Part shown: piece by piece, positions 1 to 64,000 of the stretch
How positions within the stretch are numbered: the stretch's first letter is position 1
Layout of the letters: every line of letters begins with the position of its first letter
Origin: Sulfuricurvum sp.
GTDB lineage: Bacteria > Campylobacterota > Campylobacteria > Campylobacterales > Sulfurimonadaceae
NCBI GenBank assembly: GCA_030694265.1
Contig: JAUXYP010000013.1
Coordinates: 62,001-126,000 of the forward strand
Length of the DNA: 64,000 bases
Reading direction: 5' to 3'
The notes under the pieces: model-generated
Seen by the model: the letters and a program-made list of their open reading frames with translations, nothing else
Databases searched by the model: none
What the model was told of the DNA's origin: nothing
Program-made: the position numbers and the translations under genes

Positions 1-853
1 CTTGAAAGAAGATTTTTGTGCCTATGTTTGCCCCTATTCACGTATCCAATCGGTTTTATACGATGATGATACGATTATGGCGATTTATAATCCAAACCGC
101 GGCGGTGAGATTTACAGCGATCAGCATGTCAAAAATTTTACTACGCAAAAAAGTCTTTTGAGTGTTAATCCAACGGCAGAGTGCACCACGTGTGAAAGTT
201 GTGTAACGGTTTGTCCGACGCATATTGATATACGAAAAGGACTTCAGCTCGAGTGTATCAACTGTCTCGAATGTGTGGATGCCTGTACCGAAGTCATGGG
301 CAAGCTTGGTAAGCCAAGTCTGGTAGAGTGGTCTAGTGAAAAAGAGACTCTCTTCATGAAGGGGAAGACCCATTATTTACGTCCAAAAATCATTGGCTAT
401 GCGGTCATTTTGCTCATTACAGCAGCAATCATGATTGTTATGGGAAGTGAAAAAGAGTATATGCTCCTCAATATCAACAAAGAAAATCGTCTTTTTGGTA
501 TTAAGCATATGGATGAGGGAAAAATAAGGGTCGACAATGCCTATACGGTCTTATTACAAAATACACTCAATGAAGATCATGAATATTATTTTGATGTGAT
601 AGCTCCAGCTGGAATGGAAGGTAAAATCAAAATTGGTGAACCTGCTAAACCGTTCAAGGTAAAACCAGGTATCGTCAAGAAAAAAGTGATTGTTCTGTAT
701 ACCGATGAAATATTGGTGAATGATACGAGTAAAGATACTGTGATACCAATTACGATTCACGCATATGCGATGGATGATAAAGAGAAAATAGTCACTAATA
801 AAGAATCAACGTTTACTTTCCCCCGTGCAGATCTACTAAAAGAGGAGAAGTAA
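1..853 (+). CDS. ccoG: Cytochrome c oxidase accessory protein CcoG (FixG/RdxA family), 3' part
   Basis: This is the C-terminal 283 residues of a membrane iron-sulfur protein known to help copper delivery and assembly of cbb3-type cytochrome oxidase. The 5' part lies outside the window; the frame is already open at base 2. Visible are a CPYSR motif, then two ferredoxin-like cysteine sets, CTTCESCVTVCP and CINCLECVDAC, for two 4Fe-4S clusters. One membrane segment follows (GYAVILLITAAIMIVMG), then about 140 residues matching the Ig-like FixG C-terminal domain expected on the periplasmic side. The stop codon directly abuts the stop of the convergent next gene. The family assignment is firm; which oxidase it serves is inferred from the family. 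Confidence 0.93.
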   Translation, partial: LKEDFCAYVCPYSRIQSVLYDDDTIMAIYNPNRGGEIYSDQHVKNFTTQKSLLSVNPTAECTTCESCVTVCPTHIDIRKGLQLECINCLECVDACTEVMGKLGKPSLVEWSSEKETLFMKGKTHYLRPKIIGYAVILLITAAIMIVMGSEKEYMLLNINKENRLFGIKHMDEGKIRVDNAYTVLLQNTLNEDHEYYFDVIAPAGMEGKIKIGEPAKPFKVKPGIVKKKVIVLYTDEILVNDTSKDTVIPITIHAYAMDDKEKIVTNKESTFTFPRADLLKEEK

Positions 854-869
854 TTACTTCTCCTCTTTT
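838..869. terminator. Perfect 32-bp palindrome: bidirectional terminator shared by two convergent genes
   Basis: The left arm 838-853 (AAAAGAGGAGAAGTAA) is the exact reverse complement of 854-869. The two stop codons, TAA on plus at 851-853 and TAA on minus at 856-854, meet at its centre. Each RNA strand would fold into an A/G-U/C hairpin ending in a U run, as expected for an intrinsic terminator in both directions. The palindrome also encodes the last residues of both proteins, which both end in KEEK. Confidence 0.8.
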
Positions 870-1300
870 TCAGCCTCTTCTTTTCCAAATGTTTTTTCCA
901 TACCGGTTGCTAGCTCATTTTTTTCCGTATCACTGAGTTTGGCTTCTGGATGGGTAGGCAGATAGAACCATGGGGGCATCTCGCCCTCACGTACCTCTTT
1001 GGCAGCTTCTTTGCCTTCATTCTTTTTCTGAGCACCCCATGCAGATACATTGAAATGTTCACGACCCTCTTGAACATCACGTGCAAGCAGCCATGAAATA
1101 GGGGCGACATCACTGTACCATGGATATTTGGTCTGATGAGAATGGCAGTCAGCACACGCGTTGTTAAAAAGTTCTTTGGTCTGAGGTGAGTCCCATGTCG
1201 GCTCACTGATGATGGGTGGATTCGTGTGGTCTTTGCCATAGGGGATGAATTGAATAGCAACAGCTGCAATCGCAACAGCCGCGAGAATTTTTGTTTTCAT
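854..1300 (-). CDS. Haem-binding domain protein (PF14376-like), membrane-anchored c-type haem protein
   Basis: This 148-residue protein starts with a hydrophobic segment (residues 5-19) that would act as signal anchor or signal peptide. It carries one CxxCH haem site (C49, C52, H53) in the setting CADCHSHQTKYPWY, which is typical of the small 'haem-binding domain' family. The C-terminal third is rich in Glu and Lys. The start ATG is preceded by AAAGGA. It probably works in the periplasm as an electron carrier or redox sensor. The physiological partner is unknown; convergence with ccoG does not prove a link to cbb3 oxidase. Confidence 0.82.
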   Translation of the reverse strand: MKTKILAAVAIAAVAIQFIPYGKDHTNPPIISEPTWDSPQTKELFNNACADCHSHQTKYPWYSDVAPISWLLARDVQEGREHFNVSAWGAQKKNEGKEAAKEVREGEMPPWFYLPTHPEAKLSDTEKNELATGMEKTFGKEEAEKEEK

Positions 1301-1317
1301 CGTAGTTCCTTTGAGGA

Positions 1318-1340
1318 TTAATATACTAGATTATACAGTG
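1318..1340 (-). promoter_or_regulatory. -10 box for the haem-binding protein gene
   Basis: On the minus strand TATAAT reads at 1335-1330, about 30 bases before the ATG at 1300, with AAAGGA as ribosome binding site in between. No clear -35 hexamer is seen, which is common in Campylobacterota. Confidence 0.5.
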
Positions 1341-1342
1341 AA

Positions 1343-1382
1343 AAAGGAAAGATAAGAAAAGGGGAGCCTTGCGTAGCAAGGC
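1343..1382 (-). terminator. Intrinsic terminator downstream of purM
   Basis: GCCTTGC (1366-1372) and GCAAGGC (1376-1382) form a 7-bp stem with a 3-base loop. On the minus strand the hairpin is followed by TCCCCTTTTCTTATC, a U-rich tail. It sits just after the purM stop. Confidence 0.6.
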
Positions 1383-1393
1383 AGAGAAGAGAT

Positions 1394-2389
1394 TTAAACG
1401 AGAATGGCTTCGCGTGTACCCTCTTCGAGGTGCCCGATAACATAGCCATCGGTATTGGATAAAATATGATCTACATTTTCAGGTCGGACAACGAGGATCA
1501 TCCCCACTCCCATATTGAAAGCACGGTACATTTCACTACGATCAACATGCTGGCCGATCAGTTCAAAAATAGGCAAGACGCGAATCGAAGATTCAGTAAT
1601 AACGGCACGAAGACCTTCAGGTAAAACACGGGGAAGATTTTCAACAATACCGCCGCCTGTGATGTGTCCTAATGCTTGAATTTTGTCTTTGAGCGCTTTA
1701 AACGTTTTGACATAAATACGAGTCGGAGTTAAAAGGGTTTCGATCAACGGCTTACCGTTAAAATCGTCTTCAAATTTCATCCCCATTTTTTCCAACAACA
1801 CTTTGCGCGCGAGGGAAAAGCCGTTTGAGTGCAGTCCCGAACTAGGGAGAGCGATCAGGATATCTCCCGCATGGACGTGGTGAGTGCGGTCAAGTTCGCT
1901 TTTTTCACCCACACCCACAGCAAAACCTGCGAGGTCATAATCATCACTGTGATACATTCCCGGCATTTCGGCTGTTTCGCCGCCGATAAGAGCACATTCA
2001 GCCTGACGGCACCCTTCTGCGATACCGCTTACAACCGCCGTCGCTGCATTAACATCGAGTTTTCCAGTAGCATAATAGTCGAGGAAAAAAGAGGGAGTCC
2101 CAAAATTACAAATGAGGTCATTAACGCACATAGCAACCAAATCGATACCGACGGTATTGTGAATACCGGAGTCGATAGCAAGCTTTAGTTTTGTCCCTAC
2201 GCCATCCGTAGCCGCGAGCATAACAGGCTCTTTGTACCCTGTAGGAAGTTCAAATGCTCCGGCAAATGAACCAATACCCCCAAGAACACCGGGGATCGCT
2301 GTTGATTTGACAAGCGGTTTGATATTTTCGACAAAACTGTTGCCTGCGTCGATATCGACACCGGCATCTTTGTAGCTGATTTGGCTCAT
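1394..2389 (-). CDS. purM: Phosphoribosylformylglycinamidine cyclo-ligase (AIR synthetase)
   Basis: PurM performs the ATP-dependent ring closure that gives aminoimidazole ribotide in purine biosynthesis, in the cytoplasm. The 331-residue product has the usual family length. Hallmarks are GGIGSFAGAF near the N-terminus, the ATP-grasp-unlike PurM motif ATDGVGTKL, GGETAEMPGMY in the middle and GGGIVENLPRVLP towards the C-terminus. The ATG at 2389 has GAGG about 7 bases upstream. The gene is followed by a terminator and preceded by its own -10 box, so it is probably monocistronic or weakly coupled to the small gene upstream. Confidence 0.96.
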   Translation of the reverse strand: MSQISYKDAGVDIDAGNSFVENIKPLVKSTAIPGVLGGIGSFAGAFELPTGYKEPVMLAATDGVGTKLKLAIDSGIHNTVGIDLVAMCVNDLICNFGTPSFFLDYYATGKLDVNAATAVVSGIAEGCRQAECALIGGETAEMPGMYHSDDYDLAGFAVGVGEKSELDRTHHVHAGDILIALPSSGLHSNGFSLARKVLLEKMGMKFEDDFNGKPLIETLLTPTRIYVKTFKALKDKIQALGHITGGGIVENLPRVLPEGLRAVITESSIRVLPIFELIGQHVDRSEMYRAFNMGVGMILVVRPENVDHILSNTDGYVIGHLEEGTREAILV

Positions 2390-2415
2390 GAAGTTCCTCG
2401 TCCGTTTTAGTGACA

Positions 2416-2425
2416 GAATTATAAC
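2416..2425 (-). promoter_or_regulatory. -10 box for purM
   Basis: The minus strand reads GTTATAATTC, with TATAAT at 2423-2418, 29 bases before the purM ATG. No convincing -35 hexamer is visible. Confidence 0.45.
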
Positions 2426-2446
2426 GAAGAGTGTGTTAGGTAAAGT

Positions 2447-2647
2447 TTATTTTTTAGTACAAGTACCGAAGAGTTTTGTAAATACCCATAATGACGGACA
2501 AAAATCTTTAATTGCCCAAACAACGATCATAAGAATTACAAAGCCTTGAAGCGCCATCCCGTATTGCGCATAGCCATAAGCGGTAAGCGCCATTGATAGG
2601 GTAAGAACGATCGCCATAAGAAAACGTTGAATTTTTTCAGCACACAT
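2447..2647 (-). CDS. DUF2892 (YgaP-type) small inner-membrane protein
   Basis: This 66-residue protein has two hydrophobic segments (IVLTLSMALTAYGYA and GFVILMIVVWAIKDF) separated by a short turn, followed by CPSLWVFTKLFGTC. That pattern fits the DUF2892 family, which occurs alone or fused to rhodanese domains. Residues C2, C50 and C63 could hint at a sulfur link, but the function is unknown. Its own -10 box (minus TATAAT at 2690-2685) and AAGGAT ribosome site support expression. Confidence 0.7.
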   Translation of the reverse strand: MCAEKIQRFLMAIVLTLSMALTAYGYAQYGMALQGFVILMIVVWAIKDFCPSLWVFTKLFGTCTKK

Positions 2648-2807
2648 TATTTATCCTTTATTAGTATAATTTTTATTTCATATGATTATAGTACTCTCTA
2701 ATTGAGGGTAGTCTTAAGCCATAGACACTTCTTGGCATATTTCAATGCGGTTTAATCTCCGCGTGTTACAATCGCTAATAAATTACACACAGAAGAGATT
2801 TTTGCCT
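2648..2807. promoter_or_regulatory. Divergent promoter region between the DUF2892 gene and the speE-coaE operon
   Basis: On the minus strand TATAAT at 2690-2685 lies 38 bases before the DUF2892 start. On the plus strand TATAAT occurs at 2665-2670, far upstream of the speE-like ATG. The rest of the 160 bases shows no further gene. Confidence 0.45.
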
Positions 2808-3362
2808 ATGAAAACGTTTATTTACCCTGAAATGATGGTCCATGTGTCCATGTGTACACATAAGTTGCCGACATCGGTATTACTCGCAAGTGATAGCAGT
2901 AATCTTTTGATGAATGAGCTTGCTCGCTACAAAGAGTCAACTGTAACTACTGTAGGAAGCAATGATTTGCTTGAATCATTTCGTAATGCAGAAGAAAAAA
3001 GTGCGGATGTTGTTATGGTTGATGCGCTCACTTCAGACAGTGCGGTTATAGCGCATATCAGTCGTATCCTCAAAGATGATGGCTTAGTAGTTATGAAACA
3101 CCCATCACTCGATGATCTTAGCGCAAATACGCCATTAATGGAAGCTCTAGGCAATTATTTTAAGATTGTTATGCCGTATCGCCTTGAAGACGGTTCAACT
3201 TTGTTGTTGAGTTCAAAAGAGTATCACCCAACCGCAGACGTTATTTTACAGCGTACTGATTTGCTTGAGGGACATCAGTATTACAATTGTGATATTCATC
3301 CTGCTGCATTTGCAATGCCGCAATATATCCGAGAAAATTACCGCGGACTTGCTCGTAACTAA
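2808..3362 (+). CDS. speE: Spermidine synthase-like protein lacking the N-terminal domain
   Basis: This 184-residue protein resembles the Rossmann part of the H. pylori-type SpeE (aminopropyltransferase; putrescine plus decarboxylated SAM to spermidine). The C-terminal signature YYNCDIHPAAFAMP is diagnostic, and coaE follows as in H. pylori. The start chosen is ATG 2808 with AGAAGAG upstream; the frame stays open back to 2745 but those 21 residues lack a ribosome site. Compared with about 260 residues in H. pylori, the N-terminal beta domain (about 75 residues) is missing, and the GGGDGG cofactor loop of canonical enzymes is replaced by LLASDSSN. Activity is therefore doubtful. Confidence 0.72.
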   Translation: MKTFIYPEMMVHVSMCTHKLPTSVLLASDSSNLLMNELARYKESTVTTVGSNDLLESFRNAEEKSADVVMVDALTSDSAVIAHISRILKDDGLVVMKHPSLDDLSANTPLMEALGNYFKIVMPYRLEDGSTLLLSSKEYHPTADVILQRTDLLEGHQYYNCDIHPAAFAMPQYIRENYRGLARN

Positions 3363-3967
3363 TGGCGTATAAGTACGCAATCGCATTGACGGGTGGAATA
3401 GCAACGGGAAAAAGTACTGTTGCATCTCTTATGGGACTCAATGGCTTGCGTATTATTGATGCGGATGCGATATCCCACCGTATATTGGATGAAAATGCGG
3501 CATGCGTAGCGGAGCATTTTGGTTCTGAGTTTGTGAGTGGCGGAAAAGTTATCCGTTCTGAACTTGGGAAAATGATCTTTGCCAATCCCGAAGCAAAAAA
3601 AGAACTTGAATCGTTTTTACATCCGAAAATTCGTGCTGCGATCGAAGAAGAGAGTGAAAAGCAAGATCGCTTTGCGTATCCTTATCTTATTGATATCCCG
3701 CTCTTTTTTGAAACAGATTCCTATCCGATTAAAAATTCTGTTGTAGTCTATACTCCAAAAGAGATTCAATTGGAACGCTTTATGAAGCGAAACGGTTTTT
3801 CGAAGGAAGAATCGCTGCGTCGAATTGAAAGTCAGATGGACATCGATGAGAAACGGTCTCGTGCTACGTGGGTGATTGACAACTCTTCAAATCTTAAACA
3901 CTTGCAAAAAGAATGCGAACAATTTGTGGAAACGATTAAAGCACTCTACCCAGCCCCTAAGCTATAA
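3362..3967 (+). CDS. coaE: Dephospho-CoA kinase
   Basis: CoaE catalyses the last step of coenzyme A synthesis, ATP-dependent phosphorylation of dephospho-CoA. The Walker A motif GGIATGKST (residues 11-19) is at the N-terminus, followed by DADAISH, LHPKIRAAI and DIPLFFE, all typical of the family. The 201-residue length is normal. Its ATG overlaps the stop of the speE-like gene in TAATG, so the two are translationally coupled. Confidence 0.95.
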   Translation: MAYKYAIALTGGIATGKSTVASLMGLNGLRIIDADAISHRILDENAACVAEHFGSEFVSGGKVIRSELGKMIFANPEAKKELESFLHPKIRAAIEEESEKQDRFAYPYLIDIPLFFETDSYPIKNSVVVYTPKEIQLERFMKRNGFSKEESLRRIESQMDIDEKRSRATWVIDNSSNLKHLQKECEQFVETIKALYPAPKL

Positions 3968-4002
3968 TATCAGGAATTAACTTTCCATATAAGGATTTTG
4001 GC

Positions 4003-4752
4003 ATGCTCCAAATCGCCAAGTACTGCGCAAGCGGTAATGATTTTGTACTTTTTCACAGCCTCAATGGCGCAGATCGTTCGGGGCTCGCAAGGGCTCTTTG
4101 TGATCGTCAAAACGGGATTGGTGCAGATGGATTAATCGTTTTACTTCCTCACGAAACGTATGATTTCGAATGGGAGTTTTACAATGCCGATGGCTCTACC
4201 GCATCGATGTGTGGAAATGGTAGCCGTGCGTGTGCGCACTATGCACACCGTTTTGGTTTGGCTGGGTTACGTATGGAGTTCTTAACAGGGGCAGGTGTGA
4301 TCAAGGCAAACGTGGATGGCGATATGGTTCAAAGTGATCTAACGCCTCCGCTAGTTATAAATGATGAAATTGTTGAATATGAGATGAGGTGGTGGCTGAT
4401 TGACACAGGTGTTCCTCATCTCGTCACTTTTGATGCGGACATGGAAAATTTTGATATCGACATGGCACGAACATTACGTCACAAGTACAATGCTAATGTT
4501 AATATTGCGCACGTTCAGAGTAATGGGGCGATTAGGGTGCGTACTTATGAGCGTGGCGTTGAGGATGAAACATTGGCCTGCGGTACGGGGATGGCCGCGT
4601 GTTTCTACCGCGCTTCGATAGAAGATTCAGTTGCCGATAATGCGCGTGTTTATCCAAAAAGCGGCGAAACACTTTATCTTGGACTGGAAAATGGGACGAT
4701 TACATTCAAGGGAGAGGTCAAAGGGGTTTTTGAGACTGTCTGGAGAGAGTAG
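4003..4752 (+). CDS. dapF: Diaminopimelate epimerase
   Basis: DapF converts LL- to meso-diaminopimelate for lysine and peptidoglycan synthesis. The two catalytic cysteines are present: C70 in MCGNGSRAC and C193 in ACGTGMAA. KYCASGNDFV at the N-terminus and NGIGADGLI fit the family. With 249 residues it is slightly shorter than the usual 270, as is common in this phylum. The start has AAGGAT upstream. It lies 35 bases after coaE in the same direction and is probably in the same operon. Confidence 0.95.
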   Translation: MLQIAKYCASGNDFVLFHSLNGADRSGLARALCDRQNGIGADGLIVLLPHETYDFEWEFYNADGSTASMCGNGSRACAHYAHRFGLAGLRMEFLTGAGVIKANVDGDMVQSDLTPPLVINDEIVEYEMRWWLIDTGVPHLVTFDADMENFDIDMARTLRHKYNANVNIAHVQSNGAIRVRTYERGVEDETLACGTGMAACFYRASIEDSVADNARVYPKSGETLYLGLENGTITFKGEVKGVFETVWRE

Positions 4753-4783
4753 AACAAACGGGGATATTATAACCCGTTTTGTT
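4753..4783. terminator. Hairpin between convergent dapF and prfA
   Basis: AACAAACGGG (4753-4762) and CCCGTTTTGTT (4773-4783) pair with one unpaired base around an AT-rich loop. The prfA stop lies inside the loop. It probably ends transcription in both directions. Confidence 0.45.
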
Positions 4784-5834
4784 CCATTAGCTTTGACTGC
4801 ATATCCGCGATCAGTGGATCAATAATATCATCCATCAATCCTCCTTGCATAATCTCTTCGAGTCGATAAAGTGTCAGTGTGATTCGGTGATCGGAGATAC
4901 GATTTTGAGGATAGTTGTAGGTACGAATACGCCCTGAACGGTCACCTGATCCCACTTGATCTTTACGCTCATTCATCTCTTTCTCTTTTGCTTCGTGCAT
5001 TTGCATGTCATAAATACGGGCTTTGAGAATTTGCATCGCTTTATCTTTATTTTTGTGCTGTGATTTTTGATCTTGATTATTGACGACGATGCCTGTAGGA
5101 ATATGGGTGATTCGTACGGCAGAATCGGTGGTATTGACACTTTGTCCACCACATCCGCTTGAGCGCATAACGTCAATTTTGAGATCATTTTCGTTGATTA
5201 TGACTTCGACATCATCAACTTCGGGCATAACCGCAACGGTGATAGCCGAGGTATGAACTCTTCCTTGTGATTCCGTCGCAGGAACACGCTGAACGCGGTG
5301 AACCCCCGCTTCGTGTTTGAGTCTTGAATAGACTTGATCCCCTTTGATTAGGGCGATAACCTCTTTGAATCCACCTGCATCGGAGGGACTGCTGCTCATC
5401 AGTTCGATCTTCCATCCCTTGACGTCGGCATATCGGACATAGGCATTGAACAAATCACCGACAAAAATAGCCGCTTCGTCTCCACCGGTACCAGCGCGTA
5501 ATTCGATGTAAATATTGCGTTTATCGTTAGGATCAGCCGGAATGAGTAACTTTTTAATCTCTTCTTGGAGTTCACCTACTTGTGGCTCCAGAAATTTGAG
5601 CTCTTCTTTGGCAAGGTCGCCCAGTTCAGCATCAAACGCGAGTGATTTGTTTTCTTCAATATCCTCTAAAAGCTTCTTATACTCGGTTGCTTTTGCAAAA
5701 ATTGGCTGAAGTGAGGATTGCTCTTTTGAAAGATCCGTCATGCGCTTGATATCGTTACCAATATCTGGGGAACTTAACAGTTCTGTGAGCTCATTGTAGC
5801 GATTAATAAAAGGGGTTAATTTATCAGATAACAT
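4767..5834 (-). CDS. prfA: Peptide chain release factor 1
   Basis: RF1 recognises UAA and UAG stop codons and triggers peptide release on the ribosome. The GGQ catalytic motif is at residues 229-231 ([12 protein letters not shown]), and the codon-recognising tripeptide is PAT (RVPATESQG), the PxT form that distinguishes RF1 from RF2. The 355-residue length is standard. rpsT lies upstream on the same strand; rpsT-prfA next to glmM-lspA is the gene order I recall for H. pylori. Confidence 0.96.
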
Positions 5835-5879
5835 TGTGGTAATTCCTAAAGAAAGGCGTTGTGAGAAAAGGGGTCACTC

Positions 5880-5899
5880 AAAAGGAACGAATTCCCTTT
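5880..5899 (-). terminator. Hairpin after rpsT
   Basis: AAAGGAA and TTCCCTTT pair around CGAA with one bulge. On the minus strand it is followed by TTTTG. It may attenuate rather than end transcription into prfA. Confidence 0.35.
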
Positions 5900-5915
5900 C
5901 GTGTGAATTGTATAC

Positions 5916-6182
5916 TTAAGCTTGTAGTGCGTTAACAGCTAAGTGAAGACGGCTAACTTTACGTCCAGCAGACTCTTTTTTCAAGACGCCTTTGCTCACA
6001 TACTTGTGAAGGTTAGCGTTTGCAATTACGAGTGCTGCTTGTGCTTCTTCTTTGTTACCTGCATCAACTGCGGCACGGACTGCTTTTACGATATTTTTAA
6101 TACGTGTACGATAAAACCGGTTACGCTCTGTGCGTTTTTCAGTTTGACGGATACGTTTCAATGCTGACTTATGGTTTGCCAT
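5916..6182 (-). CDS. rpsT: 30S ribosomal protein S20
   Basis: This 88-residue, strongly basic protein begins [21 protein letters not shown], the S20 signature, and continues with the predicted helical hairpin that binds 16S rRNA. Length is normal. The ATG has AAGGAT as ribosome site. It precedes prfA on the same strand and diverges from glmM. Confidence 0.96.
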
Positions 6183-6283
6183 GGCATTTATCCTTGTCGA
6201 ATTTTTTTTAGGGTAGAATGTTACCTTAAAGATAATTAAAATTAAGTTAAGCGGTAGTAATACTAAATATTAGGGGTTAATCT

Positions 6284-7624
6284 ATGAAACTTTTTGGAAC
6301 AGATGGCGTCCGTGGAGAAGCCGGATCATTTTTAACAGCAGAGTTAGCGATGAAAGTTGCGATGGCTGCAGGAATCTATTTTAGAGATCATGCCCGTACC
6401 AAAAAAATTCTAGTAGGTAAAGATACTCGTAAAAGCGGCTACATGATCGAAAATGCTATTGTAAGCGGTTTAACCGCTGTTGGATACGATGTTATCCAAA
6501 TCGGTCCTATGCCTACCCCTGCTATTGCATTTTTGACCGTCAATATGCGATGTGATGCCGGTATTATGATTTCTGCTAGCCACAACTCTTATGAAGATAA
6601 TGGAATCAAGTTTTTTGATTCGCACGGCAATAAGCTCTCCGAAGAGGTAGAAGCCCAGATAGAAGCGATCGTTCATAACAAAGAAAAATTGGATCACGGG
6701 TATGTAACGGGTAATAATATCGGATCAGCAAAACGTATAGATGACGTTATCGGACGTTACATTGTTCAGCTCAAGAACTCTTTTGGCACTGAGTTGACGT
6801 TGCAAGGGATGCGCATCATTTTAGATACGGCAAATGGCGCAGGATACAAAGTGGGACCAACGGTACTTGAGGAGTTGGGAGCAGAGGTGATCGTGTTGCA
6901 CGATAAACCAAACGGGATTAATATCAATGAAGGGTGTGGAGCTTTGCATACCAAAGATCTGCGTGAAGCGGTCAAGCAATATCGTGCAGACATAGGGCTT
7001 GCGCTGGACGGGGATGCGGACAGATTAATTGTTGTCGATGAAAACGGCGATGAAGTAGACGGCGATCAAATTTTAGGGGCACTTGCTTTATTTTTGCATC
7101 GAAGCGGTCAACTAAAAGGCAATGGAATGGTAGCAACGGTTATGAGCAATCAGGCGCTCGAAGATACGATGATCGCCAATAAACTAAAACTGCATCGTTC
7201 TAATGTGGGAGATAAATACGTATTGGAAATGATGCGCGAGCACGGTATTAATTTCGGTGGAGAACAAAGCGGTCATATTATCCTGCATGATTATGCAAAA
7301 ACGGGGGATGGATTGGTAAGCGCATTACAAATTCTTGCTCTTCTTCTGACATCGGGAGAAAAAGCAAGTAAAGTTCTGCGTCCCTTTGAGCTTTATCCAC
7401 AAAAATTGGTCAATATTAAAGTTAAAGTCAAAAAACCGCTCAGCGATATTGAGGGGCTAGAGGATGAGTTGGCTAAGACGGATAGCTTGCACATGCGTCA
7501 TCTTATCCGTTATTCAGGAACGGAAAATAAGCTTCGTATCTTATTAGAAGGCAAAGATTTAAAAGTGCTGGAAAGACAGATGGATCATTTGGTCTCATTT
7601 TTTGAAAAGGCATTGAATGCTTAA
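6284..7624 (+). CDS. glmM: Phosphoglucosamine mutase
   Basis: GlmM converts glucosamine-6-phosphate to glucosamine-1-phosphate for UDP-GlcNAc, hence peptidoglycan and lipopolysaccharide. The phosphorylated serine is S99 in [12 protein letters not shown], the magnesium loop is DGDADR, the sugar loop GGEQSGH and the phosphate loop [10 protein letters not shown]. At 446 residues it matches the family. The start follows AGGGG. The last 8 bases overlap lspA, so the two are coupled. Confidence 0.97.
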
Positions 7625-8054
7625 ATCGGTAGCCATTTTATTGGCGGTGATGTCGGCAGTTTTTATGGCGGACCAAGCAATCAAAAATATTTTTGTAGAG
7701 GGTTTTCGTTATTACACCAACTGTATTGATTTAATTTTAGTTTTTAATAAAGGGGTCGCCTTTTCTATGTTTGCATTTTTAGCAGAATCATTAAAGTGGC
7801 TTCAGCTTGCATTGCTTGCAGGTGTTTTGGGTTATACCTTATGGTTAAAAGAGAATCGCTATCTTGTCCCGGTTGGAATCATGGTAGGAGCAGGGTTGTC
7901 CAATGTTATAGATCGCTTTGTGCACGGGGGAGTTGTTGACTATGTTTACTGGCATTGCGGATTTAATTTCGCCGTTTTCAATTTTGCGGATGTTATGATT
8001 GATATTGCCGTACTATGGCTCTTTATCCTAAATTACACAGCAAAAAAGGCTTAA
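7617..8054 (+). CDS. lspA: Lipoprotein signal peptidase (signal peptidase II)
   Basis: LspA is an inner-membrane aspartyl protease that cleaves prolipoprotein signal peptides after lipid attachment. Four hydrophobic segments are visible in 145 residues. The catalytic aspartates lie in [15 protein letters not shown] and FNFADVMID, both intact, and the conserved [11 protein letters not shown] motif precedes them. The gene overlaps glmM by 8 bases and is followed by a small hairpin and tRNA-Val. Confidence 0.95.
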
Positions 8055-8083
8055 GAGGTTTTTAACCTCGCAAATCTTATAAT
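8055..8083 (+). promoter_or_regulatory. Hairpin after lspA and -10 box for tRNA-Val
   Basis: GAGGTT-TTT-AACCTC (8055-8069) is a short hairpin right after the lspA stop. TATAAT at 8078-8083 lies about 19 bases before the tRNA start, as expected for a -10 box. No consensus -35 is seen. Confidence 0.5.
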
Positions 8084-8101
8084 CCCATTCTTCATTTAAA
8101 T

Positions 8102-8177
8102 GGTCTCATAGCTCAGTTGGTAGAGCACTACCTCGACAAGGTAGGGGTCACTGGTTCGAGTCCAGTTGGGACCACCA
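8102..8177 (+). tRNA. tRNA-Val (anticodon GAC)
   Basis: The 76-base sequence folds as a cloverleaf: acceptor GGTCTCA with TGGGACC, D-arm AGCTCAGTTGG, anticodon stem CTACC/GGTAG with loop TCGACAA (GAC), T-arm GGTTCGAGTCC, and an encoded CCA end. Confidence 0.97.
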
Positions 8178-8354
8178 TTTCTTCTTGCATATCTAATCCA
8201 ACCATATATCGCTTGCCAAAAATTCTTTTTCTTTAAGCCCAACAGTTACAAATATTCTAATTATTATACACATATAGAAAAAAATTATATTTTAAGAATT
8301 CTCAAATAGGTTAATAGATATTATTATTGATTATTTTTTAAATGAGGGTTTGGT

Positions 8355-8876
8355 GTGAGAGATTTTATTTATTCGGTTATGCAAGATTACAGTTTATTCG
8401 TTATTTTTTTCCACGTACTAGGTGCGTCTGTCTGGGTTGGAGGGATGATCACATTGTGGTTTTTAACAAGGGAATCTGGTTCTCAGGTTCCTATTGAGCG
8501 CCGCGCTACTGGTCGAGCAGCATTGTATAAAAAATTCTTTACATTTTTATCCCCGTTCATCATTCTTCTGTTTATCACTGCTCTGTTTATGGCATTGGGA
8601 TATAAGGACAATGCAATTGACGCCAATGGATTTACGCTGGATCTTAAAAATCTAGAAACCTATAAGCTCATCCATACCAAGGGAAGTATTTGGACAATAA
8701 TGGTTATGAATATGATCTTTATGATCTGGATTCTTACAAAAGCTAGTTGCAAGTTGTGTAAAACAAAAGTAAGTGCAGACTGTATGTGGCTTGTGGGTAA
8801 ATACCTGCTACCACTGAATATTTTATTGGGTTTGGTAGGAATATTTTTAGGAGTATTTTTAAGAAGCACGTTTTAA
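8355..8876 (+). CDS. Four-helix membrane protein, possibly CopD/HemJ-like
   Basis: This 173-residue protein has about four hydrophobic helices. The first contains FFHVLGASVWVGGMITLW, a histidine-glycine pattern seen in CopD- and HemJ-like membrane proteins that handle copper or haem. The start is GTG 8355 with GAGGGTT upstream. It lies 3 bases before another small membrane gene and upstream of the oxidase operon in the same direction, so a part in oxidase cofactor supply is possible. The family call is tentative. Confidence 0.5.
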   Translation: MRDFIYSVMQDYSLFVIFFHVLGASVWVGGMITLWFLTRESGSQVPIERRATGRAALYKKFFTFLSPFIILLFITALFMALGYKDNAIDANGFTLDLKNLETYKLIHTKGSIWTIMVMNMIFMIWILTKASCKLCKTKVSADCMWLVGKYLLPLNILLGLVGIFLGVFLRSTF

Positions 8877-8879
8877 CAT

Positions 8880-9311
8880 ATGGATGAATTGGCAGCCTAT
8901 CTACACAAACGCCGGATCATAATGATGAGTATAGTCGCTTTATTAGCGACTATTGCTATCATCGTGAGTTATAATTTTCATATTACAGCTTCGACACATT
9001 TTGGCGGTAAATACAATAAGACTTTCATCTATGCGCTTATTATTTATAAATTGATCGAATTGCCAATTCTTTATTATTTACTGCTTCATCGTCACCTTAG
9101 AGCTTTGCGAAAAACACTGGATCATGAAGAGATTCTTTTGAAGCTAAGAAAGCATTCTAAGTTGCTTTTGTTTTTAATTCCGCAAGGGAATACTATTTTT
9201 GGAATTATTGCCTATAAATTAAGTGGGAGCATTCTTTATTTTCTTCTTTTCTCTTCCATAGCCATAATAACACTATATTTAATAAAACCTAATAAATTTA
9301 AACTTTACTAA
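8880..9311 (+). CDS. Hypothetical membrane protein
   Basis: This 143-residue protein has about four hydrophobic segments (residues 13-30, 46-68, 93-110 and 114-135) with a basic, charged loop (HRHLRALRKTLDHEEILLKLRKHSK) between the second and third. I do not recognise the family. Three bases separate it from the preceding membrane gene, so they form a pair. The tail ends IKPNKFKLY. It is AT-rich like the preceding intergenic region. Confidence 0.55.
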   Translation: MDELAAYLHKRRIIMMSIVALLATIAIIVSYNFHITASTHFGGKYNKTFIYALIIYKLIELPILYYLLLHRHLRALRKTLDHEEILLKLRKHSKLLLFLIPQGNTIFGIIAYKLSGSILYFLLFSSIAIITLYLIKPNKFKLY

Positions 9312-9387
9312 AAGTAACAAATAACACACTTTTGTTAATTTTATGTTAATTTATAACAATTTCAAGCTTGTTTAAAGTTGATTTTCT

Positions 9388-9414
9388 TATAATTGATGAC
9401 TTTTCGACAGGAGG
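9388..9414 (+). promoter_or_regulatory. -10 box and ribosome site ahead of the oxidase operon
   Basis: TATAAT is at 9388-9393. A full AGGAGG Shine-Dalgarno is at 9409-9414, seven bases before a TTG at 9422. The ribosome site decides the start of the sco gene, since an upstream in-frame TTG at 9368 would precede the promoter box. Confidence 0.6.
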
Positions 9415-9421
9415 ATTCATA

Positions 9422-10210
9422 TTGAGAAAAATTATACTGGTTCTTTCTCTATTGATAACTTTTTTAAATGCTGGTCCATTGGGCATTGAAGAAAAGTTAG
9501 GTAAGACAGTTCCGCTAGATTTAACATTTATTAATGAGAAATCGGAACATGTAACGTTAAAAAAAATGATGGATGGAAAACCAACCATTTTAACGTTGAA
9601 TTATTTCAAGTGTGCGGGCATTTGCAGCCCGCAGTTAAATGATTTAGCAAAGACCCTCGGAAAGTTAGAACTTGCGGAGAACACTGATTATAAAGTGATC
9701 ACCGTAAGTTTTGCAGAAAACGAAACACCCGCGCTGGCAACAGCGAAACGCAAAAATCATCTTGAGTCAATCGGACGACAATACGTAGCAGATGCATGGC
9801 ATTTTGTCGTTGGAGAGAATAACAGTTCAGGAAAACTGGCTGATAGCGTTGGCTTCAGATATGAGAAAACCGTTTCAATGACAGGGCAAACGGACTATAT
9901 CCACTCAGCATCGTTGATTATATTGTCTCCTGAGGGAAAAGTAACCCGTTATTTATACGGCGTTACGCAAGCGCCAATTGATCTAAAGATGGCAATCTTT
10001 GAAGCAAGTAATGGAACCGTACGCCCGACCATAGCAAAACCGTTACTTTTTTGTTACTCGTATGATCCAGAAGCTAAAAAGTATATTTTTGCATGGGAAA
10101 AAGTTGCTGGCGTAGTCATGTTAGCGTTAGTATTTGGATTTTTCCTCTATCTGATGAAAATCGGTAGAAAAGAACAAGATCATCACACAAAAGGAGAGAA
10201 TAATGAGTAA
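9422..10210 (+). CDS. SCO1/SenC/PrrC family copper chaperone for cytochrome oxidase
   Basis: Sco proteins deliver copper to the CuA centre of oxidase subunit II. The chosen start is TTG 9422, placed by AGGAGG at 9409-9414, which gives a clean signal sequence (RKIILVLSLLITFLNA). The 262-residue protein has a thioredoxin-like fold with the copper ligands C64 and C68 in KCAGIC and H161 in YIHSAS. A second hydrophobic segment near the C-terminus (VVMLALVFGFFLYLM) anchors it. It overlaps ctaD by 8 bases and so starts the oxidase operon, whose subunit II carries a CuA site. Confidence 0.9.
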   Translation: MRKIILVLSLLITFLNAGPLGIEEKLGKTVPLDLTFINEKSEHVTLKKMMDGKPTILTLNYFKCAGICSPQLNDLAKTLGKLELAENTDYKVITVSFAENETPALATAKRKNHLESIGRQYVADAWHFVVGENNSSGKLADSVGFRYEKTVSMTGQTDYIHSASLIILSPEGKVTRYLYGVTQAPIDLKMAIFEASNGTVRPTIAKPLLFCYSYDPEAKKYIFAWEKVAGVVMLALVFGFFLYLMKIGRKEQDHHTKGENNE

Positions 10211-11879
10211 AAGCTATTTCGACGAAACACACTGTGCTTTTGGTCACCCAAAAAGCACTTTTATGCAGTGGATGTTAACCATTGACCATAAGCGTATTGG
10301 TATTATGTATGCTGTGGTAATGTTCACATTCTTTTTTGTTGCAGTTGCTGCAGCATTAACAATGAGATTTGAATTGTATGCCCCAGGTCAACAGTTCATT
10401 GAAGCCCACGTATTTAATCAAGCGTTTACGCTTCACGGTGTAATTATGATTTTCCTATTTATTATTCCAGGAATTCCAGCAGTTTTTGGGAACATTGTTA
10501 TGCCATTGATGATCGGGGCGAAAGATGTCTCTTTCCCGCGTCTTAACTGGTTTACGTTTTGGCTTTACATCCTTGGATGTATTATTGCATTGTCTTCACT
10601 TTTTAATTTCAACATTGCTGATGGCAAGTTAGTCTTTAACTTTGCGGACACTGGTTGGACGTTTTACGCTCCATACAGTTTGAATACAGATACTAACGTT
10701 GTCACAACATTGGTTGCTGCATTTATTCTTGGTATGGCGTCTATTTTGACAGGTCTTAACTTTTTGGTTACGATTCACCGTTTGCGTGCTCCAGGTATGG
10801 ACTTTTTCAAAATGCCTTTGTTTGTATGGGGGATTTATGCAACTGCATGGATTCAGCTTCTTGCTACACCGGTCGTTGGTATCACGCTTGTTCTTGCATT
10901 GCTTGAAAAATATTTCGGTATTGGTATTTTTGATCCGGCAAAAGGTGGGGATCCAGTATTGTTCCAACACTTATTCTGGATTTATTCACATCCAGCAGTT
11001 TATTTGATGATTCTTCCAGCATTTGGTATCATGTCTGAAATTATTCCGGCATTCTCACGCAGAGAAATCTTTGGTTATAGAACTATTGCTCTTTCATCGG
11101 CATCTATTGCAGGTATCGGTTATTTGGTATGGGGTCATCACCTTTTCACTTCTGGTATGTCAGATGTTGCTAAAACAATTTTCTCATTCCTTACGTTTTT
11201 TGTAGCAATTCCTACAGGGATTAAGTTTTATGACTGGATCGCAACGATGTACAAAGGTAAAATTGTTCTCGCTACGCCAATGTTATGGGCGTTAGGTACA
11301 ATTATTACCTTTGCTATCGGTGGGCTCTCAGGGGTTACGATTGCGATGATCGGATCGGATATTCATCTTCAAGATACATATTACACGATTGCACACTTTC
11401 ACTACGCGATGCTAGGTGGAGTTGTATTCTTATTCTTTGCAGGTATCCACTATTGGTTCCCGCTTGTATTTGGAAAAATGTACAATGAAACAAAAGCAAA
11501 AGCAGCATTTTATATCCTGTTTGTCGGTTTCAATCTTCTATGGTTCCCGATGTTTATTGCAGGTTACCTTGGTATGCCAAGACGTTATTTTGACTATTTG
11601 CCAGAGTTCCAAATTTACCACCAAATCTCTTTTTGGGGTGCGATTATTTTTGTAATTGGTCTTGTCTTTATGTTCTATACATTGATTCAGGGTATCCGTA
11701 AAGGTAAACCATCTGGTGTAAATCCATGGAATGCAACAACGCTAGAATGGCATTTGCCAAGTTCACCACCACCATTGGAGAACCATACAAAAGTTCCATA
11801 CGTTGACTTTAGACCATACGAGTATCACCATGGTCAACCGGTTGTTAAGTTTGATGAAAATATGAAAAGGATTGATTGA
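10203..11879 (+). CDS. ctaD: Cytochrome c oxidase subunit I, A2-type haem-copper oxidase
   Basis: This is the catalytic subunit: oxygen reduction at the haem a3-CuB site and proton pumping. The 558-residue protein has about 12 helices. Visible ligands are H78 and H400 for the low-spin haem, H398 for the high-spin haem, and H263, H312 and H313 for CuB. The D-channel end glutamate of the A1 type is absent: residues 261-267 read YSHPAVY, the tyrosine-serine signature of the A2 subfamily (as in Rhodothermus caa3). The K-channel stretch VAIPTGIKFYDW is kept. Start and end overlap the neighbours. Confidence 0.95.
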   Translation: MSKSYFDETHCAFGHPKSTFMQWMLTIDHKRIGIMYAVVMFTFFFVAVAAALTMRFELYAPGQQFIEAHVFNQAFTLHGVIMIFLFIIPGIPAVFGNIVMPLMIGAKDVSFPRLNWFTFWLYILGCIIALSSLFNFNIADGKLVFNFADTGWTFYAPYSLNTDTNVVTTLVAAFILGMASILTGLNFLVTIHRLRAPGMDFFKMPLFVWGIYATAWIQLLATPVVGITLVLALLEKYFGIGIFDPAKGGDPVLFQHLFWIYSHPAVYLMILPAFGIMSEIIPAFSRREIFGYRTIALSSASIAGIGYLVWGHHLFTSGMSDVAKTIFSFLTFFVAIPTGIKFYDWIATMYKGKIVLATPMLWALGTIITFAIGGLSGVTIAMIGSDIHLQDTYYTIAHFHYAMLGGVVFLFFAGIHYWFPLVFGKMYNETKAKAAFYILFVGFNLLWFPMFIAGYLGMPRRYFDYLPEFQIYHQISFWGAIIFVIGLVFMFYTLIQGIRKGKPSGVNPWNATTLEWHLPSSPPPLENHTKVPYVDFRPYEYHHGQPVVKFDENMKRID

Positions 11880-12583
11880 TGGCACATGATTCTCACGATT
11901 CTCACGAATATATCCCAGAAATTGCGGTTGACCGCAATGGGAAAGAACACGTAGTTCAGGGCTGGCAGGGTGACTTTGAAGGCGCCAAACTAGGGTTCTG
12001 GTTGTTTATGCTGACAGAGGTATTGATGTTTGGGGCCATGTTTATGACGCTAAGCTACTACTTTACTTTACACCATGCGGAGTTTATTAAAGCATCTTCA
12101 GAGCTTGACAGAGTATTGGGCGGTGTTAATACGGTTGTTCTTTTGATTTCGGCATTGACAATGGGTCTTGGCTTGTTAAAAATGCGTAGTGGTGATGTTA
12201 AAGGCGCAAAATTGATGATATGGGCAACTATTTTGCTTGCTCTTATCTTTTTGGGCGTTAAAGCGCTTGAGTGGTCGAACGATTACAAAGAAGGTATTTT
12301 CTTAGGTCTTTCAACGATGCAAGCGGGGGGCGGAAAATCATTTGGTGAGCTTTTATTCTTTGGAATGTACTTCACGATGACGGGCCTTCATGGTTTCCAT
12401 ATCATTATCGGTATCGGATTGATGTTGTGGCTATTGAAGCGTATTAACAGTGGAAAAGTATCACCTGAGCATCATATTTTACATTTTAACATTGCTCTTT
12501 ATTGGGATTTGGTACACCTTATTTGGGTATTTGTATTTCCATATTTTTATATGACAGGGGCAGGAGGAGCGATTCATGGCTAA
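11879..12583 (+). CDS. ctaE: Cytochrome c oxidase subunit III
   Basis: This 234-residue membrane protein matches subunit III: GFWLFMLTEVLMFGAMF near the N-terminus, FGMYFTMTGLHGFHIIIG, and the C-terminal YWDLVHLIWVFVFPYFYM. About five helices are visible, as in short subunit III forms. A histidine-rich cytoplasmic N-terminus (HDSHDSHEY) precedes them. The ATG at 11879 overlaps the ctaD stop in TGATGG. It stabilises subunit I and oxygen access in known oxidases. Confidence 0.93.
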   Translation: MAHDSHDSHEYIPEIAVDRNGKEHVVQGWQGDFEGAKLGFWLFMLTEVLMFGAMFMTLSYYFTLHHAEFIKASSELDRVLGGVNTVVLLISALTMGLGLLKMRSGDVKGAKLMIWATILLALIFLGVKALEWSNDYKEGIFLGLSTMQAGGGKSFGELLFFGMYFTMTGLHGFHIIIGIGLMLWLLKRINSGKVSPEHHILHFNIALYWDLVHLIWVFVFPYFYMTGAGGAIHG

Positions 12584-12902
12584 TCATACAACAGTAGACT
12601 ACAATGCAGAAAAAGGCAGTTATTACAAAGTTCTTTTTGGACTTTTAGCACTTACAGCATTAACATTTATTCAGCCGTCAATGTTTTTAACAGATATGAC
12701 GTTTGGTGTTCAATTATTGATCGGTGCAGTTAAAGCATGGATTATTTTGATGTATTACATGCACTTAAAAGGCGAAACACTGATCGGTTGGACAGTAGTT
12801 TTCGCAGTATTTATCACTGCATTTTTCTTTGGTATCGTAATGATCGATGTCAATAATTTTCAATTTGCTGATGTTAGTCATATAACATCGCCAGCGCAGT
12901 AA
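12576..12902 (+). CDS. ctaF: Cytochrome c oxidase subunit IV (prokaryotic COX4 family)
   Basis: This 108-residue protein has three hydrophobic helices with the signature VKAWIILMYYMHLKGE in the middle, as in the prokaryotic subunit IV (CtaF/CyoD/QoxD) family. It overlaps ctaE by 8 bases. Its role in the complex is structural. Confidence 0.87.
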   Translation: MANHTTVDYNAEKGSYYKVLFGLLALTALTFIQPSMFLTDMTFGVQLLIGAVKAWIILMYYMHLKGETLIGWTVVFAVFITAFFFGIVMIDVNNFQFADVSHITSPAQ

Positions 12903-12911
12903 GGAGGCGGT

Positions 12912-14111
12912 ATGTTAGAAGGATTTGGTTCAAGAGCTGCAACTTTTACTGCGGATGTAGATCAGGCGTTATATATAAATTTAGTTCTTTCAATTGTTCT
13001 ATTTTTATCTGTTGTCGCCCCTATGATTTATTTCGCATGGAAATATCGTGAAAGCAATGTAAAAGATGAAAACATAGAAAACTTTACACATCACACAGGC
13101 TTGGAAATCACGTGGACGGTTGTTCCTACGTTGATGTTGGCAGTATTTTTCTGGTATGGTTATACCAGCATGAGAACACTTCGTACTATGCCCGATGCAT
13201 TAAATGCAATTACTGTTAAAGTTGAAGGCAGCAAATGGAAATGGAGATATGAGTATCCTGCAAATCCAAATGGTTATGTTCACAAACTTGGTGGAGCTTT
13301 TACTAAGCCTGTGCAAGATGAGAATGGAAAAATTATCGAAAAAGGTACAATGGATAAATCGGCACTATATGTACCAGTTGGTACAAATGTCATCCTAGAG
13401 ATGACAGCACCACTCGGTGATGTTCTTCACTCATTCTTTGTTCCAGCATTCCGTATGAAAGAGGATGTGGTTCCAGGTCGTCTTACAAAGCAGTGGTTTA
13501 AAGCTGACAAAGTGGGTGAGTTTGATGTTGAGTGTGCTGAGTACTGTGGTACAGATCACTCATATATGTACTCTAGAATTGTTGTACTTCCAAAAGCTGA
13601 ATATGAAGCTTGGTTCAATAGCAATGAAGATACACCAAAAGGTAACTATGCTAAATCAGGTGATGCAGTATTACAACTTCATGGATGTAAAAGCTGTCAC
13701 GCGGTTATAACAGATAAACTACTTATTGGTCCTACTCTCAAAACAAGAACATTGACTAAAGAACAAGTATTAGATGTAATCAAAAATGGTCAAGGTAAAC
13801 TTGGTTATGATATGGGTGCAATGCCAGCTGGTTTGGCTACAGGTACTGATGCTCAAGAGATTGCAGCTTATGTTGCTGGTGGTCTTAAAGGTACACAACC
13901 TGCTTCATTTGCAGCATGTAGTTCATGTCATGGTGAAGACGGTAAAGGTAATGCAGGTACGGCTCCAAGCCTTGTATCATATGATGCTACACTTTTACGT
14001 AATGTATTGAAACACGGTAAAAAGGGTATGATCGGTACAATGCCACAGTTCCCTTATGTATTAGACGAAGAGGTTTCAGCTATTGCTGAATATCTAAACG
14101 GTACTAAATGA
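12912..14111 (+). CDS. ctaC: Cytochrome c oxidase subunit II with CuA domain and two fused cytochrome c domains
   Basis: Subunit II takes electrons from the c-type carrier. Two N-terminal helices (VLSIVLFLSVVAPMIYFAW and TVVPTLMLAVFFWYGY) are followed by the cupredoxin domain with all CuA ligands in ECAEYCGTDHSYM (C208, C212, H216, M219). The C-terminal 160 residues hold two haem c sites, C259-C262-H263 and C336-C339-H340. A typical caa3 subunit II has one. At 399 residues the length agrees with this fusion. The gene follows subunits I, III and IV rather than preceding them, and it has AAGGAGG upstream. Confidence 0.94.
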   Translation: MLEGFGSRAATFTADVDQALYINLVLSIVLFLSVVAPMIYFAWKYRESNVKDENIENFTHHTGLEITWTVVPTLMLAVFFWYGYTSMRTLRTMPDALNAITVKVEGSKWKWRYEYPANPNGYVHKLGGAFTKPVQDENGKIIEKGTMDKSALYVPVGTNVILEMTAPLGDVLHSFFVPAFRMKEDVVPGRLTKQWFKADKVGEFDVECAEYCGTDHSYMYSRIVVLPKAEYEAWFNSNEDTPKGNYAKSGDAVLQLHGCKSCHAVITDKLLIGPTLKTRTLTKEQVLDVIKNGQGKLGYDMGAMPAGLATGTDAQEIAAYVAGGLKGTQPASFAACSSCHGEDGKGNAGTAPSLVSYDATLLRNVLKHGKKGMIGTMPQFPYVLDEEVSAIAEYLNGTK

Positions 14112-14968
14112 TCAAAGACTTTATAGTTTTAACTAAATTTGTCCTCTCTTTTGCCGTGAGCCTTTCGGCTCTCTTTGCCTATATCATGGCAAAGGGTGAA
14201 GTTGGGACGAATATGTATATAGCCACTTTTGCAGTTTTGTTGGTTGCCATGGGTGTTTCGACGCTGAATCAATTCCAAGAGTATAAAGAAGATGCATTGA
14301 TGGAGCGTACAAAACACCGGCCAATCGCTTCTGGTAAATGGTCTCCTCGTACAGCGATTATAATAGCCGCTATTTTGATTATTTCATCTCTTGCTCTTAT
14401 TTATGATTTGCTTGGATATATCGGGGTGGATTTATTTTTATTTTCCTTTCTTTGGTATAACTTTTTTTATACACCACTGAAAAAGAAAAGTGCATTGGCA
14501 GTTGTTCCTGGGGCTCTTCTTGGCGTTATCCCTCCTGCTATTGGATGGCTTGCTGCTGGAGGATCACTTGGCGAACCAGAGTTTTTCGCTTTGGGACTTT
14601 TTTACTTTATATGGCAGATACCGCACTTTTGGTTGTTGGTTATGCTGCATTATGGAGATTATGCAGGAGCAGGATATCCAACGGCAATGCGTTTGTTTGG
14701 AAAACTGAGTCTTCAGCGTTTAACCTATTATTGGTTGATGTTGACGATTATGACCGGTTATTTTATGGTAACAGTTTTTCAACCAGCAAGCATAGTCATT
14801 ATAGGAATACTTATTCTAACGGGAATCCTGGCATTTATAAGCAGTTTACAGCTTTTGAAAAAAGATTTTGAACTTAAAGACGCACGAAAAGTATTTTGGC
14901 AGATTAACCTTGCCTTTTTGGGAACGGTTATTTTGATCAGCATTGATGAGTTTTTAAAAGTACATTAA
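14108..14968 (+). CDS. ctaB: Protohaem IX farnesyltransferase (haem O synthase)
   Basis: CtaB transfers farnesyl to haem B to give haem O, the precursor of haem A, in the inner membrane. This 286-residue UbiA-family protein has about eight helices and the prenyl-diphosphate motif NQFQEYKEDALMERTKHRP; the second site reads YGDYAGAGYP. It overlaps ctaC by 4 bases (ATGA). No ctaA (haem A synthase) is in the window, so whether the oxidase carries haem A or haem O cannot be told from here. Confidence 0.95.
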   Translation: MIKDFIVLTKFVLSFAVSLSALFAYIMAKGEVGTNMYIATFAVLLVAMGVSTLNQFQEYKEDALMERTKHRPIASGKWSPRTAIIIAAILIISSLALIYDLLGYIGVDLFLFSFLWYNFFYTPLKKKSALAVVPGALLGVIPPAIGWLAAGGSLGEPEFFALGLFYFIWQIPHFWLLVMLHYGDYAGAGYPTAMRLFGKLSLQRLTYYWLMLTIMTGYFMVTVFQPASIVIIGILILTGILAFISSLQLLKKDFELKDARKVFWQINLAFLGTVILISIDEFLKVH

Positions 14969-14981
14969 TCTACGTTACATT

Positions 14982-15001
14982 ACAAGAGGGTTTCCTCTTG
15001 T
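14982..15001 (+). terminator. Hairpin ending the oxidase operon
   Basis: ACAAGAGG (14982-14989) and CCTCTTGT (14994-15001) form a perfect 8-bp stem with loop GTTT, 13 bases after the ctaB stop. The U tract after it is weak (ACCTTTC). Confidence 0.5.
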
Positions 15002-15031
15002 ACCTTTCACTTATCTTCTCAAGGAAACCAT

Positions 15032-15541
15032 ATGACAACCTATTCTTTAAAAGACATTTTAGATACATTTGCAAAGAGCAATGGTAAAAAACGCCTTATT
15101 TATAATCTTGGTGCCATTGGTGGCATAAGTAATAATGCTGTTTTATTGTTCTTTATTGCGATGCCTTTTATAGAGTATGCGTTGATATTTAACCCTTATG
15201 TTTTTAATGCCTTAGGTATTGCGCAATGCATAGTATTGTACATCGTATTTTTATCCATTATCATGATTAGTATATTCATGATTAGTTGGAAAATTAAAAA
15301 TACCGTTATAAAAAAAATAACACCCAGTTGGAAAAAGTATTTTGAAAAAATAGATCTTAAAATGGTTTTGTCTGCAGGTGCAACACCCTACAGTAAGTTT
15401 TTTGACTATTATTCAAAAGGACTCGCGGATCATAAATCAGGCGAAGAATTACATCGTTATTTGTTAGACTCCTTTAAAGTGATGGAAGAAGATAATAAAG
15501 AATTAATTGAAGCAATGATAAAAGATAATAAGTTCAATTAG
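15032..15541 (+). CDS. Hypothetical protein with two membrane helices
   Basis: This 169-residue protein has two hydrophobic segments (about residues 33-52 and 62-86) and a charged cytoplasmic C-terminal half with predicted helices ending in EAMIKDNKFN. I do not recognise the family. The ATG follows AAGGAAACC. It stands alone between the oxidase operon terminator and the thrS promoter. Confidence 0.6.
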   Translation: MTTYSLKDILDTFAKSNGKKRLIYNLGAIGGISNNAVLLFFIAMPFIEYALIFNPYVFNALGIAQCIVLYIVFLSIIMISIFMISWKIKNTVIKKITPSWKKYFEKIDLKMVLSAGATPYSKFFDYYSKGLADHKSGEELHRYLLDSFKVMEEDNKELIEAMIKDNKFN

Positions 15542-15572
15542 TTTATTAACCTTAATCCAATTAACATTGCCG

Positions 15573-15578
15573 TATAAT
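15573..15578 (+). promoter_or_regulatory. -10 box for the thrS-infC-rpmI-rplT operon
   Basis: TATAAT lies 31 bases before the thrS ATG in TTGCCGTATAATTCG. No clear -35 is visible. Confidence 0.5.
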
Positions 15579-15609
15579 TCGCGATATTTTTGACACAAGG
15601 CATACCCTT

Positions 15610-17418
15610 ATGGATATCATCGCTATTAAACATAACGATCAGATTTTTGATTTGCAAACAGCGCAAAGCTTGGGGATTACAGGGGAAGAGATCGCATTTG
15701 ATAACTCTCCGGATTCACTCGAAATTATTCGTCACTCATGCGCTCACTTGCTAGCAGAAGCGATTAAATCACTTTATACCGATGCAAAATTCTTTGTCGG
15801 ACCTGTTGTTAAAGAGGGCTTTTACTATGATTTTAAAGTCAATGAGCATTTAAGCGAAGAGGATCTTAAGACCATTGAAAAAAAGATGCTCGATATCGCT
15901 AAGACAAAAGAAAAAATTGAGCGCTATGAAATTACCAAAGAGGAAGCTCGCGGTAAATTTGCCAATGATCACCTAAAACAAGCGGTTATGGACCGTATCC
16001 CAAGCGATGCGATTTCTATCTATAAGCAAGGCGATTTTGAAGATTTATGCCGTGGGCCGCACTTGCCAAATGTTGGTTTGCTTCGTTATTTTAAGCTGAC
16101 TAAAATTTCGGGTGCCTATCTTGGAGGGGACAGCAAAAATGAGATGCTGACTCGTATTTACGGAATTGCATTTGCTGATAAAGAGTCATTAAAAGCTCAC
16201 ATTGAGCAAGTAGCCGAAGCAGAAAAGCGTGATCACCGTAAAATCGGTGCAGAGATGAAGCTTTTCACTTTCCGTGAAGAAGTAGGGGCCGGTTTCCCGA
16301 TATGGCTGCCTGCAGGGGCGCGAATGCGTTCACGTTTGGAGCAGTTGCTGTTTAAGGCGCACCGTAAGCGCGGCTATGAACCAGTACGCGGTCCGGAAAT
16401 GCTACGTTCTGATCTTTGGAAAGTGAGCGGCCACTACCAAAATTATGGCGAAAATATGTATTTCACTAATATTGATGAAATTGAGTTCGGCGTAAAACCG
16501 ATGAACTGTGTAGGTCATATCAAAGTCTATGAGCAGGATTTGAGATCATACCGTGATTTACCGCTTAAATACTTTGAATACGGTATCGTTCATCGTCATG
16601 AGATGACGGGTGCGCTTCATGGACTTTTCCGTGTTCGTGAGTTCACACAAGATGATGCTCACATCTTCTGTACTGCAGATCAGATTGAAGAGCAAATTAT
16701 TGAAGTCGTTGATTTTGTTGATAAAATAATGAGCACGTTTGATTTTAACTACAAAATGATGATCTCTACTAAACCTGAAAAAGCGGTCGGTGATGATGCG
16801 GTTTGGGAAATTTCGACCAATGCACTTAAAAATGCAATGGATAAAAATAAGCTTGCGTATGAAATCGACGAGGGCGGCGGAGCATTTTATGGTCCGAAGA
16901 TTGATATAAAGATTACTGATGCTATCGGGCGTGAATGGCAGTGTGGAACCATACAGCTTGATTTCAATCTTCCAGAGCGTTTTGAACTCGAATACAATGG
17001 CGAAGAGAACACTAAAATACAGCCGGTAATGATTCACCGTGCAATTTTAGGTTCTTTTGAGCGTTTTATTGGTATATTAACGGAGCATTACGCTGGGGAA
17101 TTCCCAATGTTTATCGCTCCTACGCAGGTTGCCATAGTGCCAATCGCAGAGTCTCACGTTGCGTATGCGCGTGAATTGGGTAATAAACTGATTGACATGG
17201 GTGCGGATTATGAGATTTTCGATAAAAATGACAGTCTCAATAAACGCATTCGTACAGCGGAAAAAGGGCGTGTTCCGATGATTATCGTTTTGGGCGATGA
17301 AGAGGTGAACTCCAAATGTGTTGCGGTGCGTGATCGTAGAACGCGCGAACAATACAATCTTAGTGAGAATGAATTTCTTGCTTTGATCAAAGAAAAAATC
17401 AATGAGGTAAATTTTTGA
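15610..17418 (+). CDS. thrS: Threonyl-tRNA synthetase
   Basis: ThrRS charges tRNA-Thr. In 602 residues the order is a short TGS domain, the editing domain with [11 protein letters not shown], the class II catalytic core with [18 protein letters not shown] and motif 3 [13 protein letters not shown], and a C-terminal anticodon-binding domain. Length is slightly shorter than the E. coli enzyme, as usual here. infC starts within its stop codon, giving the thrS-infC-rpmI-rplT order known from many bacteria. Confidence 0.97.
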
Positions 17419-17945
17419 TTAAAAAACAAGACCGAGTCCAAATGAATGAAGACATTAGAGTACCAGAGGTACGCTGTGTCGTTGACGGTGGTGAAGCATT
17501 AGGCGTTGTATCGATTAAAGAAGCAATGGATAAAGCGAATGAGTTGGGACTTGATCTCGTACTAATATCTCCAGATGCAAAGCCGCCGGTGGCAAAAATC
17601 ATGGACTATGGTAAGTTTTATTACCAAGAAGAGAAAAAGAAAAAAGAAGCACGTAAGAAGCAAACTAAGATTGAAGTCAAAGAGATCAAGCTTTCGGTCA
17701 AGATTGCAGACAATGATGTAGGGTATAAAGTTAAACATGCACGCGAGTTCTTAGAAGAGGGGAAGCACGTTCACTTCCGTGTTTTCTTGCGTGGACGTGA
17801 AATGGCACATCCTGAGGCTGCTGTAGCTGTATTACAGCGTGTTTGGCCTATGGTTGAAGATATTGGTACAATGTACAAAGCACCTGCCATGGAAGGGCGT
17901 TATTGTAATATGATGATTCTTCCAAAGAAAGACGAAAAAAAGTAA
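17415..17945 (+). CDS. infC: Translation initiation factor IF-3 with a non-ATG start
   Basis: IF-3 binds the 30S subunit and checks start codon and initiator tRNA. The N-terminal domain contains [11 protein letters not shown] and the C-terminal domain [24 protein letters not shown], at the normal length of about 176 residues. No ATG lies near the N-terminus; the best start is TTG 17415, seven bases after GAGG, with ATT as the very next codon. E. coli infC starts with ATT and uses that for self-control, so the rare start may have the same role here. Confidence 0.94.
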
Positions 17946-17954
17946 TTTTACATC

Positions 17955-18013
17955 CGTTCGTCCTGAGCTTGTCGAAGGGCAACGCTCATGGTTCGACAAG
18001 CTCACCACGAACG
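17955..18013. repeat. Long inverted repeat between infC and rpmI
   Basis: The arms CGTTCGTCCTGAGCTTGTCG.. (17955-17976) and 17992-18013 are reverse complements in 20 of 22 positions, with a 15-base loop. Base composition is richer in GC than the flanks. From memory the same sequence family occurs between genes in many unrelated proteobacteria, which suggests a dispersed REP-like element. It may also act as a terminator or RNA-stabilising hairpin after infC. Confidence 0.75.
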
Positions 18014-18057
18014 TTTCTCTCTTGCCGGTATTAATCCATCAATAAAAAGCTTTTCTA

Positions 18058-18066
18058 TGGTATAAT
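18058..18066 (+). promoter_or_regulatory. Internal promoter for rpmI-rplT
   Basis: TGGTATAAT is an extended -10 (TGnTATAAT) located about 40 bases before the rpmI ATG. It would give the two ribosomal genes transcription independent of thrS-infC and downstream of the inverted repeat. Confidence 0.6.
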
Positions 18067-18106
18067 CCGCGTCTCGTTTAGAGAATTTTTGCAAAGGATC
18101 AAGTCG

Positions 18107-18301
18107 ATGCCAAAAATGAAATCGGTTAAAGGGGCTGTAAAACGCTTCAAAATTAAGAAAAATGGCACTGTCAAACGTGGTACTGCATTCCGTAGTCACA
18201 TTTTGACCAAACAAGATGCTGGAACTCGACGTGGACAAAACACTCCTAAAGTGGTTGCTGCAGTCGATGTTAAAAACATCAAAAAGATGATCGTACGCTA
18301 A
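18107..18301 (+). CDS. rpmI: 50S ribosomal protein L35
   Basis: This 64-residue basic protein begins [15 protein letters not shown], the L35 signature. The ATG at 18107 has AAAGGATC upstream; an in-frame TTG at 18089 adds six unlikely residues. rplT follows after 99 bases. Confidence 0.96.
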
Positions 18302-18400
18302 TTTTAGCCTACCGTTAACCCTCCAGACTAGTCTGGGCAAGTCCGCATAGCGGCACCCACTCATTAAATTTGAAATGAACCGGGTAAAGAAAGGAAAAAT
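18302..18400 (+). promoter_or_regulatory. rpmI-rplT intergenic leader with a 14-base palindrome
   Basis: CCAGACTAGTCTGG at 18323-18336 is a perfect palindrome, and further short pairings (GCAAGTCCGCATAGCGGC) follow. In E. coli L20 controls rpmI-rplT by binding mRNA; a similar role here is only a possibility. The ribosome site AAAGGA lies just before rplT. Confidence 0.35.
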
Positions 18401-18754
18401 ATGCCAAGAGTAAAAACAGGTGTCGTAAGACACAGACGTCATAAGAAAGTCTTGAAGCTAGCACGTGGTTTCTACAGTGGAAGACGTAAGCATTTCCGTA
18501 AAGCGAAAGAGCAATTAGAGCGTAGTATGCAGTACGCGTTCCGCGATCGTAAACAGAAGAAGCGCGAATTCCGTAAATTGTGGATTATCCGTATTAATGC
18601 GGCATGCCGTTTAAATGGTATGAACTACTCAAACTTCATGAACGGCCTTAAGCGTGCCAACATCGAACTTGATCGCAAAATCCTTGCTGATATGGCAATG
18701 AATGACGCTAATGCTTTTACAGCACTAACGGCACTTTCCAAAGCAGCACTCTAA
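18401..18754 (+). CDS. rplT: 50S ribosomal protein L20
   Basis: L20 binds 23S rRNA early in assembly. The 117-residue protein starts [19 protein letters not shown] and has the family motif [18 protein letters not shown]. Length is normal. AAAGGA is the ribosome site. A terminator follows the stop codon directly. Confidence 0.97.
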
Positions 18755-18758
18755 GAAG

Positions 18759-18782
18759 AAAGACCCTTGGGTCTTTTCTCTC
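18759..18782 (+). terminator. Intrinsic terminator of the thrS-rplT operon
   Basis: AAAGACC (18759-18765) and GGTCTTT (18770-18776) form a 7-bp stem with loop CTTG, followed by TCTCTCCTCTT. It sits five bases after the rplT stop and just before the convergent lipoprotein gene. Confidence 0.7.
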
Positions 18783-18785
18783 CTC

Positions 18786-19037
18786 TTATTTAACTATCGT
18801 GTAACCCTTTTTTTCCAAACACTCTTTACATTCAACACTTATGGTTGCGGTTGATGCTTTATCGGCATCTTTTAGATCATAATAGCGACATGCTGTAAAA
18901 TCAGCCTTTGCACGTGCTTCACTGTGTCCTTCAGGACATATCATACCATTGACCGTTAATTGCTTATTAGCACATCCATTGAGGCTTAGAGCAAGTATTG
19001 TTGCTATTGTGGCAGTAGTGAGTAGTGATTTAATCAT
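18786..19037 (-). CDS. Small putative lipoprotein
   Basis: This 83-residue protein starts at ATG 19037, which overlaps the thyX stop by 8 bases; the frame is open further upstream but that part lies inside thyX. A lipoprotein signal ends in LALSLNGCANK, with the lipid-modified cysteine at about residue 22. The mature part has four cysteines (CPEGH, ACRYY, VECKECLEKKG), so disulfides or metal binding are possible. The function is unknown. Coupling to thyX is by position only. Confidence 0.68.
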   Translation of the reverse strand: MIKSLLTTATIATILALSLNGCANKQLTVNGMICPEGHSEARAKADFTACRYYDLKDADKASTATISVECKECLEKKGYTIVK

Positions 19038-19656
19038 GGGTAGTTTCCTTGAGAGAGTTTTCGAACAGATAACGGTGGTCGCTAGGGAGTGTTTCATAAA
19101 CCATATTGGCAAGATCACGTATTTCCCATAGCGCTGCTTTATCACTACGCAGTGAAATAAAATTTTGCAGACTGCGTGCATTGATTGTCCAGGTGAGTTC
19201 GGTTTTATAGCTCTCTGGCAAACAATACTTTGCTCTATCATTACTGATACCAGCGACTAATACTGTGCGAAGATTTTCCAATGCACGTATACTCATCTCA
19301 TCAACCACTTCCACTCCAGTCATTACAAGGTATTTCTCAGCGCGATCTTTGTGATCGATTGAAAAGGCATCTTCATCCTTGAGCTCTTTGAGGGTGTAGC
19401 GTGTACTTTTAACGGAGAGTGAAGCCATGCGGTGGCGTGCGAGCTCCTGTAGTAATGCGCGGCTAATACCTTCGAGATAAAAACTGTATACGAGGTGTTC
19501 AAGAGTAGAAGCATGTTTGAATTTATTGCCAACGCGATCGATCAGTGCGCGATCTTTTTCTCCGCCATTATCACTGTTGTCAAAACTTTGCCAACATGTA
19601 CGAATAGCATCGGAACAAATAACCAATGGCGTATAATGATGAAGGGTTACTTTCAT
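19030..19656 (-). CDS. thyX: Flavin-dependent thymidylate synthase
   Basis: ThyX makes dTMP from dUMP with methylene-tetrahydrofolate and FAD; it replaces ThyA in many Campylobacterota. The ThyX motif appears as ARHRMASLSVKSTRYT, and the C-terminal LRSDKAALWEIRDLA contains the conserved substrate-binding arginines. With 208 residues the length is normal. Confidence 0.95.
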   Translation of the reverse strand: MKVTLHHYTPLVICSDAIRTCWQSFDNSDNGGEKDRALIDRVGNKFKHASTLEHLVYSFYLEGISRALLQELARHRMASLSVKSTRYTLKELKDEDAFSIDHKDRAEKYLVMTGVEVVDEMSIRALENLRTVLVAGISNDRAKYCLPESYKTELTWTINARSLQNFISLRSDKAALWEIRDLANMVYETLPSDHRYLFENSLKETTHD

Positions 19657-19723
19657 AATAAGTCTTTAGGAGTAGATGGAGGAGAGTATAGCAAAAAAAA
19701 GATAAGGGGTGCGAATGCACACC

Positions 19724-21871
19724 TTACATAACGAAAACGTGAGGAACGATAAGTGGGTATTTTTTCATTTTGCGATAGATATGCTTGCGAACCACTTGAC
19801 GCAAATCATTTTCAAGCGCTTTTGGATTTTCGATAAGGCCTGGCTTGAGATTCAACAAGAAGTGCTCAAGGACATCTTCCATCTCTGCTGCAAAGGCTTT
19901 ATCGTTACGATCTGCTACAAGACCAAAACTGGTAACAAGAGGTTTCGACAACAAGCGTGAATCGGCAGTACTGACTTGTGCGACAAGGATAACCATCCCC
20001 TCGCTTGCCATTTTTTGACGATCGATGACAATGTCATCTTCGATTTGGTGGTTATTCTGGTTATCAATGTATGTTTTTCCAGTTTTAACCGTTTTTGATT
20101 TACGCATCATTTTACTGCTGACTTCCATACAATCTCCATCGCTCATTAAGAGGATGTTACGTTCAGGAACACCACAGCTGATAGCCGTTTCACGGTGCTT
20201 CATAATATGGTTGTACTCACCATGAATTGGAAGGAAGAATTTAGGGTTCGTAAGACGAAGCATAAGTTTTTGCTCTTCCATACTTGCGTGGCCGGATACG
20301 TGGATGTCACGGTCATTGGCAACACGTGCGCCTGCACGTTGAAGATAGTTCAACATACCGGAGATAGATCCTTCGTTCCCAGGAATGGCACGAGCAGAGA
20401 GAACGATCAAATCGGTAGGTTTGATCTTGATATGACGGTGTTCACCAATAGCCATACGAAATAGCGCTGAGCTTGGCTCACCCTGACTTCCGGTCGTGAT
20501 GATCAATACGTCTTTATCATTCATGCGGTTTGCTTCTTCAGCATCTACAAAAATATTTTTAGGAAGCTTGATGTATTCATATTGCATTGCGATTTCAAGA
20601 TTACGCTCCATAGAGCGTCCGATAACACAGATCTTGCGATTGCATTTCATGCCGTATTGAATCGCTTGGTAGACGCGATGAATGTTCGAGCTGAAAGTAG
20701 ACATAATGATACGTCCCTCAGCCTTTGAAAAAATACGGTCAAAACCTGGGGCAACCGCGAGCTCACTTGGCGTCCACTCTTTGTTATAGGAGTTTGTAGA
20801 GTCACTCATAAGACATAAAACACCTTTTTCACCATAGTGTGCAAGACGGTGAATATCTGCTGTATAGCCATCTACTGGGGTAAAATCAATTTTAAAGTCA
20901 CCCGTGTGAATAACCGTTCCCGCTTTAGTTGTGATCGCCAATGAGCTTGAATCGATAATAGAGTGAGTCATATGCATCCACTCAATATCAAAATCGTTAC
21001 CGATACGGTAGACTTCTCGTTTTACGATTGGGTTGAAATAGCGGCGGAAATCACGCATGTGGTGTTCGTCAAATTTGTTCCCGATCATAGCGAGCGGAAG
21101 CGGTGTTCCATAGATAGGAAATTGCATCTCTTTGAAGAAATACGGCACGGCACCAATATGGTCTTCGTGCGCGTGAGTGATGATAATCGCTACAATTTTC
21201 TTGCGGATTTCACGTAAGTAAGTAAAATCTGGAACCAAGATGTCAACACCGTGCATCTCTTCGTTAGGGAAACTCATCCCGATATCAATAATAATCGCTT
21301 CATTTTCGGTTTCGATAACCGTAATATTTCCACCGATTTCACCTAATCCGCCCAATGGAGTGATTTTGATTTTTTCATTATTGTCTAAGTTGAGTTTTAG
21401 ATGTGGATTAAGACGATTTTTGTGTACTTCTTGGTTTTTTAATACGAAGTCACGCAAGTTTGTGTCGATTGGGGCACTTCCTGAACCACGGCGACCGCCA
21501 CGACCGCCACTGCGTTGTGGACGTGCATTGTTCTCGCTCTCGGTGGACAAATCAGTTGCGTTTTCACCTGGAGCAGGATTACGAATCAAATGATTGGTAC
21601 GAGGAGGTTGGTTGTCATTGCGTGGTGGACGATTGTCTTGGCGTGGAGGACGATTGTCTTGACGCGGAGGACGATTGTCAGTACGAGGAGGACGGTTCTC
21701 TTGACCCTCTCTTGGTGCACCCGCTTCAGGGCTTCCTTCTGGGCGAGTATTGTTGTTTCTTGGTCTAAAAGGTCTGCGATTGTCGTTACGTGGAGGACGA
21801 TTTTCACCTTGTGGACGGCTGTCAGCTTGCGCTTGTGGTTGTGCTTGAGACTCTGTATTTTCGTCTGCCAT
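19724..21871 (-). CDS. rnj: Ribonuclease J with a long disordered N-terminal extension
   Basis: RNase J is a metallo-beta-lactamase family exo- and endoribonuclease central to RNA decay. In the 715-residue product, residues 1-135 are low complexity, rich in Arg, Asn, Pro and Gln, with tandem PPRxDNR units at about 59-93. The catalytic part begins near 150 with KITPLGGLGEIGGN; the zinc motif THAHEDHIGA is near residue 230 and GHASMEEQ is in the C-terminal half. H. pylori RNase J also has an N-terminal extension. ksgA lies upstream on the same strand, as in H. pylori. Confidence 0.95.
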   Translation of the reverse strand: MADENTESQAQPQAQADSRPQGENRPPRNDNRRPFRPRNNNTRPEGSPEAGAPREGQENRPPRTDNRPPRQDNRPPRQDNRPPRNDNQPPRTNHLIRNPAPGENATDLSTESENNARPQRSGGRGGRRGSGSAPIDTNLRDFVLKNQEVHKNRLNPHLKLNLDNNEKIKITPLGGLGEIGGNITVIETENEAIIIDIGMSFPNEEMHGVDILVPDFTYLREIRKKIVAIIITHAHEDHIGAVPYFFKEMQFPIYGTPLPLAMIGNKFDEHHMRDFRRYFNPIVKREVYRIGNDFDIEWMHMTHSIIDSSSLAITTKAGTVIHTGDFKIDFTPVDGYTADIHRLAHYGEKGVLCLMSDSTNSYNKEWTPSELAVAPGFDRIFSKAEGRIIMSTFSSNIHRVYQAIQYGMKCNRKICVIGRSMERNLEIAMQYEYIKLPKNIFVDAEEANRMNDKDVLIITTGSQGEPSSALFRMAIGEHRHIKIKPTDLIVLSARAIPGNEGSISGMLNYLQRAGARVANDRDIHVSGHASMEEQKLMLRLTNPKFFLPIHGEYNHIMKHRETAISCGVPERNILLMSDGDCMEVSSKMMRKSKTVKTGKTYIDNQNNHQIEDDIVIDRQKMASEGMVILVAQVSTADSRLLSKPLVTSFGLVADRNDKAFAAEMEDVLEHFLLNLKPGLIENPKALENDLRQVVRKHIYRKMKKYPLIVPHVFVM
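21593..21697 (-). repeat. 21-base tandem repeat inside rnj
   Basis: About four and a half imperfect 21-base units encode PPRTDNR, PPRQDNR, PPRQDNR, PPRNDNQ and PPRTN in a row (residues 61-93). The reading frame is kept. Such repeats can gain or lose units by slippage. Confidence 0.8.
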
Positions 21872-21962
21872 GGTAATCCTTTATTAAATTATTGGTTATA
21901 TTTGTACATGAATATGTAAATTTTTTACGATCGATACTACGACTTTTTTAGTCAAAAAATGA

Positions 21963-22739
21963 CTATTGTAATAGGGCGTAGAGTCGGTGAAAGTCAGAGG
22001 TGCTAAGCTGATGAGGTCGGATGGATCGTTCAAGTTCTAACGTAGAAAACGCTTGAATTATGACACTTCCATCATAGCGTGCAGTGAGATTTTTGTGAAG
22101 TGTTTTACGAGGTTGTGTAAACGCTACTCGTAGCATTTCCTCAAATTCTTCATCATTACGATTTGCCGTTTTTCGAAAGAGCAGTACGGCTGAATCGACT
22201 TTTGGAGCGGGTTCAAACGCGCTAGGGGGAACATGGAGGACGATTTCGACGTCTGCCACACTCTGTGCTATCACGCTGAGAGCTCCAAAAGCTCTCTCAT
22301 TGGGTGCAGCGGAGAATTTTTCCGCTACTTCACGCTGAATCATGACAAGCATATTTTTACACGCCGGATCAGCGAGGGCTTTTAGTATGATATTGGTTGC
22401 GATGTAATAGGGCAGATTTGCCACTAAATCGTACGGTTCATCCAAAAGCTCACTCTTCCAAGTTTCCAACACATCTCCACATTGGAGTGTGAGTTTACTG
22501 GTAGCGATGGCATCGGCAAAATGGTGCTGTAAATGCTTGCACAAGTCGGTATCGACCTCAAAAGCGGTGACACTTTTGACATCAACTAAATATTTAGTTA
22601 AATCACCTAATCCAGGCCCGATCTCCGCAATACGGTGAGGGGTAAGGGGCATCGATTGGATGATTTGTGAGACAACACTTTCGTCACGTAAAAAATTCTG
22701 GCCAAATCTTTTTTTGGCTTTCGTGGCACGGTTCTGCAT
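21963..22739 (-). CDS. ksgA: 16S rRNA dimethyladenosine transferase (KsgA/RsmA)
   Basis: KsgA dimethylates two adenines near the 3' end of 16S rRNA during 30S maturation. Motifs: KRFGQNFLRDE at the N-terminus, SAM-binding EIGPGLGDLTKYL, and catalytic NLPYYI. I chose ATG 22739 over the in-frame TTG 22757, because the only -10-like box (minus TATACT at 22766-22761) would place the TTG at or before the transcript start. The protein is then about 258 residues, a normal length. Confidence 0.94.
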   Translation of the reverse strand: MQNRATKAKKRFGQNFLRDESVVSQIIQSMPLTPHRIAEIGPGLGDLTKYLVDVKSVTAFEVDTDLCKHLQHHFADAIATSKLTLQCGDVLETWKSELLDEPYDLVANLPYYIATNIILKALADPACKNMLVMIQREVAEKFSAAPNERAFGALSVIAQSVADVEIVLHVPPSAFEPAPKVDSAVLLFRKTANRNDEEFEEMLRVAFTQPRKTLHKNLTARYDGSVIIQAFSTLELERSIRPHQLSTSDFHRLYALLQ

Positions 22740-22838
22740 TCTTTGGAGTATATCCAATAAAGTATAAATATAAAAGTAAATAAATAAATTAGTGAAGAGG
22801 CGATATACTATTAGAATTACAGCATGAAGTAGGACAGT

Positions 22839-23597
22839 ATGGAATATTTTGCTAAACGGATTATCCCCTGTTTGGACGTGAAAGACGGCCGAGTGGTTAA
22901 GGGTGTTAATTTTGTCGGGCTAAAAGATGCAGGCGACCCTGTAGAAGTTGCCAAGCGTTATAACGATGAAGGGGCGGATGAACTCACTTTTTTGGACATT
23001 ACGGCATCGCATGAAGAGCGTGATACGATCGTACATATTGTGGAAAAAGTTGCGCGTGAAGTGTTTATTCCTTTGACCGTTGGAGGTGGAATACGTGAGC
23101 TTAATGATATTTATCGTCTTTTAAATGTGGGATGTGACAAGGTAAGTATCAATTCTGCTGCGATTAAGCGCCCTGAATTTATTGATGAGGGTGCGAAGCG
23201 ATTTGGCGCGCAGTGCATTGTGGTCGCGATTGACGTAAAACGCACAGGAGATCAATGGAACGTTTATCTCAACGGCGGTCGTGTGGATACGGGGATCAAT
23301 GCGCTGGAATGGGCAAAAGAGGTGGTTGATAGAGGCGCGGGAGAGATACTGCTCACGTCGATGGATGCGGATGGGACGAAAGCCGGATTTGACCTATCGA
23401 TCACGCAGCAGATAAGTCATGCTGTTAATGTTCCTGTTATTGCCAGTGGGGGTGCAGGGACAATGGAACATATTAAAGAGGCATTCGAGCATGGTGCGGA
23501 TGCGGCACTGGCTGCGAGTATTTTTCACTACAAAGAGATCGATATTATGGATCTCAAACGCTATTTGCGTGACAATGGTATTGCGGTGCGGTTATGA
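22839..23597 (+). CDS. hisF: Imidazole glycerol phosphate synthase, cyclase subunit
   Basis: HisF forms imidazole glycerol phosphate and AICAR from PRFAR, using ammonia from HisH. This 252-residue (beta/alpha)8 barrel has the catalytic aspartates in [14 protein letters not shown] and [10 protein letters not shown], and the phosphate sites VGGGIR and ASGGAG. Its stop overlaps the next gene in ATGA. hisH is not in the window. Confidence 0.96.
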
Positions 23598-24130
23598 TTC
23601 TTTGTGCCGGTAATAATGAAACATTTGATTTTGCAACACCGATCGGGGTTGGATTAGTAGACAGTGCCATGAGTTTAACACGCATTTGTTTGACAGACAA
23701 ACCGGAATTTATTCTTTTTGTTGGTAGTGCCGGCAGTTACGGTGAATATAACATACACGATATTGTGGAGTCTAAAACAGCGGCTAACATTGAGTTAGGG
23801 TTTTTGGATAAAAATGCGTATACTCCGATTGATAACGTCATATCGGCACAAACCGAAGATATCAAAGATGTTATTGTAAATTCCTCTAACTACATTACGA
23901 CGAGTGAGAGTGCGATGGAAAAAATGAGAGCGCTTGGTATGGGGATTGAAAACATGGAGTTTTTCGCTGTTATGCGTGTGGCGCAAGTATTTGGGATTCC
24001 TGCAGGAGGTGTTTTTTGCATTACCAATTATTGTAATACGCATGCACATCAAGATTTTATTGCTCATCATGGTTTTGCAAAAGTACTGTTAAAAGCTCAC
24101 TTGGAAGAAAAAGGAATACTGCGTGGGTAA
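23594..24130 (+). CDS. Nucleoside phosphorylase/MTA-SAH nucleosidase-like protein
   Basis: This 178-residue protein is shorter than MTA/SAH nucleosidase (about 230) but shows the fold's key stretches: [46 protein letters not shown] (ribose-binding Met-Glu), and a C-terminal catalytic-site region with HAHQDF instead of the usual SDxAD. It probably acts on a nucleoside-like substrate, but the change at the catalytic aspartate region leaves the reaction open. It is translationally coupled to hisF and overlaps rlmN. Confidence 0.62.
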
Positions 24131-25199
24131 GTTATGTTTACTGGACTATACTAAATCCGAGTTAGCCGCTCTTGTTAAGCCTTCGTTTCGTGCAAAACAG
24201 ATATGGGGATGGATTTATCAGCAATATGCCACCAGTTTTGAGCAGATGCAAAACCTTCCTAAATCACTGCGTGAAGAGTTGACTGATACGTATGACATCA
24301 TGCCTTTGAAAATTGCGCGTAAAGAGTGTTCGAGCGATGGGACAATCAAATACCTTTTTGAATTGCGTGATGGTAAAACGATCGAAACCGTATGGCTGAA
24401 GATGAAAGATGAACTGATAGACGATGAGGGTAAAGTTGAGCATGAAGCCCGCTATACCGTTTGTGTTTCGACGCAAGTGGGGTGTAAAGTCGGTTGTACA
24501 TTTTGTTTGACGGCAAAGGGGGGATTTACGCGTGATTTGAGCGCGGGTGAAATCGTGGCACAGGTACTTGCCGTGAAAATGGACAACGGGCTCTCAGCAC
24601 AACGCCGTTTGAATATCGTTTATATGGGGATGGGTGAACCACTCGATAATCTTGAAAATCTCGCACGTGCAATCACGATTTTCAAAGACGAAGAGGGATT
24701 GAGCATTTCGGGCAAACGTCAAACGGTATCCACGAGCGGATTGAGTACGAAAATCGATAAGCTGGGTGAAATGGATTTGGGTGTTCACATCGCTATTTCT
24801 CTGCATGCCGTGGATGACGAGTTACGCAGTGAACTCATCCCAATGAATAAGGCGTACAATATCGCATCGATCATTGATGCCGTTAAGCGATTTCCTATTG
24901 ATACAAGAAAGCGTGTTATGTTCGAGTATTTGGTGATCAAAAACAAAAATGATGATCTTGTTTCGGCCAAAAAACTTGTCAAGCTCTTACATGGGATAAA
25001 AGCGAAAGTGAATCTGATCTTTTTTAACCCTTATGAGGGGACAGACTATGAGCGCCCGACACGCGTGGATATGACGAAGTTTAAAGAGTATTTGGAAGCG
25101 CACGGTGTATTATGTACCATTCGTGATTCGAAAGGATTGGATATTAGTGCCGCGTGCGGTCAGCTAAAAGAAAAAGAGCTTAACGAGGTTGCACAATGA
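24123..25199 (+). CDS. rlmN: 23S rRNA (A2503-C2)/tRNA (A37) methyltransferase RlmN
   Basis: RlmN is a radical SAM enzyme that methylates adenine C2 in 23S rRNA and some tRNAs. The cluster cysteines are C121, C125 and C128 in [15 protein letters not shown]. Other motifs are [15 protein letters not shown] and FFNPYEG; the C-terminal AACGQL carries the cysteine that forms the methyl-transfer intermediate. Start is GTG 24123, overlapping the previous gene by 8 bases. Length, 358, is normal. Confidence 0.95.
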
Positions 25200-25279
25200 C
25201 ACTTATTGATTGGTTTCAAGTTGGATTTTTAGCAGTTGTTGTGGGTGGATTTGGATGGGTGGCTTTGAAAAAAGATTAA
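25196..25279 (+). CDS. 27-residue single-helix membrane microprotein coupled to rlmN
   Basis: An ATG at 25196 overlaps the rlmN stop in ATGA and opens a 27-codon frame ending in TAA. The product begins [10 protein letters not shown], has a glycine-rich hydrophobic stretch [14 protein letters not shown] and ends KKD, the layout of a small inner-membrane protein with a basic cytoplasmic end. Upstream, CGAGG serves as ribosome site. The function is unknown. Confidence 0.6.
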
Positions 25280-25288
25280 TACAATTGA

Positions 25289-26851
25289 TTATTGCTTGGC
25301 CAGAGTGATACGGTTACGCCCCTGTTCTTTACTCTCATAAAGGGCATCATCGGCCTTTTTTATCAGTTCGTCTTGTGTTTCATGGTAAGTTGTACACCCT
25401 GAGATGCCCGCTGAGATGGTTATTGCAATCTTTTTATTGTTATAGAGGGTTATTGTATTTTCCATCTCCTTACGACAGATTTCCATTCGCTCATACGCCT
25501 GATCGGCCGGCATCCCTGGCATAACAATGATAAACTCTTCGCCTCCAAACCGGGCAATAAAATCATTTTGGCGAATTAAATTCAGAAGACATGTGGCTAT
25601 TTTTTTGAGCACTTCGTCTCCCGCGGCATGACCATAGGTATCATTGATGATTTTAAAGTGATCCAAATCGAGCATGACGATAGATAGGTCACTAAGTTCA
25701 CGAGACGCCCTTGCAATCTCTCTGGGGAGCGTTTCGTCTAAGTAGCGACGGTTGTAAACACCTGTGAGAGGATCGCGGATTGATTGTTCTTTGATGATGC
25801 GATTAAGTCGGTAGATGTATCCGGCAATGGCTCCAATGGTGGCAACGAGTCCCAAGGCAACGGCAAGAGAATAATAGAGCCATTGATTTTCTTGCAGCGT
25901 AGTTGGACTGCAGAAAAATCCTTTCGGGATGGCATTGGATGAGGCAAATCCTAGTGTATGGTATATTTCCGCAATTTTTTCCCATCGTTGAGGGTTCATG
26001 TGACCGATTTCAATTAACTCAGGTTCCATAAGATGACGGATGGCAGCGGCTTCGAAACGGAGATGCTCCCGTGTTTTGGCTTGCGAATAATCGCGTAAAA
26101 TAACATCAATCGTCTCTTCTGTGTGTGAGAGTGCATATGCCCACCCGCGTAGACTTGCTTCTCGAAATGCTTTGACCCGTTCGGGATGATTGGTGAGTTC
26201 TGCATCGCTGGTAAACAGACAGTCGCTGTAAAAATTTATACCGTATTTTCGGGGGTCGATGGTTGTGTATTCGATCCCTTTTTGTTGGAGGTAATAGGGC
26301 TCATTGGAAGAATAACCATTGTACGCATCTACTTTTCCATCAATCAAATCATCCGTGTTAAAGGTACTTTCAATAATGTTAAGCTTATTTAGATTGACAC
26401 CTTGATTGTGAAAGAGGGCCATAAGCTCCGCATTTTCAATACTTTTAGTCATCATCAGACGTTTTGAAGCCAACTGGGGAACGGTACTGATGTTGCTGTC
26501 TTTACGTACAATCCAGACATTGGGAGAATTTTGAAACAGTGCGGCCAGCACGACAACGGGTCGCCCATTTTGACGTTCATTGATAAGTCCAGAATTACCA
26601 ATACCGTATTGCGCACGCCCTGAAACTACTTCTTCTACGGTATGAGGGTGAGCGTCATCGACTTGCAAAATTCGGACGTGAAGTCCTGCATCGCGGTAAT
26701 AACCCTTGTATGCTGCCATATAATAACCGGCGAATTGGAACTGATGAAGCCATCGTAACTGAAGAGTGACCTCTTCTAGGGACTTAGAAAAAATAGAAGA
26801 GGGGAGTAAGAAGATTCCTAAAAGAAGGATTAAAATGTGTCTTTTATTCAT
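25289..26851 (-). CDS. NMT1/THI5-like periplasmic sensor fused to a GGDEF diguanylate cyclase
   Basis: After a signal sequence (residues 5-22), about 300 residues match the NMT1/THI5-like substrate-binding fold (VTLQLRWLHQFQFAGYYMA, EVVSGRAQYGIGNSG). A membrane helix at about 330-352 (LYYSLAVALGLVATIGAIAGYIY) leads to a GGDEF domain: GGEEF at 436-440 with an RQND inhibitory site five residues earlier. It should sense a small periplasmic ligand, perhaps thiamine-precursor-like or an organic amine, and make c-di-GMP. The 520-residue length fits both domains. The ligand is not known. Confidence 0.9.
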   Translation of the reverse strand: MNKRHILILLLGIFLLPSSIFSKSLEEVTLQLRWLHQFQFAGYYMAAYKGYYRDAGLHVRILQVDDAHPHTVEEVVSGRAQYGIGNSGLINERQNGRPVVVLAALFQNSPNVWIVRKDSNISTVPQLASKRLMMTKSIENAELMALFHNQGVNLNKLNIIESTFNTDDLIDGKVDAYNGYSSNEPYYLQQKGIEYTTIDPRKYGINFYSDCLFTSDAELTNHPERVKAFREASLRGWAYALSHTEETIDVILRDYSQAKTREHLRFEAAAIRHLMEPELIEIGHMNPQRWEKIAEIYHTLGFASSNAIPKGFFCSPTTLQENQWLYYSLAVALGLVATIGAIAGYIYRLNRIIKEQSIRDPLTGVYNRRYLDETLPREIARASRELSDLSIVMLDLDHFKIINDTYGHAAGDEVLKKIATCLLNLIRQNDFIARFGGEEFIIVMPGMPADQAYERMEICRKEMENTITLYNNKKIAITISAGISGCTTYHETQDELIKKADDALYESKEQGRNRITLAKQ

Positions 26852-26934
26852 GATAGAGACCTACTATACCGTGATTAATTATAACTAAATTGCAAGGAGT
26901 ATAGCTAAAAATTATAAGAATTTTATGAAGTGTA

Positions 26935-27786
26935 TTATTGTCCTGTTTGCGAGGTATTTTGAACTATTCTAAACGGTTGGGTAAAAAGGGTGTTTATTTG
27001 TGCCATAAATTCAATGGGATCAGTTTGAATCCCCTGTATCATGAATCCAAAGTGCAAATGGGGACCGGTAATTCTACCTGTTGCTCCACTAAGTGCAATG
27101 TTTTGTCCCTGAATGATTGGATCGCCTACTTTGACGTTAAATTCACTCAGGTGGAAATAACAGCTGTAAACTCCCTCTCCATGATCGATGATAACCGTGC
27201 CCCCTGCGTAATAGCGCTCTTTAGCTAATACAACAACTCCATCGTTGCTAGCCAGAATGGGGAGAGGAGTTTTGGCCCTGAAATCGACTCCCCCGTGATA
27301 GCTTTTTAAAACGCTGTTATAGGTACGTGCTGAACCGTATTGGCTTGTAGTGATGGAATCGATAGGGCGGATAAAGGGTTTATTCCAATAACGCTCTGGG
27401 GTAATATGATTGTAAATGTTTTCAGCCTCTGCTTTTTCAAGCGCTATGCGCTGGAGCACTTCGGGAGGGGGACACACTTTGGCATTGTCGACGGTGAGGA
27501 TCTCGGTGGGATACGTAGCACACGTGACATTGATTTCGACACCCATGTGTTCATTAGTGTTAAGCCACTGTGCCTCTATGAGATGCGGTTGTTCGTGATA
27601 ATCAATCGGAATAATTACAAACCCTTTGTTGGGGTAAGTAGGATGCGGCAAAATAGTGATATTTCGATCATTGAGTTTGAAAACTCCTTGCGGGCCATCA
27701 AGTGTGACAACCAAACTCTTTCCATTTCCTACATCAAAAGCAAATGCGGAGAGGATAAACAAACATAAGATAAGGAAAAATTTCAT
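26935..27786 (-). CDS. M23 (LytM-type) metallopeptidase
   Basis: Zinc-dependent M23 peptidases cut peptidoglycan cross-bridges or activate amidases. The zinc ligands are visible in YHGGVDFRA and GPHLHFG in the C-terminal half. A signal peptide (KFFLILCLFILSAFAF) starts the protein. I use ATG 27786; an in-frame ATG at 27813 lies inside the -10 box TATAAT, so it is unlikely to be in the transcript. The N-terminal 130 residues are an Ig-like domain in related proteins. It diverges from the next operon. Confidence 0.88.
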   Translation of the reverse strand: MKFFLILCLFILSAFAFDVGNGKSLVVTLDGPQGVFKLNDRNITILPHPTYPNKGFVIIPIDYHEQPHLIEAQWLNTNEHMGVEINVTCATYPTEILTVDNAKVCPPPEVLQRIALEKAEAENIYNHITPERYWNKPFIRPIDSITTSQYGSARTYNSVLKSYHGGVDFRAKTPLPILASNDGVVVLAKERYYAGGTVIIDHGEGVYSCYFHLSEFNVKVGDPIIQGQNIALSGATGRITGPHLHFGFMIQGIQTDPIEFMAQINTLFTQPFRIVQNTSQTGQ

Positions 27787-27811
27787 GAGCAGGAACTTCT
27801 TTTTATTTTGC

Positions 27812-27817
27812 ATTATA
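27812..27817 (-). promoter_or_regulatory. -10 box for the M23 peptidase gene
   Basis: On the minus strand TATAAT reads directly across the upstream ATG candidate (TATAATG). A start about 7 bases later supports translation from ATG 27786. Confidence 0.45.
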
Positions 27818-27870
27818 ATATTTTTTGGCTAAAATAATTGCACGATAACTATTAAAGAGAGTTAGAAATC

Positions 27871-28764
27871 ATGAAAAAACTCCTTATAACTTCGACTTTT
27901 TTATTGCTATTAGCCGGTGGATATGGAGTATGGAAAGCTTTTATCTCCCCTGGTACTTCTGAAATTCGTATTTCATCCAATCCATGGGTTGGATTTACTC
28001 CATTTATGTATGCGCAGGAAAAAGGGTGGCTGGAGGAGACGCCGTTTAAATTTATCTGGCTGGTTGATCTTTCTGACAATGCCCGGCTTTTTGATAAAGG
28101 ATTTGCTCAAGGTTTTACGGCAACACAATATGAGCTCATGCATTTTAAAAACAAAGAGGAGCTTACCACGGTTTTTTTAATCGATCAATCTTACGGGGCA
28201 GATGCGATTCTTTCAAACCGTTCACTGGAACAGCTGCGTAAAACAGATGAAAAAATTAATGTCTATCTCGAAATGGGGTCGCTAAATGAAGATTTGTTCA
28301 GCGCTTTTACGATCGAGTATGGGATGGATAAAAACGCATTTGTATTCATTGACAGTTCTCAAAAAAGTATGAGCAGCGTGAGGGAGACTTTAAAGCCTTT
28401 TATTATGATCACGTATGAGCCGTATGTTTCTCGGATGAAAGCTGCGGGGCTAAAGGTAATCGCATCGACGAAAACGCTCACAATGTTTCACGCTGTTGAT
28501 GCTTTATTCATTAAAAAAAGCTCGTTGGAAGAGCATCGCGATGACTACGTGCATCTGAAAAATATTTTCCAACGTGCTCAAGGACAATTGCGCACAAATC
28601 CAAGAGAATTTTATGAAACCATTGCCGGATATTTGGAGGGAGAATCGTATGAGGATTTTTTGAATAGCACCCATCAAATTCAATGGATTGGAAGCGATGT
28701 TCCCCAACATATTACGCAGACACTTAACAATCAGAACATTCCTACGGATGGATTGATTCGATGA
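27871..28764 (+). CDS. Periplasmic substrate-binding protein (NMT1/NitT-like) paired with a c-di-GMP enzyme
   Basis: This 297-residue protein has an N-terminal signal anchor (LLITSTFLLLLAGGYGVW) and a type II binding-protein fold: SSNPWVGFTPFMYAQEKGWLEE at the start and FSAFTIEYGMDKNAF in the middle resemble NitT/TauT/THI5 solute-binding proteins. No transporter genes are nearby; instead it overlaps the next gene, a membrane GGDEF-EAL protein, by 4 bases. It probably presents a ligand to that sensor. Confidence 0.72.
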   Translation: MKKLLITSTFLLLLAGGYGVWKAFISPGTSEIRISSNPWVGFTPFMYAQEKGWLEETPFKFIWLVDLSDNARLFDKGFAQGFTATQYELMHFKNKEELTTVFLIDQSYGADAILSNRSLEQLRKTDEKINVYLEMGSLNEDLFSAFTIEYGMDKNAFVFIDSSQKSMSSVRETLKPFIMITYEPYVSRMKAAGLKVIASTKTLTMFHAVDALFIKKSSLEEHRDDYVHLKNIFQRAQGQLRTNPREFYETIAGYLEGESYEDFLNSTHQIQWIGSDVPQHITQTLNNQNIPTDGLIR

Positions 28765-31229
28765 AAATTCATACTCTAGTATTTACGTCGGTTTTTCTTT
28801 TTCTCGCTGTTGTTGGGGTAATGTCTGCAGGATTTTATTCTTTTGAGCGCAAAGCGGTTTTAGGATACATGACCAATGGGATACAGCAGAGCGTTTTTCG
28901 TCTCGAAGAAGATATTAAAACAATTTTACAAGCTGAAGGACAAACGTATTATTTACAATCGGTGCTGGATCGGGCATCCGCGATAGAGTTAGCGATTCAA
29001 GAAGTGTCGATCTCATTGGATGGAAAAACAATCGCCTATTCGTCTCAACGTACACAAACGAACAAACCGGTTCCCAGAGAATATAATTTCATTAGACGTA
29101 TGAATAGTGAACTTGTAAGCACTAAAAGTGCGCGTTATAAAAGTGAATTTGAATATTTTGATGGAGAGCGTGCTCGTAAAGTGATGCTTTTCATAGACAT
29201 CGATCAGCAATATGTCTATGGAGAGCTCGATCGATTGGTATGGATGTTTGGAGCAGGTCTTTTTCTCCTGATGATTGCAATTGCGTCTTTGGCATCTTTT
29301 GTCGGGCAGCGCCTTTTTATCTATCCACTCAGTAAAATTGGACACATGGTGAAGATGAAGAATCAAGAGGCGGATCGCTATTTTATTCAAGAGTTTTCTG
29401 TCTTGAGTCAAACGATTGCAAGTACATTTCGAACCATGTGGGCACAAAATGAAGAGCTCAAAGAATCTTTGAATGAATCTCGTTATCTTGATGGAATATT
29501 GCGGATGGTTGCGGATGTTAATGGGTATCTCATATCCTCCCAAAATGTGAATGAGTTAAGCCAAAAATGTTGTGAGCGACTCAGTGCTCATGCGCAATAC
29601 GGTATTTGTTGGATAGGTATTATTGCGAACGATGAAATGGAAATTACAGGGTGTACCGATGAACCCGACAGATTGTTGTATCGGGGATTGAAAGTGAATC
29701 TGCAGCATTCAGAAGAATTGTTTGCGTATGCGCCAAGTATTCAGGCATACCAAGAAGACAGTATTATTAGTTTGAAACATTTGGAGAAGAATGAATCTCT
29801 TGCTGTGTGGAGTTTTCTAGCGCGCGAAGAAAATGACGGTTCCTTTATCGCATTGCCGCTTCGTGCTCGCCTAGGTGAGAAGCCTTTTGGTGTGTTAAGT
29901 TTGTATGGCTCTATGACTGAGGGATTCCTTCCCAAAGAGGTGCAGATGCTTGAGGAGCTTGCGGGAGATATAGGTTTCGCGATTCATTCGTACACGCAAC
30001 GAGATCAGCTCACTCACCATTTGCAAGTGGATGTTGTAACAGGATTGGCAAATCGTATGTCACTTATCGATGCGCTGAGTGATCAGGAAATGTGTGGGCT
30101 TGCGATCTTAAATATTGACCGATTTAGTGATATCAATGATGTTTATGGAGTAGCAATCGGAGATCAAGTACTTGCCGGATATGGGCATTGGTTGGCTAAA
30201 AAGCTAGAAAAAGTGTCTGGAATCGCATTGTATAAACTGGGAAGTGATGAATACGCACTGCTGTTTGATGAGAATGAAGAGACAGAAAATAGCATTTCCT
30301 TTTTGGAATATTTGATTGATAAAACGGCGGAAGAGTCTTTTATGATTGAGGGTATCGAAGTAATTTTGACCATCACGGTCGGATTTGACCCTAAATCGGC
30401 TAAAGTACTTGAAAATGCAACAAGAGCGCTTAAGCAAGCAAAATTGGAGCATAAAAGTTTGCTGATTTTTACCCCTGCAATGGGTGCAAAAAAAGAGCAG
30501 GAAAAAAATATAGAGTGGTACAAAGAGATCAAAGAAGCGCTTCAAGAGGATAGAATTGTCCCCTACTATCAGCCGATCGTGGATACTAAAACACATAAAA
30601 TAGTGAAATACGAGGCTCTGATTCGTTTGATAAAGAGTGATGGAGCCGTTGTCTCTCCCTTCCATTTTCTAGAGATTGCGCAAAAAATTCGTCTCTATTC
30701 GTCTTTGACAAAGGTGATGATTGATAAAGTTTTCGAGTGTTTTGAGGGATTGGGGATCAAAGTGAGTATCAATCTCTCCAACGAAGATATCGTTAATACA
30801 GAGCTCGCTGACTATCTTGAAGAGGCGATTGTTCAGAAGAAAATGGGACAGTTTGTAATTTTTGAAATTTTGGAAAGCGAAGGGATTACGAACTATGCAG
30901 AAGTAAGTGTATTTATCGAACGGTTCCGCTGTTTAGGGTGTTCGTTTGCCATTGATGATTTTGGTGCTGGGTACTCAAACTTTGATCACATTTTAAAGCT
31001 CAACATTGATACCCTAAAAATCGATGCTTCATTGATCAAAAATTTACCGCATGATCATAATTCCCAAATCATTGTTCGACATATCTGTGAATTTGCACGT
31101 GAGATGGGGATGAGTACTGTAGCCGAATTTGTTGCCAATGAAGCTATTTACCAAAAAGTACTCGAGCTTGGAATTGACACCTCACAAGGGTATTACTTTT
31201 ATGAACCAAGTGAGACCCTTCAGCACTAA
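28761..31229 (+). CDS. Membrane sensor with GAF, degenerate GGDEF and EAL domains (c-di-GMP phosphodiesterase)
   Basis: The 822-residue layout is: membrane helix at 5-24, periplasmic domain to about 155, helix to about 180, a coiled linker, a GAF domain (about 245-410), a GGDEF domain (about 425-560) and an EAL domain (about 585-815). The GGDEF motif is degraded to GSDEY near residue 493, so cyclase activity is unlikely. The EAL domain keeps EALIRL, NLSNEDI, DDFGAGYSNF and LKIDASLI, so c-di-GMP hydrolysis is expected. Its start overlaps the binding-protein gene. Confidence 0.9.
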   Translation: MKIHTLVFTSVFLFLAVVGVMSAGFYSFERKAVLGYMTNGIQQSVFRLEEDIKTILQAEGQTYYLQSVLDRASAIELAIQEVSISLDGKTIAYSSQRTQTNKPVPREYNFIRRMNSELVSTKSARYKSEFEYFDGERARKVMLFIDIDQQYVYGELDRLVWMFGAGLFLLMIAIASLASFVGQRLFIYPLSKIGHMVKMKNQEADRYFIQEFSVLSQTIASTFRTMWAQNEELKESLNESRYLDGILRMVADVNGYLISSQNVNELSQKCCERLSAHAQYGICWIGIIANDEMEITGCTDEPDRLLYRGLKVNLQHSEELFAYAPSIQAYQEDSIISLKHLEKNESLAVWSFLAREENDGSFIALPLRARLGEKPFGVLSLYGSMTEGFLPKEVQMLEELAGDIGFAIHSYTQRDQLTHHLQVDVVTGLANRMSLIDALSDQEMCGLAILNIDRFSDINDVYGVAIGDQVLAGYGHWLAKKLEKVSGIALYKLGSDEYALLFDENEETENSISFLEYLIDKTAEESFMIEGIEVILTITVGFDPKSAKVLENATRALKQAKLEHKSLLIFTPAMGAKKEQEKNIEWYKEIKEALQEDRIVPYYQPIVDTKTHKIVKYEALIRLIKSDGAVVSPFHFLEIAQKIRLYSSLTKVMIDKVFECFEGLGIKVSINLSNEDIVNTELADYLEEAIVQKKMGQFVIFEILESEGITNYAEVSVFIERFRCLGCSFAIDDFGAGYSNFDHILKLNIDTLKIDASLIKNLPHDHNSQIIVRHICEFAREMGMSTVAEFVANEAIYQKVLELGIDTSQGYYFYEPSETLQH

Positions 31230-31368
31230 AATCCTAATTTCATTCATTTAAACCTCTTATAACACAAAAAGTTATTTTTTATAGAAAAGTAAGTAAATAA
31301 TAAGTTTTTCTTCAGACAGTTACCGCTATGCTGTCCCATTATTAAGGTTTTAATTGAAGGGGTAAACA
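31230..31368 (+). promoter_or_regulatory. Leader region of the chemosensory operon
   Basis: These 139 AT-rich bases must hold the main promoter of the operon. I see no convincing sigma-54 or sigma-28 box and only weak -10 candidates. GACAG (31315-31319) and CTGTC (31331-31335) form an inverted repeat that could be an operator. GAAGGGG is the ribosome site of the first gene. Confidence 0.35.
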
Positions 31369-31797
31369 ATGGCAAGAACGGATGATGCACCCAATACAGA
31401 AGGGCTTACCTTTTTAGATGACGGTGAAATGCTTTATGATGATTTATATTTATTGTCCGAAACGGATGAAAAAGGGATTATTACTTATGTGAGTGATTCC
31501 TTCGCAAAAGTTGCTGGATGGAAAGCAGAAGACCTTTTGGGTCAGCCGCATAACTGCGTTCGTCACCCTGACATGCCACGCGCTGCATTCCGATCACTAT
31601 GGGACGATGTTCAGGCAAAAGGTTTTTGGACGGGATTTGTTAAAAATGCTCGTAGAGGCGGGGGACATTACTGGGTTTATGCCACTGTTTTGCGCTCAAC
31701 TGACAAAAATGGAAATGTGAAATATGTATCCATTCGTATCAAACCATCACGTGAAGATATCAAAAAAGCAGAAGCGCTCTACGCGACACTGGACTAA
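31369..31797 (+). CDS. Aer/CetB-type PAS domain protein (probable FAD redox sensor)
   Basis: This 142-residue protein is a single PAS domain closely resembling the Aer N-terminus: GQPHNCVRHPDMPRAAF, then KGFWTGFVKN and GGHYWVYATV. The Aer residues needed for FAD (Arg-His-x-Asp and a downstream Trp) are present as R65, H66, D68 and W87. It has no membrane segment and no signalling domain. The chemoreceptor starts 9 bases later, so sensor and signaller are separate proteins, as in the C. jejuni CetB/CetA pair. Likely input: cellular redox or electron transport state. Confidence 0.88.
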   Translation: MARTDDAPNTEGLTFLDDGEMLYDDLYLLSETDEKGIITYVSDSFAKVAGWKAEDLLGQPHNCVRHPDMPRAAFRSLWDDVQAKGFWTGFVKNARRGGGHYWVYATVLRSTDKNGNVKYVSIRIKPSREDIKKAEALYATLD

Positions 31798-31806
31798 GGG
31801 GAAATT

Positions 31807-33690
31807 ATGGCACTAGTAAGACGAACAGAGCATGCGCCAGCAGCAGTAGGAAGCGTTAGCCCAGATAAAAGACGTCAGCGTACGCTGGCAAAACAGCAGC
31901 AAATATCAGAGAGTATTGCCGGTGTGGCGACAACTATTTTGGGTAATGCGCAAGAGAGTGTCAGTGCGATAGAGGAGCTCAAAAGCTCGATGGAACAAAT
32001 CGCGACAGCGGCAGAAGAAAATAGCGGTGCAAGTGAGCAAGCGCTTAAAAACGTACGTGCTATCAACGCCAATATCGGGCGTATGACGACCAGCATTGAT
32101 ACGGTTATCTCCTCAACACTGGTTACGGGTGATAATATTATGGGCGCGGTTGGAACGATCAATACTTCGGTTGCGCGTATGTCACAAGCGGTAAATGTCG
32201 CTAAAACCTCTTCTACCAAATCCGAAGAGCTCAAAATTTCTTCTGAAAACATCGGTGAAGCGGTAGGCTTTATTGCTAAAATTGCTGATCAAACCAATCT
32301 TTTAGCGCTTAATGCCGCCATCGAAGCCAGTCGTGCAAAAGAACATGGCAAAGGGTTCGCCGTCGTTGCGGATGAGACCCGTGCACTTGCAGGTGAGTCT
32401 GAAAAAAATGCCGATTTCATTTCTAACTTGGTCAATAAAATCCAAGAAAGTATAGATAACATTATCAAAAGTATTACAAGCACGACGGGTATTATTGAGC
32501 AAACAGGCGGGCGCGGATCGGCGTTGAGCTTTAAAATGGAAGAGCTCACAAAAATCGCGGTTTACTCTGTAGAAGCAGCACGTAATATGAGCAGTTATAC
32601 TCAAAGCCTCGGGCACTCCGTTGTGCAAATCAATGATGGGTCAAAAGAGATTGCAGATGCTTCAAGCGAAATTGCAAAATCAGTTGAACGAACCCTTAAC
32701 AGTATTGAAATGCAGTCCAATTCATTGGTTCAAACCGAAGAAGATATAAAAGAACTTAATAACCTCTCTGAAGAGCTTAAGTTCTCAACGGACACGATGA
32801 AGTCAGCAGAAGAGATTGCAGCATCTGCCGACGCGATAAGTTCCAGTATGGACGATATCCAAAACTCACTCAAAGAAGTGACCAACGGATTGAATCAAAT
32901 CGAAGCCTCTTCTCAAGCAACCAACCAAAGCGCGATTCTGAACAAAGAGCTGTTTGAAAGTGGACTTTCTGCATCCAAAGACATCAGTAAACTCATCGAA
33001 ATTGCACGTCGTAACTTCGATTTGCTTAAGACGTCGTTTGCGGATGTCAAAGGGCAGATGAATGGAATCAGTAATGATTTTGCCAATTCAATGGCCGAGG
33101 GGAGCAGTGCAAGCAGTGAGCTTGATGTTATCGTCAAAGAGACGCGTAACGTTGACAAAACGGTTGGCAGTATCTCTAACAGTATTATTCAACTTAATAT
33201 GTTGGCGATCAGCGGCTCCATTGAAGCCGCTCGTGCAGGTGATTTTGGAAAAGGATTTGCCGTAGTTAGTGCGGATATCCGTAACTTGGCCAAAGATTCT
33301 GAGTCCAACACTGAGAAGATCAATGATACGATCGAATCAATGAATGCAGAGATTGATACCGTTCGTACGGATTGGCTTAAACTGTTGATTAATCAAGAAG
33401 GCGAAAAAGAGCAAATCGGAACCTTGATCCATGAGATTGATAAAATCACAACCATGCTGATTGACTTACTTGATCGCTTTACGGGTCTTAAAACGATTAA
33501 TGACCAAAATATCGAAGGGCTTAACCAAGGGCTTATTGGTATCAGTGAGATTCAAAAAGCGGTTGAGCTTTCAGCCCGTAATGCACAGGAATCTCGCAAA
33601 GCAAGTGAACTGATTATTGAAACGGTCAGCCATATTGGCGAAGGCGTTGAAGAACTAGCTGTCATGGCAGATGAACTTCAACAGGGGTAA
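31807..33690 (+). CDS. Soluble methyl-accepting chemotaxis protein with two signalling tips
   Basis: The 627-residue protein has no hydrophobic segment, so it is cytoplasmic. It is nearly all predicted coiled coil. A classic receptor hairpin tip lies at about 155-197 ([19 protein letters not shown], then [15 protein letters not shown]) and a second at about 457-499 ([17 protein letters not shown], then [15 protein letters not shown]). Each could bind CheA and CheW. No separate ligand-binding domain is visible; the PAS protein upstream is the probable input. Its C-terminus lacks an obvious CheR-tethering pentapeptide. Confidence 0.92.
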
Positions 33691-33694
33691 CTCG

Positions 33695-35071
33695 ATGCTT
33701 ATCGAAGAAATTTTGATTATTCGCCATAATGAGGTTTCGTTTGGCATTTCTACTGCGTTGATCGGTCAAATTCTTCGTGTTCCGGATATTACCAGTTTGG
33801 CATTGAGTCCGTATGAAGTACGCGGCTTATGTGCGGTAGGCGGCGGGATTGTTACGTTATTGGATTTTAACCTTTTATTAGGACTAAAGCCTTGCAGCGG
33901 ATCAGATCAGGGAAACCGGGTTATCACGCTGAACGATGAGATGAGTGCATTGGCGCTGCTCGTGGATGAAGTAACGGTTTCTCTCACGATTGATCAAGGA
34001 AAAATCGAGTATTTAGATGTTATGGATGAGGCGATTATCGCGATTGTTCATCATGAAGATACGCTGATTCAGGTTGTCAGTCTAGAGTATGTGATTGCAG
34101 CGATTCGCTCTGTAAAGGTACCCGCTCAAGCGGTGTCAGAAAAAAGCAGATATGACACCGAAGCATCTACGCAAGCGGAAGATAAAAGTCGTTATCTTGT
34201 TTTTAAAATGGGCTTAGAAGAATATGCTCTCCCGATTGATGACCTGAGAGAGATTTTGAATGCGGACGTTACCATTACGGCGATGGCGGGTTCAAATGAT
34301 GAGATTATCGGCATGATGTCTTTGCGCGAAGAACTCGTTGTTATCGCTGATTTACGCCGTTTTTACGGTTTTGAACCCAAATCAGGGGAAAAAAATCGTA
34401 TTATGATTGTTCAGATGCACAACAAAACATTGGGATTGATGATTGATGAGATTGTGGATATTCATGAATTTTCCAAAAATGATTTGGATTCACTGGGCGG
34501 AAGTAATGATGATAAACGTATTGCCGGCGTGATACACAATGGAGATAAACTTATCTCTCTGATTTCAAACAACGCGATTGAATCTTTGTTAGAGCGAAAC
34601 AATGATATTGTCGTTTCGAATGATGTTACTGCAGTGAGTGAAAATGTGGTGCAGATGGTCGAAGTAGTGATTTTTAAACTCGGGAATGAAGAGTATGCGT
34701 TTAGCATCGAAGAGGTTGCGGAGATCATTGATATGACCCCTGTCACTCCTGTGGCGAATGCCGCTGAAATGGTAGATGGAATCATTAACATACGAGGGCA
34801 GATTGTCACGATCGGTTCTTTGCACAAACGCTTGGGAATAAATATTCCTACGCATGGGGATCAGAAGATTATTATTTGTCATGCGCCAAAGGGACGGATC
34901 GGATTTTTTGTGAATACCGTGAGCGATGTTATTTCGATTAATCCGGCACAGATGAGAGAAGAAGAGAGTGCAGATGGGCTTTTCTCAAATATTATTTATT
35001 TAGATGAAGGTAAACGGTTGGTTTTACTGTTTAAACGCAATATCTCACAACTGCTGGAAGGCGTTGCATGA
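33695..35071 (+). CDS. Adaptor with three CheW domains
   Basis: CheW domains bridge receptors and CheA. This 458-residue protein has three in a row, at about 1-145, 165-300 and 320-455, each with the VxG/IxxIRG-type turn (GLCAVGGGIVTLLDF, GMMSLREELVVIADLR, GIINIRGQIVTIGSL). The start is ATG 33695 with AGGGG just upstream; an ATG at 33671 lies inside the receptor gene. A multivalent adaptor suits a receptor with two tips. The gene overlaps cheB by 4 bases. Confidence 0.93.
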   Translation: MLIEEILIIRHNEVSFGISTALIGQILRVPDITSLALSPYEVRGLCAVGGGIVTLLDFNLLLGLKPCSGSDQGNRVITLNDEMSALALLVDEVTVSLTIDQGKIEYLDVMDEAIIAIVHHEDTLIQVVSLEYVIAAIRSVKVPAQAVSEKSRYDTEASTQAEDKSRYLVFKMGLEEYALPIDDLREILNADVTITAMAGSNDEIIGMMSLREELVVIADLRRFYGFEPKSGEKNRIMIVQMHNKTLGLMIDEIVDIHEFSKNDLDSLGGSNDDKRIAGVIHNGDKLISLISNNAIESLLERNNDIVVSNDVTAVSENVVQMVEVVIFKLGNEEYAFSIEEVAEIIDMTPVTPVANAAEMVDGIINIRGQIVTIGSLHKRLGINIPTHGDQKIIICHAPKGRIGFFVNTVSDVISINPAQMREEESADGLFSNIIYLDEGKRLVLLFKRNISQLLEGVA

Positions 35072-36126
35072 AAAGAATGCTTATAGCAGATGATTCGGCA
35101 TTGGTTAGAAAGCAAATAACGGAGATTGTAGCCGAGCTTGGATTTGAGATTGATACGGCGCGTAATGGTGCCGAAGCGGTTGAAAAAGCAACTGCGAGTC
35201 AATACGATGTTATTACGATGGACATTAATATGCCGATTATGGATGGCCTTACCGCCGTACGTAAGATTATGGAGATACGTCCAACACCGATTCTGATGAT
35301 TAGTTCTTTGACGACTGAGAGCGCTAAAATTACAATGGAAGCACTCGATGCAGGTGCTGTTGATTATATCTCAAAACCCGGAACAATGAATGTGGGGCGC
35401 AGTGAAAATTCAGAGGATATTGTCCAAAAAGTAAAGTCTCTCAGCCGTATTCCGCCGCGACGTTTGAAAACGATTACACGCCGTAGTGTTGTGCGTGAGC
35501 GTCCGCAAAGCGTTCGGGAAGCAGCCCGTATAGAAAATAAATCGACGGCTGATGTCACCAAAATAGTATTGATCGGTGCATCGACGGGTGGACCTGGGCT
35601 TATCGAACAGATTTGCACGGCATTGCCGGCTACATTCGGCTATGCCGTCTGCATTGTTCAGCACATGCCTGAACAGTTCACTGCAGCATTCGCGACTCGA
35701 TTAGACAAAAACAGTACCTTACCGGTTATAGAAGCTAAAGATCACATGGAACTTTATCCTGGTAATATTTATCTCGCACGTGGCGGGGTTCACATGCACT
35801 TTGGTAAAAAGGTGACAGGAAGAATTGTCATCCGTGAGGAGAAAAATAAAGGAAGCCGTTTTTTTCAACCCAGTGTTGATGAGATGTTTATGAGTGCGCT
35901 CAAAGTATTTTCAGGCGATCAGATTATAGGGGTTTTATTAACCGGGATAGGAGATGACGGTGCTGCCGGTATGGTTGCCATCAAGCAAGCAGGGGGATTC
36001 ACCATTGGTGAGAGTGAAGAGACGGCAACGGTTTATGGAATGCCAAAAGAAGCATACGATCGTGGGGGAGTGTCTCAACAGCTCCCTTTTCCTAAGATTG
36101 TAAGAGCGCTTCAAACATTACGCTAA
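35068..36126 (+). CDS. cheB: CheB receptor methylesterase/glutamine deamidase response regulator
   Basis: CheB removes receptor methyl groups when phosphorylated by CheA. Receiver domain: D52 in TMDINMPIMDG. Methylesterase domain: catalytic S172 in GASTGGPG, histidine in VQHMPEQF and aspartate in GIGDDGAAGM. Length, 352, is full. Many H. pylori and C. jejuni strains lack CheB or its receiver, so a complete copy shows a full adaptation system. Confidence 0.96.
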   Translation: MKRMLIADDSALVRKQITEIVAELGFEIDTARNGAEAVEKATASQYDVITMDINMPIMDGLTAVRKIMEIRPTPILMISSLTTESAKITMEALDAGAVDYISKPGTMNVGRSENSEDIVQKVKSLSRIPPRRLKTITRRSVVRERPQSVREAARIENKSTADVTKIVLIGASTGGPGLIEQICTALPATFGYAVCIVQHMPEQFTAAFATRLDKNSTLPVIEAKDHMELYPGNIYLARGGVHMHFGKKVTGRIVIREEKNKGSRFFQPSVDEMFMSALKVFSGDQIIGVLLTGIGDDGAAGMVAIKQAGGFTIGESEETATVYGMPKEAYDRGGVSQQLPFPKIVRALQTLR

Positions 36127-36136
36127 GGATTTAGGC

Positions 36137-36763
36137 ATGGCACTGGTAAAAACACACACACAGCAGGTTGTCGAAGAACTTCCACAATTTTCAACACTTG
36201 AAGAAGCCGTAGACTATTATCATGCTAATGATGGAAAATTTGATGAGCAAGGCTATGCAATAGAGCAAATCGAAATGTTCGAGGGCGGCGGAGAAGAATT
36301 AGTTAAACTTTTGATAGATAACCCGTACGTGCATAAAGATATGGCAAGTAAAATCGCTTCCACTCTTGCTAAAATGGATGGAAGCCGTGCCCCCATCGAG
36401 TCGATTATGGGTTTGCTCAAAGTACGTAATGCGTATATTCGAAATCTTGGGATCACAACGCTTCAAAATTATGGTGATGCGATCAAATATTACATTGTGA
36501 AATTTCTTATTGGGGATGATCGTGATTTACGTATTTTTGCGATTAATGTTTTAGGCGATGTTAATTTTTCTCAATCACGTGATATGCTCATCGAACTTCT
36601 CGAAAAAGAGACCGATATCAATGTTGCAATGACGGCTGTGGATTATATGGCTGAGATTGGCGAAGTAGAGGATATTCCATTGCTCGAAACGGTCAAAAGC
36701 AGATTTCAGGATGCGTACGTTGATTTTGCGATTGATAACGCCATTCGCAGTATTCGGGGGTAG
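36137..36763 (+). CDS. HEAT-like repeat protein between cheB and cheR
   Basis: This 208-residue protein has helical repeats with the HEAT/PBS-lyase pattern (AYIRNLGITTLQNYG, LRIFAINVLGDVNF, NVAMTAVDYMAEIGEVEDI). No catalytic motif is visible. The N-terminal 60 residues are acidic. HEAT proteins in other chemosensory clusters act as scaffolds or methylation helpers; that is an analogy. It is 10 bases after cheB and 3 before cheR, so a role in adaptation or array assembly is likely. Confidence 0.72.
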   Translation: MALVKTHTQQVVEELPQFSTLEEAVDYYHANDGKFDEQGYAIEQIEMFEGGGEELVKLLIDNPYVHKDMASKIASTLAKMDGSRAPIESIMGLLKVRNAYIRNLGITTLQNYGDAIKYYIVKFLIGDDRDLRIFAINVLGDVNFSQSRDMLIELLEKETDINVAMTAVDYMAEIGEVEDIPLLETVKSRFQDAYVDFAIDNAIRSIRG

Positions 36764-36766
36764 GTA

Positions 36767-37597
36767 GTGGAGGCTCTTTTGTCCGAAGAAAATTTCTATA
36801 AGATGACCGACTACATTTATCGTAAAACGGGGATTTATTTGGAATTGGACAAGCATTTTGATAAGCTTTCCAAGTACATAGAAGCACGCTGTAAAGTGAT
36901 TGGTGCGGATTCCTTCCGGAAGTATTTTTACACTTTACGTTTTGATGATAAAGACGGTGCAGAGTTTCAAGCGCTTGTAAATGGGATGACCGTCAATGAA
37001 ACCTATTTTTACCGTGAGAAAGAGCAGTTTGAGGTGTTGGTTGACCGAATCTTGCCAGAACTGCATCAGATAAAGCCAAAAGGGCAGCCTTTACGGATTT
37101 TATCCGCTCCAAGCTCTACGGGAGAAGAACCGTATTCGATGATATTGCATATTCTCGAAGAAGCGCGTATTGTTGATGAACGTGATATTGAAGTTGTCGG
37201 TATTGACATTGACAGTACGGTGATTGAAAAAGCAAAATTGGGTAAATACTCAGATCGTGCAGTTCATGCGATACCGCCTGGTGCGTTGGCGAAGTATTTT
37301 AAAAAACGTCCATTGGGTTACGATTTAATCGATGATCTGATCGGAACTGTAGACTTTAAATTGGCCAATATTTTTGATAGGGGAGATATGCGTAAACTGG
37401 GAAAATTCGATGTTATTTTTTCACGCAATATGCTGATCTATTTTGATGATGCCAGCCGAAAAGAAGTTGCAATGACCTTTTACGATATGCTTAATCCCGG
37501 TGGTTATGTCTTGTTAGGTCATGCTGAATATATGAGCCGTATCACTTCCGTATTTAAGGCCAAAAAAATCGATTCCACGTTAATTTATCAAAAATAA
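36767..37597 (+). CDS. cheR: CheR receptor methyltransferase
   Basis: CheR methylates receptor glutamates with SAM. The 276-residue protein has the N-terminal helical domain (VNETYFYREKEQFEVL) and the SAM domain with LSAPSSTGEEPYSM, VGIDIDSTVIEKA and FSRNMLIYFD. The start is GTG 36767 following GGGGGTAGGTA. It pairs with cheB for methylation-based adaptation. Confidence 0.95.
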   Translation: MEALLSEENFYKMTDYIYRKTGIYLELDKHFDKLSKYIEARCKVIGADSFRKYFYTLRFDDKDGAEFQALVNGMTVNETYFYREKEQFEVLVDRILPELHQIKPKGQPLRILSAPSSTGEEPYSMILHILEEARIVDERDIEVVGIDIDSTVIEKAKLGKYSDRAVHAIPPGALAKYFKKRPLGYDLIDDLIGTVDFKLANIFDRGDMRKLGKFDVIFSRNMLIYFDDASRKEVAMTFYDMLNPGGYVLLGHAEYMSRITSVFKAKKIDSTLIYQK

Positions 37598-37618
37598 GAA
37601 CATTAAAAGGAGAACAAT

Positions 37619-37990
37619 ATGCCATTAGTAATATTTGTAGACGACAGCGAGACCGCTTTAGCATCCACTCGGATGGTTACGGACTCAATGCCGATTACGG
37701 TCAAGCAATATTTGTCCGCAGTTGACGCACTCAATGAGATCAAGGGGGGAATGGTCCCGGATTTGATCATTACGGATATGAATATGCCCGTCATGAATGG
37801 TTTTGAGTTTTTACAGGGGCTTCGGGCGGTGCCAAGTACGGCACGGACTCCTGTGTTGATGCTGACAACGGAAACGCGCGATGAGCTTAAAGTGCAGGGA
37901 AAAGCGCTTGGACTGACGGGTTGGGTGGTGAAGCCCTTTAATCCGGCGCAGCTCAAGCAGGCAATTTCTAGAGTATTGCGTCTAGCATAA
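37619..37990 (+). CDS. Single-domain response regulator (CheY-like)
   Basis: This 123-residue receiver domain has D53 in ITDMNMPVMNG, the acidic pair at VDDS and lysine in VVKPFNP. No output domain follows. It lies directly before the CheZ-like gene and is the likely phosphate sink or output regulator of this cluster. Confidence 0.92.
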   Translation: MPLVIFVDDSETALASTRMVTDSMPITVKQYLSAVDALNEIKGGMVPDLIITDMNMPVMNGFEFLQGLRAVPSTARTPVLMLTTETRDELKVQGKALGLTGWVVKPFNPAQLKQAISRVLRLA

Positions 37991-37999
37991 GTTAAAAAG

Positions 38000-38392
38000 A
38001 TGCAATTTCTACATACCCTCAACGGACTACTAGAACATGTTAAAACAGTAGAGCGCGAGACCATTGATTTAACAAAAGAAGCGCAGTTGCGATTTGTTCG
38101 GTTCCTTGATAAAAATGCTTTAAGCGTAGACGACGAAACGCTCGAAGCGATGCAGTATCAAGATATTATTGCACAGCAGTTAAGTGCAACCATAGAGGCC
38201 ATTGAAAGCGCACAGGAGCATATGCAGTATTTTTTGCATGCGTTTAGCGAAGATGATGCGATTGCAGCTCAAAGCATTGAAAAAATGCACGGAAAATTGA
38301 CGAGTGCGCTTGAAAAAGCAAAAGAAAAACACAGTGCATTTAGCGGAAAAGTGAATCGTGAAGACGATGATGACGGAATAGAGTTTTTTTAG
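38000..38392 (+). CDS. Short CheZ-like phosphatase candidate
   Basis: This 130-residue, mostly helical protein contains MQYQDIIAQQL. Its Asp-x3-Gln spacing matches the CheZ active helix (D143 and Q147 in E. coli). The C-terminus DDDDGIEFF is acidic then aromatic, like the CheY-docking tail of CheZ. It lies between two CheY genes. Sequence outside these spots is not clearly CheZ, so the assignment is an inference from motif, tail and neighbours. Confidence 0.66.
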   Translation: MQFLHTLNGLLEHVKTVERETIDLTKEAQLRFVRFLDKNALSVDDETLEAMQYQDIIAQQLSATIEAIESAQEHMQYFLHAFSEDDAIAAQSIEKMHGKLTSALEKAKEKHSAFSGKVNREDDDDGIEFF

Positions 38393-38401
38393 GAGCATAA
38401 G

Positions 38402-38767
38402 ATGGCAACAGTAATGGTAGTAGACGATTCAAAAACAGTGCGGAGTTATCACGGCTCTATTCTCAAAGATTTGGGTGTGGAAGTACTTGAAGCAGAAAAT
38501 GGGATGGAAGCGCTTGAAAAATCGTTGGATAATAACGTGGATTTATATCTTGTGGATGTGAACATGCCGGTTATGGACGGTTACTCGTTTGTGAGTGAAT
38601 TACGTAAACAGCCTGCGCGCCGTTTTACCCCTGTGATTATGATCACAACGCAAATGGAAGCAACCGATAAGCTTGAAGCATTCAAAGTAGGTGCCAATCT
38701 TTTCGAAACCAAACCTATCAAGCCGGATGCTCTTAAAGGGTATCTGCAGCTCTTGTTAAAAGTTTAA
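38402..38767 (+). CDS. CheY-like response regulator
   Basis: This 121-residue receiver has D52 in LVDVNMPVMDG, VVDDSK at the N-terminus and lysine in FETKPIKP. It is 14 bases before cheA and is a probable direct target of it. Whether it binds the flagellar motor cannot be read from the sequence. Confidence 0.93.
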   Translation: MATVMVVDDSKTVRSYHGSILKDLGVEVLEAENGMEALEKSLDNNVDLYLVDVNMPVMDGYSFVSELRKQPARRFTPVIMITTQMEATDKLEAFKVGANLFETKPIKPDALKGYLQLLLKV

Positions 38768-38781
38768 CTCAAGGACAACTT

Positions 38782-41532
38782 ATGAATCCGCTACTCGAAC
38801 AATTTTTATTGGAAGCCAGAGAGAATTTGGCGTTTATTGATCAAAACATTGAAAATATCGGAGGAGACGATCCTGAGTTGTTAAACTCCGTTTTTCGCGC
38901 TGCACATACCCTCAAAGGTGGCTCCGGAATTGTAGGGTTTGATAGCGTGAAACGGATTACTCATCATGCCGAAGATTTATTGGACATGTTGCGTTCGGGA
39001 AAACTTGAATTTAGACCCGTCATGGTCGAATCATTGTTTAATGCATTTGATGAGGTGGTTAATCTTGTTGAAGCTGCCGAAGAGTGCGGTGATATTGTAG
39101 AAGCGGATGAATCACGTATTGATCAGATTGCCGAAGAGCTCAGTGGATTAATGGGTAAAACGATTGAAGTGCAAACATGGTCGTGTCCGTTTAGATTGGC
39201 AAGGGATGTTGAACGTGTTATTAATATTCCGATGCCATTTTTACGACAGTTTTGGCAAACGATTGTGTTTAAGGCGGGTGAGATTGATGAAGAATTTTGT
39301 GCCAAAGAACAATTATATGCGATTGTGCTTGATTTGGATGAATCGTGTATGGTATATGGAAATGATCCGCTCTATACCCTCTCTCTCCTGGGGGATAAAG
39401 TTTTAGGAATTCACTCATGTATGAATGAGAATGCGGCAAAAGCACTTTTATCCGGGTTTGATGATTCGGATGGGTTACTGCTTCGTTTGAGTATGACGGC
39501 GTTTGTGTATGCGACCTATGAAGAGATCAGCGATGCCATGTTTAATTTCGTCGATGAGCTTACCTTTGTTCCGCTTGATATTGTGACGTTGCTACAGATC
39601 AATGAGGGTGAATCTGGTCACGTATTGGATGTTTTGAAAGAACTTTCAACTGAGTGTAGCAGTGCTATTGATTCACTCAACCGTTTTGCAATCAGTGAAA
39701 AGATTAATAATACGTTGCCGTTAATTGGGCGAGATACACTTCAAAGTACACAGCTACGGCGTTTGGATGAGGTACTCAATACGATTAGAGATACAGATTT
39801 GGGTTCTTTAAAATCATTTTTCGCACAGTTGCCTCAGGGGAATGTGTATGTGTATAATGCCTTGAATGATAATGTTCCTGCTGTAGAGGCCGTGAATGTG
39901 CCAGATGCAGTCTGCGAACCGATGGTAATAAATGAAGTAGAGCGCATACAGCTTAAGGCGATTTTGATGCAACAGCTTCAAACATTGGAAATGGTGGATG
40001 ATGACGCTGCAAAAGAACGCGTATTGTCCATTTTAGAAAATAATCTTAAACCGTACATTTGCGATATGCCAAGCAGCTTTGACTCTAAAGAAGCCCTGAT
40101 GGAGTGGTTGCGCTGTGAGATAAGCGGCGAACAGAAAGAAGCCGTCCAAGAGCCGGTAGCAGTACCTGAGATCGCTGTTGTTGAAACACCGATTGTGATT
40201 GCAGCAGAACCTGAAGTGAAGTCCTACAGCCAGCCTGTTGCGGTTGTTTCTGAAGTAATGCCTGTGGCCTCAAGCGCAGTCGAACGAGCTGATTTAGACA
40301 ATCAGGTAAGCGGCAGTAAAAAGGGAGTTATCGGCAAAACGGTCAAAGTCGATCAAGAGTCGATTGATCATTTGATGAACGTTGTTGGTGAGCTTTTGGT
40401 AGCTAAAAATTCCCTTCCGTATTTGGCGGATGGGGTGCATAAAATGACGGGTGAAGGGATCAAACGTGCTATTATGGAAAAATATACGTTTATCAACCGT
40501 CTAGCAGAGCAATTACAAGATTTGATTATGTCTATGCGGATGCTTCCGATTTCCTATGTCTTTGACCGTTATCCAAAATTGGTACGTGATATTTCTAAAA
40601 ATATGAATAAAAAAGTGACATTGAGTATGGACGGTGGCGAAACCAAGCTCGATAAAAACATGATCGAAATGTTGGCTGATCCGATGATACATATTATGCG
40701 TAACTCTTTGGATCACGGGATAGAAATGCCGGATGTCCGTATTCAAAAAGGGAAAAATCCGGAAGGGCATATAACGCTTAACGCCTATGCTCAATCGGAT
40801 AAAATTATCATTGAAATACGCGATGACGGTGCGGGAATTAATATTGATCGTGTGGTTCAAAAGGTACTGGAAAAAGAGTTGCTAACGCTTGAACAAGTAG
40901 AAGCGATGAATGATGATGAAAAAGCGGCATTGGTCATGCTTCCAGGCCTCTCAACGGCAGAGACAATCAGCGAATACAGCGGTCGCGGTGTCGGGATGGA
41001 CGTTGTGCGCAAATCGATCGAGGGATTTGGCGGAACCATCCGTATCAAGACCATACCGAATCAAGGGACGACGATTTATCTCTCTATCCCGGTATCGCTC
41101 GCGGTTACTTCCTTGCTTCATGTTACTATGAGCGGGGTTCATTATGGATTCCCGATGGATTCGGTTTCAGAAACGGTAAAAATCGAATCTACTCAAATCG
41201 AGTATTTGCAAAACGAGCCATTTATTTATCTACGTGGCGAAGTCATTCCGTTGCTTTTTGCGAAGAACATGCTGGATGAAGAGGCGCTGAAGAATAAAGC
41301 GCTTCCAGTGGTGGTGTTGAGTATCAAAGGAAACCTTCTTGCTGTCGTCGTCAATGAGTTGTTGGGACAATTGGATGTGGTTCAAAAACCACTTGAGGGG
41401 ATTATGGAAGGTCACCCTATTTTCAGTGGTACTGCATTGCTGGGTAATGGTCAAATCATTATGGCGATTGATCCAATAGGAATTTTAGGGATATCGACGG
41501 TACTCAAAAGCGATCATCGTATCGCTAGTTAA
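38782..41532 (+). CDS. cheA: Chemotaxis histidine kinase CheA
   Basis: The 916-residue kinase has an N-terminal Hpt domain (H42 in FRAAHTLKGGSG), a long middle part at about 130-500 without a clear known domain, the dimerisation segment from about 513 (TVKVDQESIDHLMNVVGELL), the ATPase domain with DPMIHIMRNSLDHGIE near 632, DDGAGIN near 681 and GRGVGMDVV near 733, and a C-terminal CheW-like domain from about 771. No receiver is attached. It is about 250 residues longer than E. coli CheA. Confidence 0.96.
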   Translation: MNPLLEQFLLEARENLAFIDQNIENIGGDDPELLNSVFRAAHTLKGGSGIVGFDSVKRITHHAEDLLDMLRSGKLEFRPVMVESLFNAFDEVVNLVEAAEECGDIVEADESRIDQIAEELSGLMGKTIEVQTWSCPFRLARDVERVINIPMPFLRQFWQTIVFKAGEIDEEFCAKEQLYAIVLDLDESCMVYGNDPLYTLSLLGDKVLGIHSCMNENAAKALLSGFDDSDGLLLRLSMTAFVYATYEEISDAMFNFVDELTFVPLDIVTLLQINEGESGHVLDVLKELSTECSSAIDSLNRFAISEKINNTLPLIGRDTLQSTQLRRLDEVLNTIRDTDLGSLKSFFAQLPQGNVYVYNALNDNVPAVEAVNVPDAVCEPMVINEVERIQLKAILMQQLQTLEMVDDDAAKERVLSILENNLKPYICDMPSSFDSKEALMEWLRCEISGEQKEAVQEPVAVPEIAVVETPIVIAAEPEVKSYSQPVAVVSEVMPVASSAVERADLDNQVSGSKKGVIGKTVKVDQESIDHLMNVVGELLVAKNSLPYLADGVHKMTGEGIKRAIMEKYTFINRLAEQLQDLIMSMRMLPISYVFDRYPKLVRDISKNMNKKVTLSMDGGETKLDKNMIEMLADPMIHIMRNSLDHGIEMPDVRIQKGKNPEGHITLNAYAQSDKIIIEIRDDGAGINIDRVVQKVLEKELLTLEQVEAMNDDEKAALVMLPGLSTAETISEYSGRGVGMDVVRKSIEGFGGTIRIKTIPNQGTTIYLSIPVSLAVTSLLHVTMSGVHYGFPMDSVSETVKIESTQIEYLQNEPFIYLRGEVIPLLFAKNMLDEEALKNKALPVVVLSIKGNLLAVVVNELLGQLDVVQKPLEGIMEGHPIFSGTALLGNGQIIMAIDPIGILGISTVLKSDHRIAS

Positions 41533-41546
41533 GTAAAGGAATTAAG

Positions 41547-41981
41547 ATGGAAGATTATATTATCTTTACTGTAGGTGATAACTATTATGCTTTGAGTGTT
41601 GCATCCATACAGAGGATTATTCAAGTTCCCTCTGTTACGGCTATTCCCAATGCACACTCTATGGTTGAGGGGATGATGTCCTATGAAAATCGTGTGATCA
41701 AAGTAGTGAATTTTCGCGCAATGATGGGTATGGAGAGTTTTGAAGAGAGTGCGACAAGCAAGTCTCAAAAACTGCTTATTTATCAAACGCAAAACGCGTT
41801 TTTCGGTATCAAAGTGGATCAGATAGAAGATATTAAAAATCTCGATTGCTCAACACTTAAACACGTTGATAGACTCGAAGCAAATGCAAATTTTGTGGAA
41901 ATAAACGGGGTAGTTGAAGTGGATGGTCGGCTTGTAAACGTTATTAAATCGGTAACATTACCGATGAAGGAGAAAGTATAA
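41547..41981 (+). CDS. cheW: CheW adaptor (first of a pair)
   Basis: This 144-residue single CheW domain has YIIFTVGDNYYALSV at the start and AIPNAHSMVEGMMSYENRVIKVVNF in the core. It overlaps the STAS-like gene by one base and closely resembles the CheW at 42267, so the two are recent duplicates. Confidence 0.92.
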   Translation: MEDYIIFTVGDNYYALSVASIQRIIQVPSVTAIPNAHSMVEGMMSYENRVIKVVNFRAMMGMESFEESATSKSQKLLIYQTQNAFFGIKVDQIEDIKNLDCSTLKHVDRLEANANFVEINGVVEVDGRLVNVIKSVTLPMKEKV

Positions 41982-42250
41982 TGGCGGCATTAATGGAAAA
42001 TAATACAGTAACGTTTAGCGGGGTTGTGTATGAAGATGAAATAGTTGCTTTACGCGACTTTTTGCAGATGACCTCACCGGCTGAAATTAGGGTTGACTTT
42101 ACTGAATGTGACGATATTCATTTGGGTGTTTTACAGCTCATTTTAGGGTACAAAAAATTGTATGGTGCAAGTTGTTTATATGGTTATGAGATCAAACTGT
42201 ATCAAAAGCTATGTGAAGGGTTTGAAATAACCGAAACGCATTGCGCGTAA
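41981..42250 (+). CDS. STAS-like domain protein without the phospho-serine
   Basis: This 89-residue protein has the size and pattern of an anti-anti-sigma (STAS) domain: a first beta strand (TVTFSGVVYEDEIVALRDFL) and VDFTECDDIHLGVLQLILGYKKLYG, which aligns with the usual strand-DSSGL-helix. The serine that partner kinases phosphorylate is replaced (DIHLG). It may act as a fixed protein-binding module. It lies between two cheW genes and is coupled to the first. Confidence 0.62.
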   Translation: MAALMENNTVTFSGVVYEDEIVALRDFLQMTSPAEIRVDFTECDDIHLGVLQLILGYKKLYGASCLYGYEIKLYQKLCEGFEITETHCA

Positions 42251-42266
42251 ATGTTAGGGAGCAATT

Positions 42267-42695
42267 GTGAGCGACTTTATTATTTTCACTGTCAATGAAG
42301 CTCATTACGCATTGGATGTGACGAACATAGAACGTATAGATCAAGTTCCATTGCTGACCCCTATTCCAAACGCCCACTCTTTCGTGGATGGGATAATGAT
42401 GTATCAAGACAATACCCTCAAAGTAATCAATTTTCGGAAAATGACGAATGCACCTGGAGAAGAGCCGGCATTGAGTTCTCAGAAGCTTCTGATTTATCGA
42501 GATAAAAAGGGACTTTTTGCTATAAAAGTAGATACGATTAAAGACATTACGGCGTTTGACGCGTCCAGCATTAAACCGTACGCCCATTGCGTTACCGTAG
42601 GGCAGTATTTGCTCACACGCGGCGTCGTTGAGTACAAACAGTCGTTAGCCGTTGTTATAGAGTCAGTAGAACTTCCACACGATGAGGCGGCATGA
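42267..42695 (+). CDS. cheW: CheW adaptor (second of a pair)
   Basis: This 142-residue CheW domain begins FIIFTVNEAHYALDV and shares PIPNAHSFVDGIM with the gene at 41547. The start is GTG 42267 after TAGGGAG. It overlaps the parA-like gene by 4 bases. Confidence 0.9.
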   Translation: MSDFIIFTVNEAHYALDVTNIERIDQVPLLTPIPNAHSFVDGIMMYQDNTLKVINFRKMTNAPGEEPALSSQKLLIYRDKKGLFAIKVDTIKDITAFDASSIKPYAHCVTVGQYLLTRGVVEYKQSLAVVIESVELPHDEAA

Positions 42696-43435
42696 AAACA
42701 ATCGTCGTTTCGAATCGTAAAGGCGGATCGGCCAAGACGACTACTGCTGTGAATCTCGCCTGCGAATTGGCAAAAATCGGATCGGTGCTCTTGATCGATT
42801 TTGATACCCAAGGACACGCTTCGCTTGGAGTGGGTTGCGAAGCTTCTGAGGATAATGGAGCGCATTCGATTTTTGTAGGTAAAACGCTCAGCGAGACGTT
42901 TGTTCACACGGTACACGATCAGCTTACCCTTTCTCCTGCGCAAGAGTTTTTTGATGTCTATGAGTTTGGAGATTTGCGCGGAGTACTCAAAAATCGTTTT
43001 CGCCGCGAGATGATCCATGATTTTTTTGATTACGTGATTATTGACACTCCTCCAACATTTGATGGGTTACTTAAAAATGCGCTTGAAGTCGCCGATGCTG
43101 TTGTGATCCCATTCGTCCCGCATCATCTAGGAGTGGTTGCGGTGGGACAAATGGTACGTGCTATCTATCAAAATGCTTCACTCAACAGTCAAAAAACGCC
43201 CGAAGTGGGAATTTTACCCGTGATGGTCAATGCCCACATACCTGAACATCGTGAAGCCATAGCCAAGATTAGAACCCAGTTTGGTGAAGAAAAACTTTTT
43301 TCGGGAATAGGGATTGATATCAAGCTGGCCAAACAGTTTGAGGGAGGAAACCCGGTTGTTTTGGATGAGGAACGTTCCCGTGGAGTGAAGGATTATCGGC
43401 ATTTTGTGGAAGAGCTTTTGGCTCGATTATGTTAA
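42692..43435 (+). CDS. ParA-family ATPase, probable array positioning protein
   Basis: This 247-residue protein has the deviant Walker A motif KGGSAKTTT, the Walker B region LLIDFDTQGHAS and IIDTPPTFDGLL. ParA-type ATPases move cargo over the nucleoid or to poles. No parB gene accompanies it; the neighbours are chemosensory. Known relatives in this setting are PpfA of Rhodobacter, which segregates cytoplasmic receptor clusters, and ParC of Vibrio. The same role is inferred here for the soluble receptor array. Confidence 0.85.
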   Translation: MKTIVVSNRKGGSAKTTTAVNLACELAKIGSVLLIDFDTQGHASLGVGCEASEDNGAHSIFVGKTLSETFVHTVHDQLTLSPAQEFFDVYEFGDLRGVLKNRFRREMIHDFFDYVIIDTPPTFDGLLKNALEVADAVVIPFVPHHLGVVAVGQMVRAIYQNASLNSQKTPEVGILPVMVNAHIPEHREAIAKIRTQFGEEKLFSGIGIDIKLAKQFEGGNPVVLDEERSRGVKDYRHFVEELLARLC

Positions 43436-43458
43436 ATGTATAGAAATGGATTTTGATT

Positions 43459-44784
43459 ATGAAAAAAATACTGATTGTTGATGACAATGAAAATAATCGA
43501 ATGCTCTTGCGGGCACTTTTGGAAGAATACGCTGAAGATAACACGATAAAACTGAGTATACATGAAGCGGTCAATGGATTGGAAGCCTCATTGATTGTAC
43601 AAGACGAGCATTTTCATCTTATCTTTATGGATATCATGATGCCGGAGATGGATGGAATCGAAGCGACTAAACGTATACGTGCGCAGGATGCTAAAACCAT
43701 GATTGTAGCAGTATCTGGGGTGGATGATGGTGACCGTCAGCAGCAGATACTGCGAAACGGTGCAGAGGACTATATCTCTAAACCAATCAATGCAGATGTT
43801 TTTTTGACACGCTTGAGCAATTATTTATCTTTGATTGAGTCACGGGACACATTGACAAAAAAGTTCAATCCAAGCGCTGCAAATTTATTTACACAAGAAA
43901 CATTTAGCCGTAAACTGCTCTTTTATCTGCAAAATGATGATGAACTTGCTGAATTTTGGGAATATTATCTTCTCAATTCAAATGAGCGCTGTGAAAAGTT
44001 AAGTGACGCAATACGAACTGTGTACGCTCTGGGATCTATTGGATTAAAATTAGGCGTAAAATTGCAGATTGTCGTCGAGGAATCTATTGAGAAAATGTTT
44101 ATCACCCTTGGAGGATTAAACGAAATTGATGCCAAGATTGTCAAATTGATTCTGGCTAAAAATCCAACTGTAACGGATTACAAAATAAGAGATGATAAAA
44201 TCAGTATTCGACTGCAGCGTCCCAGCATTAAGCCATTGGTTACGCTTGCTGATGAACAGATCGCCACGACAGTGAATGTGACTTCTGCTTATGCGGCTGC
44301 TGCTGCAAGCTATGAAGCGGTTGTGCAAACAACACAGGTATACGATTATATGGATCCCGAAGATTTGATGGATCTAAAAGAATACGTCGCTAAACTCAAT
44401 TCGCTCATGATGGTTGTAGGTGGAGAGATTGAATATCATGAGGTGAATGAGATTAGTGATAGTCTTCAGAATATCAGTCGAATCTCAAGAGGGTATACGG
44501 ACAGTTACTCAATCGGACAAGCGTTGAGTTCTATGGGATATGCCATTACGAATCATAGGGAACTTTTTATGGCGAAGTCCGATGATCTTGCACCGATGTG
44601 CACAGCATTCGGACGTGATTTGAGAAACTGGCTACAGCTGATTTTCGTAGAGGGTGCCACCAGTGTTCATTATATGGATGATACCATTATTGCCAATGCC
44701 CAAATGATTGAGAGCATTTTGACGATGGAAGATGCGGATCATAGTAGCGCGGCTGAAAATTTGGATGATATTTTTGATTTTTAG
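43459..44784 (+). CDS. Response regulator with a large unrecognised C-terminal domain
   Basis: A receiver domain (residues 1-125; D58 in FMDIMMPEMDG, lysine in YISKPINA) is followed by about 315 residues that I cannot assign: helical segments, an alanine-rich stretch near 280 (SAYAAAAASYEA), and the tail ENLDDIFDF. No DNA-binding, GGDEF or kinase motif is visible. The tail resembles the acidic-aromatic CheY-docking end of CheZ. The start ATG 43459 is preferred over TTG 43453. It is probably a system-specific output. Confidence 0.78.
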   Translation: MKKILIVDDNENNRMLLRALLEEYAEDNTIKLSIHEAVNGLEASLIVQDEHFHLIFMDIMMPEMDGIEATKRIRAQDAKTMIVAVSGVDDGDRQQQILRNGAEDYISKPINADVFLTRLSNYLSLIESRDTLTKKFNPSAANLFTQETFSRKLLFYLQNDDELAEFWEYYLLNSNERCEKLSDAIRTVYALGSIGLKLGVKLQIVVEESIEKMFITLGGLNEIDAKIVKLILAKNPTVTDYKIRDDKISIRLQRPSIKPLVTLADEQIATTVNVTSAYAAAAASYEAVVQTTQVYDYMDPEDLMDLKEYVAKLNSLMMVVGGEIEYHEVNEISDSLQNISRISRGYTDSYSIGQALSSMGYAITNHRELFMAKSDDLAPMCTAFGRDLRNWLQLIFVEGATSVHYMDDTIIANAQMIESILTMEDADHSSAAENLDDIFDF

Positions 44785-44793
44785 GAGTTTATC

Positions 44794-45009
44794 ATGAGGT
44801 ACACATTAGAAGTAAGAAATGCCTGCAGCTGTTTTAAACGTGATGGCGGAGTCGATACGCAAAGTTTTGAGTCTGCGCAAGATGCAAAAGAAGAGGCTGA
44901 GGCACTCCATGCCCGGATGGAAAAAAACTATTGTAAAAAGCATAAGTTTACATTGACGAACATGGCAGGAAACTATACGATCACGATACAGCCCAGAGCT
45001 GCGGGATAG
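44794..45009 (+). CDS. Small cysteine-containing protein of unknown function
   Basis: This 71-residue protein has beta-type ends (RYTLEVRN and NYTITIQP) around a helix (AQDAKEEAEALHARMEKNY). C11, C13, C47 and H50 could form a metal site (CxC plus CxxH). It has its own ATG with AGGAG upstream and lies 9 bases from each neighbour in the operon. I do not recognise the family. Confidence 0.65.
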   Translation: MRYTLEVRNACSCFKRDGGVDTQSFESAQDAKEEAEALHARMEKNYCKKHKFTLTNMAGNYTITIQPRAAG

Positions 45010-45018
45010 GACAAGTTA

Positions 45019-45237
45019 ATGAAATCGTGGATGCTGGGAGTACTAACAGACTCGATTGACGAATATTTTCGACTCAAACCATACTCTGCAGATTTAATCC
45101 CTCTTATCCTCTATCTGCATGATACTATCTTTAAGGAGTTTGAACAGAAGACTCTTTCTCCGATTATGAAGAAAAAACTGGACGAAGTAAAGTATCCGGT
45201 TTCTGAACTGATTCATGTCGATGAGAGAATACGATGA
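45019..45237 (+). CDS. Small helical protein of unknown function
   Basis: This 72-residue protein is predicted all-helical (SIDEYFRLKPYSADLIPLI, FEQKTLSPIMKKKLDEV) with no membrane segment. It overlaps the hybrid kinase gene by 4 bases, so the two are made together. No family is recognised. Confidence 0.62.
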   Translation: MKSWMLGVLTDSIDEYFRLKPYSADLIPLILYLHDTIFKEFEQKTLSPIMKKKLDEVKYPVSELIHVDERIR

Positions 45238-48200
45238 TTCAAAACATTATGGAAAAAATTAAAGAAATTTACAGAGTATTTTCCCATTCTTTGAAATTCA
45301 CGCTGCTGTTTTGGTTTTTGACCTTGAGTATCATCCCCTTAGTCATTATTGCGTGGTATGGATACATACATACAGTACAAAGCGTTGATGAGATGCAGCG
45401 CAATAAACTCTCTAATACGGCTGCTCTAAATGTTGCAACACTCAATGATGATTTTTATGGAGCTACTAAAAATTTACGGATCTGGTCGCAGCTTAGAGCA
45501 CCTGAAAATATGTTATCTGCTTTGGGTGAGCGTTATGCCAAAAGTCCCCAGAGTCTTTATGCTTTTATTCACAGTAAAGAGTATGAAAAATTCATAGAAA
45601 ATCAGCCAAAGACGATTCTGACACTTGCCGAAGAATACAATTATGTGTACGATCTGTTTCTGATCGATTTGGAAGGGAATGTCCTCTATACGGCTAAAAA
45701 AGAGTCTGATTTGGGGACGAATCTTTTTAGTGGTCCTTATTCTAAAACCCGCTTTGCCAAAACGTATCGCAGAAGCCTTTCGGATGGAAAGGCCCACTTT
45801 TCAGACCTTGAATATTATGCCCCCTCAGCAGATGTTTTGACAGGATTTATTACGCAACCTATAGTGAATGATTCGGGTAAAATGGTCGGGATTATGGGAT
45901 TGCAGTTGAATATGGATGTTCTTTTTAGCTCTTTAAACGTTAGAAAAAAAGAGGTAAATCAATATCTTGTTGGAGCAGACGGGTTACTGCGCAGTTCTAT
46001 TGGGAGTGAAGATGAGATTTTGAATCGACGCATCAGTACGAGGATCTTTTGGGACTGGTACAACGAGCATGGGATACAAGGGCGATATTCTGATACGATG
46101 CCAGAAAAGGCCAGTCTTTATATCGGGCCAAACGGTACAAAAGTTCTTGGGGAACACCGATCAATTAATCTGATGGGGGTACGATGGGTACACATTAGTG
46201 AAATGGATGAATCAGAGGTATTAGCTGTCCCAAATCGTCTGTTTACTACGATCGTAATTTTTTCTTTGATGGTTGCCGGCGTGGTCATTCTTGCGGGGAT
46301 TATAATTTCCAGACGCATCGTGAAGCCGATCACACTTCTCTCAGCGGCCAGTGAGCGATACATGAACGGCGACAAGGGGGTTTATGTATCGGTAGAGGCC
46401 ACGAATGAGATCGGAGAACTTGGATCGGTATTTAATGCTTTAATCCAAAAGCAGGAATATGACGAACAAAAGCTTGATTATTTAGCCAAAAAAGCCCAAA
46501 AGACACTCGACGAGCTCAAAGAACAAAAATATGCCCTCGATGCCCACTCTATTGTCGCCATTACGGATGTTAAAGGGACAATTACCTTTGTAAATAGCAA
46601 ATTTGAAGAGATCAGCGGTTATAAAAGCGATGAATTGATTGGGAGGAATCACCGACTACTTAACTCAGGAGTACATGGGACAGAGTTTTGGAAAGAGATG
46701 TACGATAGGGTGAGTCATGGGAATATATGGCATGGTGAAGTGTGTAATTTAGCTAAAGACGGTTCGTATTATTGGATTGATACCACCATCGTCCCTTTTA
46801 TGGATGAAAATAAAAAACCGGTGAGCTATATTGCAATACGTACTGATATCACGGAGAGTAAAGCCATTCAAGATTCTTTGAATGAAGCGATACAACTTCA
46901 AAAAGCGATCTTTGAGAATGCCGGGGTAGCGATCATTACTACGGATACTGAGGGGATAATAACGGCGCTTAATGGTGCGGCAGAAGAGATGATTGGGTAT
47001 AAAGCCCAAGAGTTGGTAGGTAAACAAAGTCCTGCAATTCTTCACAAATTAGAGGAAGTAGTTCAAAAGGCCCGAGAATTTTCCGAAGAGTTAGGGGAGG
47101 TTGTGGAACCTGGATTTAAGGTATTTGTGATTAAAACGGATCGACGTTTACCCAATGCCTATGAATGGACCTATATACGCAAAGACGGAAGTGAAGTGCC
47201 GGTGTACTTGAATGTGACGGCATTGTACGATATTGATGGGCATACGAGCGGTTATATGGGAATTGCAAGTGATGTTTCACTGTTTAAAGAGGCCGAAGAG
47301 CAGATGCTTATAGCCAAAGAGGCTGCAGAGTCTTCTGCACGAATCAAAGCAGAATTTCTGGCAACCATGAGTCATGAGATAAGAACCCCTATGAATGGGG
47401 TGCTGGGTATGTTAGGATTGTTATCACACTCACCATTGGATGAAACCCAACATCACCAAGTACGGGTTGCCTCTAACAGTGCAAACTCACTGCTGGGGCT
47501 GATTAACGATATCCTTGATTTTTCCAAAGTCGAAGCAGGTAAAATGGAGCTTGAGAGGATCGAGTTCAATTTACGGGATGAGCTGGGAGAGTTTATCGAA
47601 GCGATTTCTTTTAAAGCACAGGAAAAAGGGTTAGAACTCATACTTGATACGACGAAGTTGACACGCAATACGGTGATTACCGATCCGGGACGTTTACGCC
47701 AAATTCTCACTAATCTCATAGGTAATGCGGTGAAATTTACCCAGAGAGGTGAAGTCCTTGTGTTTGTGATGTTGGATGAAGTGGATGCACATCAGGGGAG
47801 ATTACGCATTGATGTGCGTGACAGCGGCATTGGAATTGCGGCAGATAAAATCGATTCTCTGTTTGAATCGTTTTCACAAGCAGACAGTTCTACTACCCGT
47901 AAATACGGCGGTACGGGATTGGGGCTGGCGATTGTGAAAAGACTGTGTGAGCTGATGGACGGGAGAATTTGGATAACGAGTGTGGAGAATGAGGGGAGCA
48001 CGTTTCATATTGATATTGGTGTTGGGCTTGGAGAGATATCGGCGTTGAGTATTCCTAGCATGTCGGTCATGATGACTTCACGGGGTTCACGAAATGATGC
48101 ACAACGTTGGCCCCCTGAGACACGTATTTTATTGGTAGAAGATAATTCTACTAATCAGGTCGTAGCGCATGGAATGCTGGAGATGATCGATTTGGAAGCT

Positions 48201-49154
48201 GATATTGCTTCCAATGGTCTAGAAGCGCTTGAAGCGATGCGCTTAGCGCTGGAAACCGCACCGTATACGCTCATCTTGATGGATTGCCAAATGCCGGAGA
48301 TGGATGGGTATGCCGCATCAACAGCAATCCGTGAAGGCAAAGCGGGAGAAGCGTATAAAGAGATTCCTATTGTCGCAATGACGGCCAATGCAATGACGGG
48401 CGACCGTGAAAAATGCCTTATTTCAGGGATGAGTGATTATGTGAGCAAGCCGATTAATCTTGATACGCTTAAAACAACGTTGCTAAAATGGTTACAAGGA
48501 ACTGTTGTTGCAAGTGAGTTGGAGATTAATACGAGGAAGCCCAAAAGCGATATTTCAAACGAAGAGCTCCAAGAGCTTAAACCGTGGGATGAAGCAGATG
48601 CACTAAAGCGATTGGGCGGTAAAAAAGAGCTCTTGTTGAAAATAATGCAGTCATTTATTGATGAGAGTAGCAGAATGACGAGTGCGCTTGACGCAGCGAT
48701 CAGACAGGGTGATTTGCCTAATGTACAGTTGCACGCACATTCCATCAAAGGATCCGCAGCAAACGTATCGGCACAACAGCTTCAGGCGTTAGCAAAAACG
48801 ATGGAATTCGCGGCGAAGAACGGCGATAAAAGCACTCTCAAAGAGGGATTTATAAATCTGGAAAAAGCGATGCAAGAGGTGTGCACCGTATTTGAAAAAG
48901 TACTCAATCAGGAAGTTAAATCTGTGATACGAAAAAAACGGATGGATCCGTTACAAATGGCCATTAAACTGCAAAATCTTAAAAAAGAGATTGAAACGGG
49001 GGCGTTTATCGATACTGAAGCACTTGATATTTTTGGTGATTATGCCGATGAAGAATTTACGGCTCGTATGAGTGTACTTAAAGGACATATAGATCGATTT
49101 GATACGCCTGAAGCACTTGGGCTTCTGAAAACTGTTATGGCAGGATTGGAGTAG
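45234..49154 (+). CDS. Large hybrid sensor histidine kinase (Cache-type sensor, HAMP, two PAS, kinase, receiver, Hpt)
   Basis: The 1306-residue protein has a helix near 22-45, a large periplasmic domain of the double-Cache type to about 340, a helix near 345-366 and a HAMP linker. Two PAS domains follow (VAITDVKGTITFVNSKFEEISGY and AIITTDTEGIITALNGAAEEMIGY). The kinase has H714 in MSHEIRTPMNG and an intact ATPase domain; the receiver has D1017 and the Hpt domain H1169 in AHSIKGSAAN. A 90-residue helical tail ends it. It can run a full internal phosphorelay. The next gene, a receiver-GGDEF, is its probable target. Confidence 0.93.
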   Translation: MIQNIMEKIKEIYRVFSHSLKFTLLFWFLTLSIIPLVIIAWYGYIHTVQSVDEMQRNKLSNTAALNVATLNDDFYGATKNLRIWSQLRAPENMLSALGERYAKSPQSLYAFIHSKEYEKFIENQPKTILTLAEEYNYVYDLFLIDLEGNVLYTAKKESDLGTNLFSGPYSKTRFAKTYRRSLSDGKAHFSDLEYYAPSADVLTGFITQPIVNDSGKMVGIMGLQLNMDVLFSSLNVRKKEVNQYLVGADGLLRSSIGSEDEILNRRISTRIFWDWYNEHGIQGRYSDTMPEKASLYIGPNGTKVLGEHRSINLMGVRWVHISEMDESEVLAVPNRLFTTIVIFSLMVAGVVILAGIIISRRIVKPITLLSAASERYMNGDKGVYVSVEATNEIGELGSVFNALIQKQEYDEQKLDYLAKKAQKTLDELKEQKYALDAHSIVAITDVKGTITFVNSKFEEISGYKSDELIGRNHRLLNSGVHGTEFWKEMYDRVSHGNIWHGEVCNLAKDGSYYWIDTTIVPFMDENKKPVSYIAIRTDITESKAIQDSLNEAIQLQKAIFENAGVAIITTDTEGIITALNGAAEEMIGYKAQELVGKQSPAILHKLEEVVQKAREFSEELGEVVEPGFKVFVIKTDRRLPNAYEWTYIRKDGSEVPVYLNVTALYDIDGHTSGYMGIASDVSLFKEAEEQMLIAKEAAESSARIKAEFLATMSHEIRTPMNGVLGMLGLLSHSPLDETQHHQVRVASNSANSLLGLINDILDFSKVEAGKMELERIEFNLRDELGEFIEAISFKAQEKGLELILDTTKLTRNTVITDPGRLRQILTNLIGNAVKFTQRGEVLVFVMLDEVDAHQGRLRIDVRDSGIGIAADKIDSLFESFSQADSSTTRKYGGTGLGLAIVKRLCELMDGRIWITSVENEGSTFHIDIGVGLGEISALSIPSMSVMMTSRGSRNDAQRWPPETRILLVEDNSTNQVVAHGMLEMIDLEADIASNGLEALEAMRLALETAPYTLILMDCQMPEMDGYAASTAIREGKAGEAYKEIPIVAMTANAMTGDREKCLISGMSDYVSKPINLDTLKTTLLKWLQGTVVASELEINTRKPKSDISNEELQELKPWDEADALKRLGGKKELLLKIMQSFIDESSRMTSALDAAIRQGDLPNVQLHAHSIKGSAANVSAQQLQALAKTMEFAAKNGDKSTLKEGFINLEKAMQEVCTVFEKVLNQEVKSVIRKKRMDPLQMAIKLQNLKKEIETGAFIDTEALDIFGDYADEEFTARMSVLKGHIDRFDTPEALGLLKTVMAGLE

Positions 49155-49157
49155 AAG

Positions 49158-50051
49158 ATGAGCACTAAAGCAGTTATATTAATCGTGGATGATGTCCCAA
49201 CGAACGTACAAGCATTGGCCCTTTTACTGAAAGAAGAGTATGTTATCAAAGTAGCTACAAGCGGTGTAAGAGCCCTGGAACTGGCAGGCCAGGATCCGAT
49301 GCCTGATTTGATATTATTGGATGTTCAGATGCCGGACATGAACGGATTTGATGTACTCAAACTGCTCAAAGAAAACAGTGATACTGCCCAAATACCGATC
49401 ATCTTCGTCACCGGAAAAGACACGGTTGAAGACGAAGAATATGGGCTGGAATTAGGCGCTGTGGATTATATCGCCAAGCCTATACGTCCCTCAATCGTCA
49501 AAGCGCGAGTCAAAACCCATATCACGCTCAAGCAGCAGCACGATCAGCTCGTAGGGATGGCAACGCACGATCAGTTAACAGGATTGTATAATCGTCATTA
49601 TCTAAGTGATACGCTGAGTAAAAGAGTAGCGCACGCCAAACGCCACGGTGAAGCATTATCGGTGATAATCGTCGATATAGATCATTTCAAAAATGTGAAC
49701 GATACGTTTGGACATTTAACGGGCGATATTATTTTAAAGGCAGTCGCTAACGTTATGCAAGACAGCGCACGAAAAGAGGATGTCGCTGCACGTTTTGGCG
49801 GTGAAGAGTTTATAATGGTTTTGGATAACTGTACGGCAGATGACGCGCTGGTAAAAGCAGAAAATTTGCGAAGTAAAATTCAGCTATTGTATCCTGAAGA
49901 TATTGCGGTGACAGCAAGTTTTGGAGTAGTACAACTGGAGAAAGATATGCAACGGTGTGAGGATCTTCTGAAAAATGCCGATATGGCTCTGTATATGGCC
50001 AAAGAAGAGGGGCGAAACCGTGTTATTTTGTATGAAAAGAAAGCGCTATGA
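49158..50051 (+). CDS. Receiver-GGDEF response regulator (diguanylate cyclase)
   Basis: The 297-residue protein has a receiver (D55 in LLDVQMPDMNG) and a GGDEF domain with GGEEF at 214-218. RKED, five residues before it, is the c-di-GMP inhibitory site. It should make c-di-GMP when phosphorylated. Its position between two hybrid kinases, 3 bases after the first and overlapping the second, makes it the likely output of both. Confidence 0.94.
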   Translation: MSTKAVILIVDDVPTNVQALALLLKEEYVIKVATSGVRALELAGQDPMPDLILLDVQMPDMNGFDVLKLLKENSDTAQIPIIFVTGKDTVEDEEYGLELGAVDYIAKPIRPSIVKARVKTHITLKQQHDQLVGMATHDQLTGLYNRHYLSDTLSKRVAHAKRHGEALSVIIVDIDHFKNVNDTFGHLTGDIILKAVANVMQDSARKEDVAARFGGEEFIMVLDNCTADDALVKAENLRSKIQLLYPEDIAVTASFGVVQLEKDMQRCEDLLKNADMALYMAKEEGRNRVILYEKKAL

Positions 50052-52597
50052 GACATCTGATTAAGCGTAAAGTTTTTCTTTATTTTGCGTTATACCTCGC
50101 GCTAATGGGTGCGGTCTCTTCTTTATTATACTCTCGTTATGAAATCTTGACAGATACGTACATTCAAAGTCATGTCAAAGAGTTTGATGTACGTATAGAG
50201 AGCTATCAGGCAATGCAGCAGCGAATGATGGACAACTATTATGGGATGTTTCTGGATTCTTCCAGTGTTTCGCAAATTATGTATCAAGCCATTCACAGTG
50301 ATGCTGCAGGGCAAATGATCCTTCGCCGTGAGCTGTATAATCAAATGAAAGTGGTATTTGATTCACTGCAGGAGTTTGATACTCGGCTTCTATTTTTTCA
50401 TTTGCCTGGGCAGGTTGCATTTTTACGGGTACATGAACCTGAAAAGTTTGGAGATGATCTCACGGTTACACGTCAAAGTATTGTTTACGCGCAACAGATG
50501 CAAAAGAAGGTAGTTGTTTTTGAAACGGGAAAATATGTAAGCCATTTTCGCAGTGTTTATCCGTTGTTTTATAAAGGACATTTTACAGGTACGGTAGAAA
50601 TAGCATACACTTTCTTAGCGCTAAAAAGACAAGCGATACTGCAAGATCAGGGAGCGTATACCTTTTTGATCAAGCGTAGTATTTTAACAAAAAAATCAAA
50701 AGACACAGAAATAGTCAAACATTTCCAAGATTCCCTTTTTGGTTCAGATTACATTGAAGATCAAGAAAGTGCTCTTTTGAAAGACGCTGAAGGATTTGAG
50801 AAAGGTGAATTGGAAGTTTTACTCACCGAAAATAAAGCAAAAATTGAAAAAGCATTAAAACAAGAAAAACTGCAAGGGATACGGCTCACGCATAGGGGCA
50901 AAGATGCGCTTATGATTTTAAAACCGGTATATCAAATCGGTGGGGAACAAGCTGCTTATATGGTTGAAATCACCTCTAATCACGAGATATTTGCAACACA
51001 GTGGAATCAGTTTATAGTTTTAGTGAGCATGCTGGCTATTCTATTAGCGTTATTGATGTGGTATGTTTACCGTTATAATCGTTCGGTTCTTTTGAGTGAA
51101 CAGTATAAAGAAGCCATTGAAGAGAGTATGATCGTTTCTCGAACAGATACAAAGGGGATAATTACCTATGTTAATCCTCTTTTTGTGAAGATCAGCGGAT
51201 ACACCCAAGAAGAGCTTTTAGGCCAACCACATAGCATAGTACGCCATCCTGACACGCCCGAAACAGTCTTTAAAGCGATGTGGCATACGCTCCAGCGAGG
51301 AAGAAATTGGCATGGAATGCTCCAAAATAGTAAAAAAAATGGAGAGTCCTATTTTGTAAAAAATTTAATATGCCCTATCGTAGATGAAGACGGTAAAATT
51401 TTGGAATATCTTGGATTGCGTGAAGATGTTACCGAAATACAAAACAGCCGTTTAAGGGCGCAGGAGGCAGAACGAATCAAATCTGCCTTTGTCGCTAACA
51501 TGAGTCATGAAATACGAACACCGATTAACGGTGTTGTCGGATTTATCCATTTACTCTCCAAAACTGCTCTAGACACGACTCAGCGTCGTTATGTATCGGT
51601 AGTGGAAAGTTCATTAGAGATGCTGCTGCACATTGTTAATGATGTTTTGGACTTTTCCAAGATAGAAGAGGGGAAAATCGAGATAGAGTGGATTAAAAGT
51701 TATCCAAAAAGAGAACTTACAAGTATTTTTGAGCTGTTTATCCCTCAAGCGGATATTAAAAAAATAGACTATCAGTTGATATTGGATGAAAGAATCGAAA
51801 ATTGTTTGATCCTTGATATTCTTCGTATCAAGCAGGTGTTGAGCAATCTCATCAGCAATGCGCTTAAATTCACCCCTGAAGAGGGGTTGGTACACGTTAA
51901 AATAGACGTGGTACAGGATACGCCAACGTCACAAGAGTTGAAGTTTAGTGTCAGTGATACGGGTATCGGAATTCCAAAAAGCAAGCAAGGAAAAATTTTT
52001 GAAAAGTTCACACAAGCCGATGCCTCCACTACGCGAGAATACGGCGGGACAGGGTTAGGGCTTTCGATTGCCAACGCGATTGTGGAGCTTATGGGCGGAG
52101 TAATCACTATTCAAAGCGAAGAGGGGAAAGGGGCTACTTTCTCTTTTCACATCAATGCTCAAAAGTGTGATGCATCAGAAGATGAAGTCACGTATGATGA
52201 ACAACCTAGTATGAAACCTCTGGATTTACGGGTGTTGGTCGTTGATGATTATGAGATGAATCGAATGCTCATCGGAGAGTTACTTAGTTACCATTATGGG
52301 ATAACTGCTGATTTTGCCAATAATGGTGAAGAAGCGGTAGAAATGGTTCATAAAAATACGTATGATTTGGTATTGATGGATGTGAATATGCCGATTATGG
52401 ATGGCATTCAAGCAACCAAGTTGATTCGTAAAGAGTATCCTGCTCTCCCGATTATTGCACTGACGGCCAATGTCATGGAAGGGGATGCCCAAGAATTTAC
52501 AACGCAGGGGATGAACGATTATCTTGCGAAACCTTTGGATTACGATGAACTGCATCGTGTCTTGACACGTTTCTCAACAAAGAAGGAGTTGGCATGA
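50048..52597 (+). CDS. Hybrid sensor histidine kinase with an Aer-type PAS domain
   Basis: The 849-residue protein has a helix at 8-24, a periplasmic domain of about 300 residues with RHL-type helical start, a helix near 325-342, a PAS domain of the Aer type (LLGQPHSIVRHPDTPETVF), the kinase core (H487 in MSHEIRTPING; DTGIGI, GGTGLGL) and one receiver (D778 in LMDVNMPIMDG). It has no Hpt; the next gene supplies one, completing the relay. The PAS repeats the RHPD residues of the PAS protein that opens the operon. Confidence 0.93.
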   Translation: MRHLIKRKVFLYFALYLALMGAVSSLLYSRYEILTDTYIQSHVKEFDVRIESYQAMQQRMMDNYYGMFLDSSSVSQIMYQAIHSDAAGQMILRRELYNQMKVVFDSLQEFDTRLLFFHLPGQVAFLRVHEPEKFGDDLTVTRQSIVYAQQMQKKVVVFETGKYVSHFRSVYPLFYKGHFTGTVEIAYTFLALKRQAILQDQGAYTFLIKRSILTKKSKDTEIVKHFQDSLFGSDYIEDQESALLKDAEGFEKGELEVLLTENKAKIEKALKQEKLQGIRLTHRGKDALMILKPVYQIGGEQAAYMVEITSNHEIFATQWNQFIVLVSMLAILLALLMWYVYRYNRSVLLSEQYKEAIEESMIVSRTDTKGIITYVNPLFVKISGYTQEELLGQPHSIVRHPDTPETVFKAMWHTLQRGRNWHGMLQNSKKNGESYFVKNLICPIVDEDGKILEYLGLREDVTEIQNSRLRAQEAERIKSAFVANMSHEIRTPINGVVGFIHLLSKTALDTTQRRYVSVVESSLEMLLHIVNDVLDFSKIEEGKIEIEWIKSYPKRELTSIFELFIPQADIKKIDYQLILDERIENCLILDILRIKQVLSNLISNALKFTPEEGLVHVKIDVVQDTPTSQELKFSVSDTGIGIPKSKQGKIFEKFTQADASTTREYGGTGLGLSIANAIVELMGGVITIQSEEGKGATFSFHINAQKCDASEDEVTYDEQPSMKPLDLRVLVVDDYEMNRMLIGELLSYHYGITADFANNGEEAVEMVHKNTYDLVLMDVNMPIMDGIQATKLIRKEYPALPIIALTANVMEGDAQEFTTQGMNDYLAKPLDYDELHRVLTRFSTKKELA

Positions 52598-52971
52598 AAA
52601 CCAAAGAACAGCAGATTGCGGAATTTGAAAAGCTATTTAGCGAGTTAAAAGCAATGCTTCATTTGTCAGATGAGGTTATGATCAGACTTAACAATAAATT
52701 TTTTGAGTCAGTATCGTCAACCCTTATACAATTAAACGAAGCCATAGCAGCAGTTGACTATGAGACTATTGAAATGCTTGCCCACTCAATCAAAGGCAGT
52801 GCAGGATCATTGCGTTATACCGCTATCAGTGAGATTGCTCAAGATTTGGAAAAGAGAGCCCATACAAAAGAAAATTATGCGTATCAAGAGGGATCGGCAT
52901 CACTTGAGGGACAGTTTCATGCGGTAGAAGAGTGTTATAAGCTATGGAAAAATAAAATGGGATTGTTATAG
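52594..52971 (+). CDS. Stand-alone histidine phosphotransfer (Hpt) protein
   Basis: The 125-residue helical protein carries H64 in AHSIKGSAGSLRY, the phospho-accepting histidine of Hpt domains. It overlaps the hybrid kinase gene by 4 bases and lets that kinase's receiver pass phosphate on, probably to the receiver-GGDEF protein. It is the last gene before a terminator. Confidence 0.9.
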   Translation: MKTKEQQIAEFEKLFSELKAMLHLSDEVMIRLNNKFFESVSSTLIQLNEAIAAVDYETIEMLAHSIKGSAGSLRYTAISEIAQDLEKRAHTKENYAYQEGSASLEGQFHAVEECYKLWKNKMGLL

Positions 52972-53033
52972 AGAGCAGGGTTTTTAAAAAAAGAGTTTGC
53001 TTACAATGGAAAGAAGTTGATTGATTTTTCAAG

Positions 53034-53056
53034 AAGTGCCTAAAATAGGACTTTTT
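53034..53056 (+). terminator. Intrinsic terminator of the chemosensory operon
   Basis: AAGTGCCTA (53034-53042) pairs with TAGGACTT (53046-53053) with one bulged G and an AAA loop, followed by TTTTT. It lies 60 bases after the hpt stop and just before the convergent tRNA cluster, which it may also end. Confidence 0.65.
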
Positions 53057-53061
53057 AACGA

Positions 53062-53145
53062 TGGTGCGGATGAGAAGACTTGAACTTCCACACCGTGAGG
53101 CACCAGATCCTAAGTCTGGCGTGTCTACCATTCCACCACATCCGC
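53062..53145 (-). tRNA. tRNA-Leu (anticodon TAG)
   Basis: The minus strand folds as a class II tRNA of 84 bases: acceptor GCGGATG/CATCCGC, anticodon loop CTTAGGA (TAG), a short variable arm, T-loop GTTCAAGTC and encoded CCA. It is the last gene of the five-tRNA cluster. Confidence 0.96.
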
Positions 53146-53160
53146 ACAATAAATCTAAGG

Positions 53161-53237
53161 TGGTACGCCCTAGAGGATTCGAACCTCTGACCGATGCCTT
53201 AGAAGGGCATTGCTCTATCCAACTGAGCTAAGGACGC
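53161..53237 (-). tRNA. tRNA-Arg (anticodon TCT)
   Basis: A 77-base cloverleaf with acceptor GCGTCCT/AGGGCGT, anticodon loop CTTCTAA (TCT), T-loop GTTCGAATC and encoded CCA. The G1-U72 wobble is usual for this tRNA. Confidence 0.97.
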
Positions 53238-53253
53238 AAGTACTTAAAGTTAA

Positions 53254-53330
53254 TGGTGCGCCCGATAGGGTTCGAACCTATAACCTACGGATCCGAAGTC
53301 CGTTACTCTATCCAATTGAGCTACGAGCGC
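53254..53330 (-). tRNA. tRNA-Arg (anticodon TCG)
   Basis: A 77-base cloverleaf with acceptor GCGCTCG/CGGGCGC, anticodon loop CTTCGGA (TCG), T-loop GTTCGAACC and encoded CCA. Confidence 0.96.
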
Positions 53331-53378
53331 AATAATCTTCTAAAACATCGAAAACAAAGGGTTTTAAATAAACCGATA

Positions 53379-53455
53379 TGGGGTGGGATGCGGGGCTCGA
53401 ACCCGTGACCCCCGGCACCACAAACCAGTGCTCTAACCAACTGAGCTAATCCCAC
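53379..53455 (-). tRNA. tRNA-His (anticodon GTG)
   Basis: A 77-base cloverleaf with acceptor GTGGGAT/ATCCCAC, anticodon loop TTGTGGT (GTG), and encoded CCA after discriminator C. The extra G at -1 required by HisRS is encoded at 53456. Confidence 0.96.
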
Positions 53456-53498
53456 CATAACAAAAGTGTTTATTTAAAAATTCGAATATAAAAAAAAG

Positions 53499-53576
53499 TG
53501 GTCGGGGCGAGAGGACTCGAACCTCCGGCCCCTTGGTCCCAAACCAAGTACTCTAACCATACTGAGCTACGCCCCG
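53499..53576 (-). tRNA. tRNA-Pro (anticodon TGG)
   Basis: A 78-base cloverleaf with acceptor CGGGGCG/CGCCCCG, anticodon loop TTTGGGA (TGG), T-loop GTTCGAGTC and encoded CCA. It is the first gene of the cluster. Confidence 0.96.
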
Positions 53577-53620
53577 ACCTGTCAACTAACTAAAGCACAA
53601 AGCCAAATTAGTGAGGCGAA

Positions 53621-53649
53621 ATTATAGTGCATAATGAATAAAATGTCAA
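53621..53649 (-). promoter_or_regulatory. Consensus sigma-70 promoter of the tRNA cluster
   Basis: On the minus strand TTGACA (53649-53644) and TATAAT (53626-53621) are both perfect and 17 bases apart. Transcription would start about 40 bases before tRNA-Pro. Confidence 0.85.
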
Positions 53650-53664
53650 TACGAATTTTATTTT

Positions 53665-53673
53665 TGATATAAT
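53665..53673 (+). promoter_or_regulatory. Extended -10 promoter of the permease gene
   Basis: TGATATAAT is an extended -10 box about 34 bases before the permease ATG. It diverges from the tRNA promoter. Confidence 0.55.
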
Positions 53674-53706
53674 TGGGTTTAAAATATAAGATAAAGGTAT
53701 AAATGG

Positions 53707-55071
53707 ATGGGTTTATTTAGCACTAAAATTCCAAAAATAGGGGCTGCTGGTTTGGCACGTCATCTTAATCTTTTGGATATTACTTTTATCGGTGTAGGGG
53801 CAATTATTGGTGCCGGTATTTTTGTTATCACCGGTCAGGCAGCCGCAACAACTGCAGGTCCTGCTATCGTTTTGTCATTTTTAATCGGTTCGATCGCCAT
53901 CGGTATTACGGCGCTTATCTATGCTGAAATGAGTTCTATTTATCCGGTATCGGGGAGTGCTTACAACTATACCTATGCAACACTGGGTGAGTTTTTTGCG
54001 TGGCTCGTAGGATGGAACCTGCTTTTGGAATATGGCGTCGCCACGAGTGCTGTTGCAACAGGATGGTCTGGATATTTTCGTACTTTTATAGAGACAAATT
54101 TTCACATAGGTCTTCCTACTGCTCTAAGCGGTTCCTATAATCCAGTGGCAGGAACATATGTAGACATCAGCGCCTTTCTAGTGATAGCAGTTATTTTTAC
54201 GTTACTGGCAATAGGGATAAAAGAGAGTGCGCGAGTAAACAATGTGATCGTTTATATTAAGATTGTTGTTCTTTCTGTCTTTGTTTATTTTGGACTGCAG
54301 CATTTTGATATTGAAAATATACGCAATTTTTTCCCTTTTGGGTGGCAGGGAATGTGGCACGCGACGAGTCTGATTATCTTTGCTTATTTGGGATTTGATG
54401 CGATTTCTACCGTTGCTGAAGAGACCAAAGATCCGGCTAAAACGATCCCAAAAGCGCTTATGATTTCACTGGCGTTTTCGACGATGTTTTTTATCTTGGT
54501 GAGCTTTACCCTCACCTCTATGGTGAGCTATAAAGAACTGGATGTACCTCATGCACTCTCTTTTGCCATGTTGCGCGTAGATGAGCCATTAATCGCGAGT
54601 TTCATAGCCCTTGGTGCAGTTATTACCATCACAACCGTTATGCTGGTTATGGGTCTTGGATTTACACGTGTAGCTCATGCACTTTCACGAGACGGTTTTT
54701 TACCTGCATATTTCAGAGAAGTACATCCAAAATACAATACGCCGTTCAAAGTAACCTTGTACGGCGGATTCTTTCTCGCATTTTTAGCAGGATTTGTTCC
54801 GTTGAAAGTTTTGGCTGAATTGGTTAATATCGGTACGCTATTTGCCTATTTTGTCGTTGGAATTGCGATTATCGTTTTACGTAAAAAAGGGCTTGTAGGA
54901 AGCTTTAGAGTTCCGATGTTTTGGGTATTGATTCCTCTGAACTTTGCATTATTGCTCTTTATTATGTCGGGCTTGGAGTTGCATACGTGGATTCGATTTG
55001 CTGTATGGAGTGGAATTGGAGTAGGTATTTATTTTTTAATGCGCGGAAAACTTAATAGAGAAGAAGGGTAA
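53707..55071 (+). CDS. APC-family amino acid permease (cationic amino acid transporter type)
   Basis: This 454-residue protein has about 12 membrane helices. The N-terminal GVGAIIGAGIFVITG is the unwound substrate-binding stretch of APC carriers, and SAYNYTYATLGEFFAWLVGWNL is typical of the cationic amino acid (CAT/YfnA) subgroup. The start ATG 53707 follows AAAGGT. A hairpin lies just after the stop. The substrate cannot be named from sequence alone. Confidence 0.88.
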   Translation: MGLFSTKIPKIGAAGLARHLNLLDITFIGVGAIIGAGIFVITGQAAATTAGPAIVLSFLIGSIAIGITALIYAEMSSIYPVSGSAYNYTYATLGEFFAWLVGWNLLLEYGVATSAVATGWSGYFRTFIETNFHIGLPTALSGSYNPVAGTYVDISAFLVIAVIFTLLAIGIKESARVNNVIVYIKIVVLSVFVYFGLQHFDIENIRNFFPFGWQGMWHATSLIIFAYLGFDAISTVAEETKDPAKTIPKALMISLAFSTMFFILVSFTLTSMVSYKELDVPHALSFAMLRVDEPLIASFIALGAVITITTVMLVMGLGFTRVAHALSRDGFLPAYFREVHPKYNTPFKVTLYGGFFLAFLAGFVPLKVLAELVNIGTLFAYFVVGIAIIVLRKKGLVGSFRVPMFWVLIPLNFALLLFIMSGLELHTWIRFAVWSGIGVGIYFLMRGKLNREEG

Positions 55072-55080
55072 GAATCCCTT

Positions 55081-55108
55081 TTTCTTTTCTTTTTTATAAG
55101 AAAAGAAA
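55081..55108. terminator. Perfect 11-bp hairpin after the permease gene
   Basis: TTTCTTTTCTT (55081-55091) and AAGAAAAGAAA (55098-55108) pair perfectly around TTTTAT. It can act as a terminator between the convergent permease and thiG genes, although neither side has a pure U tail. Confidence 0.5.
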
Positions 55109-55120
55109 CAAAAGAAAATC

Positions 55121-55195
55121 GCTCTCACAACAAAACGCTAGCGGTACGCTTTTGCCCTACGGCAAGCGACCTCGCTTTTAGTGTGTTGAGAGAGC
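55121..55195. repeat. Nested inverted repeat between the permease and thiG genes
   Basis: The outer arms GCTCTCACAACAAAACGC (55121-55138) and 55172-55195 are imperfect reverse complements; inside them CGCTTTTGCC-CTAC-GGCAAGCG (55147-55168) forms a second hairpin. No frame or tRNA fits. It may be a dispersed repeat or a structured 3' end. Confidence 0.5.
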
Positions 55196-55211
55196 TAAAA
55201 TAAGATAAATA

Positions 55212-55988
55212 CTAAAACTGTATCATTCCGTCAATCGGGGATGAAGCGGTAGCGTATGGGCGTTTTGGGATACGTCCTGCGAGATAGCTCAATCGTCCTG
55301 CGATAACAGCATTTTTCATTGCCTCCGCCATAAGCATCGGGTTTTGCGCCTGCGCGATTGCGGTATTCGTTAAAACACCGTCTGCTCCCAATTCCATAGC
55401 CAATGCGGCATCGCTTGCACACCCTATCCCTGCATCCACAATAATCGGTACTTTGACCGCTTCGCGTACAAACACAATGTTATAACGGTTTTGTACTCCC
55501 AAGCCACTTCCTATAGGTGCTGCAAGGGGCATGATCGCGTGTGCACCTGCATCTTCTAAACGGCGTGCCATAATCGGATCATCGCTGGTATAAGCCATGA
55601 TCGTAAAACCGTCTTTGGCTAACACTTCACACGCTTTGATCGTCTCTAATACGTCGGGATAGAGGGTTTTTTGAGTATCACCGATGACTTCGAGTTTGAT
55701 GAGATCAATTCCTGTTGCTTCTCTCGTGAGACGAAAAAGGGTGATAGCTTCTTCTGCAGTTGTGCATCCAGCTGAATTGGGTAAAAACTTCACATTCGTA
55801 CCTGCGAAGGTATCGCGCAAATTTGCCTCGTTAGGGTTAGTGATATTTAAACGGCGAACGGCAACGGTGATAAGTTCAGAACCGCTTGCGAGTGTCGCAG
55901 CTTTGGTCGTTTCAAAGGAATCGTATTTTCCGCTTCCCACAATGAGACGGCTTCCGAGGGTGTATTTTCCGATTTGTAATGTATGCAT
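55212..55988 (-). CDS. thiG: Thiazole synthase
   Basis: ThiG builds the thiazole phosphate of thiamine from DXP, ThiS thiocarboxylate and dehydroglycine. The 258-residue barrel has the Schiff-base lysine in LIKLEVIGD and phosphate loops in [10 protein letters not shown] and [12 protein letters not shown]. thiS, thiF and thiH are not in the window. It follows purN by 2 bases, which is an unusual partner. Confidence 0.95.
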
Positions 55989-55990
55989 GT

Positions 55991-56548
55991 CTATCCTTGA
56001 GTGAGTATTTTAATAATGCTCTGAGGTAAAATTTCATGTTCTATAGCGCGGATTTTAGCCGAAAAATCTTCTAAAGTATCCTTAACATTTTTGGTAAAAC
56101 TTTTTTGCAAGATTATTTCTCCACCGTCAAGTTCGTCGGTGACCCAATGTACGCTCACGCCGCACACGGTTTCATCACTTTCAAAACTGCGTTCGATGGC
56201 ACGGGCACCTTTAAATGCGGGCAGTAGTGAGGGATGCAGATTAATGGAGCGTATTTGTGTTGTAAATGTAGGCGTGAGTATGCGCATAAAGCCACACAGT
56301 ACAACCAGATCGGGGCTATGTTTTTGGATAGCTTCAACCAATGCGGCATCGTAACTTTCTCTGGTTTTAAATTCTGTGTGGGATAAAACTTCAACGGGGA
56401 TATGAGCATCTTGTGCTTTGATAATTCCTGCAGCATTTGGATTGTTGGTAATCGCACAAGCAATGAGGGCATGGTTGAGATGAATTTTTTCTATTAGGTT
56501 AGCGAGGTTTGTCCCCTCACCGCTAAACAGGGCAACGATTTTTTTCAT
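55991..56548 (-). CDS. purN: Phosphoribosylglycinamide formyltransferase (GAR transformylase)
   Basis: PurN adds the first formyl group in purine synthesis using 10-formyl-tetrahydrofolate. The 185-residue protein begins [15 protein letters not shown], has the catalytic stretch [12 protein letters not shown] with [13 protein letters not shown], and [14 protein letters not shown]; the asparagine, histidine and aspartate of the active site are present. It overlaps nnr by 4 bases. Confidence 0.95.
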
Positions 56549-57864
56549 AAAGTAGTAATGCTTTCGATGAGATCAAATGGAGTTAGTGCGTAATTGTTTT
56601 TTTCGAACTTCTGTGCCCCTGCCGTATGTGCTAATGAGGCGTGAATAGCAGCATTAAGAGGAGTATAACCTTGTGCTAACAGTGCACCGATCAGTCCCGA
56701 AAGAACATCGCCGCTCCCCCCCTTGGCGAGAGCCACCGTACCGTGAGGATTGATGAAAAAGTGATCGCTGTGTCCGATGATAACATTGGCCCCTTTGAGT
56801 ACTAACACCGCGTTAGGATAAGCTGTGCAAAAACGCTCGGTATAAGCAAATCGGTCCTTTTGTAAGGTAGCCACATCAATGTCCGCGATCCCGCAAATAC
56901 GCAAAATTTGGGTGAACTCTTTGGGATGAGGGGTGAGAACGATTTGGCTGCGATTGAGTAAATTTGAAAACATGGGATGATAAAAAATATCGGCATCCAA
57001 AACAAGCGGATGGTGATTGTTGAGCAATTGGGTGAGTTCTTGATCGCAAAACTCCGTACCAAGCCCCATACCAAGAGCAATGGCAGTGGTAGAAGCTGGT
57101 AATGAGTGACTTTGCATAAGTTCATGGGGTATAACAATGTTTTCACAGGTAATGAGGCTCACCAGTCCTGCACCAAATCGCAATCCAGCAGAACCTGCAA
57201 TAACCGATGCCCCGATTTTCTCTCCGCATATCAAACTTAGATGGCCATAACTTCCTTTGTGTGAGGAGAAGTCATGGCGATGAGGGAGCTGCAGATCTGA
57301 TGGATCAAGCAGTTGCCAGGACGAAGGTATTTCATACCGTACACGAGAAACACCCAGATCGGTAATAATAATTTCTCCAATCACTTCCTTGGCGGCATCA
57401 CTGAACATTCCGAGCTTTAGTGTTCCCATGGTGACGGTTACATTCGCTTTAAAGGCATAAGGATCGAGGGTGCCATTGGCGTAAAGCCCCGTAGGGACGT
57501 CACACGCAATTCTAAAGGCATCTGCTGAATTCAGACAATTCAAAAGTTCTTGTGTAAGGGAATCGAGCGGGCGGTTAAGACCGCTTCCAAACAGTGCGTC
57601 AACAATGACATCGTAATGCAGATGGATATTATGTTTCGTAGAAACATTGTAATCTCCTTCCAGCAATCGTGCAAGGATACGCCCGTCAGCTCCATTATTA
57701 CCCTGACCACAGACGATAAGCACCATAGAGTCACGAGGAAAACGGTTGCGTATAATGCGCTCCATTCCCATAGCTGCATGTTCCATCATGAGAGCTTCAG
57801 TTAGCCCAAATTCTGCGACGGCACGCTGATCAAGTGAGGCAGTTTCAGTATAGAGGTTTTGCAT
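56545..57864 (-). CDS. nnr: Bifunctional NAD(P)H-hydrate epimerase and ADP-dependent dehydratase
   Basis: Nnr repairs damaged NADH and NADPH hydrates. The N-terminal YjeF domain (epimerase) covers about 1-190 with VCGQGNNGADGRILARLL and VDALFGSGLNRP. The C-terminal dehydratase domain (about 200-439) has KGGSGDVLSGLIGALLAQG, the nucleotide site, and LTPHPKEF. At 439 residues it is somewhat shorter than in E. coli. It starts the nnr-purN-thiG operon. Confidence 0.93.
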   Translation of the reverse strand: MQNLYTETASLDQRAVAEFGLTEALMMEHAAMGMERIIRNRFPRDSMVLIVCGQGNNGADGRILARLLEGDYNVSTKHNIHLHYDVIVDALFGSGLNRPLDSLTQELLNCLNSADAFRIACDVPTGLYANGTLDPYAFKANVTVTMGTLKLGMFSDAAKEVIGEIIITDLGVSRVRYEIPSSWQLLDPSDLQLPHRHDFSSHKGSYGHLSLICGEKIGASVIAGSAGLRFGAGLVSLITCENIVIPHELMQSHSLPASTTAIALGMGLGTEFCDQELTQLLNNHHPLVLDADIFYHPMFSNLLNRSQIVLTPHPKEFTQILRICGIADIDVATLQKDRFAYTERFCTAYPNAVLVLKGANVIIGHSDHFFINPHGTVALAKGGSGDVLSGLIGALLAQGYTPLNAAIHASLAHTAGAQKFEKNNYALTPFDLIESITTL

Positions 57865-57890
57865 AAATACGCCTATTTTGAAGGGTTATT

Positions 57891-57900
57891 GGAGTATAAT
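57891..57900. promoter_or_regulatory. Overlapping divergent -10 boxes between nnr and kdsD
   Basis: Plus-strand TATAAT (57895-57900) and minus-strand TATACT (57898-57893) share four bases. The minus box is 29 bases before the nnr ATG. The plus box is only 7 bases before the kdsD ATG, so that transcript might begin at the start codon. Confidence 0.4.
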
Positions 57901-57906
57901 CATTCC

Positions 57907-58875
57907 ATGAATAACGATTATATCGCAATAGCCAAAAAGACACTTGAAATCGAAGCGCATACCTTGCGTGAAGCGATGGAAAAAATAGGGGATGAAATCA
58001 CCCGATCCGTAGAAATAATTCTAGCATGCCGTGGAAAATTAGTTATCACGGGCGTTGGTAAATCGGGGCTTATAGGCGCGAAAATGGCGGCTACGTTTGC
58101 CTCCACGGGAACACCGAGTTTTTTTCTCCACCCCACCGAAGCGCTTCACGGCGATTTGGGGATGATCGGCAAAGAGGATGTGGTCTTAGCCATCAGCTAC
58201 AGCGGTGAAAGCCCAGAGCTTAGTTCGATCCTGCCGCACATCAAACGTTTTAACATTCCTCTTATCGGGATGACGCGAAACGGTGAGTCGACTTTGGGTC
58301 GTTACAGTGACGAAGTGATTAACATCAATGTCACTCAAGAAGCGTGTCCTTTGGATATCGCTCCAACGAGTTCGACGACACTGACGCTTGCTATGGGTGA
58401 TGCCCTTGCCGTATGTTTGATGAAGGCGCGTAATTTTCAAAAAGAAGATTTTGCCTCGTTTCACCCTGGTGGTGCGTTAGGGAAAAAACTCTTTGTTAAA
58501 GTAAGTGATTTGATGCGTACCCAAAACCTTCCGATAGTGGATGAAAATACACCGCTTAAAGAGGCGATTTTGACCCTTAGCGAAGGAAGACTGGGTACGG
58601 TTATGCTGACGAACAGTGAGGGAAAGCTCTCAGGACTGTTAAGCGATGGTGATATCCGCCGCGCATTGATGAATGCCGATTTTTCGCTGGAAGCTCGTTC
58701 AAGCAAGTACGCAACGCACAATCCATTTACGATTAATGACGCGACTTTATTGGCCTCCGATGCACTCGTTCTCATTGAAAATAAAAAAATACAGTTGCTG
58801 GTGGTGACCGAACCTTCCGGCAAAATACAAGGTGTTTTGCACCTTCATACTCTCGTGGAAGCAGGTATCTCATGA
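57907..58875 (+). CDS. kdsD: Arabinose-5-phosphate isomerase (KdsD/KpsF)
   Basis: KdsD makes arabinose-5-phosphate for Kdo in lipopolysaccharide. The 322-residue protein has a SIS domain (GVGKSGLIGAKMAATFASTG, HPTEALHGDLG) and two C-terminal CBS domains. The start is ATG 57907; the frame is open to 57859 but those 16 codons overlap nnr and lack a ribosome site. GGAG is 12 bases upstream of the ATG. It overlaps rluB by 4 bases. Confidence 0.94.
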   Translation: MNNDYIAIAKKTLEIEAHTLREAMEKIGDEITRSVEIILACRGKLVITGVGKSGLIGAKMAATFASTGTPSFFLHPTEALHGDLGMIGKEDVVLAISYSGESPELSSILPHIKRFNIPLIGMTRNGESTLGRYSDEVININVTQEACPLDIAPTSSTTLTLAMGDALAVCLMKARNFQKEDFASFHPGGALGKKLFVKVSDLMRTQNLPIVDENTPLKEAILTLSEGRLGTVMLTNSEGKLSGLLSDGDIRRALMNADFSLEARSSKYATHNPFTINDATLLASDALVLIENKKIQLLVVTEPSGKIQGVLHLHTLVEAGIS

Positions 58876-59933
58876 TGCGTTTAAACAAATTTATCGCCCA
58901 CTACTCGACGTATTCACGTCGTGAAGCGGATCAAGCAATTTTAGACGGCTATGTCCGTATCGATGGAGAGATTGAAAAAAATCCTGCCATCCAAGTCGAT
59001 GAACGTAAAGCCGATGTCAGTATCAGCGGTAACAAAGTAACCGCACAAGATCAGTTTACGGTAATCGTTTATAACAAACCACGCGGGGAGTTAGTGACCA
59101 AAAAAGATCCGCAAGGGAGAAAAACGATTTACGATTCCTTGTCAAAAAGTTATCGTCATTTTATCCCTGTAGGACGATTGGACTTTGCGTCTGAGGGGTT
59201 ATTGCTCCTGACAGATGCTTCACGTGTAGCCACAGCGCTTATGACATCCAAAATGGAACGCGTTTATCGTATCAAGATTAAAGGTGCTGTGAGTGAGGGG
59301 ATGAAGATTGCCATGGGCGAGGGATTGGAGCTTGAGGATGCAAGTGCCGGCGCACATGAGCATGCGGAAGCTGGTCCGATGAGTTTTGCCCCTTTTTATG
59401 CCTATCAAGTCCAAAAAGACCAAGGGGATTATTCGATTTTAAAAGTGGCGATCGGAGAGGGGCAAAATCGTGAACTTCGCCGTTTCTTCGCCCACTTCGG
59501 AGCAGAAATAGTGGATCTTAAACGTCTTAGTTTCGGCGGTATTGATTTGAACAATCTTCCGACGGGAAAAGTACGATTTCTAGAACGTGCTGAGTACACA
59601 TCACTTCGTGCATTTGTAGATGGGATTGAGCGAACCGCTACGCAAAAAGAAAAACAGCAAAAAGCCGCACAACAAAGCCCTTTTGGAAAAGAGAGAGGCA
59701 AGGGTGAAAAAGAAGATTACAGTAGAGAGAAAAGAACTGGAGAAAAAGGGGCTTTTGGCAACAGTATGAACAAAACTGAAAAGCCTATTTTCACCAAAGA
59801 AAAAGTCCAGCCCGTAAAAAGAACGTTTATTAAAGACAAGGATAAGTCCAAAGCAAATGCAATGAGCGATAGCTTCGGAACCAATAAATACAGTCCTGAT
59901 AAAAAATACGCAATGGGGAGTAAAAAGAAATGA
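58872..59933 (+). CDS. rluB: rRNA pseudouridine synthase (RluB/RsuA family) with a basic low-complexity tail
   Basis: The N-terminal S4 RNA-binding domain (LNKFIAHYSTYSRREADQAI) and the catalytic domain with the aspartate in GRLDFASEGLLLLT place it in the RluB/RsuA family, which modifies rRNA. The enzyme part ends near residue 255; the last 95 residues are rich in Lys, Glu, Gly and Phe (KERGKGEKEDYSREKRTGEK) and probably disordered. RluB against RluE/F/RsuA is not certain. It overlaps kdsD and yjbQ by 4 bases each. Confidence 0.88.
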   Translation: MMRLNKFIAHYSTYSRREADQAILDGYVRIDGEIEKNPAIQVDERKADVSISGNKVTAQDQFTVIVYNKPRGELVTKKDPQGRKTIYDSLSKSYRHFIPVGRLDFASEGLLLLTDASRVATALMTSKMERVYRIKIKGAVSEGMKIAMGEGLELEDASAGAHEHAEAGPMSFAPFYAYQVQKDQGDYSILKVAIGEGQNRELRRFFAHFGAEIVDLKRLSFGGIDLNNLPTGKVRFLERAEYTSLRAFVDGIERTATQKEKQQKAAQQSPFGKERGKGEKEDYSREKRTGEKGAFGNSMNKTEKPIFTKEKVQPVKRTFIKDKDKSKANAMSDSFGTNKYSPDKKYAMGSKKK

Positions 59934-60328
59934 AAACACTCAAATTTCCAACCAGTCATAAAACACAATTGATGGACATTACCGCAGAAGTCAAAGAAGC
60001 GGTGATTAAATCAGGGGTCAAAGAAGGGATATGTGTGGTCTTTACCCCTCATACGACAGGCAGTATCTTTTTATTTGAAAATGCGGATCACAATTTACGA
60101 CGTGATCTTTTACTCGCATTGAGCCGTGTAATACCTAGCGAAGAGACCTATTCCCATGTCGGAGATAATGCAGCAGCGCATCTCAAAGCATCGCGTATGG
60201 GAGCATCGGTCAGTATCCCCGTTGTCGATGGACGTCCAATTTTTGGAAAATGGCAAGGGGTCTTTTTCGGTGAATTTGACGGACCGCGTCAAGCACGTGA
60301 AGTGATGGTCAAGGTCATTGCAGGTTAA
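59930..60328 (+). CDS. yjbQ: YjbQ/UPF0047 family protein
   Basis: This 132-residue protein has the conserved histidine set TPHTTGSIFLFENAD, SHVGDNAAAHLKAS and GKWQGVFFGEFDGPR of the YjbQ family. YjbQ proteins show weak thiamine phosphate synthase activity in published work; the true substrate is not settled. It lies in the kdsD-rluB-yjbQ-rarA run. Confidence 0.9.
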   Translation: MKTLKFPTSHKTQLMDITAEVKEAVIKSGVKEGICVVFTPHTTGSIFLFENADHNLRRDLLLALSRVIPSEETYSHVGDNAAAHLKASRMGASVSIPVVDGRPIFGKWQGVFFGEFDGPRQAREVMVKVIAG

Positions 60329-60330
60329 TT

Positions 60331-61503
60331 GTGGCCGATTTCACTTATTTACTTCGCCCTAAAACATTTGATGAGGTAGTGGGGCAGGAGCACCTCTGTT
60401 CATCCGAAGCTCCTTTACGTTCTCTTTGTGAGGGAAATAATCTCACCCACTCTTTTTTTTACGGACCTCCCGGTTGCGGCAAGACAACTTTGGCGCGTAT
60501 CGTCGCCTCTGTGATGGATCTCCCCTTTTATGAATTTAACGCGACTTCTCTTAAAATTGAAGAGTTGCGAAAAATTTTTAACCAATACGAAAATGCGCTT
60601 ACCAAACCGCTTATATTTATCGATGAGGTACACCGTCTGGCTAAAAACCAGCAAGAGGTGTTATTACCGGTTATGGAACAAAACAGTGTGTTAGTGATCG
60701 GTGCATCGACTGAAAATCCCTATTTTAGCCTGACTGCAGCAATGCGATCGCGATCACTGTTGTTTGAACTCCAAACGATTGGTGTTAAAGCGTTAGAAGA
60801 TTTGTTAGGACGTACCGACATTGTAATGGACGATGAGGCAAAAGAATATTTGATTGCTAGTTCAGGTGGGGATGCACGCGCGATGCTCAAGCTCACTGAG
60901 GTAGCAAGCGCATTGAAAAAGCCTATAACACTAGGATTGCTCAAATCGCTTCGTCCTACTGCGCAGGCACTGGGGAGTTCGGAGGCAGGTGTCCATTATG
61001 ATTTGGCTTCTGCTCTTATCAAAAGCATACGGGGCAGCGATGCCGATGCGGCGATCTATTATCTGGCGCGATTGATCGAGGGGGGAGAACCGCCTGAGTT
61101 TATCGCGCGGCGTTTGGTGATTTTATCGAGTGAAGATGTGGGCAATGCCAATCCGCAAGCGCTCACGCTATGCACGTCGGCGATGATGAGTGTCAAGCAA
61201 ATCGGGTATCCAGAATCGAGAATCATTTTGGCGCAAGCAGTCATTTATCTATGCGCTTCTCCCAAATCCAATACGGCGTACAATGCGATTAATTCAGCGT
61301 TGGAAGCGGTGCGAAATGGCGAGATTTTGGAAATACCAGATGCGATACGTCCACGAGGAAGTAACTATCTGTATCCGCATGATTTTGGCGGATGGGTACA
61401 GCAAAAATATCTTTCAAAACCATTCAAGTTTGTAGAGTTTAAGAACAGCGGCTATGAGGCAAAGATGGGTGAGTGGATGGAAAAGGTATGGAAGAAAGAC
61501 TAG
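60331..61503 (+). CDS. rarA: Replication-associated recombination protein A (MgsA/RarA AAA+ ATPase)
   Basis: RarA acts at stalled forks with SSB and helps restart. The 390-residue protein has GPPGCGKTTLARIVA (Walker A), FIDEVHRL (Walker B), GASTENPYFSL (sensor 1) and ARAMLKLTEVASAL. Its C-terminal helical domain carries VRNGEILEIPDAIRPRGSNYLYPHD. Start is GTG 60331, two bases after the yjbQ stop. It ends inside the stop of the convergent PAP2 gene (4-base overlap). Confidence 0.94.
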   Translation: MADFTYLLRPKTFDEVVGQEHLCSSEAPLRSLCEGNNLTHSFFYGPPGCGKTTLARIVASVMDLPFYEFNATSLKIEELRKIFNQYENALTKPLIFIDEVHRLAKNQQEVLLPVMEQNSVLVIGASTENPYFSLTAAMRSRSLLFELQTIGVKALEDLLGRTDIVMDDEAKEYLIASSGGDARAMLKLTEVASALKKPITLGLLKSLRPTAQALGSSEAGVHYDLASALIKSIRGSDADAAIYYLARLIEGGEPPEFIARRLVILSSEDVGNANPQALTLCTSAMMSVKQIGYPESRIILAQAVIYLCASPKSNTAYNAINSALEAVRNGEILEIPDAIRPRGSNYLYPHDFGGWVQQKYLSKPFKFVEFKNSGYEAKMGEWMEKVWKKD

Positions 61504-62111
61504 AGAGCTAATGCAGGCTTTTTCTTCCAATAATAGAGGATAAGATAGACTGAAAGGGTACCTATGAAGGCACCTCCCAGGACGTCGCTTGGATAGTGCG
61601 CTCCAATGGCAATGCGGCTAATACCGATGGCAATGGCAAAAATCCATGTAGGAATACTCAACCGCGGCCACAAGTGGCTAATAGCCGTGGCCAATGCAAA
61701 AGCAGTTACGGTATGCCCTGAGGGAAATGAAGTCATGGCACGGCTGAGGTGAAAAAAAGTAAAACCATAATCCCCATTCATGAAAAATTCTGAGGGTCTG
61801 TATCGTCCTGCGATCACTTTTATAATATTGACGGCAATTCCAGAAACTGCCACAGATGTAAAAAGAAACAAGAATTTATCAGCCCATCGTGGTCTTTGTA
61901 GCATAAATTTAAAAATCAAAAAAGCAAAAGTAAATCCAATCAGATAATACGTAGATTCCCCAAATTGAGTGATGTTACGAAAAAAAAGATGATCTTGTTC
62001 ACTCAGGTGTTCATGAAACCAAACGGCTACTTGTCTATCTAGATACAGGTAGCTTAATGCAATCAAAGCAATGAAGATAACAGAGGTAAAATAGTATTTT
62101 TTCTGAGTCAT
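61500..62111 (-). CDS. PAP2-family membrane phosphatase
   Basis: This 203-residue protein has about six helices and the three phosphatase motifs: KVIAGRYRP, PSGHTVTA and SRIAIGAHYPSDVLGG. PAP2 enzymes remove phosphates from lipids such as phosphatidate, undecaprenyl diphosphate or lipid A; in this phylum LpxE and LpxF are of this family. It is coupled to the GT39 gene by a 4-base overlap, which favours an envelope lipid role. Confidence 0.9.
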   Translation of the reverse strand: MTQKKYYFTSVIFIALIALSYLYLDRQVAVWFHEHLSEQDHLFFRNITQFGESTYYLIGFTFAFLIFKFMLQRPRWADKFLFLFTSVAVSGIAVNIIKVIAGRYRPSEFFMNGDYGFTFFHLSRAMTSFPSGHTVTAFALATAISHLWPRLSIPTWIFAIAIGISRIAIGAHYPSDVLGGAFIGTLSVYLILYYWKKKPALAL

Positions 62112-63538
62112 ATTTTTCCCTGATAGTTAATACACTCAATAAATTCTACCGTGTCGACTTTACCTTCATTGAGGAGAATATCGGTTTTGGCCAGAGGTAT
62201 TTGTGTGTCACAGCGCAGATGGGTGAGCTCATTATCATCATTAAAATGGGAGTGGAGAATAATCAGATCGTATCCTATCGGAGACTCATTTTCCCAAAGT
62301 GAAAATTGGCGATTGTAATCGTCTAAAACAAATGTTTTGATCCCATATGGCTTGCTGTAATAGTGTAAACGGCTTCCATAGCTCCAGTTCATTACTGCTA
62401 GTGCTTTTTTGGATGAAGAGATTTTTTCCAGAAGGTCTGAACCTTGTTTAGTTTGGAGTTCAAAGCCGTAAATATCTCTAAATGGTGATTTATAATCAGG
62501 AAAAGTACCCCATTTTCCATAGAGTTCGGCATGAATAACGGCGCTTAATAGGAGTGAAAATATCACAATAGCACGCGTGATGGAAGCACGTTTTGGACTC
62601 GCTTGCATCAGTAAAATAGTTCCAATCGGGATAAACAAGCAATAAAAAAGAGCTGGCCAATGAGGTAATACGGGTTTTAAAAACGAAGTGCCAATAAAAA
62701 AAAGCTCAATGGTTAGGCCAACCCATGCAGCAAGAACAAGCGCCGAGTTTGTGGATCGAAATGAAAGTACGAGACCATAGAAGGCAATGATAAAAAGAAA
62801 GGGGTTGTAGGCCGCAAACTGTGCAATCGTGGAACGGAGAAATGATTTTAAATCCAAAGAGCTATTGCCCGTTACATGAGCAGACTGATAGGTAAAGCTG
62901 ATCCAATCATGGGAGTAGTTCCACAGTAAGACCGGCAATATCATGACAAAGCCGATTGATGCGGTGAGTAAAATACGGGGATTGATCAGCAGATCATACC
63001 GCTTTCTTGCTAGGATGTAGAGAAGCAGTGGAAGTACTAATAGGACAGCGGTGTATTTAGCCAATCCTGCAAGCCCGAGTAAAATGCCAAGCCATAGATA
63101 GCTTTTGAGTTTACCCTCTTGCTCAATGCGCAACACAGTTATAATAATGGGGTAGATGAGTGCAAGTAAAAAATTTTCTGGTAAAAGCATAAGCCCAATA
63201 GCCCCAAACATAAAAGAGCTGTTAAGTGCCGTGACTGCCCATAGGGCCTGTTTTTGGGTGGCATTGATAACAAGTAAGTAGCGGTAAGATTGCCATGAGA
63301 GTATCGCCATAATGACGATTGCAGGGATGCGAGCGGTTAGTATGCTGTCTTGAAATAGGTATAGCATCGCAGCTTGAACCCATCCAGTCAGTGGAGGGTG
63401 ATCGACGTAACTTAGATCGAGATAATAGCCATAGAGAACATAATGGGCTTCATCAACGCCTAATCCAAAAGAGGGAGCAACAATGAGACGAATGGCAGTA
63501 AAAAAAGCAATCAGCCAAAAGATGTTTTTGTTGTTCAT
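62108..63538 (-). CDS. GT39/ArnT-like membrane glycosyltransferase
   Basis: The 476-residue protein has about 11 helices. The first loop has the metal and catalytic motif GLGVDEAHYVLYGYYLDLSYVDHPPLTGW, typical of GT39/GT83 enzymes that use polyprenyl-phosphate sugars. A C-terminal periplasmic part of about 120 residues follows. It may add a sugar to lipid A, glycoprotein or another envelope polymer. GT9 lies upstream in the same direction. Confidence 0.86.
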   Translation of the reverse strand: MNNKNIFWLIAFFTAIRLIVAPSFGLGVDEAHYVLYGYYLDLSYVDHPPLTGWVQAAMLYLFQDSILTARIPAIVIMAILSWQSYRYLLVINATQKQALWAVTALNSSFMFGAIGLMLLPENFLLALIYPIIITVLRIEQEGKLKSYLWLGILLGLAGLAKYTAVLLVLPLLLYILARKRYDLLINPRILLTASIGFVMILPVLLWNYSHDWISFTYQSAHVTGNSSLDLKSFLRSTIAQFAAYNPFLFIIAFYGLVLSFRSTNSALVLAAWVGLTIELFFIGTSFLKPVLPHWPALFYCLFIPIGTILLMQASPKRASITRAIVIFSLLLSAVIHAELYGKWGTFPDYKSPFRDIYGFELQTKQGSDLLEKISSSKKALAVMNWSYGSRLHYYSKPYGIKTFVLDDYNRQFSLWENESPIGYDLIILHSHFNDDNELTHLRCDTQIPLAKTDILLNEGKVDTVEFIECINYQGKI

Positions 63539-63541
63539 GTG

Positions 63542-64000
63542 TTAGATAAAGCGGCTAGAGCCAAGGGAGGGTGCAAGAATTGAATAAACATAATCAACAC
63601 TTAATACTTGCATGCAAACGTTGTCATCACACGATGTTTTACGATGATTGCTGGCACTCACGCAGGGTGAACATGCAAGTCCTGCATAGATAGGGGTTGT
63701 TAATCCAAGTGAACCGTATAGTTTTGGTGTCTCAGGACCGAAAAAAACAAATGAGGGCATAGACGTTACCGCTGAAAAATGTCCTGGACCCGAATCGTTG
63801 CTCAGCATGAATTCACTTACTTCGTATAATGCTACAAGTTCGGCAAAAGATGTTTTACCTGAAAAATTCACACAACGCTCATTTTGCAGGGTATCGGGGA
63901 TTTTTTGTAATCCGTCAAATTCAGCAGGAGCACCGGTCAGGAGAATGAGTACATCCTCGTAGGTTGCTAATATTTTGCGTGCCAGCTCTATGTAGCTTTC
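63542..64000 (-). CDS. GT9 glycosyltransferase (ADP-heptose:LPS heptosyltransferase type), 3' part
   Basis: The frame is open from the window edge and covers the last 152 residues. It shows the GT9 donor-site stretch FMLSNDSGPGHFSAVTSMP and the cysteine-rich end CSPC...CDDNVCMQVL seen in heptosyltransferase-like GT9 proteins, where C-x2-C and C-x4-C pairs occur. The 5' end lies beyond 64000. It probably adds heptose or a similar sugar in lipopolysaccharide core. The gene is 3 bases ahead of the GT39 gene. Confidence 0.85.
   Translation of the reverse strand, partial: ESYIELARKILATYEDVLILLTGAPAEFDGLQKIPDTLQNERCVNFSGKTSFAELVALYEVSEFMLSNDSGPGHFSAVTSMPSFVFFGPETPKLYGSLGLTTPIYAGLACSPCVSASNHRKTSCDDNVCMQVLSVDYVYSILAPSLGSSRFI

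Follow-up and report, generated by a model that had tools for sequence, protein, structure and literature searches.

A class F9 cytoplasmic chemosensory operon in Sulfuricurvum, with a variable kinase/c-di-GMP add-on and a candidate non-flagellar output

Is the tightly packed run of chemosensory, hybrid-kinase and c-di-GMP genes in a Sulfuricurvum sp. contig one new signalling system, or a known array with something attached to it, and where would its signal go? The run occupies positions 31369-52971 of the window, i.e. the 64,000-nucleotide stretch of contig JAUXYP010000013.1 (assembly GCA_030694265.1) analysed here, and consists of 21 packed plus-strand ORFs, with a largest gap of 23 bases and several 4-base overlaps; all features below lie on the plus strand unless stated otherwise. 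The initial annotation had taken it for a novel, all-in-one 21-gene system. This view had to be given up: genes 1-16 are the published class F9 (PMC9321776, PMC7534058), and the kinase/c-di-GMP part is a variable add-on. As for the count of 21 genes, the number of ORFs and their packing stand, with the exception of ORF 45019-45237, a collapsed relic of a gene that is intact in relatives. The gene content described earlier was borne out by Pfam, which returned PAS, receptor, triple CheW, CheB, HEAT, CheR, two CheY, CheA, two CheW, ParA, a receiver protein, two hybrid kinases, receiver-GGDEF and Hpt. Gene order, which was to reveal whether the run is a unit, is likewise conserved: related genomes show the first 15-16 genes in the same order, and the packing is therefore not due to chance.

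Judging from the spacing, the 21 ORFs are likely co-transcribed. Upstream of the operon, at 31303..31332, lies a promoter-like element, a T-rich stretch followed by G[CT]TA[AT][GT]CT, which aligns in 13 of 13 same-genus genomes (the source and 12 others) and has a single match within 3 mismatches in its own genome, as compared to 0 for the reversed control. A consensus scan for internal promoters was uninformative, with 23 sites against 28.3 expected in 30500-43000 and 35 against 27.7 in 43000-54000. The terminator that had been placed after the operon was not recovered, there being no plus-strand terminator-like site in 52971-54000; five tRNA genes follow on the minus strand at 53062-53576. 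On the other side, 9 of 13 same-genus genomes have a GGDEF/EAL-type gene at most 1.2 kb 5' of the operon, as called by crude motifs for 12 genomes and by Pfam for the source stretch.

By composition and order, as read from sequence, genes 1-16 make up a full class F9 cytoplasmic chemosensory operon. The receptor, DosM (31807..33690), contains MCPsignal in 3 stretches and no other domain, has two signalling tips, at residues 164 and 464, and no transmembrane helix by hydropathy. It is 97-99% identical in five close relatives, and the 300 residues from tip to tip are near twice 22 heptads, as compared to the 44-heptad (44H) signalling domain of the class. CheW3 (33671..35071; CheW in 3 stretches) carries three tandem CheW domains, and its true start is, from the alignment, probably a later ATG. 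It is followed by CheB, a methylesterase with a receiver (35068..36126), a HEAT-repeat protein (36137..36763; HEAT_2) and the methyltransferase CheR (36767..37597), all assigned by Pfam. CheA (38782..41532), identified by Pfam, is placed in the F9 type by its tree, in which it and the CheA proteins of four proteobacterial F9 clusters form a group with support of 100/99, albeit with a long-branch warning from the tool. With a cheA and a cheY of its own, the operon encodes a full and not a partial chemosensory set. Two further CheW proteins were matched by Pfam, at 41547..41981 and at 42267..42695, the latter variable in copy or position among relatives. The ParA-family ATPase (42692..43435; AAA_31/ParA, Walker motif KGGSAKT), which 2 of 11 proteobacterial F9 clusters encode as well, probably positions the soluble array. 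The last core gene (44794..45009) encodes a 71-residue protein without a Pfam match, present in 14 of 15 same-genus operons (it is absent from G028) and in the MAG Campylobacterales bacterium BB8.

How widespread is this core? Using a HEAT profile at E<=1e-6, we detected it in 20 of the 60 genomes searched, the source genome among them; 16 of the 20 are of the same genus. A single-sequence search with the HEAT protein at E<=1e-8 in a 249-genome phylum sample returned the own genome only. Namely, as that sample was drawn evenly over the phylum and shares few genomes with the set of 60, the cluster is either sparse outside the genus or was missed by a single-sequence search. For comparison beyond the phylum, 14 plasmid regions were taken by rank, avoiding near-duplicates, from 141 CheW3-matching records; three of these, from Ruegeria (L171), Marinitoga (L159) and Deferribacter (L169), had no F9 cluster in the stretch examined and were excluded, leaving 11. 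The core order matches that of these Alpha- and Betaproteobacteria clusters (receptor, CheW3, CheB, HEAT, CheR, CheY, CheA, small STAS-like protein), which are called F9 here from the triple CheW and the gene order. In 7 of the 11, a gene annotated as HEAT separates cheB from cheR, and the HEAT profile matches all three proteobacterial HEAT proteins tested.

As to the input, the redox sensing suggested earlier is plausible, the first operon gene being an Aer-type PAS. This stand-alone Aer/CetB-type protein (31369..31797; Pfam PAS) has 44% identity with Aer of E. coli across 110 residues, retains the RHPDMP region and is probably an FAD redox sensor. In all 17 genomes that show this place, its gene lies 5' of DosM. 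In G016, a small opposite-strand ORF is called between the two.

The output is a more intricate matter, and two proteins are of particular relevance. The first, RR443 (43459..44784), is a 441-residue response regulator with a Pfam receiver, a modelled RsbW-like fold, a likewise modelled CheA-P1-like bundle and a conserved LDDIFDF tail. Models were built from two sequences, with a mean pLDDT of 66-67 and a pTM of 0.37-0.46. For the middle domain, anti-sigma factor chains and LvrC account for 17 of the top 18 Foldseek rows, with E-values ranging from just 5e-3 to 0.2 and TM-scores, relative to the query length, of 0.25-0.30. VIA-align gave Z 9.6-11.5 against anti-sigma chains (rmsd 2.6-3.2 over 97-109 residues) and Z 8.6 against LvrC, and the top Foldseek match of the full-length model is LvrC of Leptospira (9qih). 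A sequence-profile search of the PDB with the middle domain gave chance matches only and no anti-sigma structure. The N-box Asn is missing: all 15 sequences have T, V, A, I, S or L at column 187 (register by eye). The C-terminal bundle matches CheA-P1 at Z 13.6, which is near the tool's warning level for helical bundles, and it has no phospho-acceptor His: at column 341, all 15 have R, K, S, Q or D, and the nearest His, at column 338, occurs in 2 of 15 (register by eye). Matches of the bundle to GPCRs and designed bundles were disregarded. In the own genome, HATPase_c_2 gave 7 matches, none above cut-off, and Sigma70_r2 matched two frames, 635 and 232 residues long.

RR443 and the F9 HEAT protein occur together in 19 of the 60 genomes, RR443 alone in 2 (G040 and G027), HEAT alone in 1 (G016, which has the core) and neither in 38, with RR443 counted at E<=1e-80 and phylogeny uncorrected. 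Of 80 receiver-pattern loci, the C-terminal profile of RR443 matched only the one in BB8 (L076). Relatives of RR443 adjoin an F7-like and another che cluster of the same genus, and the protein may thus be a general chemosensory output.

The second protein, encoded at 41981..42250, has 89 residues and no Pfam match of its own. Nevertheless, STAS_2 is weakly matched in 9 of 17 aligned homologues (best E 2e-4). The profile of the family matches 3 of 4 proteobacterial small proteins, missing that of Methylosinus (E 6.5), and scores 96.7% in hhalign against the set of all four. A PDB sequence-profile search gave chance matches only and no STAS structure. His47 and Gln52 are invariant in 22 of 22 sequences, and the loop of the protein encoded here reads IHLG where anti-sigma antagonists have the phospho-Ser/Thr motif DS[ST]G (register by eye).

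Based on low-confidence models of two sequences, we propose that RR443 and the STAS-like protein form a receiver-gated partner switch. If so, the exchange of partners would let the array set a slow regulatory state. The stronger statement, that F9 arrays here drive such a kinase-dead switch instead of steering flagella and that the invariant His replaces the Ser/Thr chemistry, we regard as doubtful. A rival reading with a serious claim, whose chances we place somewhat short of even, takes the STAS-like protein for an analogue of CheS that tunes CheA and the dephosphorylation of CheY, and RR443 for a phosphate sink or scaffold, with no sigma-factor partner switch at all. Namely, the small gene directly follows cheA in all 11 proteobacterial F9 clusters examined and the RR443 gene occurs in none of them, the STAS-only CheS is described as binding CheA in S. 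meliloti (PMC12654446), and the acidic-aromatic tails of the CheZ-like protein and RR443 resemble the end of E. coli CheZ. What speaks against it is G040, where the STAS-like protein, ParA, a kinase and RR443 stay together and che genes are absent from the stretch examined.

At the other end of the operon, comparison with relatives identifies genes 17-21 as a lineage-specific phosphorelay/c-di-GMP add-on. It opens with the relic (45019..45237) of a substrate-binding-protein gene of about 300 codons, reduced by several internal deletions; its collinear pieces align to intact genes of three relatives, and the intact homologue of one of these is NMT1-like, weakly and below cut-off. Next come the hybrid kinase HK1306 (45234..49154; Pfam dCache-HAMP-PAS-PAS-HisKA-HATPase-REC-Hpt, with dCache_1 below cut-off), which has one receiver fewer than its G010 orthologue with two, seen as a gap between aligned blocks, and a receiver-GGDEF diguanylate cyclase (49158..50051; Pfam) with intact GGEEF and RKED inhibitory site. 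The hybrid kinase HK849 (50048..52597) has a dCache_3-like sensor, an Aer-type PAS that is 42% identical to Aer, HisKA, HATPase and a receiver by Pfam, and the Hpt phosphotransfer protein (52594..52971; Pfam) has the motif AHSIKG. Among 15 same-genus operons, receiver-GGDEF is present in 7, HK849 with Hpt in 5, and 5 have none of the add-on kinase, GGDEF and Hpt genes.

Could these be simply two independent systems, an F9 array (genes 1-16) and a kinase/diguanylate cyclase locus (17-21), sharing a place by the tRNA cluster and perhaps a transcript? We give this nearly an even chance. Genes 17-21 are modular in presence and absence, the tRNA cluster marks the border, the add-on begins with its own binding-protein gene in G010, G022 and G031, and a different kinase and GGDEF gene take the same position in G004. 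On the other hand, kinase and GGDEF genes have repeatedly become attached at this very end, and the kinase that lies beside RR443 in outgroups is missing from the source genus, so that the add-on kinases may replace a dedicated one. Rather improbable, in our opinion, is one integrated Wsp-like pathway in which CheA of the array phosphorylates receiver-GGDEF directly and the hybrid kinases serve as extra inputs. The shared strand with its 4-base overlaps, the intact GGEEF and receiver and the GGDEF/EAL-type gene near the operon start in 9 of 13 same-genus genomes would fit. However, 8 of 15 same-genus, core-bearing operons have no receiver-GGDEF (one of the 8, that of G019, is truncated at a contig end), G028 carries the two kinases and Hpt but not the cyclase, the cyclase gene adjoins its own kinases and Hpt, and GGDEF domains are common, with 45 in the genome.

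The operon was earlier described as distinct from the flagellar chemotaxis set, and the genome agrees: it has four CheA genes, i.e. three besides that of the operon, one cluster elsewhere reads as cheV-cheA-cheW and would have the F3 layout, and the flagellar FlhA is encoded outside the operon. The residues used as marks of FliM binding in PMC9321776, W58, K91 and K119 (E. coli numbering), are missing from both Pfam-assigned CheY proteins, being M, R, A in CheY1 (37619..37990) and V, E, Y in CheY2 (38402..38767). The gene between them (38000..38392) had been called CheZ-like, which holds at the motif level only: of the CheZ hallmarks, a DxxxQ motif and a CheY-P-binding tail, QDIIAQ and the acidic-aromatic DGIEFF are present, and a Pfam match is absent. 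Steering of the flagellar motor via CheY1 or CheY2 is hence most improbable, for against the presence of FlhA in the genome and a CheZ-like gene in the operon stand the missing FliM-binding residues of both proteins and the presumably F3-like cluster elsewhere.

Taken as a whole, an F9 core with an add-on, a soluble array and a non-flagellar output via an RR443/STAS-like switch is the explanation we prefer and consider reasonably probable. In it, DosM, CheW3, CheW and CheA would assemble into a soluble array of two layers, with ParA positioning it and the Aer-type PAS protein docking on it to report the redox state; CheR and CheB would adapt it, and the CheZ-like protein would drain CheY-P. 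The output of CheA would pass to CheY1/CheY2 and RR443, bypassing the flagellar switch, with RR443 acting as a receiver-controlled, ATP-less relative of the anti-sigma factor RsbW that exchanges partners with the STAS-like protein; a flagellar-type sigma factor is the candidate target. Where present, HK1306 and HK849-Hpt would phosphorylate receiver-GGDEF, adding a c-di-GMP output to the same transcript.

How does this compare with known systems? The Wsp system is also a chemosensory operon with a receiver-GGDEF; it is not known to have DosM or CheW3, and the cyclase here, unlike in Wsp, belongs to a variable add-on. In this sense, the operon illustrates how a c-di-GMP relay can vary as an attachment to a chemosensory operon. 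CetA/CetB energy taxis of Campylobacter is bipartite, with a separate Aer-type PAS protein and a receptor lacking a sensor, as here, except that the partner here would be a soluble, double-ended F9 receptor and not the membrane protein CetA. Class F9 itself (V. cholerae cluster I; Campylobacterota and others) is described with a DosM of two signalling domains, CheW3, CheA and soluble components, and a low-oxygen/PAS link is discussed for V. cholerae F9 (PMC7534058; PMC9321776). Genes for the same components are found here. What differs is that a stand-alone Aer-type PAS heads the operon, that a CheZ-like gene and a second CheY are inserted, that ParA and RR443 follow, and that a hybrid-kinase/cyclase add-on extends the operon. 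Neither HEAT nor STAS occurs as a word in the main text of the two papers, and the abstracts and passages covered by our literature search contained no description of F9-associated proteins of either kind.

With regard to anti-sigma regulation, Shewanella Che1 with CrsR/CrsA is reported as an F7-class anti-sigma partner switch targeting RpoS (PMC9855816), and stage-1 F7 clusters as carrying anti-sigma factor antagonists (PMC7184735). The likeness lies in the combination of chemosensory genes with a regulator of anti-sigma type, an antagonist or both, which here are putative; RR443 appears to have no ATP motifs and shows no phosphatase domain, and only two Sigma70_r2 proteins were found here. 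LvrC of Leptospira (9qih), crystallised with ADP and Mg, joins a receiver to an RsbW-like Bergerat domain (PMC13269768), as does the RR443 model. RR443 also comprises a P1-like bundle as well as a conserved tail, and the N-box Asn is missing from it. CheS of Sinorhizobium/Agrobacterium is described as a small, STAS-only che-operon protein (PMC12654446), a possible counterpart of the STAS-like protein; the F9 proteins differ from it by an invariant His at the STAS loop. For V. cholerae, the F9 cheA deletion is reported to have no detectable phenotype under standard conditions (PMC7534058). To the question of F9 output, the present operon brings as candidates RR443, the STAS-like protein and two non-motor CheYs, and HEAT (7 of 11) and STAS-like (11 of 11) proteins accompany F9 in Alpha- and Betaproteobacteria as well as in Campylobacterota, so that the question can be addressed with purified proteins. 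Set beside a class that is itself known but poorly understood, what is new here is its possible output through RR443 and the STAS-like protein.

The 21 plus-strand ORFs at 31369-52971, whose source is contig C12 of a 2.15-Mb draft genome (G000), make up a full F9 chemosensory operon, extended by a tail specific to Campylobacterota and by a lineage-specific kinase/DGC add-on; the F9 operon itself is of an already known kind, and what is new is the variant form. As the initial annotation had claimed, packing is tight: no gap exceeds 23 bases and several ORFs overlap by 4. Pfam and direct reading give the order, 5' to 3', as an Aer-type PAS protein, the double-tipped receptor DosM, triple CheW (CheW3), CheB, a HEAT protein, CheR, CheY1, a CheZ-like protein, CheY2, CheA, CheW, a STAS-like protein, CheW, ParA, the receiver protein RR443 (441 aa from the ATG at 43459, or 443 aa if an upstream TTG is used), a 71-aa protein, a 72-aa ORF, the hybrid kinase HK1306, a receiver-GGDEF protein, the hybrid kinase HK849 and Hpt. 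The terminator proposed to follow the run did not materialize: no plus-strand terminator-like site was found downstream of the last gene, and the operon ends instead at five minus-strand tRNA genes (Leu, Arg, Arg, His, Pro; 53062-53576), beyond which the protein genes are alike in size and strand in the related genomes G028, G013 and G002. At the other border, a short element 5' of the PAS gene is kept in all 13 aligned same-genus genomes, far better than the remaining intergenic DNA, and occurs once in its own genome at up to 3 mismatches; it is the predicted operon promoter. Directly upstream (27871-31229), two paired genes encode a GAF-GGDEF-EAL protein and a protein of 297 aa that resembles NMT1 at a sub-threshold level; a similar pair is present in G031.

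The F9 class is defined by DosM, with two tandem signalling domains, and CheW3, with three CheW domains, and full clusters are reported from 64 of 2781 species (PMC9321776). In the window, DosM has tips at residues 164 and 464 and lacks a transmembrane segment, and Pfam finds three CheW stretches in CheW3. From 141 matching records, 14 plasmid regions were read, and 11 of these hold F9-type clusters of Alpha- and Betaproteobacteria. In all 11 the order is receptor-CheW3-CheB-...-CheR-...-CheA, with a protein of 78-87 aa encoded immediately after; seven carry a gene annotated as HEAT between cheB and cheR, and two have ParA. The window CheA and its orthologues cluster with CheAs from four of these proteobacterial systems (support 100/99, with a long-branch warning from the tool), separate from the genome's other CheAs and E. 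coli CheA. Elsewhere on plasmids, consecutive genes on the 28-kb pMO1 of Marinitoga okinawensis (L159) encode a GGDEF cyclase, a pair of receptors, a c-di-GMP phosphodiesterase of the HD type and a multi-CheW protein, and a Deferribacter megaplasmid (L169) has an annotated STAS-domain gene two genes after a CheW gene.

Was the whole run correctly viewed as one system? Here the core and the distal genes part company. Namely, the F9 HEAT profile matches 20 of 60 genomes, the window's own included, and inspection of all 20 found the order DosM-CheW3-CheB-HEAT-CheR-CheY-CheZ-like-CheY-CheA wherever the contig allows, with the PAS gene 5' of DosM in 17 of 17 visible cases. RR443 directly follows ParA in 15 of 16 same-genus operons (G016 is without it). 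In G054 it follows ParA with a kinase between, and in G037, G056 and G059 it is separated from the core, either on a different contig or some 30 kb off. G040, where no F9 HEAT match was found, holds the STAS-like, ParA, kinase, RR443 and 71-aa genes together, and the stretch read there contains no che genes. In G054, G040, G056, G037 and the MAG BB8, RR443 has a 512-523-aa kinase on its 5' side (receiver-PAS-HisKA-HATPase, as checked in G054); none of the 15 same-genus operons has it at that position. On the other hand, the genes downstream of RR443 vary across these 15: an HK1306-like gene is present in 10 (one cut by a contig end), the receiver-GGDEF gene in seven, and HK849 with Hpt in five, G031 being cut inside HK849. 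Five operons (G001, G004, G007, G018, G032) have no add-on genes, G004 carrying another kinase and a GGDEF gene instead. In 9 of 13 same-genus genomes a gene of GGDEF/EAL type is present no more than 1.2 kb upstream of the operon, called by crude motifs in 12 and by Pfam in the window, but GGDEF domains are abundant in the window's genome, numbering 45. HK1306 has one receiver domain here and two in its G010 orthologue. The 72-aa ORF (45019-45237) is a collapsed relic of a substrate-binding-protein (periplasmic-binding-type) gene of about 300 aa, since it aligns as separated collinear pieces to the intact gene found at this place in G010, G022 and G031. Across five close relatives DosM (31807-33690) is 97-99% identical and RR443 68-77%: constraint on the scaffold is much tighter than on the putative output. 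In G030, cheA (L039) reads as separate ORFs of 555 and 369 aa, a frameshift or assembly error.

The proposed separation from flagellar chemotaxis is borne out. The genome encodes four CheAs, the operon's included; one has a 312-aa CheW-like protein before it and CheW after, which we infer to be an F3 layout, and a cheY-A-W-R-(206 aa)-B cluster is presumably F7. FlhA is encoded elsewhere, and CheY1 and CheY2 lack W58, K91 and K119. The input is most likely a redox signal, judging by likeness to the E. coli Aer PAS domain: 44% identity for the window PAS protein, with the RHPDMP region retained, 42% for the PAS of HK849 and 49% for that of the G054 kinase.

What makes the operon interesting is that the STAS-like/RR443 pair may be an output of F9 arrays. 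For the C-terminal part of RR443, modelled from two sequences (pLDDT 67), every one of the first 16 Foldseek rows is either LvrC or an anti-sigma factor (Usfx, RsbW, SpoIIAB), the E-values being weak (5e-3 to 0.17); VIA-align gives Z 9.6-11.5 against those anti-sigma chains and matches the final bundle to CheA P1 at Z 13.6. The full-length model best matches LvrC (TM by query 0.25), a regulator that joins a receiver to an RsbW-like domain. With the register set by eye, none of 15 proteins has the ATP-box Asn or the P1 His. Since the genome has two Sigma70_r2 genes (in frames of 635 and 232 aa; sigma-54 falls outside that family), the smaller, taken for the flagellar sigma factor, might speculatively be the natural candidate target. 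Further RR443-like proteins lie upstream of another cheA cluster and between kinase genes (L071 and L074, at G000:C9:260093 and G000:C9:185011), ending in the acidic-aromatic tails EMEFF and GFEFF; one in G027 adjoins an F7-like che cluster.

The small protein after cheA appears to be a divergent STAS_2-like protein. Nine of 17 homologues match STAS_2 weakly, at best with E 2e-4, hhalign relates the Campylobacterota set to four proteobacterial proteins at probability 96.7, and a plain profile search matches three of those four. Its invariant residues are His47 and Gln52 only (17 of 17 aligned, and 22 of 22 with five further sequences read). Two readings, a partner switch or binding to CheA, both have precedents, because the Che1 operon of Shewanella codes for an anti-sigma regulator and an antagonist acting on RpoS (PMC9855816), anti-sigma factor antagonists are present in stage-1 F7 clusters (PMC7184735), and the STAS protein CheS of S. 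meliloti binds CheA (PMC12654446).

Follow-up and report, generated by a model that had tools for sequence, protein, structure and literature searches.

A two-tipped cytoplasmic chemoreceptor of the DosM type in Sulfuricurvum, its F9 operon and an adjoining PAS gene as candidate redox input

The two-tipped receptor and its operon

The window, a stretch of 64,000 nucleotides from Sulfuricurvum sp., contains a chemotaxis operon in which all genes described here lie on the forward (+) strand. The receptor gene dosM (31807..33690, +) starts with ATG and encodes a cytoplasmic double-signalling-domain chemoreceptor of 627 amino acids, as shown by the list of open reading frames, Pfam, a genome search and an AlphaFold2 model. 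MCPsignal was the sole Pfam family matched by the product, in three stretches totalling 172 bits, and no ligand or sensor domain was matched; in the genome-wide search the frame gave two separate MCPsignal matches above the cutoff, of 105 and 63.9 bits. The top 19-residue hydropathy is only 1.14, and DosM therefore has no membrane helix. Alignment of homologues places tip 1 at residues 155-197 (core Q162-E190; 32269..32397, +) and tip 2 exactly 300 residues further on, at residues 455-497 (core Q462-D490; 33169..33297, +). At this offset the two halves repeat each other without gaps: identity in the self-comparison is maximal at offset 300 (35/160) and at most 19 at the other offsets from 297 to 303, a BLASTP comparison of the halves yields E=1.9e-13, and not even one tip motif was found in any of 20,000 shuffles of DosM. 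The canonical methylation-site pattern had no match in DosM, and adaptation sites are therefore not claimed. A sequence-only reading of this DNA had described two signalling tips in this frame, with neither membrane helix nor ligand domain, and had proposed an alignment of both halves; the domain matches, the repeat, the tip motifs and the hydropathy bear this description out, its spacing of 302 residues being a small miscount. That reading was silent on the operon and on the PAS gene 9 bp upstream.

The AlphaFold2 monomer of DosM, computed from 47 aligned homologues with a mean pLDDT of 88.9 and a pTM of 0.60, is all-helical, with helices at residues 19-176, 182-324 and 330-626. Structure prediction, also suggested earlier, gave a turn at tip 1 (residues 177-181) but no clean break at tip 2, where no helix break is drawn and confidence is lowered. 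The mid-helix break between the tips (residues 325-329; 32779..32793, +) would be the joint of the two signalling domains. Most structures that Foldseek matched to the model were long coiled coils, and the sensible ones were chemoreceptors of T. maritima and E. coli; the match to 2ch7 covered 304 columns with an rmsd of 4.6, and the first half of DosM also matches MCP structures by sequence.

Next to dosM lies cheW3 (33671..35071, +), an F9 marker with three concatenated CheW domains (Pfam, three CheW stretches), followed by cheB (35068..36126, +; Pfam), a HEAT-repeat protein gene kept in other F9 operons (36137..36763, +; Pfam and other F9 loci) and cheR (36767..37597, +; Pfam). A cheY encoding a receiver domain only (37619..37990, +; list of open reading frames and related loci) and a second cheY (38402..38767, +; related loci) enclose a small open reading frame (38000..38392, +), and the F9 cheA (38782..41532, +; Hpt, H-kinase_dim, HATPase_c and CheW in Pfam) precedes two single-domain cheW genes (41547..41981 and 42267..42695, both +; Pfam). 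The operon continues with a ParA-type ATPase gene (42692..43435, +), which may serve array positioning, and is closed by a receiver-domain protein gene (43453..44784, +; related loci). ParA also occurs in other F9 loci, namely those of Methylobacterium and Methylosinus. The ParA-type ATPase beside the host chemotaxis genes resembles the situation at the TlpT/TlpC cluster of R. sphaeroides, a two-layered cytoplasmic array, where the ParA-type ATPase PpfA goes with the chemotaxis genes; the R. sphaeroides cytoplasmic cluster consists of single-tip soluble receptors, not of DosM.

In PMC9321776 the signature of the F9 class is given as a double-tip receptor plus a triple CheW, and since both adjoin here, the open reading frame at 31807-33690 was assigned as the DosM of F9. 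The host F9 set is complete, its own CheA included. The host genome holds four CheA-type kinases, and one of its contigs (C11) has an apparent cheV-cheA-cheW arrangement, an F3 marker that is said to be exclusive to Campylobacterota and by which the host would most likely be a member of this phylum.

The 130-residue product of 38000..38392 matched no family in Pfam or NCBIfam. A core of QYQDI.[AS]QQL and a C-terminus of IEFF are invariant in five relatives, which is reminiscent of CheZ, and by this motif the frame is a candidate CheZ-like phosphatase, which may act on CheY in F9 systems and have escaped recognition. Directly upstream of the operon, 25289-26851 and 27871-31229 hold substrate-binding-like (NMT1-type) proteins beside GGDEF/EAL c-di-GMP enzymes.

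Gene order, tip spacing and the proposed double baseplate

The order dosM-cheW3-cheB-HEAT-cheR-cheY-cheA is common to annotated plasmids of Sphaerotilus, Methylobacterium, Methylosinus, Azospirillum and Eleftheria. It recurs in most of the 80 F9 loci found by scanning a genome collection with a tip-2 profile, none of them from Vibrio, and the operons of four relatives (L182-L185) follow the host order. In the host family, 67 of the 200 sampled genomes bear dosM. The V. cholerae DosM (VC1403, cluster I/F9; Briegel et al. 2016, PMC7534058) is likewise cytoplasmic with two signalling domains, and its gene cluster also encodes a triple CheW and a CheA; the host operon differs from the described cluster in the PAS gene before dosM, the two single CheWs after cheA and the CheZ-like frame between the cheY genes. 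Within Campylobacterota, partial F9 sets are described for Nitratiruptor and Nautilia (PMC9321776); they share dosM, cheW3 and cheBR with the host but lack cheA and cheY, unlike the complete host set.

DosM is homologous along its length to other DosM proteins, with equal spacing between the tips, at an identity of about 30-33% to proteobacterial DosM; its identity to the DosMs resembling the partial sets (L157-L163) is about 27-29%. The spacing of 300 residues was found in all 36 host-family DosM loci measured and in 80 of the 85 loci outside the phylum, the remainder being cut, split or missed by the pattern; the spacings come from loci matching the tip pattern, which the remote DosM-like L155 and L157-L163 do not. 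Outside the phylum the 300-residue spacing extends to alpha-, beta-, gamma- and Desulfo-type bacteria and to Acidobacteria.

A two-tipped receptor is in itself of a known kind. As reported in PMC7534058, cryo-tomography shows V. cholerae DosM as a rod with a signalling domain at each end that spans both baseplates, and PMC9321776 describes F9 arrays as two-layered cytoplasmic arrays stabilised by DosM. The host frame is, with a probability of about 0.9, the DosM of a complete F9 system bridging two baseplates. That one chain could bridge two CheA/CheW layers was the core idea of the sequence-only reading, and it stands, though already published for the DosM family; the other partner which that reading suggested for tip 2 does not, as discussed below. 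The DosM chain would run from tip 1 through the long helix to tip 2, and its N- and C-terminal arms of about 175 and 150 residues would turn back and meet around mid-length, so that a straight rod whose two ends each carry a tip for CheA/CheW is expected for the dimer. In the cytoplasm, these rods would hold two facing baseplates, made of CheW3, CheA and single CheWs, a set distance apart, and the 300-residue spacing would act as the ruler between them in an array presumably assembled in the host as well.

The constancy of the spacing over several phyla makes for a firm prediction of array thickness. At 300 residues, a straight helix is computed to be about 45 nm long, more than the baseplate distance of 35 nm in V. 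cholerae (PMC3964821); the first figure follows from the host spacing, the second from V. cholerae arrays. Half of the inter-tip distance, 150 residues, equals about 21.4 heptads, against 22 in the 44H receptor type of the F9 class.

A PAS gene linked to dosM and its proposed role

The gene on the upstream side of dosM, 9 bp away (31369..31797, +), encodes a stand-alone Aer/CetB-type PAS protein of 142 amino acids, which from its Aer PAS match and its linkage is proposed to be an FAD-binding sensor subunit. A plausible ribosome-binding site precedes each of the two genes, which are probably co-transcribed. The PAS protein has a match of E=1.5e-30 to 8dik, a structure of the E. coli Aer PAS, and the equivalents of R57/H58/D60 and the FWTG tryptophan are largely kept; in Aer, the Arg-His-x-Asp residues bind FAD (PMC2628428). 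In the host genome, at least four further genes for CetB-like PAS-only proteins adjoin MCP genes, and the dosM-linked PAS proteins form their own clade with 0.999 support.

Linkage to dosM was exclusive in the host family. The PAS gene lies directly upstream of dosM in 30/30 inspected loci and in 4/4 longer ones. With an orthologue threshold of at least 211 bits in 200 family genomes, while no paralogue in the host genome scores above 125 bits, the orthologue was present in 65 of the 67 DosM-bearing genomes and in 0/133 of those without dosM. Both exceptions are truncated contigs, one with a 168-residue DosM fragment (G155) and one with dosM 220 bp from the contig end (G190). Directly upstream of dosM no such gene was found in the 85 F9 loci outside the phylum, and the more remote DosM loci within it (L174-L181) yielded none either. 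The linkage is apparently new, with no mention in those parts of the F9 literature that were covered. In one relative (locus L013, genome G086) the dosM-linked PAS gene is split into two overlapping open reading frames while dosM is intact.

CetB/CetA of C. jejuni is an established bipartite PAS/MCP receptor in which the PAS protein is the sensor half, and in M. gryphiswaldense CetB2 and CetA2 interact and CetB2 uses FAD. The host locus resembles these pairs (C. jejuni CetA/CetB and Magnetospirillum CetA2/CetB2) in having a PAS-only protein with Aer-type FAD residues beside an MCP. CetA is membrane-bound and has a HAMP domain and a single tip, whereas DosM is soluble, lacks transmembrane helices and HAMP, and has two tips. 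The lack of HAMP, the proposed CetB contact in CetA, is the main weakness of the PAS step; DosM is therefore not a CetA, and the pair is only proposed to work like CetA/CetB. The PAS protein could also be a redundant CetB for another receptor, a reading countered by its linkage to dosM.

The F9 kinase of V. cholerae has no known phenotype under standard conditions (PMC7534058). A PAS gene exclusive to and abutting dosM is a specific candidate for the input of F9 arrays. The sensorless DosM would most likely receive its signal at least partly from the adjoining FAD-PAS protein; bound to the rod at a distance from the tips, this protein would inform the F9 CheA of the redox or respiratory state. 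The odds that the PAS protein is the redox input to DosM and the F9 CheA are put at about even. An FAD-PAS protein on the DosM rod controlling both baseplates of a sandwich array at once, and thus a bipartite redox receptor of a new layout, is an evenly balanced proposition. If true, the F9 arrays of the host family would have a built-in redox input. Residues 61-80, 241-260 and 581-600 of DosM show excess conservation in the PAS-bearing family, which may hint at PAS docking and may equally mark an adaptation region, and these stretches were not counted as evidence.

A tentative alternative, of appreciable though lower probability, is that DosM is purely structural, that all sensing is done by other soluble receptors sharing its trimers, such as a CZB-domain MCP, and that the PAS protein has its role in another process. 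In V. cholerae, every second trimer is taken by DosM and a further cytoplasmic receptor is required (PMC7534058), and sensor domains are absent from 98% of DosM proteins (PMC9321776). The host itself has two MCP frames without transmembrane helices, of 500 (L008) and 388 (L056) amino acids, with a CZB-like motif at the end as judged by eye. A merely structural DosM fits poorly with a PAS orthologue that abuts dosM and never occurs in the family genomes lacking it; further, most other host MCPs checked have near-identical tips to one another and are therefore suggested to belong to the F3 array, not to F9.

The second signalling tip and variant dosM loci

In the alignment of 47 homologues, D161-I172 and G181-A188 of tip 1 are invariant. 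Tip 2 has a signature of its own, with M465 in 46/47 and G470, D490, I491, R492 and N493 in 47/47 proteins, and is conserved as strongly as tip 1 across phyla, at a pairwise identity of 0.95-0.97 per tip window. The invariant E173, R176 and G181-K-G-F of tip 1 recur in tip 2 as E473, R476 and G481-K-G-F.

It was earlier suggested that the deviating second tip may bind a different partner, which found no support, as its differences are invariant or nearly so in the 47 DosM proteins. Being common to all these, they give no hint of a partner specific to this organism. In a wider form, with tip 1 binding CheA/CheW3 and tip 2 for instance the extra single-domain CheWs in an asymmetric array, the idea draws on the family-wide signature of tip 2 and on the two extra single CheWs of the host operon; it is judged unlikely, since the same signature occurs in organisms without those CheWs in their F9 operons, both tips have the E/R/GKGF positions in common and, in V. 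cholerae, DosM is set with both ends in CheA/CheW baseplates (PMC7534058). Very improbable is a single functional hairpin with the other tip as a decayed duplicate, for although tip 2 scores lower against MCPsignal and the AlphaFold2 monomer lacks a clean break there, it is no less conserved across phyla than tip 1 and the 300-residue spacing is fixed.

Variant loci were also observed. In two of them, from Chromatium okenii LaCa and a Comamonadaceae MAG (L104 and L122), dosM appears as two consecutive open reading frames, each partial, by frameshift or as a real split. Two genomes (G224 and G231; loci L158, L159, L162 and L163) each carry two different dosM-like genes with about 28-29% identity to the host DosM, and a Burkholderiales MAG (L134) has two F9 clusters back to back on opposite strands. 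In a distant relative (L174, G323) cheA lies upstream of dosM, and a CheW with a CZB zinc-binding domain (L174:11817-12629) follows dosM in place of the triple CheW.
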